Below, one piece after another: positions 1 to 37,528 of a DNA stretch of 37,528 nucleotides. The notes under the pieces were generated by a model. The model made no database searches. It had not been told where the DNA came from and worked only from the letters and a program-made list of their open reading frames with translations. Position 1 is the first letter of the stretch; every line of letters starts with the position of its first letter. Origin of the DNA: a virus. A program made the translations under genes and the position numbers. Location of the stretch: positions 1 through 37,528 of the IMG/VR virus record IMGVR_UViG_3300028840_002577. One strand, 5' to 3'.

Positions 1-144
1 GTACCCAAGGGGTAGGGGCGGTGACGGCTAAGTTAGTCTCTCCATTTTACATCCCTCCAGCTTCTGGCAGTAGCTTTCCTAACTCAAAGGCCCAAGGAAC
101 ATTTGTCGATTCATCTGCATCGAATGCCAGAAACTATGTTTCGA
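1..144. repeat. Terminal direct repeat, left copy
   Basis: Bases 1-144 are identical to bases 37385-37528, so the linear window closes into a circle of 37,384 bp. The repeat lies inside a tail-fibre coding sequence and the reading frame continues across the joint. This fits an arbitrary cut in a circularly permuted genome or an assembler overlap better than a real physical end. Position 1 is the second base of a codon whose first base is 37384. Confidence 0.95.
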
Positions 145-275
145 CAGAAGGGGGGAATGTAGATTTAGCAAACATGTACCTAGAGGGTGGAACAGGTCCT
201 ATCCAAAACCAAGATTTTGACACGAACGACGATTTTAGGATGAACACCATGATAGCAATAAAAACAGGAACGTAA
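1..275 (+). CDS. Tail fibre, C-terminal end (continues from 35404-37384)
   Basis: This is the last part of the fibre gene that starts at 35404. Joined across the circle it is 2,256 nt and encodes 751 residues, ending at the TAA at 273-275. In this segment the first full codon is at 3-5; an internal GTG at 21 is not a real start. The residues include a motif built around NxxDFDxND that recurs near the C-terminus of the next fibre (277-2070), so the two proteins share their distal domain. The likely role is host-receptor contact at the fibre tip. The next gene starts two bases after the stop, so the two are almost certainly co-transcribed. Confidence 0.9.
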   Translation, partial: TQGVGAVTAKLVSPFYIPPASGSSFPNSKAQGTFVDSSASNARNYVSTEGGNVDLANMYLEGGTGPIQNQDFDTNDDFRMNTMIAIKTGT

Positions 276-276
276 G

Positions 277-2070
277 ATGTCAAGATTTGGAATACCCAGC
301 TTTGGAAGAGACCCATTAGCCTATCAAGACGCTAGGCTCTCGGGTGTTCCAACAGTGGAGGGTCCAAGAGACCCAACAGTCAACGATACAAACTACCCTC
401 TTCAGACAATTTGGAGAAACAGCGTCACTTTCCGAGAGTGCATGCTTGTCGGGTTCACAAACGGAGAGGCAATCTGGCGTTGCTTTACTGATGCAGATGG
501 TTCCGTTCTTGAGCTAAGAGCCGACGACGGCAACCTGGTTCAGCCAGGTGGTGGAATTATCGACATTGAAGGGGAAGCAGTTACATCGGCAACCATTGCA
601 GTCCCAGTCTTCACAAATGGAGGGACCGCCAACACAATGAAACTCCAGGTTCAACTTGGATCAGCTGTTAGCCCCACCCCAGTCGACCTAAATGATGCTG
701 GACTCCTTAGCGCCAACAACAACCAATTCGTGGTTGATGCCACCTCTGGCATGTTCTCGTTGAAAGGAGATACTACAAACCAGGCTATTCAATCAGTAGA
801 CGTAGATTTCAATACAGCTCCCGGGACAGATCCCGTATTAGCAAACGCATCTGGTCAGATTTCAGTCAAAGGAAATACGGTCACAAACGCTACGAATGCA
901 AACGCTCCGGTAGCCACACACTCAAGAGCGGCTAACGAGTTTCATGTGGAAGTGCAGCAAGCAACGACTGTAGCTCCTGCACCTGGTGATCCATTTGATA
1001 TTGGACTTTCCAGCTACAACAATAAGCAATTCGATATTACAGGGAACGGATGGGTAAGCCTAAATTCATCACACTCACAAAGTCTTGGCTTTAGCAATAT
1101 TGGATTTGATATTACCTCAGGTGTGTTTTCTGTAAGAGGCTCAGATGCTGACCTAAGCACGACCAATTACGCAACAGTAACTCTATTCAGCAAAGCCAAT
1201 TCTGGCGAACTTGTCACAGTTAAAGTAGAAGCTAATCAATCATTTCAAGATGGTAACGCAACATCTGAAATTATTGGAAACCTGTTTGGTCTCACCACTG
1301 GTGTTGCTTCTACTCAAAACATTTTGTTCACAGTTTACGCTGTATTGAATGACGACGAGGATAACATCCAGTTTATGTTGTGTCGTCTTCCTGGACTTAC
1401 AGTATCTCCATTAGCAGCTAATATAGGTGCGCCAGATGATGCGGTTGCTGATATCCAATCTGCATTTTGGAGTTTAGATAACATAGATGAAACCCTATAC
1501 GATGCAAACCCATGTGTAGGAGTAGGAACTATCCTGATGATGAAAGACGCTTCAGATGATTGGACTGTTAGCGAAGTGTCATCAGCTTCTGGACTTGGAG
1601 ATAGCGGAATAGGTCCAGGTTCTAGTGGTGTAAATAAGGTATTGGTGATGCCTGCTGGACAATTTGGGGCGGCATCTGGAAAAAGGTTCACAGACAATGG
1701 TGGTACAGCCCCAGGATTTAATGGGTTTTTCTACAATTACATCCTGGATGCTGAAAACCTTTTAGTGTCGATCGATTTCTCCTCTGGCAACAACGACGTA
1801 GCAGGGGTAGGAGCTGTCACGGCCGAGCTTGCCCTTCCATTTATTTTAGGCCCCAACATTTCAACAGCTAGACAGTATATCGCAGGAGGAGCTGTATTCT
1901 TTGACAACAGCGCGGGGACCTACACAAACTTAGTGGTGAACATTCCAGACAGCAGTAATTTAGCATCCTTTTATCTGAACGGAGGAACGGCTAAATTGCA
2001 GAACCAAGACTTCGATGCAAACGACAGGATTTTTGGTTTCTTCACCTATAGAATAAGTAACAATGAATAG
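277..2070 (+). CDS. Tail fibre protein 2, shares tip domain with the preceding fibre
   Basis: The protein has 597 residues rich in Ser, Thr, Asn, Gly and Val with no membrane segment, typical of an extended beta-structured fibre. Roughly the last 230 residues align by eye with the C-terminus of the 35404 fibre. Shared landmarks in order are a YAV-ND-ED segment, a SNPC/ANPC segment, [18 protein letters not shown] or [16 protein letters not shown] and the final QNQDFD. The N-terminal two-thirds differ and repeat the segments ANNNQF and SYNNKQF, each followed by a short beta-like stretch. An AGGA precedes the ATG by seven bases. It could be a second receptor-binding protein or an alternative fibre. 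The assignment is by composition and paralogy; the receptor is unknown. Confidence 0.82.
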   Translation: MSRFGIPSFGRDPLAYQDARLSGVPTVEGPRDPTVNDTNYPLQTIWRNSVTFRECMLVGFTNGEAIWRCFTDADGSVLELRADDGNLVQPGGGIIDIEGEAVTSATIAVPVFTNGGTANTMKLQVQLGSAVSPTPVDLNDAGLLSANNNQFVVDATSGMFSLKGDTTNQAIQSVDVDFNTAPGTDPVLANASGQISVKGNTVTNATNANAPVATHSRAANEFHVEVQQATTVAPAPGDPFDIGLSSYNNKQFDITGNGWVSLNSSHSQSLGFSNIGFDITSGVFSVRGSDADLSTTNYATVTLFSKANSGELVTVKVEANQSFQDGNATSEIIGNLFGLTTGVASTQNILFTVYAVLNDDEDNIQFMLCRLPGLTVSPLAANIGAPDDAVADIQSAFWSLDNIDETLYDANPCVGVGTILMMKDASDDWTVSEVSSASGLGDSGIGPGSSGVNKVLVMPAGQFGAASGKRFTDNGGTAPGFNGFFYNYILDAENLLVSIDFSSGNNDVAGVGAVTAELALPFILGPNISTARQYIAGGAVFFDNSAGTYTNLVVNIPDSSNLASFYLNGGTAKLQNQDFDANDRIFGFFTYRISNNE

Positions 2071-2078
2071 GAGAAATT

Positions 2079-2348
2079 ATGCAACCCCAATCAGTAGACC
2101 CTTCAGAAAACAGAGATGAATTTCAACGTAGACTTGAATCATCTAACTGCTGGAAGGAGCATTTTACGGACCTTGAAGTCATAGATGCGCTAATAGATGC
2201 AGATGCTGAAAAGCTTCAGAAAATCAGAGACATGAAAGCGGCCTGTGCAGCTCATGTTAAAAAATACATGGATCAATACGATGCAGCAAAAGACAAAGAA
2301 GCCAAGCAAGCCGTTGTCGGCTCTGTGGTCAAATACAAACCTGCGTAG
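2079..2348 (+). CDS. Small acidic/basic helical protein of unknown function
   Basis: The 89-residue product is charged and helix-rich, with a middle segment (about residues 40-75) rich in Ala, Lys and Asp that could form a coil. It has no signal peptide or membrane segment. An AGGAG site lies about five bases before the ATG. It follows the fibre gene after eight bases and is followed, seven bases later, by a lipoprotein gene, so the pair may act together at the end of the late operon, for example in lysis, exclusion or fibre assembly. No family was recognised and the function is open. Confidence 0.7.
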   Translation: MQPQSVDPSENRDEFQRRLESSNCWKEHFTDLEVIDALIDADAEKLQKIRDMKAACAAHVKKYMDQYDAAKDKEAKQAVVGSVVKYKPA

Positions 2349-2355
2349 GTGGATT

Positions 2356-2529
2356 GTGAGAATTGTAGTAGCGATGATACTGGCGGCGTGCACGTTTGGT
2401 GCTTGCTCTAAATTGAATCAATATATCGGTCTACCAGACGACAATCCTGCGGAAGAGATTCTAGAGCAACAGATTAAAAACGAAACTGGGTTTGAAGTTG
2501 ACCTAACCCCCGAATCACCAGAACGTTAA
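2356..2529 (+). CDS. Small predicted lipoprotein (57 aa)
   Basis: The chosen start is the GTG at 2356, preceded by AGGTGG with proper spacing. A longer reading frame upstream overlaps the previous gene and has no ribosome site. The product begins with one Arg and a hydrophobic run ending in LAAC, a textbook lipobox, so Cys12 would be lipidated; a second Cys lies at 17. The mature part is acidic and hydrophilic. It is the last gene of the fibre operon, just before the convergent terminator. Possible roles are o-spanin, receptor-blocking (superinfection exclusion) lipoprotein, or a lysogenic-conversion factor. The lipid anchor is well supported; the role is inference. Confidence 0.68.
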   Translation: MRIVVAMILAACTFGACSKLNQYIGLPDDNPAEEILEQQIKNETGFEVDLTPESPER

Positions 2530-2572
2530 AATTAAACTTGTCTCCAATCCGCGATCTTTATACATTCTTAAC

Positions 2573-2601
2573 GAAAAATAAAGGGGGTATGAAACCCCCT
2601 T
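2573..2601 (-). terminator. Terminator between convergent operons
   Basis: AAGGGGGT at 2581-2588 pairs perfectly with ACCCCCTT at 2594-2601 around a five-base loop. Read on the minus strand the stem is followed by TATTTTT, a normal intrinsic terminator four bases past the stop of the HNH gene. On the plus strand the run after the stem is poorer (CGTTT), but it may still stop the fibre operon. Confidence 0.85.
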
Positions 2602-2604
2602 CGT

Positions 2605-3078
2605 TTACGCGATAGCAGCTTCACGTTCAGGACGTTTACGGTGTATCCAACCATGGCACTTAGTGCAAACCCAGATGACCTCAAGTGGCTTTGAGTAGTC
2701 ATAATGGTGTCCTTCAACGTCTTTGCTTTCGCACCCACAAACCTGGCAGGTATTGAGCTTTGTCACTTCTCCTTTGAATACGGCGTAATTCAGGAGCTTG
2801 TGAGCCTTAATCCTGTCGGGATTGTTTTGATTCCATCGGCGAGTCACTTCCCTGTGTTTTTTCCTCGCTCGCTTTTGGTATTCGTTAACCTTGTCACGGT
2901 TATCGCGTTGCCATTGTCTACACACTTCCATGTGTTTCTCTCGATTTTCAGCATAATATTTCTTGGAGTGAGCGCATGAACATTCCTTGCAGACGGCACG
3001 TCTACCGTCCTTAAACCCCTTATGTCTGTGAAACGATTCGAGAGGAAGTGTCTTCTGACATTTCTTACATGTCTTCAT
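2605..3078 (-). CDS. HNH-type endonuclease with N-terminal zinc ribbon
   Basis: The 157-residue basic protein has an N-terminal Cys pair set (C4/C7 and C30/C33), a long Lys/Arg-rich helix, and a C-terminal HNH-like module: C111/C114, a double His at 124-125, C138/C141 followed by H142, and H146. The order Cys-x2-Cys, GHH, Cys-x2-Cys-His, His is that of phage HNH nucleases. The start at 3078 is set by GGAGGCAAG just upstream; an upstream ATG at 3126 has no such site. It is the last gene of the leftward operon but is separated from the exonuclease by 85 bp carrying the TATA-type inverted repeats, so it may have its own promoter. It may be a homing-type or a DNA-processing nuclease. Confidence 0.85.
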   Translation of the reverse strand: MKTCKKCQKTLPLESFHRHKGFKDGRRAVCKECSCAHSKKYYAENREKHMEVCRQWQRDNRDKVNEYQKRARKKHREVTRRWNQNNPDRIKAHKLLNYAVFKGEVTKLNTCQVCGCESKDVEGHHYDYSKPLEVIWVCTKCHGWIHRKRPEREAAIA

Positions 3079-3101
3079 CTTGCCTCCTACGTTATGAATT
3101 T

Positions 3102-3148
3102 GCGCTATAGGCCATGTTGTTGCCATATAGCGCCGATAACTATAGCAA
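3102..3148 (-). promoter_or_regulatory. Inverted repeat GCGCTATA/TATAGCGC plus TATAGCAA
   Basis: GCGCTATA at 3102-3109 and TATAGCGC at 3126-3133 form a perfect 8-bp inverted repeat with 16 bases between. TATAGCAA follows at 3141-3148, which reads TTGCTATA on the minus strand. The cluster lies in the gap upstream of the HNH gene and belongs to a motif family found in other gaps of this genome. It may be a promoter or operator for the HNH gene; the factor is unknown. Confidence 0.5.
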
Positions 3149-3163
3149 AAGAAAGGTTTTTGG

Positions 3164-4036
3164 TCATTGCTCTTTCATGGCTGTGATCTTCCAAAACCCT
3201 ATTTGCTCTCTACGAAACTCATCGAGGTCCTTCTTATCGATGTTGTACTTTTCGCACACCTTGTCCCAGTCGATCGTCCCTTTTTGGCTGACGCGAGTAA
3301 GACGGATTCCATACCCTTGGCAGTTCCCATCATCGGTGAATTCTATGAGTTTATCTCGGTAGAATTTCTCTTGCTGCTTTGCATGTTCAAGCGTCTCTTT
3401 TGCTTGCTGCCATGCCAACGCATTTTCACCAAAGTCAGGGTCATCGATCTCAATATGATCTCGATTTGATGGCGCCGGGGGGTCATATTCTAGAAGACAG
3501 TTGCGAAACTGTAAAGCTTCCTGAAAGGTTTTCTCTATGAAGTCTTCATCATAGGGAACCTCTACCACGCAGAGGTCATCTGAGTTCCATGAGCAGTAGT
3601 AAGCCTCTCTGCACCCAGAGACAAACATCTGCCACTGCACTTGCGGATAGTATTTCTCAGGTAAACGGCCCTCCTTGGCCTCCGCATGGTCATCCTTGTT
3701 ACAGCATTTAATCTCGATCAATACATCATGTTCCTCATTATATCCATCTAAAGATGCAATGGCCCAGTCGTGTTCTTTGTGCTGCATGGTCTTATCGTCT
3801 AGCCTGTATCCCAGGCGCTGCTGCATCAACTCACGCACATGACTCTCGTTCTCATGCCCGAATCTCATCCCGGCATGCATCTGTTGCTCTGGCTCAAAGC
3901 CAAGCTTGCGTTTCCACAGAAGAAGCGGTGTGCAGTAAGGTGACACCCCAATGATAATCGGGATGTCACTTGCTCCGATCTTCTGCCTTCGCCATTCTTT
4001 CCACTCGTCTGTGTTTTGCTCAGGCAGATTAGACAT
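3164..4036 (-). CDS. YqaJ-type viral recombinase / lambda-type exonuclease
   Basis: The 290-residue protein opens with a WxxWRxxKIGASDIP segment near residues 12-26, the usual N-terminal signature of the YqaJ domain, followed by GxSPY near 30-34. The nuclease core of the PD-(D/E)XK fold is visible as E62, D97 in SLDG, and E108-x-K110 in IEIKC. Such enzymes degrade one strand of duplex DNA from an end, leaving single strand for an annealing protein. The partner annealing gene (Bet/RecT) lies upstream in the same operon, so the two form a phage recombination pair. GAGAGGAAA precedes the start. The C-terminal third is a charged helical region of less certain role. Confidence 0.93.
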   Translation of the reverse strand: MSNLPEQNTDEWKEWRRQKIGASDIPIIIGVSPYCTPLLLWKRKLGFEPEQQMHAGMRFGHENESHVRELMQQRLGYRLDDKTMQHKEHDWAIASLDGYNEEHDVLIEIKCCNKDDHAEAKEGRLPEKYYPQVQWQMFVSGCREAYYCSWNSDDLCVVEVPYDEDFIEKTFQEALQFRNCLLEYDPPAPSNRDHIEIDDPDFGENALAWQQAKETLEHAKQQEKFYRDKLIEFTDDGNCQGYGIRLTRVSQKGTIDWDKVCEKYNIDKKDLDEFRREQIGFWKITAMKEQ

Positions 4037-4463
4037 TTACTTTTCCTCTCTGTTCGGTTGTTCCAAAGAAACGTGAGAGGAGACGCCATAAAAAGAGATA
4101 AGGTTTAGCTCCTTGACCTTCTCTAGCTCCTCGCTGATAATCTTTAGACACTCTCTTTTGTCTAGTGTGGCAGCCTTGGGTCCTTTTAGGTAAGCTTCGA
4201 TGCAATTTTCGATCAAGCCAGTCAAAACAGACTTCTCCAAGATCGACACTTCTACTTGTACTTTCATGATATTCCTTGTGTTTAACGGTTAAAGAATTGT
4301 ATGTTAGTTCCGTGGATGGAGGGAACATGTCGCCGTATGAGTTTAACACGATTTCGCAGTCCGGATAAACCACAACTGGCTTGGTTCCCACCATTACAAT
4401 CTCTCTGAATGGTCCGAAGTTACTGAGCTTCAGATACGCATTCCTCCTCGTCTTTGTTTTCAT
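4029..4463 (-). CDS. Overlapping reading frame, only its first 65 codons plausible
   Basis: This frame starts inside the end of the annealing gene after GGAGAAGATG and fills the otherwise empty 4268-4419. Residues 1-65 look like ordinary protein (hydrophobic strand pattern around VMVGTKPVVVYPDCEIVLNS). From about 4267 onward it becomes Arg/Lys/Gln-rich and overlaps the 76-residue gene in another frame, so that part looks like a shadow. Either a short real gene overlaps its neighbour, or a frameshift (programmed or sequence error) joins the first half to the 76-residue product. Low confidence as a full-length gene. Confidence 0.3.
   Translation of the reverse strand: MKTKTRRNAYLKLSNFGPFREIVMVGTKPVVVYPDCEIVLNSYGDMFPPSTELTYNSLTVKHKEYHESTSRSVDLGEVCFDWLDRKLHRSLPKRTQGCHTRQKRVSKDYQRGAREGQGAKPYLFLWRLLSRFFGTTEQRGKVNV
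4037..4267 (-). CDS. Small hypothetical protein in recombination operon
   Basis: The 76-residue product is mainly helical, with a regular Leu/Ile pattern in residues 1-60 and no signal peptide. An AAGGA site precedes the ATG. Its stop codon directly abuts the exonuclease start, as expected for translational coupling. Small proteins in this position sometimes modulate the exonuclease or annealing protein, but nothing in the sequence shows that here. No family was recognised. Confidence 0.65.
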   Translation of the reverse strand: MKVQVEVSILEKSVLTGLIENCIEAYLKGPKAATLDKRECLKIISEELEKVKELNLISFYGVSSHVSLEQPNREEK

Positions 4464-5193
4464 TCTTCATCTTCTCCATTCTTACTTTCACAAACTTTCG
4501 GCAAGCCTCTAGTTGTGTTTCTTTTATCTCGTAAACACTCGTTACTTTACATAATTTCAAAACCTCTTTTCGTAAATCCTCATGACCATTGAGGTATTTA
4601 TCGATCTCTTCAGCCTTTTCCTTGCTAACGACCGCCTCAACTTTAGGAGCTGGTGCCACACGCGCATCGGCCTGGTCCATCTCTTCCTCGGTGTAAAGAC
4701 CACTGAGGTCAGCTGGGAACGCACGTCTAAGAGCGCGAGCCTCAGCACACTTTTCAATCATCACGTGAGGCATCTTGCGCCATAGACCCTGACCGGGATT
4801 GTATTCCTGAAGAAAAGCAGTCGCACTAATCTGGTGCCACATCCCATCAGCTGTCAGCTTCTTGACATATACCTTGGCTCCCATCAAACGGTTCTTGTCA
4901 TCATAGATAAACTGCGTGTCATCACCAGGCGCATACTTGCCCGTTCTCTCTGCCACAAGACGGAAGCCATCAATACCCGTCTGAATGCACATGCGACCTC
5001 CACGCTTAATCGCGTAGATTTGCTTGGCAATTGGATCGAGATTCACCTGCTTGCATACGTGAGCAAACACCATCAGCTCATCATGTGTCAGACCAGGAGC
5101 AATGACATTCTGGATAATTTTGGCCTGTTCAGATGACCAATATTGCTCGATAGCCATCGAACTCTCCTGTTTTGCCGGAACGTTGCTAGTCAT
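4420..5193 (-). CDS. bet: Single-strand annealing protein, Bet/RecT family
   Basis: The 257-residue product carries the family core in residues 35-90: GLTxDEL, the NLDP-x-AKQIYAIKR segment, and the GIDGFRLVAERTGKY block, close to phage Bet proteins. These proteins coat single-stranded DNA made by the partner exonuclease and anneal it to a complement. A CAEARALRRAFP block near 170-182 is also typical. The C-terminus is a charged tail that is poorly conserved in the family. The start at 5193 is chosen because AGGAGG lies just upstream; the frame extends 13 codons further without a site. The start overlaps the end of the preceding membrane-protein gene by 8 bp. Confidence 0.94.
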   Translation of the reverse strand: MTSNVPAKQESSMAIEQYWSSEQAKIIQNVIAPGLTHDELMVFAHVCKQVNLDPIAKQIYAIKRGGRMCIQTGIDGFRLVAERTGKYAPGDDTQFIYDDKNRLMGAKVYVKKLTADGMWHQISATAFLQEYNPGQGLWRKMPHVMIEKCAEARALRRAFPADLSGLYTEEEMDQADARVAPAPKVEAVVSKEKAEEIDKYLNGHEDLRKEVLKLCKVTSVYEIKETQLEACRKFVKVRMEKMKNENKDEEECVSEAQ

Positions 5194-5413
5194 TGTGACC
5201 TCCTGCGCGCTCAAGTTCATTAACCCACACAAACTGCTGTAAGTTGTTGATCTTCTCTTTATGGTTTATCAGCTCACCAGCAAGAGTCTTGTTGGCTTGC
5301 TCAAGATATACGCATCGATCGTACAACTCAGTCACGCATTCACGCGTTGTGTAAACTTGGGTGCCTAGTATTGCTACCATCCCAATCAGTAATGAGAAAA
5401 TTATTTTATTCAT
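5186..5413 (-). CDS. Small membrane-anchored coiled-coil protein
   Basis: The 75-residue product has one N-terminal hydrophobic segment (about residues 4-18) and then a polar helix with heptad-like Leu spacing (TLAGELINHKEKINNLQQFV). A cytoplasmic N-terminus with the coil outside is likely. It overlaps both neighbours by 8 bp in ATGA-type junctions, so it is firmly inside the operon. An i-spanin-like or inhibitor role is possible, but an early recombination operon is an odd place for a lysis gene. No family was recognised. Confidence 0.68.
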   Translation of the reverse strand: MNKIIFSLLIGMVAILGTQVYTTRECVTELYDRCVYLEQANKTLAGELINHKEKINNLQQFVWVNELERAGGHND

Positions 5414-5681
5414 ATCTAATCATTGCCTCTCGTTTTAATTGTTCAACTTCTTCCAATTCCATATCTTCCTCGTATTCCCAGCCGCACTCTTCAACGACTT
5501 GATCTCTGCACTCCTCAGAGCAGAGGGGATGTTCTTCCAAATGGTCCCACCAAGCGTAACGGACATCTGGGTTTTCACCATGCATTTCATCATGGAAAAC
5601 AAAGAATTCTTTGCAGCATGGGCATTCTTCATATGTGTACCTCTCAACGTGGGGTTCTAGTGGTGGTTCACTGATTAGCAT
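5406..5681 (-). CDS. Small acidic Cys-rich protein, probable zinc site
   Basis: The 91-residue protein is strongly acidic at its C-terminus and has Cys20, Cys22 and Cys23 early, with Cys54 and Cys58 later, a spacing that could bind one zinc. Trp45-Trp46 and aromatic residues lie between. It overlaps the next gene by 8 bp and the preceding one by 14 bp. Acidic zinc proteins in early phage operons often act on host proteins or mimic DNA, but this is only a suggestion. No family was recognised. Confidence 0.65.
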   Translation of the reverse strand: MLISEPPLEPHVERYTYEECPCCKEFFVFHDEMHGENPDVRYAWWDHLEEHPLCSEECRDQVVEECGWEYEEDMELEEVEQLKREAMIRYE

Positions 5682-5865
5682 TTTGGTCCTCCTCGATAAG
5701 CATTTCTAATCCTGCCTTGTAGAGCATGATCATTTGTTTCTGGGTGAGATACTTCTGACCAGACACCGCTGTGATGTAGTAAGCAGACTTGTTCTTGGGC
5801 ACGAAATACTCACTTGGGAAGCTTGGTCCGCGCTCTGTCATCTTGATAAACACTGGGGTATCCAT
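5668..5865 (-). CDS. First gene of leftward operon, 65-aa hypothetical protein
   Basis: This small protein has a Tyr-rich centre (YFVPKNKSAYYITAVSG) and a helical C-terminus. GGAG lies about seven bases before the ATG, about 20 nt after the predicted start of the leftward transcript. It is therefore likely to be the first protein made from this operon. It overlaps the acidic Cys-rich gene by 14 bp. No domain was recognised; an early host-interaction or regulatory role is possible but not shown. Confidence 0.65.
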   Translation of the reverse strand: MDTPVFIKMTERGPSFPSEYFVPKNKSAYYITAVSGQKYLTQKQMIMLYKAGLEMLIEEDQNANQ

Positions 5866-5891
5866 CGGGATCTCCTGTTAAAGTTACCTCT

Positions 5892-5920
5892 ATGATAGGG
5901 TGGTTGAGTATTTATCGCAA
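5892..5920 (-). promoter_or_regulatory. Leftward promoter for recombination operon
   Basis: On the minus strand TTGCGA (5920-5915) is followed after exactly 17 bases by TATCAT (5897-5892), a good sigma70-type promoter. Transcription would start near 5885 and run into the 65-aa gene after a leader of about 20 nt. Confidence 0.7.
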
Positions 5921-5923
5921 GGA

Positions 5924-5948
5924 AAAAGTTATCAGAGAGATAATTTTT
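5924..5948. promoter_or_regulatory. Dyad operator between divergent promoters
   Basis: AAAAGTTATC (5924-5933) and GATAATTTTT (5939-5948) are inverted arms of 10 bp with a single mismatch and a five-base centre. The dyad sits between the two -35 boxes (5915-5920 and 5953-5958), where a bound repressor could control both promoters. The product of the HTH gene at 6018 is the natural candidate. Confidence 0.6.
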
Positions 5949-5952
5949 CTTC

Positions 5953-5981
5953 TTGAACTCAAGCTATCTCTATGGTATTGT
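5953..5981 (+). promoter_or_regulatory. Rightward promoter for HTH gene
   Basis: TTGAAC (5953-5958) is separated by 17 bases from TATTGT (5976-5981), a sigma70-like pair. The predicted start near 5988 excludes upstream ATG codons at 5892 and 5982 and supports the ATG at 6018 as the real start of the HTH gene. TCTATGGTA overlaps the -10 box here and TCTATGATA overlaps the leftward -10, possibly a second operator set. Confidence 0.65.
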
Positions 5982-6017
5982 ATGAAGGAGCGAAAACTAA
6001 TCAGGTGGAATAGACGC

Positions 6018-6275
6018 ATGTTATTACGAGATTATTTAAAAACAGAAAACATCATGGTCAAGCATTTTGCTGAGATGATGGGTACTTCACCTACTTATTT
6101 ATCCCATATTTTGAAAGGAAGACGACGAGTAGGTATTGACCTTGCTAAAAAGATTGAGCAGTTAACGGATGGTAAGGTTAGTCGGGTAGAGGCCATTTAC
6201 CCTGAAGACTTTGAGGAGAAGAATGGGGAACACACCCAGATGAAATTTAACACTCATCCGAAGCCTAACCCTTAA
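6018..6275 (+). CDS. Cro/YdaS-like helix-turn-helix regulator
   Basis: The 85-residue protein has an HTH at about residues 13-36: helix VKHFAEMMG, turn, then recognition helix TSPTYLSHILKG followed by basic GRRRVG. This is the layout of small Cro-type DNA-binding proteins; the Pro/Lys C-terminal tail is unstructured. AGGTGG lies about eight bases before the ATG. It is the first gene to the right of the divergent control region and probably binds the dyad at 5924-5948. No partner CI-type repressor, antirepressor or integrase was found, so it is unclear whether it serves a lysogenic switch or only early-gene shut-off. Confidence 0.8.
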   Translation: MLLRDYLKTENIMVKHFAEMMGTSPTYLSHILKGRRRVGIDLAKKIEQLTDGKVSRVEAIYPEDFEEKNGEHTQMKFNTHPKPNP

Positions 6276-6287
6276 TATATAGCAATA
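6272..6287. repeat. TTAATATATAGCAATA motif, copy 1
   Basis: This 16-base string includes the TAA stop codon of the HTH gene and recurs identically at 7874-7889, again including a TAA stop. It contains TATATAGCAA, the complement of the TTGCTATATA found at 19140 and 32421. It lies just before a terminator hairpin. Confidence 0.55.
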
Positions 6288-6293
6288 AAAAAA

Positions 6294-6312
6294 GGGTATC
6301 GTTATGATACCC
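6294..6312 (+). terminator. Hairpin terminator after HTH gene
   Basis: GGGTATC (6294-6300) pairs with GATACCC (6306-6312) around GTTAT and is followed by CTTTAT. A run of seven A precedes the stem, so the reverse strand has a T run after the same stem and the element could work in both directions. It would limit read-through from the regulator gene into replication unless relieved. Confidence 0.65.
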
Positions 6313-6326
6313 CTTTATCGCAGACG

Positions 6327-6366
6327 GCATAAAGCCTCTATGATTTGGCGATCGTAGGCTTTATGC
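6327..6366. promoter_or_regulatory. Long hairpin upstream of replication gene
   Basis: GCATAAAGC (6327-6335) pairs with GCTTTATGC (6358-6366). After a two-base bulge, CTATGAT pairs with ATCGTAG, with one G-T pair, around a six-base loop. The total is about 16 bp of stem in a 147-bp gap between the HTH terminator and the replication gene. It has no T run, so it is not a simple terminator. It could be an RNA control element, an operator (it contains CTCTATGAT, like the early promoters), or part of an origin. Confidence 0.55.
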
Positions 6367-6422
6367 GATTGAAAACTGAAAGATGCGTGCTGTCTTGTAT
6401 CTTCACAACACTGAGGTGATTA

Positions 6423-7517
6423 ATGCAAGAATACCATAACACGCAAGAGAATACAACACAAGAATATCAATCCGTACCCTTCCTTTCCATCTGCGCAATA
6501 GCAGATTCGTACGAACACTCATTGACCATAGATAGAATACTTTACGAGATGACCGGCGACCTAGAGTCTGCTGCGATTATGTCCCGTTTGCGCTACTGGT
6601 TTTCTCCATCAAAGATAAACGGTCAGACAAGGGCCAAGTCTAGACACGATGGAAAACTATGGTTGGCGAGGAAAGATGATGAATGGGAAGAAGAAGCCTG
6701 TGTTCGTGTTAAGCAGATGCCGAGAGTAAAGAAACACCTCAAGAAGTTGGGGCTTGTGAACATTGCTATCTACAAATGGGATGGAAATCCGACCACTCAT
6801 TGGCACCTTAATGTTCAGAAGTTTACGGAGATGTACAATGAAACAATTCAAAAAATGATTTCGAAATACCCCAATGGGGAAAAAGGGGATACCCCAATGG
6901 GGAAAAAGGAAAACCCCCAACGGGGAAAGTCCATTAACAAGCATATTCCTCATGCATCTTCCTCAAGCTCGATAGAGCATATATGCGCCGAAGGCGAAAA
7001 TGCCTTTTCAGGAGAATTAGATGAATTAGGAAATGCTGTCTTCCACGAAACGTACAACCTCAAGGGTAAAGGTAAAGAAAACTACGATTCGCTCACAGAG
7101 GACCAGAAACGCGCTGTACGGCTATTACGCAATGTACCCCCTACCTCGAGTCAAGATTCCCGTTTTGAGCTCATCACGGCCTTTAATGTGGCTAGAAACA
7201 AGGGTCTTGATGGGGTTCGCAAAGCAATCATGGTCTACAAGCAGAGGTTGGAGAGAGGAGACACGCCTAATGTGATGGGCGCTTATCTTCTTAAGATCAT
7301 CAATGAAGGTCATGAACCATTGCCGGAACACGCAGATCAAAACAAACGAGCGTGGTTAGATAAGAAGAGCAAGTTTCCTCATGGGAGCTATGACGAGAGA
7401 TGGGATGGTGTGATCTTTCATTTTTATCCAAATCGGGAGTTGAACTACAGAATGTCACATGAGGTTTTTGTCACACAGCTTAGGAATGCATTCCAAGATT
7501 TGAAGGAGAGAGAATAA
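6423..7517 (+). CDS. Replication initiator-like protein
   Basis: The 364-residue protein has an N-terminal region (about 25-140) with the pattern of a winged-helix replication protein: AAIMSRLRYWF, then a DGKLWLARKDDEW segment, RVKKHLKKLGLV and HWHLN. A flexible linker at about 149-172 contains three Pro-x-Gly-Lys-type repeats, and a C-terminal helical domain follows. It is the first gene past the regulator, the place where lambdoid phages carry gene O. The linker DNA is an iteron-like array (6868-6932), so the origin may lie inside the gene. No helicase or helicase-loader gene was recognised next to it. The general role is well supported by position and form; the exact family is uncertain. 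Confidence 0.72.
   Translation: MQEYHNTQENTTQEYQSVPFLSICAIADSYEHSLTIDRILYEMTGDLESAAIMSRLRYWFSPSKINGQTRAKSRHDGKLWLARKDDEWEEEACVRVKQMPRVKKHLKKLGLVNIAIYKWDGNPTTHWHLNVQKFTEMYNETIQKMISKYPNGEKGDTPMGKKENPQRGKSINKHIPHASSSSSIEHICAEGENAFSGELDELGNAVFHETYNLKGKGKENYDSLTEDQKRAVRLLRNVPPTSSQDSRFELITAFNVARNKGLDGVRKAIMVYKQRLERGDTPNVMGAYLLKIINEGHEPLPEHADQNKRAWLDKKSKFPHGSYDERWDGVIFHFYPNRELNYRMSHEVFVTQLRNAFQDLKERE
6868..6932 (+). repeat. Iteron-like repeats inside replication gene, candidate origin
   Basis: ACCCCAATGGGGAAAAAGG occurs at 6868-6886 and again identically at 6891-6909. A third diverged copy, ACCCCCAACGGGGAAAGTCC, is at 6913-6932. The spacings are 23 and 22 bp, about two helical turns. Each copy holds a short inverted repeat CCCC-x3-GGGG and an A run. 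Repeats of this kind inside an initiator gene are the usual form of a lambda-type origin. The repeats also encode a repeated peptide, so selection could act on protein instead. Confidence 0.6.
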
Positions 7518-7553
7518 TGTATAGCACAATGAAGACAAAGGAGTTTGTGTATC

Positions 7554-7877
7554 ATGAAACCACGTTTCACTAAACACAAGTTTGGTGCCAAGCGTACGCA
7601 GACAGACGACATCAAGTTTGACTCAAAGCTAGAGGCTAACTACTACCGCAAGCTCAAGATGGCAGTTTCCTCCGGGGAGCTGCTCTTTTTTTTGCGTCAG
7701 CCGCTCTTTGATTTAGGAGGTGGGGTGACCTACAAGGCCGACTTTGCTGAGTATTGGGCAGACGGCGAGGTAAAGTTCACAGACGTAAAGGGTGTGGAAA
7801 CGAAAGACTTCGTTATGAAAAAAAAATTGGTTGAATCACTTTACCCTATTACTATAAATGTGGTAAAAAAGGTTTAA
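7554..7877 (+). CDS. DUF1064-type nuclease (PD-(D/E)XK fold)
   Basis: The 107-residue protein matches the DUF1064 pattern: FDSKLEANYY near 22-31, a strand ending in RQPLFDL near 49-54, YKADF at 60-64, and DVKG at 77-80 followed by a KKKL helix. E27, D63 and D77-x-K79 fit the catalytic set of a restriction-endonuclease-like fold. Members are common in phage replication regions and are thought to process branched DNA, perhaps as resolvases. AAGGAG ten bases upstream supports the ATG at 7554; a TTG at 7545 is too close to that site. The gene follows the replication gene after 36 bp. Confidence 0.85.
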   Translation: MKPRFTKHKFGAKRTQTDDIKFDSKLEANYYRKLKMAVSSGELLFFLRQPLFDLGGGVTYKADFAEYWADGEVKFTDVKGVETKDFVMKKKLVESLYPITINVVKKV

Positions 7878-7889
7878 TATATAGCAATA
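7874..7889. repeat. TTAATATATAGCAATA motif, copy 2
   Basis: This is identical over 16 bases to 6272-6287 and again includes the TAA stop of the preceding gene. Here it runs directly into AGGAG, the ribosome site of the next gene, so transcripts starting at or near TATAG would have a very short leader. Confidence 0.55.
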
Positions 7890-7899
7890 GGAGCCTCTC

Positions 7900-8049
7900 A
7901 TGCCCTTTGAGTCCGAAGCACAGAGACGTTTTATGCACGCTGTGAACCCTACTTTAGCGAAGGAATTTGAAAAGAAAACGCCGAAGGGAAAAAAGTTGCC
8001 TAAAAAAAAGAAGTCTCAGAGTGTGAGGGCCAAGGGGAAAAAGAAGTGA
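7900..8049 (+). CDS. Small basic phage protein (49 aa)
   Basis: The ATG at 7900 follows AGGAG at a good distance. The product begins MPFESEAQRRFMHA and ends in a Lys-rich tail. The opening MPF-x-SE-x-QRRF/Y is a recognisable signature of a family of tiny basic proteins found in many phages and mobile elements, whose role is not known; nucleic-acid binding is likely from the charge. It is shorter than the usual gene-calling cutoff. Its stop overlaps a GTG that could start the next gene. Confidence 0.72.
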   Translation: MPFESEAQRRFMHAVNPTLAKEFEKKTPKGKKLPKKKKSQSVRAKGKKK

Positions 8050-8057
8050 GAGCCGAT

Positions 8058-8246
8058 ATGAATTCCAAGCTTAAGCAGAAGAAGGTGGTTACGATTCATT
8101 TGACGCGTATCGACCTTGAGAACATACGGGCTGGTGAGTCCGTGAAGGCGCCGGTCAAGACGACCTTCGAAACTGAAGTACCTTATGAAGTGGTGGTGTT
8201 GTTAGATGGTAAAAAGGACGAGGATTACAGACAAGGATGTAGCTAA
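8058..8246 (+). CDS. Small hypothetical protein (62 aa)
   Basis: The product has a basic N-terminus and then alternating strands (VVTIHLTRIDLENIRAG, YEVVVLLDG). The ATG at 8058 is preferred; a GTG at 8046 in the same frame overlaps the preceding stop and would add four residues. The ribosome site is weak (GTGAGAG). It overlaps the following gene by 41 bp. No family was recognised. Confidence 0.55.
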   Translation: MNSKLKQKKVVTIHLTRIDLENIRAGESVKAPVKTTFETEVPYEVVVLLDGKKDEDYRQGCS

Positions 8247-8544
8247 TTTCGCTGCCCTCTTATGGGGATGGTCGCAGTCGCAGACATCGTGTTTCTTTTG
8301 TCAATTCTGGCGTTCTGTCGGAATGAGCGAGATGCAATTCTACCGCAGAGTATGGATGGCACAAGACCAGGTGCCGGACTTCAATCTAGATGAAATCAAG
8401 AAGAACCTAAAGAAGAACCGATTCTTGAAAAATCAAGGGAGTAGGTGTGTCAAAACCGCGGAAAAAATCAGTATCAATCATGAAAGGCAAGAAGGTTTCC
8501 CCGAAAAAAGCTGCAAGTATGCGCAAGAAGGCCGGAGGCTCTAA
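8206..8544 (+). CDS. Hypothetical protein overlapping both neighbours
   Basis: The 112-residue frame has a Trp/Phe-rich centre (FAALLWGWSQS, FFCQFWRSVGMSEMQFYRRVW) that looks like a folded helical domain, followed by a Lys/Asn-rich linker. About the last 32 codons overlap the basic protein gene at 8447 in another frame and may be a run-out. The N-terminus overlaps the gene before it by 41 bp. The Trp-rich core argues for a real gene. Function unknown. Confidence 0.55.
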   Translation: MVKRTRITDKDVANFAALLWGWSQSQTSCFFCQFWRSVGMSEMQFYRRVWMAQDQVPDFNLDEIKKNLKKNRFLKNQGSRCVKTAEKISINHERQEGFPEKSCKYAQEGRRL

Positions 8545-8755
8545 TGTTGGTGAGTATTCTAAGTTGGGTAAGGGAGAGTTTGCGGGCCCGTCGGGAGGCG
8601 CGCCGAAGGGGTCTTATCCGATTAACACTAGAAAGCGGGCTAAAGCGGCGCTCGCCTATGCTCATAACGCCCCAAATCCTAGCGGCATCAAGAAAGCTGT
8701 CAAATCCAAGTACCCAAGCTTGGATACGGGGAAAAAGCCCAAAAGCAAGAAGTAG
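8447..8755 (+). CDS. Small very basic protein with SYPI-type motif
   Basis: The 102-residue product has a Lys/Arg/Ser-rich N-terminus and then GSYPINTRKRAKAALAYA, followed by a KKAVKSKYPSL helix. The SYPI-x5-AKAAL pattern with a later KYPS is recognisable from a family of small phage head- or DNA-associated proteins. The start is GTG at 8447 after GGAGTAGG; an ATG at 8480 is the alternative. The very high positive charge suggests DNA or RNA binding. It ends just before a small Asp/Glu-rich reading frame. Confidence 0.65.
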   Translation: MSKPRKKSVSIMKGKKVSPKKAASMRKKAGGSNVGEYSKLGKGEFAGPSGGAPKGSYPINTRKRAKAALAYAHNAPNPSGIKKAVKSKYPSLDTGKKPKSKK

Positions 8756-8762
8756 ATTAACC

Positions 8763-8861
8763 ATGGCACCATGTGGGGATTACTACCCGGACGCTGACTG
8801 GTGTCATACATTTGATGAGGATGAGCCATTTGAAGAAAGTATCGATCAATCAGAAGTGTGA
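8763..8861 (+). CDS. Possible 32-aa acidic peptide
   Basis: This short frame starts at an ATG after the basic gene and encodes an acidic peptide (HTFDEDEPFEES near its centre). It overlaps the zinc-protein gene in another frame and has no clear ribosome site. The composition is plausible, but the length and overlap leave it doubtful. Confidence 0.25.
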   Translation: MAPCGDYYPDADWCHTFDEDEPFEESIDQSEV

Positions 8862-9195
8862 TCTTTGCCATGAGGCAACGGTTACCAACCTGCATGTGGT
8901 GTTGAAAGAGTTACGCCTATGCCAAGCATGTTCCCAAAAGCACAAGGACGATCAGACAACAGAGAAGTGTGAGGATTGCGGAGAGGAAGCGTTAGGCTGC
9001 AGGTGCGAGGATTACACATTGAAAGATGCTTACGACGATTTGAATGACATCCATGACCTTTTGATGTGTCTATTTGTCACAGCCAGTCACCCCGGCATCC
9101 ATCAGTTTGAAGGCAAGCCGCATCTGACATTGATCAATCTTATTGGCAACCGCGTACATAGCGTCGCCGAAAACCTAAAGGATATTTATGAGTGA
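8815..9195 (+). CDS. Protein with two Cys4 zinc sites
   Basis: The 126-residue product has C15/C18 and C36/C39, then C52/C55 and C62/C64, which could bind two zinc ions; a helical, more hydrophobic half follows. The start is uncertain: ATG codons at 8815 and 8821 and a GTG at 8773 are all in frame and none has a strong ribosome site. The 3' end overlaps the next gene by 8 bp (ATGA), so it belongs to the same operon. Zinc-ribbon proteins in phage middle regions often bind nucleic acid or host polymerase. No family was recognised. Confidence 0.65.
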   Translation: MRMSHLKKVSINQKCDLCHEATVTNLHVVLKELRLCQACSQKHKDDQTTEKCEDCGEEALGCRCEDYTLKDAYDDLNDIHDLLMCLFVTASHPGIHQFEGKPHLTLINLIGNRVHSVAENLKDIYE

Positions 9196-9589
9196 AGCAC
9201 CCAAAGAGACAAAGGAGCTTGATCCAGAGGAAGAGATCCTAATCAAGCGTAAAGATTTCAAAGCTGAATTGCAGAAGGCTCATGAGAATGGCACCCAAGT
9301 GAAGTACATGATTTTGATGAACTTCCTCTTTGCCATGTGTGAGTTTTATGCGGACTCCTTCAAGCCGCCAAATGTAGCCATGAAGGATTTCCTCAAGTTC
9401 ACGCTGTACACCCTAAATAAGGAGTATGAGAAAAAGTATGAGCCAAAAAAAGACGATGAAGAAGGCAAACAGCAAGCTCAAGAAAGTCAAGTCGCACCTG
9501 AAGGAGGACATCAAAATGTTCCAGAAGGAAGCGAAGGAGGACAAGAAGCTGATCAAAAGCCTAAAGAAGAAGAGGTGAGCAATGTGTAG
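9188..9589 (+). CDS. Charged hypothetical protein with disordered C-terminus
   Basis: The 133-residue product has an acidic N-terminus, a folded helical middle (about 35-85, rich in Phe, Met and Leu), and a low-complexity tail of Glu, Gln, Lys and Gly. It overlaps the zinc protein and the next lipoprotein gene, each by 8 bp, so all three are likely translated together. No signal peptide is present. Function unknown. Confidence 0.65.
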   Translation: MSEAPKETKELDPEEEILIKRKDFKAELQKAHENGTQVKYMILMNFLFAMCEFYADSFKPPNVAMKDFLKFTLYTLNKEYEKKYEPKKDDEEGKQQAQESQVAPEGGHQNVPEGSEGGQEADQKPKEEEVSNV

Positions 9590-9719
9590 GATGATCTTTC
9601 TAGCAATCACCACAGGTGCTTTGCTAACTAGCTGCCAAGGGATGGTAAGTGCCGGGTATCATTTGGATGCTGCCTGGAGTAACCCACAATCTCCACAGGA
9701 GAAACCATCGGAGGAGTAA
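9582..9719 (+). CDS. Small predicted lipoprotein (45 aa)
   Basis: An ATG at 9582 overlaps the previous stop. The product has Arg3, a hydrophobic core (MIFLAITTGALL) and LTSC, a good lipobox, so Cys18 would be the lipid site. The mature part is 28 residues, with three Pro and an acidic end. The short length is near that of Rz1-type o-spanins, though it is less Pro-rich than those. No i-spanin overlaps it. It stops one base before the next ATG. It may be a spanin or an exclusion lipoprotein. Confidence 0.65.
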   Translation: MCRMIFLAITTGALLTSCQGMVSAGYHLDAAWSNPQSPQEKPSEE

Positions 9720-10058
9720 ATGTACTGGGATGAGAACGGAGTTGGCTATTTCCTTGATCCCACCCCAGACAGTGACTACGAAACCAGACAATGGAGACGT
9801 TTTCGAGAATATGATGAGCGAAACCCTCATATTTGGGAAGCGTTTAAAGCGATTACAGAGCAAGCGATAGGGAAGGGACACAAGAAGTTAGGGGCATCCT
9901 TTGTAGGGAACATCATTAGATGGGAAAGACCAGAGGTGGCAGAAGGGGACATATTCAAAGTCAACAACGACTTTTTCCCTTACTACGCCAGGAAATATAT
10001 GAAGGAACACCCCGAGCACAGACGCGTGTTCGAGGTTAGGAAGCTGAGAGCCATATGA
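9720..10058 (+). CDS. Conserved phage protein upstream of terminase
   Basis: The 112-residue product contains HIWEAFKAITEQAI, then a GKGHKKLGASFVGNIIRWE segment, and FKVNNDFFPYYARKYM. I recall this pattern (HxWEAF, RWE, FK-x-NN-x4-YYAR) from a widespread family of small phage proteins often coded near small terminase or replication genes; its function is not established to my knowledge. It starts directly after the lipoprotein stop and overlaps the terminase gene by 4 bp. Confidence 0.7.
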   Translation: MYWDENGVGYFLDPTPDSDYETRQWRRFREYDERNPHIWEAFKAITEQAIGKGHKKLGASFVGNIIRWERPEVAEGDIFKVNNDFFPYYARKYMKEHPEHRRVFEVRKLRAI

Positions 10059-10573
10059 GTAAGAAGAGTAAAAGTAAGCCATTAGTCTGGACCGAGGAAA
10101 AACGCAAGGAGCTGGGTGAAAGCTTGGTGGAATTCTCTAAGCTGGACCATGTCTTTCATCTTGTCCAGTGGACTCGGGAGCAGAACAAGACATCTGCTTG
10201 GTGGTATGACATGCAACAAAAGTACCCGGACCTGGTTGAATACCATGAGCAAGCCAAGGAGATACTTGGTGGTAAAATCATGCGTTTGGCCTTTGAAAAC
10301 GGCAATAACTGGGCCATACAGACATTCCTTCCCATATACCTTAAGGACCTCAAGAAACACCTCGATCAGAACCAAGATGAGGAGTATGCCCGTAAGAAGG
10401 ACCTTGAGAAATACAAGAACAGCTTGAATCAGGCAAGAGAAGATGAGGCTCTGGCCAAGATAGAGAGATTTGATAAGAGCCAGGAACTCATGGTGCAGAT
10501 GATGAAGCTCATGGATTTCCTGAAGGAAAAAGATTTACTGGAGGAGTTCCAAAATGAGCAAAGTGAAAGTTAA
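10055..10573 (+). CDS. Probable terminase small subunit
   Basis: The 172-residue protein is helical and charged, with a middle region (about 55-100) that reads as a DNA-binding helical bundle (a YHEQAKEILGGKIMRLAFEN segment) and a C-terminal coiled coil (110-165) suited to ring assembly. It lies just upstream of the large terminase, separated only by one 57-codon gene, the usual place for the small subunit. Its role would be recognising the packaging start on viral DNA and loading the large subunit. The call rests on position and form rather than a diagnostic motif. Confidence 0.7.
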   Translation: MSKKSKSKPLVWTEEKRKELGESLVEFSKLDHVFHLVQWTREQNKTSAWWYDMQQKYPDLVEYHEQAKEILGGKIMRLAFENGNNWAIQTFLPIYLKDLKKHLDQNQDEEYARKKDLEKYKNSLNQAREDEALAKIERFDKSQELMVQMMKLMDFLKEKDLLEEFQNEQSES

Positions 10574-10727
10574 GTTCGAAGTTGTAGAAGAATTCAAAGG
10601 CACCACAGTCGACGCGATCAAGCAAGAAGCAGAAGATATCGTCGCTAAGGTGCAATCTGTCATTCCAAGTGCAACATTTCAAGACTTAGAGGTTGTGCCG
10701 GATGAACCTGACGTACCCGCTGAGTGA
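10554..10727 (+). CDS. 57-aa protein between the terminase genes
   Basis: GGAGG precedes the ATG at 10554 with good spacing. The product is beta-alpha in pattern (VKVKFEVVEEF, then a helix VDAIKQEAEDIVAKVQ, then VIPSATFQDLEVVP), and ends acidic. It overlaps the small terminase by 20 bp and the large terminase start by 26 bp. The form resembles a small ferredoxin-like fold. Function unknown. Confidence 0.65.
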   Translation: MSKVKVKFEVVEEFKGTTVDAIKQEAEDIVAKVQSVIPSATFQDLEVVPDEPDVPAE

Positions 10728-12009
10728 TAAGCAAGTCCGCTCCTACGATGAGAGCAACAAACGTATCAACATATGGGAAGGCTCTGTTCGTTCTGGCAAG
10801 TCTTTTATTTCTATCCTGCGTCTTATTAAGGAGCTGCGGTTTGGAGCCCCTGGCCACGTCATGATTGTCGGTCCCACCCGGGACTCTATCCAACGTAATG
10901 TATTGGCTGAACTCTGTGACCTATTGGGGTTTCCAATCCCCACGCCAAAATCTACTCAGATGGTAATCTTCGATCGTGTTATACACCTGGTTGGGGCGTC
11001 AGATGAACGTTCTCAAAGGCGTATTCAAGGAAGCACGCTTGCCATAGCATATGTAGATGAAATCACCCTCATACCGCAGGGTTTCGTCAAAATGTTGCTG
11101 TCCCGTCTTTCAGTTCCTGGCGCCCGTCTTTTTGCCACGACGAACCCCGACAGTCCGTTTCACTGGCTCAAGACAGAGTTCCTTGAGAATGACAAGCTAG
11201 ATTTAGCCTCCTGGAAGTTTCGTATCGATGACAACCCATCCCTTGATAAGGCATACGTTGACGCGCTGAAGAACGAGTATCAGGGTCTGTGGTACAGGCG
11301 ATACATAGATGGTGACTGGGTCTTAGCTGACGGCACAGTGTATGAATTCTTCGATGAAGAGCAGCACGTCTTTGACTTTCCAAACAAAAGAGCCGAATAC
11401 TACATCGTCGGCATTGACTACGGAACCACCAACCCCACCGTTTTCACCCTAATAGGGTACAACCCCTCTCACTATCCGAACATCTGGCTTGAGCGCGAGT
11501 ATTACTATTCCTCCAAGGAACACAACAGGCAGAAGACAGACACCGAGTACGCAGAGGACCTCAAGGATTTCATCAGTGGCGTTAACGTCCAGGCAATCTA
11601 TCTTGACCCATCCGCAGCGTCTTTCCGCGCCGAGCTTTATCGTCAAGGAGTGGACCAAGTCTACGACGCAGACAACGACGTGCTCAATGGCATTCGTTTT
11701 CAGTCTCAATTGCTAGCCAATGGTACCTACAAGATAAGCAAAAGGTGCAAGAATACTATCCGCGAATATGCTACATATGTATGGGATACGAAAGCTTCTG
11801 AGAAAGGAGACGATAAGCCAGTAAAAGACCATGACCACTGCATGGATGCGCAGCGTTATGCTCTATACACACACTTTGGCCAATCGCTTGACGGCATCAT
11901 GAAGCCCGAAGATGTAGACCGTATGTACGCCGAAGCGATGGGTTTCAACCAGACCATCCCCCGTCAGTTTCAGCAGCCGTATGAAATTAGTGGAAATTCT
12001 TATTACTAA
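10702..12009 (+). CDS. terL: Terminase large subunit (PBSX type)
   Basis: The 435-residue protein is the packaging motor. The ATPase has Walker A at 27-34 (GSVRSGKS), Walker B at about 113-120 (LAIAYVDE), and the coupling-type ATTNPDSPFHW segment near 148-158. The nuclease half starts with GIDYGTTNP near 236-244 (first metal-binding Asp) and has later acidic residues in IYLDPSAASF and the KDHDHCMDAQRY stretch. This layout is typical of the PBSX-type Terminase_3/6 group. ATG 10702 is preferred over a TTG at 10693, with AGAGG upstream. It cuts and pumps DNA into the prohead together with the small subunit and the portal. Confidence 0.95.
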   Translation: MNLTYPLSDKQVRSYDESNKRINIWEGSVRSGKSFISILRLIKELRFGAPGHVMIVGPTRDSIQRNVLAELCDLLGFPIPTPKSTQMVIFDRVIHLVGASDERSQRRIQGSTLAIAYVDEITLIPQGFVKMLLSRLSVPGARLFATTNPDSPFHWLKTEFLENDKLDLASWKFRIDDNPSLDKAYVDALKNEYQGLWYRRYIDGDWVLADGTVYEFFDEEQHVFDFPNKRAEYYIVGIDYGTTNPTVFTLIGYNPSHYPNIWLEREYYYSSKEHNRQKTDTEYAEDLKDFISGVNVQAIYLDPSAASFRAELYRQGVDQVYDADNDVLNGIRFQSQLLANGTYKISKRCKNTIREYATYVWDTKASEKGDDKPVKDHDHCMDAQRYALYTHFGQSLDGIMKPEDVDRMYAEAMGFNQTIPRQFQQPYEISGNSYY

Positions 12010-12048
12010 TTGCTATAAATTATGGTATAAGAAAGATATTTATAGGAA
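12010..12048 (+). promoter_or_regulatory. TTGCTATA ... TATAGGAA element
   Basis: TTGCTATA at 12010-12017 directly follows the terminase stop. A GATATTTATAG string ends in TATAGGAA at 12041-12048, just upstream of the next ATG. The same GATATTTATAG occurs in the capsid-operon upstream region. GGTATAAG at 12023 is a possible -10 box. This is one of the gap elements of the genome-wide motif family. Confidence 0.5.
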
Positions 12049-12056
12049 CGTAATTG

Positions 12057-12335
12057 ATGGACTGGATCAAGGTATCAGATGACCTACCTGTGGACGATCG
12101 GCTTGTGTTGGCTTGGGGCCGTTACGTTGCTGATCGTAGCGATTGCCATGAAGTGGCTAAATTTCGAAGAGCGATAGGGTGGAACGTAGCTCCATTTATG
12201 GAGGTAGAAGCCTGGACATATTTTGACGAGCATCCATCGAGAAAGAGTGAAGCTCCTGCAGTGAAGGAGAGTGAGACTAAAAAAAAAGAGGTAGCTCCGG
12301 GATTATTTAACCGATGGTTCAATCCAGGTGAGTGA
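12057..12335 (+). CDS. DUF551-like small protein
   Basis: The 92-residue product begins MDWIKVSDDLPVDDRLVLAWG, matching the DUF551 opening (W-I-x-V-x-D-x-LP ... V-L-V/A), followed by a region ending VEAWTYFDEHP in the place where the family has a conserved Trp. The C-terminal third is a charged Lys/Glu linker. DUF551 proteins are common accessory genes in phages; their function is not established. AGGA lies nine bases before ATG 12057. Its stop overlaps the next start (TGATG). A second DUF551-like gene lies on the minus strand at 16852. Confidence 0.65.
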   Translation: MDWIKVSDDLPVDDRLVLAWGRYVADRSDCHEVAKFRRAIGWNVAPFMEVEAWTYFDEHPSRKSEAPAVKESETKKKEVAPGLFNRWFNPGE

Positions 12336-12640
12336 TGAGTGATGACATGTGGGCAACCAACCAGTTGCAAAGTCTAAGGATCGTAGACGGCTGGTGTTTT
12401 TATAACAACGGGTGGTGGTACAAGGCTGGAAAGAGGTTTTGCTTCTACCAGGATGTCAATGTACCCACTGATTATCTCGTTCAGGCTCACTGGATGAATG
12501 GAGAAGAGACGTTAACGGATACGTTTCGCATTCAGCTGGATTATCCGATAGCAGGATTCAACAAAGTGCGTGAGGAAGAGATGTCAGTTGCACTACGCAA
12601 AGCCGAATCATGCATCAAAAAACATGCGGTAGAGGTGTAA
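12335..12640 (+). CDS. Hypothetical protein upstream of portal
   Basis: The 101-residue product is rich in Trp, Tyr and Phe in its first half (GWCFYNNGWWYKAGKRFCFY), suggesting a small beta fold, with a helical C-terminus. The ATG overlaps the preceding stop and the portal gene begins two bases after its stop, so it is in the head operon. It could be a small head component or an accessory factor. No family was recognised. Confidence 0.6.
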   Translation: MSDDMWATNQLQSLRIVDGWCFYNNGWWYKAGKRFCFYQDVNVPTDYLVQAHWMNGEETLTDTFRIQLDYPIAGFNKVREEEMSVALRKAESCIKKHAVEV

Positions 12641-12641
12641 T

Positions 12642-14741
12642 ATGACGTTGACCAGGAACAATATCAGTGAGCAATACTACGTTGACTCATCGAGCGGTGA
12701 TCAGGCAATCCTGCAGAGAATGGACGATGTCTATTCGGAGGCCATCACACTCAATCAAAGTTTTTGGTCAGAAGCAGACATAGACACTCGCTTCAAAGCC
12801 GGGGATCAAACCCTGTGGAATGATGTATACGGTAACCTACCAGCCTTTCGAAGGAAGCAATTCTATTTCAACCGTATCCGTCGGGTAGTGAACATGATCA
12901 CCGGGCACCAGCGCAAGCACAGAAAGTCTGTCGTTGCCATCCCCGTTGAAAACTCAGACAATCAGACCGCCGATCAGTACACCAAGCTTCTCTTTTGGGC
13001 TATGAACCGATCCAATGCGCAAGAGTGCATCTCTCGCGCCTTTGAAGCAGGCTCTGTCACAACAGGGATGAGCCTCATCAACCTATGGATGGACTACAAC
13101 CATGACCCTATCAGCGGCGATATTCACTGCGATCATGTGGCTTACAATGGTTTTCTTATTGATCCTTATTTTAAGCATACTGATCTTTCCGACTGCAACT
13201 TCATCTGGCGCAGACAGTGGCTTAGCAAGAATGCGCTCAAAGCTATCCTTCCTGGTAGGAATAAAGAGATAGACGCCATGCATTCCCGTGGCAATCGAGA
13301 CGGGAAGTTCCAGTTCCAAGCAGAGGCGTACAACTACGCCATGTATGAGTTGCTCTCCTATGATGAGTATTGGTATCGCGACATGCGTGAGCAGATTGTT
13401 CTCGTCGATCTCCAGACTGGGGAAACTATGGAGTGGCAGGGCAAAGACGAAGAAGACTTAAACATGTTCTTGATGAACAACCCCCGCATAAAGAAAAGAA
13501 AATCCACCGTGCCAACGACACGTCTTGCGATTGTGGTGGAAGGGAAGGTGATGTACGATGGACCTAATCCTCTGGGTATTGACCGATATCCTTTTGTACC
13601 TTTTCTTGGCTATTATGAGCCTGAAATACCTTATTTCCCTTGGCGCGTCCAAGGAGTTGTGCGTAATCTTCGCGATTCTCAATTTCTGTATAATCGCCGT
13701 AAAATTATCGAGCTTGACATTCTTGAGAGTCAGGTCACCTCAGGATTTAAGTACAAGGTCGATTCTTTGGTCAATCCTAAGGACATCTACCTTGAGGGAC
13801 AAGGGCGCGGGATTGCGATCAAGAAGAATGCGGAAATGTCCGATGTGGAGAAGATTATGCCACCGGATATTCCCCCCTCAATGATTCAACTCTCTCAGCT
13901 GCTTGGTCAGGAGATTCAGGAAATTAGCGGTGTAAACGAGGAACTGCTAGGTTCTGCAGACGATGACAAAGCAGGCATTCTCTCTATGCTCAGGCAGGGA
14001 TCGGGTTTAACTACACTTCAATCCCTCTTTGACAACCTAGATTCCAGTGTGAAGCTGCTTGGTTCCATTTACATGGAGCTCATGCAGAAGAATTTCAGCG
14101 TAGGGAAGGTCAAGCGCATCATCGGAGAGGAACCAACAGCCCAATTCTACAACAAAGCCTTCGGGAAGTACGACGTCCAAGTAGAGGAAGGGTTAAACAC
14201 CAGCACACAGAGACAACTGCAGTTTGCACAGCTATTGCAGCTTAGAGAAGCAGGAATTCCAGTACCTGGAACCCTCCTACTTGATGCAAGCACCCTGCAG
14301 AACAAGAACGCTCTTATGGAAGCCGTACAACAAGCCGAGCAGCAGCAAGCGCAACAACAGCAACAACAGGCGCAGATGCAGATGCTCATGATGCAGAAGC
14401 AGGCAGAGAGCCTAGATTCCAAGTCACTTGCCGATCAGGGTCTTGGTGTTGAAAGACTCAGCAGAGTACAGGAAAACCGTGCACTCGCCGTGGAAAGGCT
14501 GGCAGAAAGCCGCAAAGACCAGCAACTCGGCGCATTGCACATGGCAAAAGCGATGAAGGAGCTTGAGGATCTAGACACAATGGAGCTTGAGCGCCTAGTC
14601 AATCTCGTCCTTTTAGTCAAAGAAAAAATGATGGCAGAAAGGACAGAAAAGGATATGATAATGGGTGAGGCACCAATGGGTGGTTCACAGCCTGAAGAGG
14701 GTGAAGCGGCAGACGTCATGAGTGGCGTCCTCTCCCTTTAG
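12642..14741 (+). CDS. Portal protein (P22-type)
   Basis: The 699-residue protein forms the dodecameric ring at the capsid vertex through which DNA enters and leaves. The N-terminal region (about 60-200) contains FYFNRIRRVVNMITGHQRKHRKS, the W-DYNHDPISGDI stretch and a DHVAYNGFLIDPYF segment, a pattern I associate with P22-like portals. The C-terminus (about 560-650) is a Gln-rich coiled coil, as in P22 where it forms the barrel. The length is close to P22 gp1. GAGGTG precedes the ATG. The large terminase two genes upstream is its docking partner. Confidence 0.92.
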   Translation: MTLTRNNISEQYYVDSSSGDQAILQRMDDVYSEAITLNQSFWSEADIDTRFKAGDQTLWNDVYGNLPAFRRKQFYFNRIRRVVNMITGHQRKHRKSVVAIPVENSDNQTADQYTKLLFWAMNRSNAQECISRAFEAGSVTTGMSLINLWMDYNHDPISGDIHCDHVAYNGFLIDPYFKHTDLSDCNFIWRRQWLSKNALKAILPGRNKEIDAMHSRGNRDGKFQFQAEAYNYAMYELLSYDEYWYRDMREQIVLVDLQTGETMEWQGKDEEDLNMFLMNNPRIKKRKSTVPTTRLAIVVEGKVMYDGPNPLGIDRYPFVPFLGYYEPEIPYFPWRVQGVVRNLRDSQFLYNRRKIIELDILESQVTSGFKYKVDSLVNPKDIYLEGQGRGIAIKKNAEMSDVEKIMPPDIPPSMIQLSQLLGQEIQEISGVNEELLGSADDDKAGILSMLRQGSGLTTLQSLFDNLDSSVKLLGSIYMELMQKNFSVGKVKRIIGEEPTAQFYNKAFGKYDVQVEEGLNTSTQRQLQFAQLLQLREAGIPVPGTLLLDASTLQNKNALMEAVQQAEQQQAQQQQQQAQMQMLMMQKQAESLDSKSLADQGLGVERLSRVQENRALAVERLAESRKDQQLGALHMAKAMKELEDLDTMELERLVNLVLLVKEKMMAERTEKDMIMGEAPMGGSQPEEGEAADVMSGVLSL

Positions 14742-14797
14742 GTGATTAGAGGAAATTAACCTTGTCCGAGAGGACAGTTTTCACCAAGGAGTTAACA

Positions 14798-15022
14798 ATG
14801 GCGAAAAGATACTACGACAAAGCCGAGAATGACGGCGGCATGATCAAGTCTGTAAAGAATGATTTTGCGAATATGCCACAGGAAGTAAAGCATAAAGCTT
14901 ATCCTAAAGGCGATTATGGATGCCCTGGAGGTTACAGAGATAACCGAGAAGGTATCGATGCTTACGCAAAAGAAAACTACATGAAAGTGAAGAAGCAAAT
15001 TCGCAAACCCTCCGATGCGTGA
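14798..15022 (+). CDS. Small conserved protein after portal
   Basis: AAGGAG lies six bases before the ATG at 14798; an in-frame TTG at 14762 is rejected for lack of a site. The 74-residue product has a Gly/Tyr/Pro-rich middle (AYPKGDYGCPGGYRDNREGIDAYA) between two charged helices. I recall similar small proteins next to portal genes in podovirus-like phages. A structural or scaffolding role is possible. The next gene follows within 8 bp. Confidence 0.65.
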   Translation: MAKRYYDKAENDGGMIKSVKNDFANMPQEVKHKAYPKGDYGCPGGYRDNREGIDAYAKENYMKVKKQIRKPSDA

Positions 15023-15030
15023 GGTGAATC

Positions 15031-15216
15031 ATGTATAAAGACGCGAGCAAAAAGCCGAAGGCTGCAAGTAAACCCTCAGAGCGTGACTATCCCTTTTCAA
15101 TGGAGAATCATTACAAGGGTGAGCGAAAGGCGCAGAACGACCCGGTTGGGACACAGTCTTATGCATCTAATGCGTATGGACAAGATGACCGAGCCAATTG
15201 GGTGGATCGCAGCTAA
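15031..15216 (+). CDS. Small Lys/Ser-rich protein
   Basis: The 61-residue product is polar and probably unstructured, with Lys and Pro early and Asn/Asp/Tyr late. GAGGTG precedes the ATG. It ends just before a hairpin. It may be a minor head component; no family was recognised. Confidence 0.55.
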   Translation: MYKDASKKPKAASKPSERDYPFSMENHYKGERKAQNDPVGTQSYASNAYGQDDRANWVDRS

Positions 15217-15222
15217 TAAAAA

Positions 15223-15242
15223 GGGCCTCTTTCGGGAGGCCC
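15223..15242 (+). terminator. GC hairpin after small gene, partial terminator
   Basis: GGGCCTC (15223-15229) pairs with GAGGCCC (15236-15242) around TTTCGG, after a run of A. The bases that follow (ACTATTAAC) are AT-rich but not a T run. It could attenuate transcription or protect the 3' end ahead of the gene at 15270. Confidence 0.5.
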
Positions 15243-15269
15243 ACTATTAACTATTATATTGGAGGAGTC

Positions 15270-15791
15270 TTGACCAAGGAAAAACAGGAGAAAAAAACCT
15301 CAGTCGGAGAGGAAGCGTACAAACGCTTGCTCAATCCAGACGATAAACAAGGCATAATTGATACGCAACGAGAAATTGATAAAGAATACTTTAAAGAATT
15401 AGAAGCGTGCGTAAAAAGAGTTAAAGGAAAGCCTAATTTCGAGGGTGATTTCTTTGTAGTTGTCATGGTTAAAAAAGAAAGACTCATGGAGAACGTCATT
15501 CGGCGTTATTTCATTCCACGTCAAACCCTTCCCACCCCGGACTTTGATCAGACCGTTTGGAGAATCAGAAAATCAGGGGATGCGGAATTCATCTGGTGTA
15601 CGCCAGACCACAATACCTGCCAAGAAATCTATCACCATCCTGAGAAAGTGCCCGCTGATGAACAGTGGCTTTATCAGATGGTAAAAGCTTTGATGGAAGG
15701 CAGATTATATCACGAAGCCTGTGCCAACTTTAACATCCCTGTAGACGTCGACACAGAAAAACCTGGTCAATTGGTTCTTACAGAAAGCTAG
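15270..15791 (+). CDS. Conserved phage protein next to portal, TTG start
   Basis: The 173-residue protein contains an ENVIRRYFIPRQTLPTPDFD segment, then VWRIRKSGDAEFIWCTPD and a C-terminal region with YHHPEKVPADEQWLYQMV. The order of a YFI-x-R strand, a PDFDQTV turn and a WC/T-x-PD loop recalls a family found beside portals of short-tailed phages; its role is unknown to me. There is no ATG near the start. GGAGG four bases before a TTG at 15270 sets the start. It ends at the CTAG that also holds the stop of the opposite-strand lipoprotein gene. It is the last plus-strand gene before the inverted block. Confidence 0.68.
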   Translation: MTKEKQEKKTSVGEEAYKRLLNPDDKQGIIDTQREIDKEYFKELEACVKRVKGKPNFEGDFFVVVMVKKERLMENVIRRYFIPRQTLPTPDFDQTVWRIRKSGDAEFIWCTPDHNTCQEIYHHPEKVPADEQWLYQMVKALMEGRLYHEACANFNIPVDVDTEKPGQLVLTES

Positions 15792-16057
15792 TCAGCATCC
15801 TCATGACAATCTGCATCTTCTGCAGCAGCTTGACTTTCTTTGTAGGCTGCACCTGGTTCGTCTGAACCGGGGTATTCATCTGGCCATTCACAAGCAAACA
15901 TTGGTGTTTTCAGTGCCGCATTCAGTGAATCACGGTACGCCGCCCCTGCGTCCGCATGCGCTGATGCTGCATGAAACCCCTTAGTCTGTGTGGAATGGCA
16001 GTTGTGACACCCAGCTAATAGTACCGTGGCGCTTGCCAGTATTAGTTGTATTTTCAC
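15788..16057 (-). CDS. Cys-containing lipoprotein, candidate o-spanin or exclusion protein
   Basis: The 89-residue product has Lys2, a hydrophobic core and LLAGC, a clear lipobox, with lipidation at Cys17. The mature part carries HNCH after Cys17 and two similar segments, GAAYRDSLNAA and GAAYKESQAAA, an internal duplication. Further Cys residues lie later. It starts with GTG at 16057 after AAGGA. It follows two small membrane-protein genes on the same strand. Its stop shares the CTAG with the opposing gene, overlapping by 4 bp. An outer-membrane spanin subunit is a reasonable guess; an exclusion lipoprotein is the alternative. Confidence 0.72.
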   Translation of the reverse strand: MKIQLILASATVLLAGCHNCHSTQTKGFHAASAHADAGAAYRDSLNAALKTPMFACEWPDEYPGSDEPGAAYKESQAAAEDADCHEDAD

Positions 16058-16063
16058 ATTGTC

Positions 16064-16177
16064 TCATTCCTTGTACGTCGTTTTGATGGATAGAATAAAC
16101 AATCCGAGTAACACCATCAGAAACATAACGTACGTAACGTTTGGTCCTATGTACTTGATCAACCACTCCTCTATCAT
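16064..16177 (-). CDS. 37-aa single-span membrane protein
   Basis: The ATG at 16177 opens a product with short N-terminal acidic and aromatic residues, a hydrophobic segment of about 19 residues (from NVTYVMFLMVLLGLF to LSI), and a basic tail KTTYKE. It fits between the stop of the 71-aa membrane protein and the lipoprotein start. The size and charge pattern suit a small holin-like or antiholin-like protein, but no family was recognised. It is too short for usual gene calling and fills an otherwise empty 120 bp. Confidence 0.6.
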   Translation of the reverse strand: MIEEWLIKYIGPNVTYVMFLMVLLGLFILSIKTTYKE

Positions 16178-16180
16178 CAC

Positions 16181-16396
16181 TCACGGATCCCGTCTCAACT
16201 TCCGTGATTCGATATTGCAAAGTCGACCGTGGAAATCCTTAATTTCCTCGTGGATAGCCATGACCTCTTGTCTTATTGCATCTGTCTTGTTGTCCATATG
16301 GCGCCAGTCCGCCCTTGACTCGGCGCGAAACCAGACAATCAATCCAGCATTAGCAAGGAAGAGTGAGAGTATCTGTAGCCATTCCATTATATTCAT
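16181..16396 (-). CDS. Membrane protein with short coiled coil, holin/i-spanin-like
   Basis: The 71-residue product has one N-terminal membrane helix (about 4-22, WLQILSLFLANAGLIVWF) and a polar helical tail with regular charge, like a small i-spanin or BhlA-type holin. ATG codons at 16396 and 16387 are both possible. The 5' end overlaps the previous gene by 47 bp. With the 37-aa membrane protein and the lipoprotein it forms a compact cassette on the minus strand. No endolysin lies next to it. The role in lysis is inferred from form and neighbours only. Confidence 0.65.
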   Translation of the reverse strand: MNIMEWLQILSLFLANAGLIVWFRAESRADWRHMDNKTDAIRQEVMAIHEEIKDFHGRLCNIESRKLRRDP

Positions 16397-16571
16397 CCAA
16401 TAGGATTAAGTATTGTGCGACGGCTTCGACTAGCATGAAATGGTTGTGCTCATATTCATAGGGCCGTCCGTTGCCAACATTCTGACATTTGGCAAGTGCG
16501 CTCTTCACTTGCTTGAGTGTCATCCTGATTTCATCAGATAGCTTGTCTAGTGCGTAGTTATCGTCGCTCAC
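16350..16571 (-). CDS. Small helical hypothetical protein
   Basis: The 73-residue product is predicted helical (LDKLSDEIRMTLKQVKSALAKC, then FMLVEAVAQYLILLDEYN), without a signal peptide. It is the first gene of the minus-strand cassette and overlaps the membrane-protein gene by 47 bp. The 280-bp gap upstream probably holds its promoter. No family was recognised; a regulator of the lysis cassette is one possibility. Confidence 0.6.
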   Translation of the reverse strand: MSDDNYALDKLSDEIRMTLKQVKSALAKCQNVGNGRPYEYEHNHFMLVEAVAQYLILLDEYNGMATDTLTLPC

Positions 16572-16635
16572 AAAAACCTTTCTAATAATTGTGGTTTCGG
16601 TTATACCTTACCACAGAGATCAGATTCCCGCAAGA

Positions 16636-16647
16636 GGGAAATTTCCC
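16636..16647. promoter_or_regulatory. 12-bp palindrome GGGAAATTTCCC
   Basis: This is a perfect dyad without spacer. TTCCC at 16625-16629 also pairs with the GGGAA at its left edge (16636-16640). It lies 65 bp upstream of the minus-strand gene at 16571 and 4 bp from ACTATATAG. It is a candidate operator; no binding factor is known. Confidence 0.4.
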
Positions 16648-16761
16648 CGTTACTATATAGAGTGCCTTTTCCCATAAAAACTTTCTAAATGCAACAGAAG
16701 ATGTATTATCAGACGTTAAAAGAGTACATATCGAAAAAAGATATCTTATCATCTAGGTAGT

Positions 16762-16836
16762 CTAAATATAGGGGTATTTTTTCTGTAAATCATCAGGAAG
16801 TTCAGGGACGGGCAGCCAAGCAACAAAATCCTTGAA
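16762..16836 (-). pseudogene. Possible remnant of a DUF551-like C-terminus
   Basis: Directly after a stop codon, the minus strand reads FKDFVAWLPVPELPDDLQKK and then YPYI before a TAG stop. W-x-P-x-PE/PxPP is how many DUF551 proteins end. The intact gene upstream (16852-17361) has a DUF551-like N-terminus but no such ending, so this may be its lost tail or the rest of a second copy. It has no start or ribosome site of its own. Confidence 0.3.
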
Positions 16837-16851
16837 CTAACGAACCATTGC

Positions 16852-17361
16852 TCAATCATATGTTTTGTCCCAAGATTCCATCATCAACCTAACTTCACCA
16901 TAAAATTGTGCGAGGCTTCTAGAATCCGTTGGGTCGGTACCCTTCATCATTCCCCGTATTATAGATAGGAACTTCCCACTAGGGTCTGCAACAAGTAAAG
17001 CCTCTATCTGTTGGATGCGACTTTTGCAACAATCACACCTATCTTCTTCCTTATCTTCTACGGGTTTATCTTTGACTTTCCAGTAGCCACGTTTGTCAGT
17101 TGTTAGGTAAGGAACCTTTCCTCTATGGTCAGGTCGTATGGGTCTCCACCATTTCACTCCATATTCTCCATAGCTTTCCTCATCTCCATCAAAGCGTGCC
17201 CAATAGAATTTGGTGTATCCATCATCTCCGATATTTCGTATGAAACAAGCATAGTCACGGTTAACAGAACGTATGCGTTGATCTTCCTTATAGATAACCT
17301 CTACATATTGAAAGAGAGGAGGCATCTTTTTTTTGGTGCTTATCCATCCATATGGGTTCAT
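16852..17361 (-). CDS. DUF551-like protein with Cys motif
   Basis: The 169-residue product begins MNPYGWISTKKKMPPLFQYVEVIY, matching the DUF551 opening (W-I-S ... P ... V-x-V-x-Y), and has YTKFYWARFDGDEESYGEYGVKWW in the middle. A CDCC motif (RCDCCKSRI) lies near 108-116, ahead of a helical C-terminus. The start at 17361 follows AGGAAAGAAG and overlaps the preceding stop (ATGA). It is the last gene of the accessory unit. Function unknown; DUF551 genes are common in phage accessory regions. Confidence 0.6.
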   Translation of the reverse strand: MNPYGWISTKKKMPPLFQYVEVIYKEDQRIRSVNRDYACFIRNIGDDGYTKFYWARFDGDEESYGEYGVKWWRPIRPDHRGKVPYLTTDKRGYWKVKDKPVEDKEEDRCDCCKSRIQQIEALLVADPSGKFLSIIRGMMKGTDPTDSRSLAQFYGEVRLMMESWDKTYD

Positions 17362-17930
17362 TCTTCTTTCCTCACTGCTGTAAATCCTGACTTGCAACGT
17401 CGTTCCACTTCATCAGCCTTCTTGTGTCTCATTAAATACTTGGGGTCAAAGTCTGTATGTTGGGGTGACCACCACCACACCATGTATGTTCTGTTCGGAT
17501 ACCATAGACTTTGATCGGAAGGAGGGTATATTATATAGGAGACATCATAATACTTAGCGCATCTGTCCCACTTAGCGATTCCCTCATCATTCGGGAGGTG
17601 GTAGGGTTCAGTCAGTATAAATAAAGGAAAAGACTCACCTTTACGTCTCCACTGTGTAGTATGGTCAAATCCATCTGGATGGCTTCCATAGCTTCCACCT
17701 CGTTTATGTTTCAAACCCTGGATGCTGAAGTTGTTTCCAGAACGAATGAGTCCCGTTTCATCCATGAAATTAATGTATCGCATTGAAATAAGGGCAGCTT
17801 CCTTGCCATAATGCGTAGCTGATGAGTGATAATAACCCTTGTTTTCGTAGTGTTCGGGTTTGTCTTTGCACTCCATGCTTACCCATCCACTACCGTCCTG
17901 TTCAGTGTAAAAGCTTGTTATTCGTGGCAT
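17358..17930 (-). CDS. 190-aa aromatic-rich hypothetical protein
   Basis: The product is rich in Tyr, Trp, His and Ser, with segments SSATHYGKEAALISMRYINFMDE, FPLFILTEPYHLPND and PSDQSLWYPNRTYMVWWW. This suggests a folded soluble alpha/beta protein with no signal peptide or membrane segment. It is not a recognisable lysozyme, amidase or protease: no matching catalytic set was seen. It overlaps its neighbours by 1 and 4 bp, so it is co-translated with the coiled-coil protein and the DUF551-like protein. Function unknown. Confidence 0.65.
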   Translation of the reverse strand: MPRITSFYTEQDGSGWVSMECKDKPEHYENKGYYHSSATHYGKEAALISMRYINFMDETGLIRSGNNFSIQGLKHKRGGSYGSHPDGFDHTTQWRRKGESFPLFILTEPYHLPNDEGIAKWDRCAKYYDVSYIIYPPSDQSLWYPNRTYMVWWWSPQHTDFDPKYLMRHKKADEVERRCKSGFTAVRKEE

Positions 17931-18505
17931 TAGAGAATTTCCTCTTTTTTAAGCTTGGCACCTTTAGCTGGTATTCCCCTGTATTGCAGATAGGTTTCTT
18001 CTGAGATGATTGCCATCTCTTTTATCTTTCCGCTCTTTAATACAGCAGCTACTTGGTAGAAATCACGGGCAATGTCTCTCACCCATTTGATGACCTTATC
18101 AGCCTCGGATATGTATATTTTTCCGACATTTTTGACCGCTTCCTCTGCTTCATGTACGATTTTCTTACATTGGTCTGCATTGTTCTTGTGAGAATTCTGC
18201 ACATCTACTAGGAGGCCCTTTGACTGATTGCGAATCTCCTCGATTGACTTGACGTACTTGTCTGCTGCAACTCCGATCTTCTTTTCCTGGTCCTTCAAAC
18301 GCCTCTTTATGTCCGCCACATCTTTCTTCTGCTTCTCTGCTGTTTTTGTTATCAGAGAGATAGCATCATCGAGTCTTTTCTGGTAATTGTACTCACGTTG
18401 TCTAAGCTCAATGATCACGCCAGACAGCGTATTCATCCGTTTGCTCAGAACAATGAGAGTCCCTGCCATGGTTAAAGTGGAAAGAGAGAGTATGACCTCT
18501 AGCAT
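17930..18505 (-). CDS. Membrane-anchored coiled-coil protein
   Basis: The 191-residue product has an N-terminal membrane helix (about 4-20, VILSLSTLTMAGTLIVL) and then a long Lys/Glu/Gln-rich coil from about 32 to 140. The C-terminal 50 residues are a short mixed region ending basic. It resembles RmuC-like or i-spanin-like architecture, but no catalytic domain is visible. It overlaps the previous gene by 7 bp and the next by 1 bp. An envelope role such as exclusion, lysis or host-cell remodelling is possible. Confidence 0.68.
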   Translation of the reverse strand: MLEVILSLSTLTMAGTLIVLSKRMNTLSGVIIELRQREYNYQKRLDDAISLITKTAEKQKKDVADIKRRLKDQEKKIGVAADKYVKSIEEIRNQSKGLLVDVQNSHKNNADQCKKIVHEAEEAVKNVGKIYISEADKVIKWVRDIARDFYQVAAVLKSGKIKEMAIISEETYLQYRGIPAKGAKLKKEEIL

Positions 18506-18690
18506 CTGGTTACCTCCTGGAGTTGTTGAAGTGTACGAATGTTTCGTACGATCCAGTCAGCTTTCTCATGCGTGATCTTGAGTTTGATCATGAGCATTGG
18601 AGCCGCTAGACGTCCAAAGTTGGCGTACATTTCGTGTATGACATTGGCTTCGTTCTCCGAAAGCCAATAGTTTTTGTCTTGTTTCTTCAT
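18499..18690 (-). CDS. Small helical protein, possible HTH
   Basis: The 63-residue product has the pattern WLSENEANVIHEMYANFGRLAAPMLMIKLKITHEKADWIVRNIRT, which reads as three helices, the second and third resembling a winged-helix or HTH pair. GAGGAAATGA precedes the ATG. It overlaps the coiled-coil gene by 7 bp. It could be a small DNA-binding regulator of the unit. No family was recognised. Confidence 0.55.
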   Translation of the reverse strand: MKKQDKNYWLSENEANVIHEMYANFGRLAAPMLMIKLKITHEKADWIVRNIRTLQQLQEVTRC

Positions 18691-18784
18691 TCATTTCCTC
18701 GAACATCACCTCAATGATGATCTCTAAAAGTTTACGCTTCTCGTCGGCGTTGTAGTCATTGAGTATGTTGCCCCATCTCGTCAT
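18566..18784 (-). CDS. Overlapping hypothetical frame, N-terminal half plausible
   Basis: From ATG 18784 the frame reads a helical segment (DEKRKLLEIIIEVMFEEMNEETRQKLLAFGE) that fills the 65 bp between two better-supported genes. Its last 40 codons overlap the 63-aa gene in another frame and look less protein-like (Ser, His, Gln). It may be a short gene with a run-out tail, or part of a frameshifted fusion. It overlaps the end of the SpoVG-like gene by 29 bp. Confidence 0.4.
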   Translation of the reverse strand: MTRWGNILNDYNADEKRKLLEIIIEVMFEEMNEETRQKLLAFGERSQCHTRNVRQLWTSSGSNAHDQTQDHA

Positions 18785-19073
18785 TGGCACTCTCCCTTTT
18801 TTGCTTTATGTGTTTGTCTATGGCCTTTTGCGCAGCAGACTGAAAACGATCGTTGCGATCCCTTTCGAACGCAAAGTAGGGAAAGTATTGAGCGTCGGCA
18901 TTTTCCTTTTCAACCTTCTTGCTTGGATACCCGACGAAGAAACCACCATTTTTCTTTCTAATGTACTTACAACCATTGAGGTGAAGTCCCCATTCAGGAA
19001 TGAAAAAATTCACCAATGCAACCACTGAAGATCGCTCGTCACCCGTTGGATAATAACTCGTTATCTCAAGCAT
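18756..19073 (-). CDS. SpoVG-like nucleic-acid-binding protein
   Basis: The 105-residue product has strands SSVVALVNFFIPEWGLHLNGCKYIRKKNGGFFVGYPSKK followed by PYFAFERDRN and a helix QSAAQKAIDKHI. The order, a basic beta-sheet with a K-x-GG-x-FV-x-YPSKK turn and then a C-terminal helix, is that of SpoVG family proteins, which bind DNA or RNA site-specifically. It is the first gene of the minus-strand accessory unit and could control that unit or the capsid operon on the other side of the gap. GAGGTGAAAA lies before the ATG. Confidence 0.6.
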   Translation of the reverse strand: MLEITSYYPTGDERSSVVALVNFFIPEWGLHLNGCKYIRKKNGGFFVGYPSKKVEKENADAQYFPYFAFERDRNDRFQSAAQKAIDKHIKQKRESANDEMGQHTQ

Positions 19074-19099
19074 TTTTCACCTCATGTTATCTGTAGGAT

Positions 19100-19128
19100 A
19101 GGATATCTCGAAAGGAAATTTATAGCAA
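19100..19128 (-). promoter_or_regulatory. Leftward promoter for accessory unit
   Basis: On the minus strand TTGCTA (19128-19123) is followed after 17 bases by TATCCT (19105-19100), with a second TATCCT next to it. The predicted start near 19093 lies about 20 nt before the SpoVG-like ATG. The -35 box is part of the TTGCTATA motif. Confidence 0.5.
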
Positions 19129-19178
19129 CGAAAAAACCATTGCTATATAGAAACGATATTTATAGACAAAAAAAACCA
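19118..19178. repeat. Tandem ~40-bp TATAG repeats upstream of capsid operon
   Basis: ATTTATAGCAACG plus an A run and ACCATT (from 19118) is repeated about 40 bp later as ATTTATAGACAA plus an A run and ACCATT (from 19158). Between them lies TTGCTATATAG (19140-19150). TATAGCAA at 19121-19128 and TTGCTATA at 19140-19147 also form an inverted repeat around 11 bases. The element sits between the leftward accessory unit and the rightward capsid operon and probably controls one or both. Confidence 0.6.
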
Positions 19179-19199
19179 TTAAATACTATCTTGAATGCA

Positions 19200-19241
19200 A
19201 GAGAACAGGCATCGCTAGCCCCCGTTAAGGGCACTGTCTCT
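19200..19241 (+). promoter_or_regulatory. Structured leader ahead of scaffold gene
   Basis: AGAGAACAG (19200-19208) pairs with CTGTCTCT (19234-19241) with one bulged A, and inside it GCCC (19218-19221) pairs with GGGC (19229-19232). It lies about 50 bases before the scaffold ATG and has no T run. A second short stem (GGGCG/CGCC near 19259-19276) follows. It may stabilise the capsid mRNA or tune its translation. Confidence 0.45.
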
Positions 19242-19289
19242 TAGATTAAAGCTGTATGGGCGTCTCGCAAGCGCCAATTAAGAGGAAAC

Positions 19290-20057
19290 ATGACAGAAAC
19301 AGAAAACGCTAACGTAGATCAGGAAGTCGTTAATCCTGCTGTAGAAGAAGTTTCCCAGGCGCAAGATCAAGCGGTTGGGCAAGAAGGGAATCCAGGTCAA
19401 GAACAGGTCGGCCAACCTGAGAATGACAAGGAATACAACTTCAAGCAAATCCGTGAGAACAATGCGCGATTACAGGCACAACTTGAGCAAGAACGTCGAG
19501 AACGTGAGCAGCTTCAGCAGATGGTTGAACAGAAGTTTGCCGATCAACTCAAACCTCAAGCAGAGGAAGAAGTTGACGAGCTAGCAGATGTTGCCGAGGA
19601 CGACTGGCTGACTCGAAAGCATGCGGAAAAACTTGCCGAAAGGCGAGCACGAGAGATCGTGAAAAACATGCTGGCTGAGGAAAACCAGAAACGTGCAATC
19701 CAGGAGCTACCCAATCGTTTAAAGACTGAACATGCTGATTTTGAGTCTGTGGTCACTAAGGAAAATGTGGAATATTTAAAGGCTAACAAGCCTCATATTG
19801 CTGCAACCTTGGCGGCTACGAAAGACCCATACGCGCAAGCTTTAGCGGCCTATGATGCAATCAAGGCTTTTTGTCCGACTGCTCAGATGAAAGAGGAGGA
19901 GGATAGGATGGCTCAAAATGCTCAAAAGCCCGGGACACTCGGTGCTGCTCAGGCGCCTTCACCACTCACCGAGGCAAAAGCCTTGGAAAGGGGATTAACC
20001 CCTGAGATGAAGGCAAAGTATCATAAAGAAATGATCGCAGCCATGAGAGGTAGTTAG
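19290..20057 (+). CDS. Capsid scaffolding protein
   Basis: The 255-residue product is highly charged and Gln/Glu-rich, with a disordered N-terminus (1-50), a long coiled coil (about 50-85), an acidic patch (EEEVDELADVAEDDW), and a C-terminal helix that is basic (KAKYHKEMIAAMRGS), the usual capsid-contact end. It lies directly before the major capsid gene. It would shape the prohead and then leave or be degraded. AAGAGG precedes the ATG. Confidence 0.8.
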   Translation: MTETENANVDQEVVNPAVEEVSQAQDQAVGQEGNPGQEQVGQPENDKEYNFKQIRENNARLQAQLEQERREREQLQQMVEQKFADQLKPQAEEEVDELADVAEDDWLTRKHAEKLAERRAREIVKNMLAEENQKRAIQELPNRLKTEHADFESVVTKENVEYLKANKPHIAATLAATKDPYAQALAAYDAIKAFCPTAQMKEEEDRMAQNAQKPGTLGAAQAPSPLTEAKALERGLTPEMKAKYHKEMIAAMRGS

Positions 20058-20080
20058 CCCCAACCTAAGGGGATAACTAT

Positions 20081-21031
20081 ATGAGTATCACAACTACGGG
20101 TGTTTTACCGGCTCCGGTACAACAATCGTTCTCGTATAAGTTGCTTTCCGTTCCAGTACCTTACATGATCCACAAGATCCCTGCGATGCTTAAGCAAATG
20201 CCTCGCAATGGGGGTACTACTCTACGGATGAGACGTTATAATCCTCTGAATACTGCTACAGTTCCGCTGGGCAACTCAGGGATTCAGCCGCCTCCACAGC
20301 AGCTAACGGCTGTAAATATCGATGCTGAGATGGATTTCTACGGCACCTATATTTACTTGAACGAACAAGTAACTCTACAAAACCAAGACCCTGTGCTTAA
20401 TGAAGCATCTCAGCGTCTTGGGGTCTCACTACGTCAAACAGAAGATGAGTTGACTCGCGATATGCTCGCATCGTCTGCTTCCTTCGTGAACGGCGTTAAC
20501 GGGACTAACGGCGATAATCCGACAGATTTGGCTCGTGAAGATATTGATGATATCATCCGCGTGCTTCTCTCTAACAATGCTTACAGCATCGCTGATGGCA
20601 TCGAAGGGGAAGATCGTTTCGGTACATCACCAGTAAGAGACGCCTTCTTTGCGCTAGGAAACACAAACCTTATCGGCGACCTTGACAGAGTCACAGGTTT
20701 CATCGCTAAGATTCAGTATCCTAACCAAGATCGCACTCTTCGACCTGAATACGGTTCTGTTTCGAACCTCCGATTCTTACTCTCAAGCATCGGAAGCTTA
20801 ACCCAAAACGCATCGCTTAACGGCGCTGACGTCTACAACATTTTCTGTTGTGGTTTGGAGGCTTTCTGCTGCATCGAGCAAGACGGCTATTCTTCACAGT
20901 TTATTTATAGACCACCTATCTATGACGGTCCTTTGGCCCTCAACGCTAGCGTGGGATACAAATTTGCTGAAGTACCTCGTATCACCAACGATGCGTGGGT
21001 CATTAACTACCGCGTAACACTATCAGTATAA
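20081..21031 (+). CDS. Major capsid protein, N4-gp56 type
   Basis: The 316-residue protein carries the family pattern: TLRMRRYNPLNTATVPLG near 47-64, then AEMDFYGTYIYLNEQV near 86-101 and LGVSLRQTEDELTRDMLASSAS near 118-139. A later region includes GFIAKIQYPNQ and DGYSSQFIYRPPIYDGPLALNAS. These strings are characteristic of N4-gp56 family capsid proteins (HK97 fold), which build the icosahedral shell. The size is smaller than N4 gp56 itself, as in many podovirus-like members. AAGGGG precedes the ATG. Confidence 0.92.
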   Translation: MSITTTGVLPAPVQQSFSYKLLSVPVPYMIHKIPAMLKQMPRNGGTTLRMRRYNPLNTATVPLGNSGIQPPPQQLTAVNIDAEMDFYGTYIYLNEQVTLQNQDPVLNEASQRLGVSLRQTEDELTRDMLASSASFVNGVNGTNGDNPTDLAREDIDDIIRVLLSNNAYSIADGIEGEDRFGTSPVRDAFFALGNTNLIGDLDRVTGFIAKIQYPNQDRTLRPEYGSVSNLRFLLSSIGSLTQNASLNGADVYNIFCCGLEAFCCIEQDGYSSQFIYRPPIYDGPLALNASVGYKFAEVPRITNDAWVINYRVTLSV

Positions 21032-21044
21032 GGAGGATTGACAA

Positions 21045-22016
21045 ATGCCTGATTTTCAATTAGTAGCATCTGGTTCCTTCACAAGTGATGGGAACGCAAA
21101 GAACATTCCACTTCGCTCTGACTTCGATTTCTTCGAAACAGAGAATCACACTCAAATGGCGACTACCCAGGCTACTGGCCGTGGTGTTGTCTTCAATTGG
21201 AGACGTGGTTATGCAGCAGATTCCGCTTGGATGGTATCCAAGGAAGACGCCGCTAACACTGTGACTTATGAAGTGGTCACAAGCGGTGGATTTACTCGCG
21301 TAGATACATCAGTACAGGCTCCCGAAGCTGCACAAGCAACTTCAGGAACCGACGTTACAGCAGCAGACCCTGCGGTTGTTACCGTTACAGCTCACGGATA
21401 CTCCACTGGAGATCGCGTAAGAATGTACGGTACGACTGCAATGCTTCAGATTGCAGGAATGGAATTCCATGTCACTCGTGTGGATGCGAACTCCTTCCAG
21501 CTTACATATCTGGACGCTTCTGGTTTTGCCGCCGCAGCGACAGCCGGATTTGCTCGTCGAATCCCAAATAACCCTATTTATGCGCCAGCTAAGAATTACA
21601 TCACTGCGATCACACAAGCTGATCCAATGGTTGTAACTCTTTCACTGACTCATAACTTGGCTGTTGGCGACAAAGTGCGTCTGCATGTTTCTTCCGATTT
21701 CGGAATGACTCAAGCAGATGGCCTTGTTGGTGAAGTGACAGCCGTCAGCACAGCGAATAACACAATCACCCTAGGTGACATTGATTCGTCTGCGTTTGAC
21801 GCGTTTGCTTTCCCAACATCTGCCGTTGCAGCTGGTGGGGTAACCCACGCTCACATCGTTCCTTTTGGAACAGTGGCAAACGGTGTTGACCAAGCATTGG
21901 ACAACCAAGCGCAGATTATCATGCAGCTAGCCGCAGGTGCTGATAGTCCAGCAGGGTCTAACAATGACGTCATCTACTGGAGAGCATGGAAAGCCGGATT
22001 CGTTAACAACGAGTAG
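21045..22016 (+). CDS. Capsid-associated structural protein with FCCH-like domains
   Basis: The 323-residue protein follows the capsid gene and contains two modules like those called E1-FCCH in phage virion proteins. One has HGYSTGDRVRMYGTTA with MEFHVTRVDANSFQL (about 117-160); the other has HNLAVGDKVRLHVSSDFG with GEVTAVSTANNTITL (about 205-245). It may be a decoration protein or a head-tail fitting. The second module is echoed in the gene at 22465. AAGGAGG precedes the ATG. Confidence 0.7.
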   Translation: MPDFQLVASGSFTSDGNAKNIPLRSDFDFFETENHTQMATTQATGRGVVFNWRRGYAADSAWMVSKEDAANTVTYEVVTSGGFTRVDTSVQAPEAAQATSGTDVTAADPAVVTVTAHGYSTGDRVRMYGTTAMLQIAGMEFHVTRVDANSFQLTYLDASGFAAAATAGFARRIPNNPIYAPAKNYITAITQADPMVVTLSLTHNLAVGDKVRLHVSSDFGMTQADGLVGEVTAVSTANNTITLGDIDSSAFDAFAFPTSAVAAGGVTHAHIVPFGTVANGVDQALDNQAQIIMQLAAGADSPAGSNNDVIYWRAWKAGFVNNE

Positions 22017-22024
22017 GTTTAGGA

Positions 22025-22071
22025 GGGTGGGGACGTCATGTCCCCTCCCGTTTCTACCAAATCGGTAGAAA
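22025..22071 (+). terminator. Two tandem hairpins after capsid genes
   Basis: GGGTGGGGAC (22025-22034) pairs with GTCCCCTCCC (22040-22049) with one mismatch around GTCAT. TTTCTACC (22051-22058) pairs perfectly with GGTAGAAA (22064-22071) around AAATC. The first is GC-rich and followed by GTTTCT. Together they could lower transcription into the tail genes, which would suit the high need for capsid protein, or mark an mRNA processing site. Confidence 0.6.
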
Positions 22072-22102
22072 TTGGTAGGAAACTTGTAATAAGGAGCAAA
22101 AC

Positions 22103-22468
22103 ATGTCAGTCGAAGTAATTTCATCCACAGGGGTAGCGCACACAAAGAAGCGCGTATCTCCTGATGAGATTGAAAAAATGCGCAAAGACGCAAACAAAAT
22201 GGTCAAAGGCGTATTCCGTTGCCATGAGCCAAGAGGTGGATCAGTGACTCTCGTATGGAGAGAGTATAAAGGTGATCCCATGAGACGCTGGACGTTTCAA
22301 GATGGCCAAGAGTATGAGATCCCTAAGGGTCTTGCAAAACACCTAAACTCAAATTGCAAATACTACAAGCATTCGCACATCTTGGGTCCAGACGGAAACC
22401 CCTTGGTTGACCAGAAAGGGAAAGAAGTCAGCCGAATGAACTTTGAATCTTTGGAGTTTTACGGATGA
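22103..22468 (+). CDS. Conserved virion-region protein
   Basis: The 121-residue product has a basic helical N-terminus and a beta-rich half (GGSVTLVWREYKGDPMRRWTFQDGQEYEIPKGLAKHLNSNC). Similar proteins often sit between capsid and connector genes of N4-gp56-type phages, so a head-completion role is likely. AAGGAG precedes the ATG. The next gene overlaps its stop by 4 bp. The exact function is unknown. Confidence 0.65.
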   Translation: MSVEVISSTGVAHTKKRVSPDEIEKMRKDANKMVKGVFRCHEPRGGSVTLVWREYKGDPMRRWTFQDGQEYEIPKGLAKHLNSNCKYYKHSHILGPDGNPLVDQKGKEVSRMNFESLEFYG

Positions 22469-22815
22469 CAATCTACCAGCCAAGCTTTTTCAAGCTTAGC
22501 GACGCGGATTATATCCCTAAACGTCGTGAGATTTCCGACGTTACTAATGCTTTAAATGCAGAAGTGACCACGACGGAAGACCACGGATATGCAGTGGGGC
22601 AGTTGGTAAGACTGCACGTGGACAAACGGTATGGAATGGAGCTTAACACAGTCAAAGCGACGGTCCTTACAGTACCAACAGCGACAACGTTCACCACTGA
22701 TTTAGATACTACCCCGTTGGCAGCTTATGTGACGCCAACCTACAGCGATGGGAACGGATTTACTCAGTCACACGTCGTCCCAATCGATGGAGTTTTAGAC
22801 AACGTGGCCACTTAA
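22465..22815 (+). CDS. Small structural protein sharing a domain with 21045
   Basis: The 116-residue product has DHGYAVGQLVRLHVDKRYGM followed by VLTVPTATTFTTDLD and a QSHVVPIDGVLDN ending. The same order occurs in the second half of the capsid-associated protein (VGDKVRLHVSSDFGM, HAHIVPFGTVANGVD). It is therefore a one-module paralogue and probably binds the same kind of site in the head or tail. The ATG overlaps the previous stop. Confidence 0.65.
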   Translation: MTIYQPSFFKLSDADYIPKRREISDVTNALNAEVTTTEDHGYAVGQLVRLHVDKRYGMELNTVKATVLTVPTATTFTTDLDTTPLAAYVTPTYSDGNGFTQSHVVPIDGVLDNVAT

Positions 22816-22824
22816 GGAGGCAAA

Positions 22825-23769
22825 ATGAGTACATTGGCAAGAATACGCAAAAAGGTAAGGCGACTGACTGCGACGCCCGATGTGATTCAGCTTCCTGATT
22901 CAGAAATTGATGAGTACATCGACACCTTCTACGAACAAGACTTTCCGGCTCATCTCAAGCTTTTCTCTCTGCATAAAGTCTATTCCTTCTTTACAGAGCC
23001 GAACGAAGACAAGTACCAACTACCCGTAAACATCTACGGTTCCATCAATCCACCAATTTACATTGCTGGATACCAAAGCTACTACGATCAGGATCGAGAG
23101 AGTTTCTACAGAGTGTACCCCTTCATTGCCTACGATGAAGATGTGTCAACAGGAGACGGTTCAGCTGGTCCTTACACCTTTACTCTGACTAACACGCCGG
23201 TTCTCAAAAGGGAGTTTTCAGTATCCGCAGTGGATACTAACGGGGATACAATCACTCTCCAAGACGACGGAAGTGGGAATTTAACGCTTCCTGGGGACGC
23301 AACAGACCGTGGAGATATCAACTATGTCACAGGAGCTGTAACAGTCACTGACTGGAGCAATACAATCCCCACAACTAGCACCATCAACGCGCAGTATTTC
23401 CCTTACGTGGCAGCAAGACCCCTTGCGTGTCTCTTCTACGACAATGAGTTCGTTTTGCGCCCTGTTCCTGATAAGTCATACAAGGTCGAGGTGGAAGTCT
23501 ACCAAAGACCCTCTCAGCTTCTAGACGCGGAGACTGATGAGCCAGACATTCAGCAGTGGTGGCAGTTCATCGCGTTTGGGGCAGCCTTAAAGATTTTGGA
23601 AGATAGACAAGACACTGAGACCATCGAGACTCTGATGCCACGCTTCGATGAGCAGAAGCAGCTTGTCTTACACAGGACGATTGTGCAGCAGACACCAGAG
23701 AGAACACCAACGATTTACTCAGAGCAATCGAGCTCGTTTTTCGGTGATAACCAAAGGCAGAGGTTTTAA
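22825..23769 (+). CDS. Head-tail connector/adaptor with inserted beta domain
   Basis: The 314-residue protein begins LARIRKKVRRLTATPDVIQLPDSEIDEYIDTFYEQDFP, a helical adaptor-like N-terminus that would contact the portal, and ends with a helical WWQFIAFGAALKILEDR region. Between about 108 and 190 lies an inserted beta segment with DRGDINYVTGAVTVTDW, also seen in the large tail protein at 25236. The position after the capsid genes and before tail genes fits a P22 gp4-like adaptor. AAGGAGG precedes the ATG. Confidence 0.72.
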   Translation: MSTLARIRKKVRRLTATPDVIQLPDSEIDEYIDTFYEQDFPAHLKLFSLHKVYSFFTEPNEDKYQLPVNIYGSINPPIYIAGYQSYYDQDRESFYRVYPFIAYDEDVSTGDGSAGPYTFTLTNTPVLKREFSVSAVDTNGDTITLQDDGSGNLTLPGDATDRGDINYVTGAVTVTDWSNTIPTTSTINAQYFPYVAARPLACLFYDNEFVLRPVPDKSYKVEVEVYQRPSQLLDAETDEPDIQQWWQFIAFGAALKILEDRQDTETIETLMPRFDEQKQLVLHRTIVQQTPERTPTIYSEQSSSFFGDNQRQRF

Positions 23770-24497
23770 TGGGATACAATCCAAATGTGCCACAGCCTAA
23801 TGACTTCGTGAGCCAGTCGCAAAAAGATATCCTGCAAAACTACCAGGAGATTGCGTCTCAGTTCATGCAAGATCACGTCATGATCGATCAAGAGGATATG
23901 AACCGTGGTAAGCACAAGAAAGTCACCTACAACGAGCAAGGATCAGACCCCACAACGATCGCTGATGAGATTGCTCTCTACACTAAGGATGTCTCAGGTC
24001 AGCCCGAGTATTTTGTCGCACCTGAGAGTGCCGGAACCGTATACCGCATTTCAAAAAGCGGCGACCTTCAGCCTGGACTCAAAGTGGAAGCGTCCGTGAC
24101 ATGGGACCTACAAGGAAACATCATCGAAGAAGATGCCCCTACAGAGGAAGACCCAGATCGCAAGAGACCCCTTCAGTTCAACGTCACCTCAGTGGTTCCT
24201 AACGAAGCATTGATTAATGGAGTTAATTTAGCCGACAACTGGACAGTTAACTTTACAAACGCCATTTCAACTACAGATTACTATTGGGTGCTTGGTTGGA
24301 ACCTGGGTCCTACTATTCCAAGTTTGTTTCAAACTAGACCCGTTGTGTTTCACCCAACTAACAACGCAGCCTATGCATCCTCAGTAACAGCTAATTCAAT
24401 TAGCATTACCGGATACCAATTAAACGACAACGTGACACCAAAGAGATCGCTAGGTAGAGGGTGGAGACTAAATTTAATCGTATATACGAGGAGTTAA
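23769..24497 (+). CDS. Tail protein A of a tandem pair
   Basis: The 242-residue product starts MGYNPNVPQPNDFVSQSQKD and continues with NRGKHKKVTY and a YFVAPESAGTVYRISK segment. The gene directly downstream has the same opening, so they are tandem paralogues that have diverged after about 130 residues. The opening is common in small tail or fibre proteins of podovirus-like phages and probably docks to the tail hub. The start overlaps the previous stop by one base. Confidence 0.7.
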   Translation: MGYNPNVPQPNDFVSQSQKDILQNYQEIASQFMQDHVMIDQEDMNRGKHKKVTYNEQGSDPTTIADEIALYTKDVSGQPEYFVAPESAGTVYRISKSGDLQPGLKVEASVTWDLQGNIIEEDAPTEEDPDRKRPLQFNVTSVVPNEALINGVNLADNWTVNFTNAISTTDYYWVLGWNLGPTIPSLFQTRPVVFHPTNNAAYASSVTANSISITGYQLNDNVTPKRSLGRGWRLNLIVYTRS

Positions 24498-24498
24498 G

Positions 24499-25236
24499 AT
24501 GACATACAACCCAGACATTCCTCAGCCAAATGACGACATGTCATTGTCACAAGGTGACCTTCTCACGAACTTCACCGATCTGAACAACGTCTATGGAGTC
24601 AATGGCGATCACGTAGCCTTTGATGCTGCAGCAGATCGAGGAAAACACAACAAGACAACCTTTCCCTCTCTAGGAGCAGCGCCAGTTGATGGGTCCAACC
24701 TGACTCCTGCTGAGGAAGCCTATATACCGAACACAGAAGAAAACGACATGGCACTGTTCTCTTTGGAGGACAACAACGAGACCGAGCTTTTCTACCGCAA
24801 AGAGTCCAATGGCACAGTCAACCAAATGACAAAAGATAATGAGCTATTTATTCGCGCTCATCCCGTATTTGCCCTTAACTGGAGAGATCCATCACCTAAC
24901 TCAAACACAGGAGCCGGAACCTACAACTTCACGGTGAGTAACAGCTTTAACTTTGACTCAGCCAACTCAAGAAGACTCACCTCAGGAAGGGCACGTTATG
25001 AATTTAGATTCACTGACCCAGTGTTGGACTCGGCTGGTAATCCAACTAATAATTATTTGTGGACAATCAGCGGCTTTGACTCCTCATCTAATCCGGTTGT
25101 TGGATTTGTTGATGAGACATCTACCTATGGAACATCTGTAGGCAACAACTTTATCCGCGTTGTCTTTAAGAACCAGAATGGAACGAGATTGTCCCAGCTG
25201 ACTGCGGGATCAATCGTGTGTTGGAGATTTCAATAA
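24499..25236 (+). CDS. Tail protein B of a tandem pair
   Basis: The 245-residue product opens MTYNPDIPQPNDDMSLSQGD, near-identical in plan to the preceding gene, and keeps DRGKHNKTTF and FYRKESNGTVNQMT. The C-terminal half is a different beta-rich domain. Each paralogue thus has a common base and its own outer domain, as expected for two tail decorations or short fibres. AGGAG precedes the ATG; its stop overlaps the next start by one base. Confidence 0.7.
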   Translation: MTYNPDIPQPNDDMSLSQGDLLTNFTDLNNVYGVNGDHVAFDAAADRGKHNKTTFPSLGAAPVDGSNLTPAEEAYIPNTEENDMALFSLEDNNETELFYRKESNGTVNQMTKDNELFIRAHPVFALNWRDPSPNSNTGAGTYNFTVSNSFNFDSANSRRLTSGRARYEFRFTDPVLDSAGNPTNNYLWTISGFDSSSNPVVGFVDETSTYGTSVGNNFIRVVFKNQNGTRLSQLTAGSIVCWRFQ

Positions 25237-27914
25237 TGCCTAAATACTCTCCTACAACCATCGCTTATCAAGAGAGCGGGCTGATCCGAGATCGGCAGGC
25301 TTATGTCACGCCAAACGATGCTTTCGTTCAGCTTGACAATGCCTACGTTTGGAGAGGAATCACCAAGAGACGATTGGGTTATGAACTTCTTGGAAGACTG
25401 AGACGAAATCTAACAACGTTCAGCTACTTTGACACAGGAGTATCTCCTTGGTCTTTCAATCTGTTGACCATCAGTGGAAGAGTTTCGAATGTTGACATCT
25501 CCGGAGCACCTACCCTAGTCGTTACCACTCCGGTGGCGCATGGTCTATCTAACGGCGATGACGTGGTTTTTACAGGTGTTGGGGGTACAACTCAGCTCAA
25601 CGGAAACACTTACACAATCGCCAATGTGACAGCGACTACCTTTGAGGTAACCCAAGCCGGACCAGGTGCCTACACTAGCGGCGGTTTCTGGATGTCAGAC
25701 CGTGCTTTGGCAGATGAACCCAATGCTGACATCGAATGCGGATCGGTAGTGATTGTTTTGGACCCAGGTGGAGGGAACGAGGAAACTCTCACTGACCAGG
25801 GTGATGGCACCATGACTAGCACAGGTCCAGCCACTGGAACGATCAACTATGTGACAGGGGCCATTACCATTACTCATACGTTGGGAGCGGGCGTAGCCAC
25901 CACAGTGTCTTATGCTTACCATCCCTGCTTGCCTTGCATGGGAGTGACCCAGAGGGAGCTCAATGCAATTAACGCTGAAGACACGATCTTTTTCGATCAG
26001 AAGTACGCCTATCAGTTTTCAGCTAGCACATTCGATGAGTTTCTTCCAGCTACAGGAATCAGCTGGAATAGCGACAACACGCAGTTTTTCTGGTGGACAA
26101 ACTACTGGAACGTCAATCAAAACAAGCTTTTCTGGGTGACCAATTTCAATGCTGGAGCAGGAGGTGATCCGATCCGTTACACAGACGGGACGACCTGGAC
26201 CAGCTTTTTACCGGCTCTTGATGGGGGCGCAACAACCTTCCTGCAACAAGCTTTAATGCTTATCCCCTATCGAGGCCGTCTCGTTGCGTTAAACACCTTT
26301 GAAGGTGCTACCCTAGCAGCTGCCACTCAAAACCCAAATAGAGCCCGTTGGAGCCAGAATGGGGACCCCACAGATCAGACCAACGGATGGAGGAGTGATG
26401 TACAAGGACGAGGAGGATTTGTCGACGCCCCAACAAACGAACATATTGTTAGTGCGGGATTTATCCGCGATACCCTCATCGTGTTTTTTGAAAGGTCAAC
26501 TTGGAAGCTGCGATACACAGGCAATGAGATTCTTCCTTTTGTCTGGGAGAGAATTAATATTGAGCTTGGTGCGGAATCTACCTTTTCAATCGTTCGATTT
26601 GACAAAGGAATCTTGGCCGTTGGTGATAAGGCCATTGTCACCTGTGATGGAAACTACGTAGAGAGAATCGATCAGGCAATCCGTGATGAGGTATTCAAGA
26701 TTCACAATGGCGATGATGGTGTAAAACGGGTACATGGAGTCCGGAATTTCTTCGAGCAGCTGGTTTATTGGGTATTTCCGTCAGCTGATGAAGACCCTAT
26801 CTACCCGAATCGTGTGCTGATCTACAACTATGACAATCAGACTTGGGCGTTTTTCCGAGATAGTTTTACCGCATTGGGCACTTTCCAACGAACATCAGAT
26901 GTGAGATGGTCAGACTTGGCAGGATTTAGCTGGCAAGAGTATATGAAAGCATGGAACGCCGGACGACAGCAAAGCCAGTTCCCTCTGATTGTTGGGGGAA
27001 ATCAGCAAGGATTTATCCAGATTTTCAATCAGAAGGTGGGTAGCGATGCATCCTTACACATTACAGCTATCGCCACGGGCACCCCTCCTACCATTACTTC
27101 TCCTGATCATAATCTCGTTAACGGTGATATTGTGGAGATCAATGGGATCGTAGGGACAACGAGCAGCTTGAACGGATTTAGGTACCGTGTAGTCAATGTG
27201 ACACAAAACACCTTTCAGATTCAGCAGAAGCCAAGATTCACGATTACGGCCATTAATACGGCCACTAATCAGGTTACGGCCACAGGAAACAACCTAAACG
27301 CTGGCGATCTCGTGCAGTTTGAAAATGTGGGGGGAACCGTTGAACTCAACGGACGAACCGGAACCGTTCTTGTGGGTGGCAACACTTTTACTGTCGACAT
27401 CGACATGTCTGGAATGACAGCGTTTACAGCAGGGGGAACCGCAGAGAATTGCAATGGAATCTTTAACGATGTGGTGGTTGCGGGTGGTTCTACCTATCTT
27501 GGATGTGGAGAGATTAGAGTCGTTTCCAACTTCGTGATTCGTTCGAAGAAATTCAACATGCTAAATCAAGGGAGGAAGACCCAACTTGGATACATGGACT
27601 TCTTGGTTGATGTTACTTCTAATGGCCAAATTAGTGTTCCTCTCTATGTGGATTACAATGAATCACAAAGAGTAAATCCACGTAGCGGTGACTCTTTCTT
27701 CAACTGGGGCATCAATACGAAGCCTCAGGACAATTCCACCGAGAACCAGGAAAAAGAGTGGCACAGATTCTACTGCCCAGTGGAAGCACAGTTCATCCAG
27801 TATGAGCTCACACTTGACGAATCTCAGATGATTTCCAAGGAGATTCAAGAGAGCGGATTCAATCTAAATGCTGCGATCATGTGGCATGAGAAAGGAGCGA
27901 GGTTGGTACAATGA
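25236..27914 (+). CDS. Large tail nozzle/hub-like protein with FCCH-like domains
   Basis: The 892-residue protein has a first FCCH-like module at about 85-145 (AHGLSNGDDVVFTGVGG ... TTFEV) and a GTINYVTGAITIT segment near 205. The central region is a propeller-like body (repeated IVFFERSTWKLRY, ILAVGDKAIVTCDGNYVERID and QLVYWVFPSAD), and two further FCCH-like modules follow at about 607-735. The central region resembles tail nozzle proteins (P22 gp10/T7 gp12 type). ATG 25236 overlaps the previous stop; an earlier TTG is not needed. It would extend the tail below the connector and anchor fibres. Confidence 0.68.
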   Translation: MPKYSPTTIAYQESGLIRDRQAYVTPNDAFVQLDNAYVWRGITKRRLGYELLGRLRRNLTTFSYFDTGVSPWSFNLLTISGRVSNVDISGAPTLVVTTPVAHGLSNGDDVVFTGVGGTTQLNGNTYTIANVTATTFEVTQAGPGAYTSGGFWMSDRALADEPNADIECGSVVIVLDPGGGNEETLTDQGDGTMTSTGPATGTINYVTGAITITHTLGAGVATTVSYAYHPCLPCMGVTQRELNAINAEDTIFFDQKYAYQFSASTFDEFLPATGISWNSDNTQFFWWTNYWNVNQNKLFWVTNFNAGAGGDPIRYTDGTTWTSFLPALDGGATTFLQQALMLIPYRGRLVALNTFEGATLAAATQNPNRARWSQNGDPTDQTNGWRSDVQGRGGFVDAPTNEHIVSAGFIRDTLIVFFERSTWKLRYTGNEILPFVWERINIELGAESTFSIVRFDKGILAVGDKAIVTCDGNYVERIDQAIRDEVFKIHNGDDGVKRVHGVRNFFEQLVYWVFPSADEDPIYPNRVLIYNYDNQTWAFFRDSFTALGTFQRTSDVRWSDLAGFSWQEYMKAWNAGRQQSQFPLIVGGNQQGFIQIFNQKVGSDASLHITAIATGTPPTITSPDHNLVNGDIVEINGIVGTTSSLNGFRYRVVNVTQNTFQIQQKPRFTITAINTATNQVTATGNNLNAGDLVQFENVGGTVELNGRTGTVLVGGNTFTVDIDMSGMTAFTAGGTAENCNGIFNDVVVAGGSTYLGCGEIRVVSNFVIRSKKFNMLNQGRKTQLGYMDFLVDVTSNGQISVPLYVDYNESQRVNPRSGDSFFNWGINTKPQDNSTENQEKEWHRFYCPVEAQFIQYELTLDESQMISKEIQESGFNLNAAIMWHEKGARLVQ

Positions 27915-28423
27915 CAAGTTTTTTACCTCCAGATTCCATTAACTCCTTCGTTCCAAACGACCTCATCATCCCCACAAACTTTGATGAGGCAAACCTTGTG
28001 CTTACGGATTATTTCCGTCAGACAGTGGATGCTCTCAATGACAAAGAGATCGCGCAGTACAGCACAACTGAGCTTGTGACTGGGCAAAAGTGGTTCATTC
28101 CTGGAGACCCGAACCAATACCGTTTCACCTATCGCAAGGTAATCGATTTTGGTGCTCTTCCAAATGCGGCAACGAAGTCAGTCGCGCATGGAATTACCAC
28201 GACCAACACGACCATTTTTACCAGGATCTTTGCCACAGCAACAGACCCTGCAGCATCAACCGTTAACCAAGCGATTCCCATCCCTTATGTGGACCCGAAC
28301 ACCTTGGCAAATGGCATTGAAATCAATGTAGATGCGACCAACGTGAATATAACAACGGCGGCCAACTACACCGCCTATACAACAACCTACGTCGTTCTGG
28401 AGTATATCCAGAATGCACCATAA
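27911..28423 (+). CDS. Virion structural protein
   Basis: The 170-residue product has an N-terminal helical region (residues 18-50) and a beta-rich C-terminal half ending NTLANGIEINVDATNVNITTAANYTAYTTTYVVLEYIQ. That ending (IEI-x-VD-x-TNV-x-ITT ... Y-x-T-x-YVVLEY) is familiar from small virion proteins encoded among tail and ejection genes of short-tailed phages. Its exact place in the particle is unknown. It overlaps the nozzle gene by 4 bp. Confidence 0.7.
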   Translation: MTSFLPPDSINSFVPNDLIIPTNFDEANLVLTDYFRQTVDALNDKEIAQYSTTELVTGQKWFIPGDPNQYRFTYRKVIDFGALPNAATKSVAHGITTTNTTIFTRIFATATDPAASTVNQAIPIPYVDPNTLANGIEINVDATNVNITTAANYTAYTTTYVVLEYIQNAP

Positions 28424-28437
28424 CCAAGGGGGCTGAT

Positions 28438-28965
28438 ATGGCTTTTGATTTGATGGATTGGCTCGTCGGGCATAGCCCCGAGAAGAAGCAATTTGAAACA
28501 CTCACCGGGCAACAGCAAGACTTTCAGAACATGATTCTGAACATGTTAGGAGGTCCTACCGGAATGGGATTTGATTTCCTTCAGCAAATTCTGTCTGGAG
28601 ATGAAGACGCGTTTAAAGATTTCGAGGCGCCAATCAAGCGTCAGTTTGAGCAGGAAGTAGTTCCTGGTATCGCTGAGCGTTTTGCTGGCATGGGAACAGG
28701 AGGCGCGCAAAACTCATCTGCTATGCAACAAACCATGGGACGAGCAGGAACAGAGTTGTCTCAAAATTTAGCGCAGCTACGTTCTGGGCTGAAAATGGGT
28801 GCTTTGCAGCAGCTACAAGGATTAATGCAACCTGGCATGCAGTCCGCGTTTGAAAACGTCTACGATCCTGGTTCTTACGGTATCGTTGGAGGAATGTTAC
28901 AAGGTGCTGGTGAAGGTGCAGGACAAGCAGCTGGAAAAGCTGGAATGCAATACTTTTTAGGTTAG
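28438..28965 (+). CDS. Internal (ejection) protein, small
   Basis: The 175-residue product is rich in Gln, Met, Gly and Ala, with amphipathic helices and a Gly-rich C-terminus (GGMLQGAGEGAGQAAGKAG). Such composition and the place after the tail genes and before two larger helical proteins match P22 gp7-type pilot proteins, which leave the capsid with DNA and help cross the cell envelope. AAGGGGG precedes the ATG. No diagnostic motif is present. Confidence 0.6.
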   Translation: MAFDLMDWLVGHSPEKKQFETLTGQQQDFQNMILNMLGGPTGMGFDFLQQILSGDEDAFKDFEAPIKRQFEQEVVPGIAERFAGMGTGGAQNSSAMQQTMGRAGTELSQNLAQLRSGLKMGALQQLQGLMQPGMQSAFENVYDPGSYGIVGGMLQGAGEGAGQAAGKAGMQYFLG

Positions 28966-28975
28966 GAGGAAAACG

Positions 28976-30478
28976 ATGGTACAGATTCTACCACGCTTTG
29001 ACCCAGGCGGTGAAATTGGGAAAGCTTTTGGCTCTGGACTCGGTCAGGGGGTTAGCAAAGAATATGACCGTCAACGCCTTCTGCAGGGGTTAAATTCTCT
29101 TAGCAATATCAAGCAAGAGGACCTGCAAAAGATGTCGTTCCCGGATCAGATGCAGACGCTCATGCGTCCATTTGTGGGGCTTCCAGGTGGTGAGATGATG
29201 ATCACCGAAATGATGCCTAAGTGGATGGAGTATCTCCAGAACATGGCCGACATCGCTCCTGAGGATCTTTCTGATCCATCGAATGATGCACCAGCTGATT
29301 ACACAGATGAGCAAAAGAGCCTGTGGTCTGCTACAGACAAGATTAATGAGGTGACAGGTGGTTCACAGCCTCCTAATCATCCTGAAGATGTCACTGAGGA
29401 AGTGAAAGAAACGGTCTATGGAAATGATCCTGAGCCGTTAACAAAAGTGGGTCCAAGCCGTCAGGGACTGCCTAACAACATGCCCGGACAGGTTCGTGAG
29501 ATGGCTGCTGTGTTTCCTGAAATCAGAGCGATGGCACTGAGAGGTAATCCACAGGGTCTTTCCTTTGATGAGAAGCTGAAGTATACCAACCAGCTCACTC
29601 AAAGACGCGTGCCCAAAGATCAAGCGATCCGTCGTGTAGAGGATCTTAGCAACTACCTGCAACAGCAGGCGGGAGCATTCCAGGACATACAAAACAAGGT
29701 GACGGAAGAAGCACAGTCAATCTACGGTGGAACACCTTACTACTCGATGTTTCAACGTCAGATGCAAGCAGAAGCAGATAAGCAGGTCGATGAGGGTTTG
29801 ATGGAGCCAAACAGTGTGATCAACGCTGCTAGGCAAAAAGCCAAGAACCTTGAGACTGTCATCAACAATGCACGGTCTGCTAAGGGTCGTCCAGTCTTTG
29901 AGATTGGAGTGGAAGACCGGCAAAAAGGATCAGCTAACTGGGTCGCCCCTTTGATTAAGAATGGGGAAATACAGACAGCAACTGAACTTTTGATGAAGAG
30001 TGACATCCCTCTTAAAGATGGAACGTCTGTACCTGGTCCGGACTGGGGTCCAGTTCGAGCAACTGAGATTGTGCAGAGTCAGTTGAAAGGATCGGATGTG
30101 ATTCCACGTACCATCAAGTTTGCTGAGTCACTTCCAGACATGAGAGTGGGAACCTTTGCACAAGATCCATTTGGAGGCGCAACACGCAGGAAGAAGGTAG
30201 CTAACCGAGGAATGCAACAGCTTGAGGATTACATCGTCAATGACCTGCAACCTCAAGATAGCTTGGTCCTTTTGAGAGCCTACGCCAAAGAAAAGGGTGT
30301 GGAAGAAGATGAGTTCCGCACTGTTTTGGAAAAGGCAAAGCAACGTCGAGGAGACGAGTTTAGCGAGTATCAGAATTGGGAGGAGAGCACACTTCTTCCT
30401 TATGACGTCAAGCCAAGTCTCTACGAGGTGTTTACTGGTAAGAGAAAATGGTCTGACTTTTGGCAGGGGAAAAAATAA
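28976..30478 (+). CDS. Internal (ejection) protein, medium
   Basis: The 500-residue product begins with a Gly-rich segment (FDPGGEIGKAFGSGLGQGVS) and is otherwise mostly helical and polar, with Gln/Lys-rich stretches in the middle (about 230-310). It lacks a signal peptide, and no lytic catalytic motif was seen. The position and helical character fit the second of three ejection proteins (P22 gp20-like role). AGGAGG precedes the ATG; the stop overlaps the next ATG by one base. Confidence 0.62.
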   Translation: MVQILPRFDPGGEIGKAFGSGLGQGVSKEYDRQRLLQGLNSLSNIKQEDLQKMSFPDQMQTLMRPFVGLPGGEMMITEMMPKWMEYLQNMADIAPEDLSDPSNDAPADYTDEQKSLWSATDKINEVTGGSQPPNHPEDVTEEVKETVYGNDPEPLTKVGPSRQGLPNNMPGQVREMAAVFPEIRAMALRGNPQGLSFDEKLKYTNQLTQRRVPKDQAIRRVEDLSNYLQQQAGAFQDIQNKVTEEAQSIYGGTPYYSMFQRQMQAEADKQVDEGLMEPNSVINAARQKAKNLETVINNARSAKGRPVFEIGVEDRQKGSANWVAPLIKNGEIQTATELLMKSDIPLKDGTSVPGPDWGPVRATEIVQSQLKGSDVIPRTIKFAESLPDMRVGTFAQDPFGGATRRKKVANRGMQQLEDYIVNDLQPQDSLVLLRAYAKEKGVEEDEFRTVLEKAKQRRGDEFSEYQNWEESTLLPYDVKPSLYEVFTGKRKWSDFWQGKK

Positions 30479-32277
30479 TGGGATTCATTGAAGAAGCCGT
30501 CAGGTACGGATATCAAGCAGAAGAAATCTTAAAGATGATTGCGTCTCACAACCCGCAATTCAAAGAGAAGGTGGATGAAGCCGTCAAGTATGGCTACACC
30601 CCCACTTCGATCCTCCGTGATATGGCGAGATTCTTCAAAGGAACAAGAGGGGAAAAGACTGCTAAGGTGATGGGAATCAACCCGAAGTGGTCAAGGAATC
30701 TCGCGTTCAGTGAGGATCTTGATCCCGCTACTGTCATCCCCGAGCAGATGCAACCAGACGATGCAGGACGTAGCTTTCGCGATACTCTTGGAAATGTAGC
30801 AGGCGCAGGAGCGGGAGCAGCCATAGGATTTGCAACGGGAGGCCCTGCGGGTGCCGTAGGTGGCGCAACGGCTGGGTCAGAGATGTATCAGAAGCTTGTG
30901 GATAAGTATCGCCAACAAGGGCGCTCTATGAGCTTTGGTGACTTTGTCAAAACACTTGCTTCAGCTGCTGCAAAAGGAACAGCTACCGGATTCTCCGCCA
31001 AGTTTTTGATGGACGTTCTGAAGAACCTTACCTCTGAACCCTCTGAACAGGTTGAAGGGGAAGTCGTTCAAGAAGAAGGAGTTGCACCTGTTACCCCAAC
31101 TCAAGAGGGTGCAGAGCAAGAAGTTCCTCCTAGCATGCCCGAAGAAAAAATCGAAGATGTGGTAGGCGCTGATAGCTATGAGATTTTTAGGGAAAGAGGC
31201 ATTGAGCGCATCATTGATAGCTTTGCTACACAGATCACTCCTGAGCAAGGGCGACGTGGATTAAGGAATCTCTTCGGTGCGCAATACGTCAAAGACATTG
31301 AAAGAGAGACCAAGAAGCCGATAGAGAAAGTCTTATCTGAAGCGTTTGAGTTTGCTAAGCAGAAAGGAGGAGGTGGAGGACGCTCCTCGTTTGTCGATCA
31401 AGCCATGGAAGGGATAGAATTTAGCAGTCTGCCACGTCCAGTGCAAAATCGTGTCCGCATGATTAACCAGCAGATCGAAAGACTAGAGAAGAAAGGGGTG
31501 CCCTATGACAGCAAGCGCATACAAAAACTGCTCAAAAAAAGAGACAAGTTCATCCAAGGTGAGGGACTCAATGTAGCTGAAGAAGAAGAGGTAAGATTTG
31601 AGAAAGCGTATGGTAAGTCGGATGAACAAACCACGATGCAACCAGAACAAAGTGAGGTGTTTACAGAGATTTTCAAAAGCAGAATCCCTGAAACCGAAGA
31701 GGCTGGCACTTTACAGAAAAGCGTTAAACCATTGGATAATTCTCTCAAGTCTTCCAACGTGGTCGGCGCCTTTTTCGATGCCGATACAAATAAGATGCGC
31801 ACTGTATTCCGATCTGGTGACATGTATGAGTACGATAATATTTCACTTGATGAACTAGAGAAAGTCACTGGAGGAAAAGCCAAACCGATCACAGAAGGGG
31901 CAACCCAGTACGGGTTTTGGTTCCCTGATAAAAAGAAGTCTGTTGGAGCTGCGTTTAGCAAGTTTATCAAGAAAAAAGCGGATGAGTTTCCCTATCGAAA
32001 GCTTGAGAAATCTGAGCTACGTCCCAATGAATCCCAGTTACGTGATGCCGTTCGCACCTTCAATACCTCTGGTATATTCGAACCGTTCAAGCAGTTCCGA
32101 AAAGGAGCACAGCAACTGGAAAAGGGTAAGATTCTTCGTGAGATGGAACCCGCATTGAAAGAAGTTGATGATGACTTTTTGCAGGAGATGGTCGCCATGA
32201 TTGAAAGTGAACTTGGATTAAAGACCCCGATTAAGATGACTAGGCTGCAAAAAGAATTTAGGAAGGAGTTTTTGTAA
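30478..32277 (+). CDS. Large ejection protein with KTSC domain
   Basis: The 599-residue protein starts with two similar helical units at about 5-22 and 33-50 (EEAVRYGYQAEEIL, DEAVKYGYTPTSIL). A Gly/Ala zipper at about 104-135 (GAGAGAAIGFATGGPAGAVGGATAG) could insert in a membrane. Residues 421-500 read as a KTSC-like domain (SSNVVGAFFDADTNKMRTVF-type strand, then SGDMYEYDNIS, YGFWFPDKK). The ATG at 30478 overlaps the previous stop; an upstream frame extension has no site. It probably forms part of the DNA-transfer channel; the KTSC role is unknown. Confidence 0.65.
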   Translation: MGFIEEAVRYGYQAEEILKMIASHNPQFKEKVDEAVKYGYTPTSILRDMARFFKGTRGEKTAKVMGINPKWSRNLAFSEDLDPATVIPEQMQPDDAGRSFRDTLGNVAGAGAGAAIGFATGGPAGAVGGATAGSEMYQKLVDKYRQQGRSMSFGDFVKTLASAAAKGTATGFSAKFLMDVLKNLTSEPSEQVEGEVVQEEGVAPVTPTQEGAEQEVPPSMPEEKIEDVVGADSYEIFRERGIERIIDSFATQITPEQGRRGLRNLFGAQYVKDIERETKKPIEKVLSEAFEFAKQKGGGGGRSSFVDQAMEGIEFSSLPRPVQNRVRMINQQIERLEKKGVPYDSKRIQKLLKKRDKFIQGEGLNVAEEEEVRFEKAYGKSDEQTTMQPEQSEVFTEIFKSRIPETEEAGTLQKSVKPLDNSLKSSNVVGAFFDADTNKMRTVFRSGDMYEYDNISLDELEKVTGGKAKPITEGATQYGFWFPDKKKSVGAAFSKFIKKKADEFPYRKLEKSELRPNESQLRDAVRTFNTSGIFEPFKQFRKGAQQLEKGKILREMEPALKEVDDDFLQEMVAMIESELGLKTPIKMTRLQKEFRKEFL

Positions 32278-32411
32278 TGGCAATATCAGACAAATTGAAA
32301 GGAATGCTCGAAGGCTATTTGAAAGAAATGAACGAAAAAGAGATGCGTCTTGCTCTGCAAGCCATGAAACAAGAGCAAAAGCGAAGAAAAAGGAAGAAGA
32401 AAAAAAAGTAG
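32277..32411 (+). CDS. Small basic helical protein (44 aa)
   Basis: The ATG overlaps the stop of the ejection protein gene. The product is one amphipathic helix (LKGMLEGYLKEMNEKEMRLALQ) and then a tail almost entirely Lys and Arg. It is too short for common gene finders. DNA binding inside the head, or a small structural role with the ejection proteins, is possible. It is followed by an intergenic TTGCTATA/TATAGCAA element. Confidence 0.55.
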   Translation: MAISDKLKGMLEGYLKEMNEKEMRLALQAMKQEQKRRKRKKKKK

Positions 32412-32420
32412 TTTGATACA

Positions 32421-32450
32421 TTGCTATATAGAAGACAATCTTTATAGCAA
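32421..32450 (+). promoter_or_regulatory. Perfect inverted repeat TTGCTATA/TATAGCAA
   Basis: TTGCTATA at 32421-32428 and TATAGCAA at 32443-32450 are perfect inverted arms around 14 bases, in the short gap before the first fibre gene. TTGCTATATAGAA is shared with 19140-19152. It is likely to control the fibre operon; whether as a promoter or an operator is unknown. Confidence 0.6.
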
Positions 32451-32468
32451 CATGGTAGGAGGTATCCC

Positions 32469-33752
32469 ATGGCAGTAGACAGAGACGGTCAAAACCCGAC
32501 CGGGTACATGGGGGTTAATCCCTCAGAAAGACCAAAAAACATTCTAGCAAACCGCGCACCCACCACAACTGATCGAAGATTTAAGATCGGTACCATCTGG
32601 GTAGACCGCACAAACAATCAATCATATCAGCTGACTAACGTTTTGGCAGGATCAGCCACTTGGACTCTATTGGGACCAGGAGCATCCGATGTAGATACGT
32701 TGACCGGTGATTCAGGAGGTGCACTCAGCCCAACAGCTGGGAACATGAACATCCTGGGTGGCACTAATATGACAGTTGCAGGGGCCGGAAGCACATTGAC
32801 TGTGAATATGGATGCGGCAATCTCGCTGGCAACAAGTGTAACATCGCCGATCTACACTACATCAGCCGCTGATATGAATATCAATTCAGCAGCCGGCCAA
32901 GACATCATCATGCAGATGGGTGATGCGGCAGCCGCCAATAAGATCAGTTTCGAGGATAATGCAAGTGCCGAGGTAGCAAGCTTGGATTCTAATGGTAACT
33001 TCGTTGCCTTAGGGTATTTCACAAGCGCAGCAGCTGCGGGTTGCAATCTTGTAGGTGCCACGCTAACAGCAGACGGATCAGATGCCAACATTGACTTGAC
33101 TTTTGTCCCGAAGGGAACAGGCGACAACTTATTTACCGCAGGAGACATTAACGCTTCTGCGGGGGATATCATCGCTTCTCGTTCAAGTGCCTCAGGTGAT
33201 GTGACTGTTGAGTGTACAAACTCAGACAACACAGCTGCAGATTCTGATGCATTCTTTGAGGTCGCAGTTGGTGGAACTTCAGGAGGTAATCCTGGGATTA
33301 GATTCCAAATTTCCGGTGGTCAAAACTATGCCATGGGAATTGATAACGCAGATAGCGACAAGCTAGTCATTTGCGCAGACAATGACCTTGGAACTGACGT
33401 TTTGATGAAGTTGGATGAGACTAGTAAGGATGTCGAGGTTCCTCAAGGAAACGTCTTGATTTCCGGTGCAGCTAAACAGCTTCAAGTGGAAGGTGGCGCT
33501 GCTACTGACTTCATTGGTCAAGCGACCCTAGTGGCTGGAACAGTGACCGTGGCTAACACAAACATCGCTGCAACTGATAAGATATTTGTGCAAAGAGAAG
33601 GCGTTGCAGCTTCAACGGCTCTTGGGGTTTTGGATGTGTCGATTTCAGCTGCTACAAGCTTCACAATCACCGCTTTGCAACCAGGAACACCAGGAAGCAC
33701 AGAGACAAATGACGTATCAATCGTTAACTACTTTATCGTACGTCAGTTGTAA
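32469..33752 (+). CDS. Tail fibre protein 1
   Basis: The 427-residue product has an N-terminal segment (NRAPTTTDRRFKIGTIWVD, then YQLTNVLAGSATWTLLG) that is common in phage fibre starts, a long Ala/Asn/Thr/Gly-rich beta region, and a C-terminal domain with AATDFIGQATLVAGTVTVANTNIAATDKIFVQREG ending in VSIVNYFIVRQL. The composition and position fit a fibre shaft with a terminal domain. AGGAGG precedes the ATG. A GC hairpin follows the stop. Confidence 0.75.
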   Translation: MAVDRDGQNPTGYMGVNPSERPKNILANRAPTTTDRRFKIGTIWVDRTNNQSYQLTNVLAGSATWTLLGPGASDVDTLTGDSGGALSPTAGNMNILGGTNMTVAGAGSTLTVNMDAAISLATSVTSPIYTTSAADMNINSAAGQDIIMQMGDAAAANKISFEDNASAEVASLDSNGNFVALGYFTSAAAAGCNLVGATLTADGSDANIDLTFVPKGTGDNLFTAGDINASAGDIIASRSSASGDVTVECTNSDNTAADSDAFFEVAVGGTSGGNPGIRFQISGGQNYAMGIDNADSDKLVICADNDLGTDVLMKLDETSKDVEVPQGNVLISGAAKQLQVEGGAATDFIGQATLVAGTVTVANTNIAATDKIFVQREGVAASTALGVLDVSISAATSFTITALQPGTPGSTETNDVSIVNYFIVRQL

Positions 33753-33761
33753 GAGGTAAAC

Positions 33762-33781
33762 AGGGCGCCTGCGGGCGCCCT
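33762..33781 (+). terminator. GC hairpin after fibre gene 1
   Basis: AGGGCGCC (33762-33769) pairs perfectly with GGCGCCCT (33774-33781) around TGCG. No T run follows (ACCGTAAGG, which holds the next ribosome site). It may act as a weak terminator or an RNA stabiliser between the two fibre genes. Confidence 0.55.
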
Positions 33782-33797
33782 ACCGTAAGGAGAAAGA

Positions 33798-35069
33798 ATG
33801 GGCGTAGCAACAGGGTTAACATATAAAAACGTTGATATTTCATATCAGGATAATTTTAATATTGATGCTTTTGGTCGAGCAAGGGTGAGTAATCCTGAAA
33901 CTCTTTTTGATTCAAAAAACATATTTGACGACGATGGATTAGCTTCCAATGTTGAGAATCAAGCCTTATTGTTTGATAACGCTGAAACGAGCGGTTCAGG
34001 AACTTCAACCAGTTTAAGAATAAACGAGGCAGCCCAACGAATAACCGTTGCTAATACTACAGCCGGAACACGTGTTAGACAAACAAAACAAAGATTTAAT
34101 TACCAACCTGGAAAAAGTCAATTAATATTCACAACATTTAATTTTATAGCTAATGATGCAAATATCACAAAACGGGTAGGATATTTTGATGAAAACAACG
34201 GTATTTATTTTGAATCTGATGGAACAGATTTAAAAATTGTTAGACGTACATTTGTTTCAGGAGCTCCTGTCAATAACGAGGTGACACAATCTAGCTGGAA
34301 TATTGACCCCATGGACGGAACCGGTCCATCTTTAAAAACTTTAGACATTACAAAAACACAAATTCTTTACATAGATTTCGAATGGCTAGGTGTCGGACGT
34401 GTAAGAGTTGGGTTTGTTATTGATGGATTAATTTATTACGTTCATGAATTTCTAAACGCAAACGTCTTGACAACGGTTTACATGTCTAAGCCAAATCTTC
34501 CAATACGATTTGAAATTACAAATGATGGAAGTGGAGCAGAAAGCAATTTAGATTGTATTTGTGCAAGCGTTCAGAGTGAAGGGGGTCAACAAGATTTAGG
34601 AATAGTGCGTTATGCTGCAAACACAACCTTAGTTGATGCTAATGACACTGGTACTATTTATGCTGTTTTAGGAATAAAATTGAAATCAGAATATATAGGG
34701 GCAGTAGTTAACATTATAAGCGTAAGTTTGTTAGAAACTGCTGGATCTAAAGATTTAGAATGGTCATTAAAATTCAATCCAACGGTTGCCGATACGTTTA
34801 CCTATGTTGATGAACCAAATTCTTCAATACAAATAGCAAGAGGCGCCACAGCAAATGAAGTTTCAGATGGAATCAATATAGCTGGCGGTTACTTTAATTC
34901 TTCACAAGGAAATACGGCGGGTTCAGTATCGCAAGGAGTGTCTTCGGCTTTACGGCTTGGTTCAACAATAGCAGGTGTTACAGATGAGATTGTATTGTGT
35001 GTTAAGCCATTGACTGGGACAACAAATGCGGACGTGTGGGGTAGCATTACATGGAGAGAATTAACTTAA
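33798..35069 (+). CDS. AT-rich fibre-associated protein
   Basis: The 423-residue product is beta-rich without membrane segments. It has RARVSNPETLFDSKN early, FNYQPGKSQLIFTTFNF near 110 and a regular series of Asn/Thr-rich strands to the end (SITWREL). Proteins with this RVS-x-P-x-TLFDSK opening occur in fibre regions of diverse phages. Its DNA is much more AT-rich than its neighbours: one sampled line (34141-34200) has 18 of 60 G or C, against 29 of 60 at 36061-36120. This suggests recent transfer. AAGGAG precedes the ATG. Confidence 0.68.
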   Translation: MGVATGLTYKNVDISYQDNFNIDAFGRARVSNPETLFDSKNIFDDDGLASNVENQALLFDNAETSGSGTSTSLRINEAAQRITVANTTAGTRVRQTKQRFNYQPGKSQLIFTTFNFIANDANITKRVGYFDENNGIYFESDGTDLKIVRRTFVSGAPVNNEVTQSSWNIDPMDGTGPSLKTLDITKTQILYIDFEWLGVGRVRVGFVIDGLIYYVHEFLNANVLTTVYMSKPNLPIRFEITNDGSGAESNLDCICASVQSEGGQQDLGIVRYAANTTLVDANDTGTIYAVLGIKLKSEYIGAVVNIISVSLLETAGSKDLEWSLKFNPTVADTFTYVDEPNSSIQIARGATANEVSDGINIAGGYFNSSQGNTAGSVSQGVSSALRLGSTIAGVTDEIVLCVKPLTGTTNADVWGSITWRELT

Positions 35070-35079
35070 GGGGTTTTAA

Positions 35080-35400
35080 ATGGCAGTATATAAAAGAGCA
35101 TTAAGAACATTTGATACAGCAAGTTTATCCGCTAGCTTTCAAAATATTGGAGCTTCAGTCGGATTTCCAGTAAAGAAGGTGTCGATTGTGAACACGGCAA
35201 GCGTAGGTGTTTTGATTACGGATCAAAGCTCACAAGATGACATTGAAGTGCCAGGAGGCGGAACACTTTCGGTAGGAGAAGGATTGTCTAACGAAAACGG
35301 AACTAGCACAGGTGTAATTTTCCCTGCGAATGTACAACTCCAGGTCAAACAAGTGACAGCTTCAGGTGCTGGGAAGCTGATCATCAACTGTTTTGGGTGA
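35080..35400 (+). CDS. Small fibre-associated protein
   Basis: The 106-residue product is a compact beta protein (VKKVSIVNTASVGVLITDQSS, then a GGGTLSVGEGLSNENG segment and VKQVTASGAGKLIINCFG). It sits between two fibre genes, ten bases after the AT-rich one, and may be its partner or chaperone. AAGGGG precedes the ATG. No family was recognised. Confidence 0.6.
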   Translation: MAVYKRALRTFDTASLSASFQNIGASVGFPVKKVSIVNTASVGVLITDQSSQDDIEVPGGGTLSVGEGLSNENGTSTGVIFPANVQLQVKQVTASGAGKLIINCFG

Positions 35401-35403
35401 TAG

Positions 35404-37528
35404 ATGGGCATATTTGCAACGTACGACGCTTTAACTGGTGGGGGGATCATCCCCGGAAATTTGGTCACGGCAACATCCAATATCACTGACGAAGCGATTG
35501 TTCGAGGAGACGGGGGTGCAAAGGGAGTTCAAGAATCTCTTGTTTTTATTAGCGATGCTGGAGCTGTAACAGGTGCTACTCTGTTCGAGGTGGATAACCT
35601 TCGTTTAGATGGAAACGCCATCTCTTCTACAAACACCAATGGAGACATTGAGTTAACTCCCGATGGTACGGGCCAAGTGGTCATTTCTTCTCTTACTGGG
35701 ATCATGGCATCTAACGGTGCAAGTGGAATCTCAGCAAGAACATTGCAACAGCCGGCAGCTGGGATCACCATATCGAATGCCGACGGAACAGCAGGCGATC
35801 CAACATTTGCACTAGCCAATGACTTAGCAGCATTAGAAGGGTTGGCCTCTACTGCATTTGCGGTGAGGACAGGAGCCGATACTTGGGCACAGAGAACCTT
35901 GACTACTCCGGTTGACGGATTGAACGTAACCAATGGGGACGGGGTCTCTGGCAATCCTTCTTTTGCCCCAGCTAATGACCTTCTTGCCTTGGAGTCTCTT
36001 GCCTCGACTGGATATGCAGTTCGAACAGCAGCAGACACCTGGGCGCAACGCACAATCACTGCCGCATCCACAAAGATCAGCGTATCGAATGGGAACGGTG
36101 TATCTGGAAATACCGCATTAGACGTCGTAGAAGCGAATTTGACCTTAGACAATATCGGAGGTACCCTAGGGATACCAAAAGGTGGTACAGGGTCTACAAC
36201 GGCCGCTGACGCTCGTGTTGCGCTTGGACTTGAGATCGGCGTTGATGTAGAAGCATGGGATGCTGACCTCGATGCTCTTGCAGCATTGGCAACAACAGGA
36301 ATCATTTCACGTACAGGAGCCGCAACCTATGCCACCCGATCAATTACGCAGCCTGCAGCTGGAATTACTGTCTCTAACGGAGATGGGGTATCCGGAAATC
36401 CCACTCTCGCGCTTGCAAACGATTTGGCAGCTGTTGAAGGGATTGGAACAACCGGACTTGCAGTCAGAACAGCAGCAGATACCTGGACAACCCGGTCAAT
36501 CGCTGTCACAGCGTCCACTGGTCTTAGCATCTCTAACGGGGATGGAGTCTCAGGAAACCCCACTCTCTCAGGAGTAGACGCAACCTCAAGCGTTAAAGGG
36601 GTAGCATCCTTCGACGAAAATGATTTTACAGTGACATCAGGTGATGTTGCGATAGCTGAAAGAGTCAGACAACGAGTGGCAATTCCTGGTGGGTATGTTG
36701 AGAACCTAGGGATTAGTTATTCAAGCAGTACCCTATCTATTACAGGGGCAGACGGAACTGCTCTTTCAGCCACCAATCCCGGATATGTGGTCCTCCAAGA
36801 TAAGTCAACAGCTGGCCAGCTAAAGACATACGAGATAACATCTGACCAAGGATTTATCGACGCATCTGGTGCCTCAGAAATTACAGGCAATCTTTGGGGA
36901 ATGGCAACAGGGGTAGCAACAAGCACAGATATTCCATTCTTTATTTATGCCGTCACTAATGATGTTGAAGACGCTATTGCGTTCATGATCAGTCGTGTCC
37001 CAGGATTTAAGGAGTCACCAGCAGCTGCAGACATAGCCGATCCAGGCGATCCCGTAGCAGATAACCAGTGGGGATTTTTTAGCTTCGACACAGTCACAGA
37101 AGCAGACTATGAGAGCAATCCATGCCTCATGATTGGCGGATTCAGAATGAAGATGGATGCCTCTGATGACTGGACAGTTCAAACACTTGGAGCAACTGAT
37201 GGGATCGGATGTTTTCAAAATCACCGTTGGTGGCTTGTGCCTCCTGGGCAATTCGGCGCAGCAAGTGGGGGATTTTTCAGAGCAAACGGCGGAACAGCGC
37301 CAATTTTTACAACGCAAAGCTACTATTACAAGATTTACCCTTTCGAGCAGACTGCTTACCTTGCCATTGATTTTATTAACGTAAGTACCCAAGGGGTAGG
37401 GGCGGTGACGGCTAAGTTAGTCTCTCCATTTTACATCCCTCCAGCTTCTGGCAGTAGCTTTCCTAACTCAAAGGCCCAAGGAACATTTGTCGATTCATCT
37501 GCATCGAATGCCAGAAACTATGTTTCGA
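35404..37528 (+). CDS. Tail fibre with tandem repeats (5' part, continues at 1-275)
   Basis: Joined over the circle this gene encodes 751 residues. The shaft has repeats of the form G[13 protein letters not shown], then [16 protein letters not shown] and [12 protein letters not shown], at about 35750-36060 and again at 36350-36540. [15 protein letters not shown] stretch and a GGTGSTT motif lie between; both are common in fibre shafts. The last 230 or so residues are shared with the fibre at 277-2070. It has no stop in this window because the window ends inside it. The ribosome site is weak (GGGTGA). Its likely role is the main receptor-binding fibre. Confidence 0.85.
37385..37528. repeat. Terminal direct repeat, right copy
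   Basis: This is an exact copy of bases 1-144. The unique genome therefore ends at 37384. Confidence 0.95.

Follow-up and report, generated by a model that had tools for sequence, protein, structure and literature searches.

Architecture of the genome and location of the repeated word

The window, that is, the whole stretch of 37,528 nucleotides analyzed here, constitutes an entire phage genome carrying a terminal repeat of 144 bp. It belongs to an environmental phage family with at least 539 relatives among public viral contigs and with no isolate matching by DNA; a comparison of region 8001 to 33000 with the phage collection found no DNA-level relatives. The nearest relative is phage G010 (capsid identity, 89%). 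The only clear regulator gene found encodes a Cro/CI-type HTH protein, and its true start is probably internal to the listed open reading frame (ORF). Rfam gave no matches at gathering score, and Pfam and NCBIfam scans of 40 small ORFs found no phage RNA polymerase or sigma factor, in agreement with the preliminary description, which had recognized neither. The genes and control regions discussed below are as follows.

5884 to 5898, no strand assigned: putative HTH-repressor operator 1, TTACCTCTATGATAG, not the motif
5892 to 6275, plus strand: Cro/CI-type HTH regulator gene (HTH_3, weak YdaS-like)
5929 to 5943, no strand assigned: putative HTH-repressor operator 2, TTATCAGAGAGATAA
5964 to 5978, no strand assigned: putative HTH-repressor operator 3, CTATCTCTATGGTAT
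18499 to 18690, minus strand: 63-aa three-helix protein, candidate binder
18756 to 19073, minus strand: SpoVG-fold protein, candidate binder
19163 to 19192, plus strand: separate sigma70-like promoter of the scaffold gene, TAGACA-N18-TATCTT

The word TTGCTATA has eight matches on the two strands of the window, at 3141(-), 6278(-), 7880(-), 12010(+), 19121(-), 19140(+), 32421(+), and 32443(-), compared with a mean of 0.87 and a maximum of 3 in dinucleotide shuffles. The 10-base word TTGCTATATA has four matches against 0.08 expected, as had been claimed, and six of the eight coordinates given previously were right, the sites placed at 6280 and 7882 being actually at 6278 and 7880. The hand-set intergenic DNA (1,229 bp) holds all eight matches, so the dispersed intergenic motif described earlier is real; this count requires the HNH gene to start at AGGAGG-ATG, near 3078, instead of at the longer ORF start at 3126, and an automatic gene caller that prefers longer ORFs leaves 6/8 sites in gaps. 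The stop codon of the rusA-like gene directly precedes the 7880 site. Within the hand-set gaps, TATAGCAA ranks first among the 8-mers. The gaps are AT rich (39% G+C), which would favor chance or base composition as an explanation; however, the Markov null for their composition yields a mean of 0.08 and a maximum of 2 against the eight observed, and a variant of the element recurs in G010, leaving this explanation refuted by the counts and with practically no probability.

In G010, the most enriched intergenic 8-mer is TTACTATA, one base from TTGCTATA, and the element in this lineage is therefore written TTRCTATA (R = G or A); it usually continues with AA or TA. TTRCTATA has 10 sites in the window, the two extra ones being 16650(+) and 7849(+), the latter within the 3'-terminal part of the rusA-like gene. 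In G010, sites occur at the orthologues of the HNH, DUF551-like, 7900-like, fibre-like, and early leftward starts. The sites of the window, with their partners, are listed below.

3120 to 3127, no strand assigned: inverted partner half-site TTGCCATA on the plus strand, 1 mismatch, N13 from 3141
3141 to 3148, minus strand: 5' half TTGCTATA before the HNH gene, kept in G010 at 29054
5910 to 5920, minus strand: degenerate copy of the element, TTGCGATAAAT, flanked by two HTH-type operators at the leftward early start
6278 to 6285, minus strand: TTGCTATATA, with the HTH stop codon on one side and a terminator-like hairpin on the other, without a spaced partner
7849 to 7856, plus strand: TTACTATA (R variant), the 5' half that precedes gene 7900 and falls within the 3'-terminal part of the rusA-like ORF
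7880 to 7887, minus strand: 3' half, TATAGCAA on the plus strand, N23 from 7849
12010 to 12017, plus strand: 5' half TTGCTATA before the DUF551-like gene
12041 to 12048, no strand assigned: 3' half TATAGGAA, 1 mismatch, N23 from 12010, overlapping the AGGA ribosome site
16650 to 16657, plus strand: TTACTATA within a large intergenic gap, without a partner
19121 to 19128, minus strand: TTGCTATA, the 5' half of the SpoVG-like gene, which is read leftward
19140 to 19147, plus strand: TTGCTATA upstream of the scaffold gene
19161 to 19168, no strand assigned: weak third half-site TATAGACA, 2 mismatches, N13 from 19140, overlapping the -35-like TAGACA
32421 to 32428, plus strand: TTGCTATA, the 5' half preceding fibre-like gene 32469
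32443 to 32450, minus strand: 3' half, TATAGCAA on the plus strand, N14 from 32421

Inverted pairs and their spacing

Inward inverted pairs of the form TTRCTATA-N-TATAGYAA are frequent, with N values of 11 to 14, 23, or 33, which set the pair centers about two, three, or four helical turns apart. When at most 1 mismatch in all was allowed and N was at least 11, four pairs were counted in the window and five in G010, compared with 0.17 (window) and 0.33 (G010) inward pairs per shuffled genome, whatever their spacing. G010 has the HNH-site pair too (29032/29054, N14), and at two orthologous promoters the spacings differ by about one turn (12010, N23, versus G010 471, N12; 7849, N23, versus G010 34069, N11). 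The spacings cluster by helical phase (R = 0.86, P ~ 0.0003 versus uniform spacing; P = 0.001 on a reduced set), in a post hoc test made after the pattern had been noticed; because only two genomes carry the element and half of the pairs are orthologous, the phasing represents few independent events. The sites at 6278 and 16650 and several sites in G010 have no partner. Enrichment, intergenic placement, the G/A variant of the sister phage, inverted pairing, and phased spacing with a shift of about one turn between orthologues are seen in the sequence itself.

The two halves show no covariation at the R/Y position, which is unpaired at 12010/12041, 7849/7880, and G010 471/491; this speaks for half-sites in DNA and against a stem in RNA. 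The pairs have therefore been rejected as RNA hairpins acting in mRNA processing or translation control. TTGCTATA-N14-TATAGCAA at 32421 is able to form a stem, and G010 retains TTACTA...TAGTAA at the equivalent place; however, N23 and N33 make long loops, and half-sites are present on either strand, some of them alone, so that hairpins appear very improbable.

Promoter element or protein-binding site

Most 5' halves are directed toward the gene that follows, generally from a -10-like position and with a leader of about 30 to 55 nt, which bears out the earlier remark that the sites look like a start region. A core promoter element explains this placement equally well. TTRCTATAWA would then be an extended -10, or the -10-like box of a noncanonical sigma factor, its repetition would reflect a strong start signal in the host, and inverted copies would be antisense starts or coincidence; we regard this close rival as possible, although on the doubtful side. 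It is favored by TTGC(T/G)ATAAAT, which in both phages is flanked by two HTH operators at the early leftward start (the G010 equivalent being TTGCTATAAAT at 31419, minus strand), and by the fibre-like gene, where G001 (TGTTAAAAT) and G015 (TGGTATATC) have -10-like boxes near the ribosome site. As in sigma70 extended -10 promoters, TTGCTATA reads TGnTATA at a -10-like place; unlike them, the phage element has no -35, its hexamer is usually TATAWA, TG is often replaced by TA (the TTAC variants), and it has inverted, phased partners, which a core promoter leaves without explanation. The last position of the -10 hexamer is usually A, and T is found only at the orthologous HNH sites. No -35 hexamer is enriched 15 to 19 nt upstream (best-match sum of 36 versus 32.6 in shuffles, P = 0.13), and a canonical sigma70 -35/-10 promoter was rejected on this ground; the element is also poor as a canonical -10. 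The scaffold gene, moreover, seems to be served by a conserved promoter of its own at another place, with several relatives showing a -35-like T(A/G)GAC(A/T) followed by a TATNTT-like hexamer, as in the window. The polymerase of another element, suggested earlier as a reader of the sites, finds no support, given that no polymerase or sigma factor was seen among the 40 small ORFs and that inverted, turn-phased pairs do not suit a promoter alone.

A dispersed regulatory element at unit boundaries appears well supported by the sequence. We favor, with somewhat less than even confidence, the reading of TTRCTATA as half-sites for one dedicated DNA-binding factor, probably phage encoded, placed at the start region of the majority of transcription units. 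This corresponds to the phage regulator that was one option of the preliminary description, whose unit-boundary sites stand as intergenic, enriched, recurrent as the G/A variant at orthologous G010 promoters, and often paired. One protein encoded by the phage itself would bind both halves and act on initiation, repression being likelier than activation, and initiation would in this way be repressed or gated jointly in early and late units.

The Cro/CI-type HTH protein, as the only clear regulator, could be thought to use TTRCTATA as its genome-dispersed operators, and the 6278 site follows its stop codon, between this codon and a terminator-like hairpin. However, the HTH/recT divergent region of each phage contains three 13- to 15-bp palindromes (5884, 5929, and 5964 in the window; 31391, 31436, and 31490 in G010) that are quite unlike TTRCTATA, as expected of the operators of the HTH protein itself, and HTH relatives occur in G001, G015, G016, and G022, yet TTRCTATA is not enriched in these four genomes. 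With different putative operators at its own divergent promoter, the HTH protein was rejected as the TTRCTATA binder; this assignment is only marginally less improbable than that of RNA hairpins. The G/A variant, the pairing and phasing of the sites, and the HTH gene with its own operators had been overlooked in the preliminary description.

Distribution, known dispersed operators, and candidate binders

Only two independent genomes, the window phage and G010, carry the element. Relatives with the same gene order and no motif had been named in advance as evidence against it, and this is what G001 and the wider family present: despite shared gene order, the element is absent from these more distant relatives and is therefore confined to one small lineage. 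The enriched intergenic word of G001, GCTTTACA/TGTAAAGC, corresponds mostly to hairpins of one family, located at two places, and is no counterpart, and CCAGTAT/CTATAAA words formed no dispersed set in nine more distant relatives. A generic inverted-pair search of 20 genomes was swamped by A/T words, a long-pattern motif scan of viral contigs returned solely a fragment of the window phage itself, and TTGCTATA was not enriched over a reversed control in three host-candidate MAGs. The signal appears to change fast, with sister phages keeping the architecture under a G/A swap and slightly more distant syntenic relatives having lost the element.

Few phages (P1 and the L5 group) are known to have dispersed operators that repeat a single word, and the window phage would be another instance, with the added rule that half-sites are paired at whole-turn spacing; its sequence and phased spacing are new relative to the known dispersed phage operators. 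The C1 repressor of phage P1 binds 22 dispersed sites with the 17-bp asymmetric operator ATTGCTCTAATAAATTT (PMC8546580), and both systems have asymmetric sites at the promoters of many units, single or in inverted (bivalent) pairs, with similar initial bases (ATTGCT..TA). P1 sites read ATTGCTCTAAT, whereas window sites read (A)TTRCTATAWA without a conserved 3' part. The shared site is shorter than the 17-bp operator, and P1 has no annotated pairs with flexible, turn-phased spacing. P1 C1 and Lpa were rejected as binders because the window and G010 contain no homologue (best E values of 2.0 and 0.25; C1 by tblastn). Mycobacteriophage L5-type operators/stoperators (13 bp, asymmetric; PMC9283540) likewise repeat one short asymmetric word in short intergenic spaces throughout the genome, oriented with transcription. 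The 5' halves of the window follow transcription too, but inverted halves are common and the sites lie at start regions, whereas at L5 sites a two-domain monomer binds and stops elongation. Cro/CI HTH operators are palindromes grouped at the divergent promoter of their own regulator; TTRCTATA sites do not conform to this, and the palindromes present there have a different sequence.

The best candidate binders are the SpoVG-fold protein, whose gene adjoins two sites (Foldseek best match, 2i9x SpoVG; E value, 5.6e-3; probability, 1.00; target TM score, 0.70), and the 63-aa three-helix protein, which is found only in the window phage and G010. SpoVG-family homologues recognize different short motifs, of which each bound DNA has two or more copies (PMC3688583). 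It is rather unlikely, although conceivable, that this protein or the adjacent 63-aa protein is a genome-wide regulator bridging paired 8-bp half-sites two, three, or four turns apart at nearly every start region; such a regulator would represent a new type of phage control circuit, coexisting with a separate Cro/CI-type switch. The outcome is a concrete list of putative operators with two candidate binders.

Distribution of the TTRCTATA word

The window spans a complete phage genome whose terminal repeat measures 144 bp. Among its genes are one for a P22-like portal, others resembling RecE/RecT and DnaD, and one for an HTH regulator. TTGCTATA, the top-ranked 8-mer of its gaps, has eight matches against 0.87 expected, and with the HNH start taken at its ribosome site (about 3078) instead of the longer ORF, all eight fall in the hand-set intergenic gaps, which total 1,229 bp (0.08 expected from gap composition). 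TTGCTATATA has four matches against 0.08 expected. The recount bears out the preliminary description in the between-genes placement, in the four TTGCTATATA copies far above chance, and in the number of TTGCTATA sites, two of whose coordinates had been wrong by two bases.

TTGCTATA sites in the window
3141, minus strand
6278, minus strand
7880, minus strand
12010, plus strand
19121, minus strand
19140, plus strand
32421, plus strand
32443, minus strand

A capsid search of IMG/VR gave at least 539 related loci. The nearest complete relative, the sister phage G010 (38,010 bp, end repeat 127 bp), is broadly syntenic, with 89% identity in the capsid and 76% in the terminase. In an unbiased intergenic 8-mer count over 20 genomes, its most enriched word is TTACTATA, one base off TTGCTATA, and no comparable enriched word was found outside the G010 lineage; because of this one-base variant, the element of the lineage is TTRCTATA (R, G or A). 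G001, a more distant relative (capsid 86%, structural genes in the same order), has seven copies of TTGCTATA, only one of them in a gap, and none was found at its orthologous starts.

Inverted pairs and helical phasing

In both sister phages, TTRCTATA sites tend toward inward inverted pairs, here counted with a spacer N of at least 11 and at most one mismatch summed over both halves.

Inward pairs
Window, 3120/3141, N13
Window, 7849/7880, N23
Window, 12010/12041, N23
Window, 32421/32443, N14
Window, 19140/19161, N13 (weak, additional to the other four)
G010, 471/491, N12
G010, 20364/20405, N33
G010, 24272/24293, N13
G010, 29032/29054, N14
G010, 34069/34088, N11

Shuffled genomes contained 0.17 (window) and 0.33 (G010) inward pairs at any spacing. 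Since the spacers are 11 to 14, 23, and 33, half-site centres stand 19 to 22, 31, and 41 bp apart, close to two, three, and four helical turns. This phase clustering (R=0.86, P about 0.0003 versus uniform spacing; P = 0.001 on seven less dependent spacings) was seen first and tested afterwards, and comes from two genomes only. At orthologous starts the spacer changes by about one turn, from 23 at 12010 in the window to 12 at 471 in G010, and from 23 at 7849 to 11 at 34069; among single clues that binding to one DNA face matters, this shift is the strongest. A transcribed RNA stem formed by the halves is unlikely, because the position-3 purine and its partner do not covary.

Operator and promoter readings

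The 5' half is oriented into the downstream gene, usually at a -10-like place that leaves a leader some tens of bases long, as at the HNH (3141, minus), SpoVG-like (19121, minus), 7900, DUF551-like, and fibre-like genes. That TTRCTATA acts as a core promoter element, perhaps one read by a non-canonical sigma, is a close rival to the operator reading, though somewhat less likely. Plain sigma70 fits poorly: there is no -35 enrichment upstream (P=0.13), the hexamer mostly ends in A, TTAC variants turn TG into TA, and the inverted partner is left without explanation. As the preliminary description had stated, neither a polymerase nor a sigma gene turned up, here among 40 small ORFs. We tentatively read TTRCTATA as operator half-sites of a putative binder, which would account for both pairing and phasing.

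Dispersed phage regulatory sites are already known; what is new here is the word and its turn-phased inverted pairs. The sites would function in the manner of the P1 C1 and L5-type mycobacteriophage operators, which are also dispersed, but TTRCTATA is filed in neither family, because no C1 relative is present in the window or G010, the 3' part of the P1 operator differs, and each L5-type site works as one asymmetric word on its own (PMC9283540), whereas TTRCTATA is often in inverted pairs.

At the early leftward start, two palindromes flank a related box, TTGCGATAAAT (5910-5920, minus strand); the box in G010, TTGCTATAAAT, is placed likewise.

Palindromes at the HTH/early leftward start
Window, 5884, 5929, and 5964 (span 5884-5978), three of 15 bp
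G010, 31391, 31436, and 31490

These are best read as likely CI/Cro-type operators of the HTH protein; since their sequences differ from TTRCTATA, that protein is an unlikely binder of the word.

Two other candidates were considered. The product of 18756-19073 (minus) gave a good model (mean pLDDT 83.8), with SpoVG (2i9x) as best structural match (E 5.6e-3, probability 1.00). Reported targets of SpoVG proteins are short motifs, present in at least two copies in bound DNAs, and six helix residues reportedly set specificity differences among these proteins (PMC3688583). Between the window and G010, 14 of the first 16 helix residues are identical, against 42/70 before the helix, and these 16 differ in the other relatives; any link to TTRCTATA is a correlation in a single sister pair and nothing further. 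The 63-aa protein of 18499-18690 (minus), found only in these two phages, has three predicted helices, and its matches, all weak, include many homeodomain- and Myb-type DNA-binding domains. An acidic SSB-like tail (DDGCPF, EIPF) ends the SpoVG-like protein of six related loci (L045, L067, L089, L056, L047, and L048) and is lacking in the window and G010.

Scaffold leader and observations in relatives

The scaffold gene appears to have a promoter of its own, TAGACA-N18-TATCTT (19163-19192), picked out by a consensus scan; inspection by eye of the upstream regions showed a box resembling TAGAC(A/T), with a -10-like hexamer after it, in several relatives. A leader hairpin (19259-19275) lies close 5' of the scaffold ribosome site, with a conserved TCGC(C/A)A loop and changing stems. 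With a stem of at least 4 bp it occurs in 37 of 71 relatives, against 0.12 in shuffled leaders, and has 19 different stems; an Rfam search of the window gave no match. It is possibly a new RNA element controlling scaffold or capsid.

G001 (L025) repeats a hairpin, GGCTTTACA..TGTAAAGCC, at 41-75 and 7563-7604 (window orientation); one copy adjoins a poly-A/T run and may be a terminator. The MAGs that contain capsid relatives L110, L111, and L112 carry the labels Simkaniaceae, Parachlamydia, and Methanomicrobiales, which may offer a host lead or reflect misbinning. In L111 (10001-11262) and L112 (10001-11376), the capsid match is about 300 to 430 nt longer than the gene length, a sign that this gene may carry an insertion.

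Follow-up and report, generated by a model that had tools for sequence, protein, structure and literature searches.

The placement of a replication origin inside the gene of its own initiator is already known from phage λ and from staphylococcal plasmids. In λ the iterons are situated in the middle of gene O, where dimers of the O protein bind them and open an AT-rich region next to them (PMC5043065; PMC7466680), and gene 18 of phages P22 and L carries other repeats within the gene (PMC8022706). In plasmid pSK41 four Rep boxes within rep are the targets of the N-terminal winged helix of Rep; the middle of the protein, encoded by the ori, is a linker that can be dispensed with, and primase is bound by the C-terminal domain (PMC5703833). 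We describe here a very probable in-gene replication origin in an uncharacterised phage, whose iteron array is, in our judgement, highly likely to be the part of the origin that is bound by the initiator encoded around it.

The sequence analysed (the window, 37,528 bases) is the single viral record IMGVR_UViG_3300028840_002577 of IMG/VR. Its two ends carry a perfect 144-bp direct repeat (1-144 is identical to 37385-37528), so the genome is probably complete at about 37.4 kb. The gene content is that of a phage and includes a P22-type portal, a large terminase, RecT and RecE-like genes and small HTH regulators. The product of 32469-33752 matches the C-terminal domain of a K1 capsule polysaccharide lyase, a similarity that suggests a capsule-degrading tail spike. 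The gene that follows the initiator gene is DUF1064/Holliday junction resolvase-like, and no gene for a P/DnaC-type helicase loader was recognised nearby or among the other early open reading frames scanned. An exact repeat, TAATATATAGCAATA, is found at 6273-6287 and 7875-7889, both intergenic, the one copy before the initiator gene and the other after the next gene; weaker copies occur elsewhere, and it is possibly a phage regulatory site. The features of the initiator gene region are collected in Table 1.

Table 1. Features of the initiator gene region (positions in the window; a dot marks features given without strand)
Feature	Position	Strand	Basis or remark
Initiator gene, 364 aa: N-terminal winged helix, array-encoded linker, low-confidence C-terminal part	6423..7517	+	PHROGs, model
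Predicted winged-helix DNA-binding domain and trailing helix, codons 38-148	6534..6866	+	AlphaFold2
Predicted recognition helix, codons 96-109, VKQMPRVKKHLKKL region	6708..6749	+	Model; staphylococcal counterpart covaries with repeat sequence
50-bp segment of lowest stability in the gene region, adjoining the array on its 5' side	6818..6867	.	98th percentile of the window's 50-bp segments
Iteron array, period 23 bp, 2.9 copies	6863..6928	.	Tandem Repeats Finder and self-match
Iteron 1 core CCCCAATGGGG	6869..6879	.	
Iteron 2 core CCCCAATGGGG	6892..6902	.	
Iteron 3 core CCCCAACGGGG	6915..6925	.	
Two tandem 13-bp copies GCATATTCCTCAT / GCATCTTCCTCAa	6941..6965	.	Tandem repeat call; score ranking

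The array contains two identical 19-mers, ACCCCAATGGGGAAAAAGG, at 6868-6886 and 6891-6909, and a diverged third unit, CCCCAACGGGGAAAG, each with the palindrome CCCC-N3-GGGG, as the initial annotation had it. That annotation gave the spacings as 23 and 22 bp; the first stands, and the second is corrected to 23, the 22 being a register slip caused by an additional C ahead of the third unit. Aligned on CCCC-N3-GGGG, the iterons start at exact 23-bp intervals. The window has 73 occurrences of CCCC and 112 of GGGG, yet the combination CCCC-N3-GGGG is present only three times in the genome, always in the array, and among only three tandem arrays that Tandem Repeats Finder reports in the window this one scores highest. 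When the initiator gene was shuffled 3000 times with its protein and codon usage fixed, the lag-23 self-match score of 29.0 was never reached (mean 8.8, maximum 22.6), and three such palindromes arose in a single shuffle of the 3000. A 23-bp period is out of frame, so the encoded peptide, YPNGEKGDTPMGKKENPQRGK, has no repeat; the codon phase shifts from copy to copy, so this is a repeat of DNA and not of peptide, and a peptide-repeat explanation of the array is ruled out. The array is thus beyond chance and unexplained by the protein, and its existence, its period and its independence of codon phase are established for this phage.

By homology the surrounding gene appears to encode an initiator. 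Its product matches phrog_6493 ("DnaD-like helicase loader") over residues 41-186 with an E value of 3.2e-12 and, more weakly, phrog_428 and phrog_9773, both of them phage initiator families; a Pfam scan of the protein found no family at E values up to 1, and a profile search by sequence for a solved structure gave nothing below E 0.1. An AlphaFold2 model built with 14 sequences has pLDDT values mostly of 90-98 over residues about 38-148, with predicted elements H47-59, E78-82, H85-92, H96-109, E112-119, E122-129 and H131-148, while residues 154 to 221 are predicted to be disordered and the array-encoded stretch has a pLDDT of about 25-50. The last confident helix ends at codon 148 (6866), directly before the first iteron core, and this predicted domain boundary, together with the predicted disorder, bears out the placement of the array in the linker-coding part of the gene. 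In a structure search with the predicted domain, the RepA-type plasmid initiator N-terminal domains 4pql (Z 8.1), 4pta (8.1), 4pt7 (7.9) and 5kbj (7.7, a Rep-DNA complex) are among the best-scoring matches. At Z about 8 and a Foldseek E of 0.01 the similarity is modest, though of the domain type expected, and the top match (Z 8.9) is an archaeal winged-helix-type protein with no known connection; the fold thus lends support and no more. A sequence search of solved structures with the single protein returned just a 34-residue match, to chain SAKe6AC.

The likeness to λ that had been proposed at the outset is supported, as regards iterons in the linker-coding part of the gene, by the sequence statistics, the predicted domain boundary and the relatives discussed below; the 23-bp period, in contrast, is closer to that of pSK41 rep than to that of λ. 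Like gene O and its lambdoid counterparts (P22, L and the Stx phages), the window has palindromic iterons in mid-gene, past the DNA-binding part, and its iterons, like those of λ, consist of a C-run, A and a G-run followed by A. The four annotated λ iterons occupy the same relative place in O, but their spacings are 20, 24 and 23 bp, and the period test applied to O gives a lag of 20 and then of 23. The window initiator also differs from O in having no Pfam Phage_rep_O match (λ O as control, 5.7e-36), and the locus differs from that of λ in that a P gene is not recognised and perhaps in the 3' flank of the array, which is not clearly AT-rich. It resembles pSK41 in its predicted winged-helix N-terminal domain and shares with it a mid-gene array that encodes a linker, an exact 23-bp period (as positive control, pSK41 rep gave a lag of 23 with a score of 59.6 at amino acids 136-165), a palindrome with an A-rich centre (GTGTC-AAAA-GGACAC in pSK41) and a short tandem repeat just 3' (15 bp in pSK41). 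Unlike the RepA_N proteins, the window initiator has no PF06970 match (pSK41 control, 2.5e-32), and unlike pSK41 the window has GC-rich site arms, has three sites rather than four, and is a phage and not a plasmid. As judged from sequence, then, the locus would work like those of λ and pSK41, with the pSK41 pitch, and by Pfam it belongs to neither family.

Relatives of the initiator are distant. The window protein as sole query found none among viral and genome contigs, and a DNA search of phages found none either. Alignment-based searches did find relatives, in the IMG/VR set and in two Dehalococcoidia MAG contigs; tblastn matched initiators of staphylococcal and Stenotrophomonas phages (best E 6e-7), and records of staphylococcal, Xanthomonas and Stenotrophomonas phages are weakly but significantly similar to the domain. 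Direct repeats of 23 bp lie just past the winged helix in nearly all phage relatives examined, and their sequences are quite different; the wider IMG/VR set, the two Dehalococcoidia contigs and the initiator L013 described below agree with this. The phrog_6493 initiators of staphylococcal phages (X2, 37 and phiMR11 type) have a homologous N-terminal domain and an in-gene array of 23-bp period at the same place, but differ from the window in an unrelated repeat sequence, in a downstream ACAGAGATTACT and in the C-terminal domain. When 16 initiators from phages or prophages, that of the window among them, were tested for period with lags that are multiples of 3 left out, the best lag was 23 in twelve and 22 in two, in each case at the end of the winged helix; in the remaining two (L049 and L052) the best lag was not significant. 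Thirteen of the 14 period-bearing initiators beat all 100 of their synonymous shuffles and in the other (L009) the score was reached once; X2 and L025 in this set belong to the same staphylococcal group and are not independent. Homology of the window initiator to initiators with arrays of the same period is thus established, and these comparisons suggest that the 23-bp site spacing is widespread. The nearest relative, L015, is 24-26% identical in protein sequence, and its array aligns with that of the window without gaps over 72 nt (50 of 72 identical, in the same codon phase), with flanks that are near random.

Scans for CCCC-N3-GGGG at a 23-bp pitch added one initiator, L013, where CCCC..GGGG repeats at 23 bp occupy 5992-6048 in the linker of an initiator-like gene with an HTH_36 domain (PF13730), a type reported for the hybrid plasmid pPR9 (PMC5703833). 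We note that L012 has three intergenic CCCCCGTGGGG repeats at 23-bp pitch (77-133) upstream of a 359-aa Rep-like open reading frame and a recombinase, and that the related phage contigs L143 (about 4971-5004) and L144 (about 2504-2537) have intergenic CACCCCAAAGGGGGTAAAATCTC repeats at 23 bp near capsid-like genes, with no initiator recognised. Two GC-rich matches from the pattern scans were set aside as low-complexity, and a scan with λ O returned only near-identical λ copies.

These comparisons bear on whether the array could be a binding site, for the initiator or for a phage repressor, that mainly regulates transcription or expression of the gene and not the start of replication. In favour are the gene for a small HTH protein immediately upstream (5892-6275) and the palindromic form of the sites, which is typical of dimeric regulators. 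The sites, however, are about 440 bp into the coding sequence rather than at a promoter, a search near the array yielded no sigma-70-like site, and initiator genes with other upstream genes have an array of this period in this position, as does pSK41 rep, in which it functions in replication; we consider regulation improbable as the main role. Less probable still, and in our view very unlikely, is that the array acts as an RNA or DNA structure (hairpins, or a G-quadruplex of the GGGG runs) in attenuation or translational pausing: each core could form a 4-bp GC stem and four or more GGGG runs lie close together, but RNA folding is only mildly better than that of shuffled sequences (z of -1.5 and -1.4), and the repeats of most relatives are AT-rich and lack G runs while retaining the 23-bp period. 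An RNA hairpin, promoter or terminator function of the array is likewise unsupported by the folding and site scans.

Synonymous sites, whose free variation in relatives had been named beforehand as the observation that would speak against an origin, are not free in the staphylococcal branch. Across a set of 23 distinct staphylococcal-type genes that align gap-free over 140 codons, the synonymous difference is 0.027 in the array codons 110-137 and 0.382 in codons 8-109, a 14-fold reduction over the array, and the lowest value in any other 28-codon block is 0.31. Amino-acid differences do not drop, and the array is as rich in them as the most variable of the other regions; low synonymous change with undiminished amino-acid change is the pattern expected of a DNA element that overlaps a coding region. 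The window phage is without a close relative, so this constraint is seen in the staphylococcal branch only. In the same genes the iteron classes ACAATGG and AGAATGG pair without exception with K72/M76 and E72/R76, respectively, of the recognition helix, which is suggestive of a repeat base that tracks the helix; the comparison is based on two groups that differ at other residues too, and since 10 of 104 positions separate both classes it is not proof. The two groups overlap in synonymous divergence (mean 0.35 within and 0.46 between). The DNA-level constraint and, so far as sequence can tell, the covariation of helix and site are thus established in relatives. That the array is a functionless product of chance or of repeat slippage in a neutral disordered linker is most unlikely, for although short repeats are common in linkers of phage proteins and the window lacks a close relative for a direct test of constraint, the 22-23-bp period is kept across very distant initiators despite differing repeat sequences, and the arrays of relatives show near-zero synonymous change.

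If the array is the initiator-binding part of an origin, the DNA beside it may contain the element that is unwound. The 13-bp repeat just 3' of the array outscores every other 70-bp stretch of the gene (166 compared), and 0.19% of the genome's stretches reach its score; this block resembles the short-repeat block of many relatives: in a comparison of 17 genes that took in the window, pSK41 and L013, a 12-15-bp tandem repeat lies 3' of the array in 12 and has no equal elsewhere in its gene. Units of 12 and 15 bp preserve the reading frame, so those repeats may be due to the peptide that they encode; the 13-bp unit of the window does not preserve it. In many phages the second block is ACAGAGATTACT, and near-invariant ACAGAGA / ACAGAGATTACT is found 4-28 bp past the array in L015, L016, L017, L022, L027, L034, L140, L141 and the staphylococcal group. 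The element is kept even across host phylum, its ACAGAGA core being retained in the Dehalococcoidia contig L141; ACAGAGATTACT is absent from the window. The 13-bp block is a candidate unwinding or single-strand element, and the segment directly 5' of the array is an alternative candidate, since the least stable segment is on that side and the 3' flank segments lie at the 30th to 93rd percentile of instability. The cumulative GC-skew minimum near 5-6 kb, one of the checks put forward initially, agrees with an origin near the array, though it coincides with a switch in gene direction and is confounded by it.

We offer only tentatively, as conceivable if somewhat doubtful, the idea that in-gene origins of winged-helix initiators in phages and RepA_N plasmids follow one common plan that has gone largely unstated so far. 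In this plan palindromic initiator sites have a fixed pitch of 22-23 bp, with sequence and codon phase both free, and no more than about 5-25 bp further on there is a second block of tandem repeats with units of 12-15 bp (in many phages the near-invariant ACAGAGATTACT, kept at the DNA level), which would be the stretch that melts or is bound as single strand. Both components are present in the window, as the 23-bp array and the 13-bp repeat. A literature search, in which the subscription literature was thinly covered, turned up in-gene origins of the lambdoid and RepA_N kinds and no report of the downstream ACAGAGATTACT, a negative result that carries little weight.

In the origin that we favour, the winged-helix domain (residues about 38-148) would bind each CCCC-N3-GGGG palindrome, probably as a dimer, and the three sites, 23 bp or about 2.2 turns apart, would assemble a nucleoprotein complex that wraps or bends the DNA. 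This complex would open adjacent DNA, on whichever side holds the unwinding element (the short-repeat block at 6941-6965 or the AT-rich 6818-6867), and by analogy with λ and pSK41 the C-terminal domain may recruit the host helicase or primase. The disordered linker would accept any peptide that the DNA sites dictate. With this array an uncharacterised phage gains a likely origin of replication, and the analysis shows that in-gene iteron origins can be recognised in raw sequence by an out-of-frame 23-bp period. In the conserved second repeat block such origins have a well-defined candidate for the element that unwinds, and the pitch common to phage and plasmid initiators of different families suggests that their complexes with DNA share one geometry.
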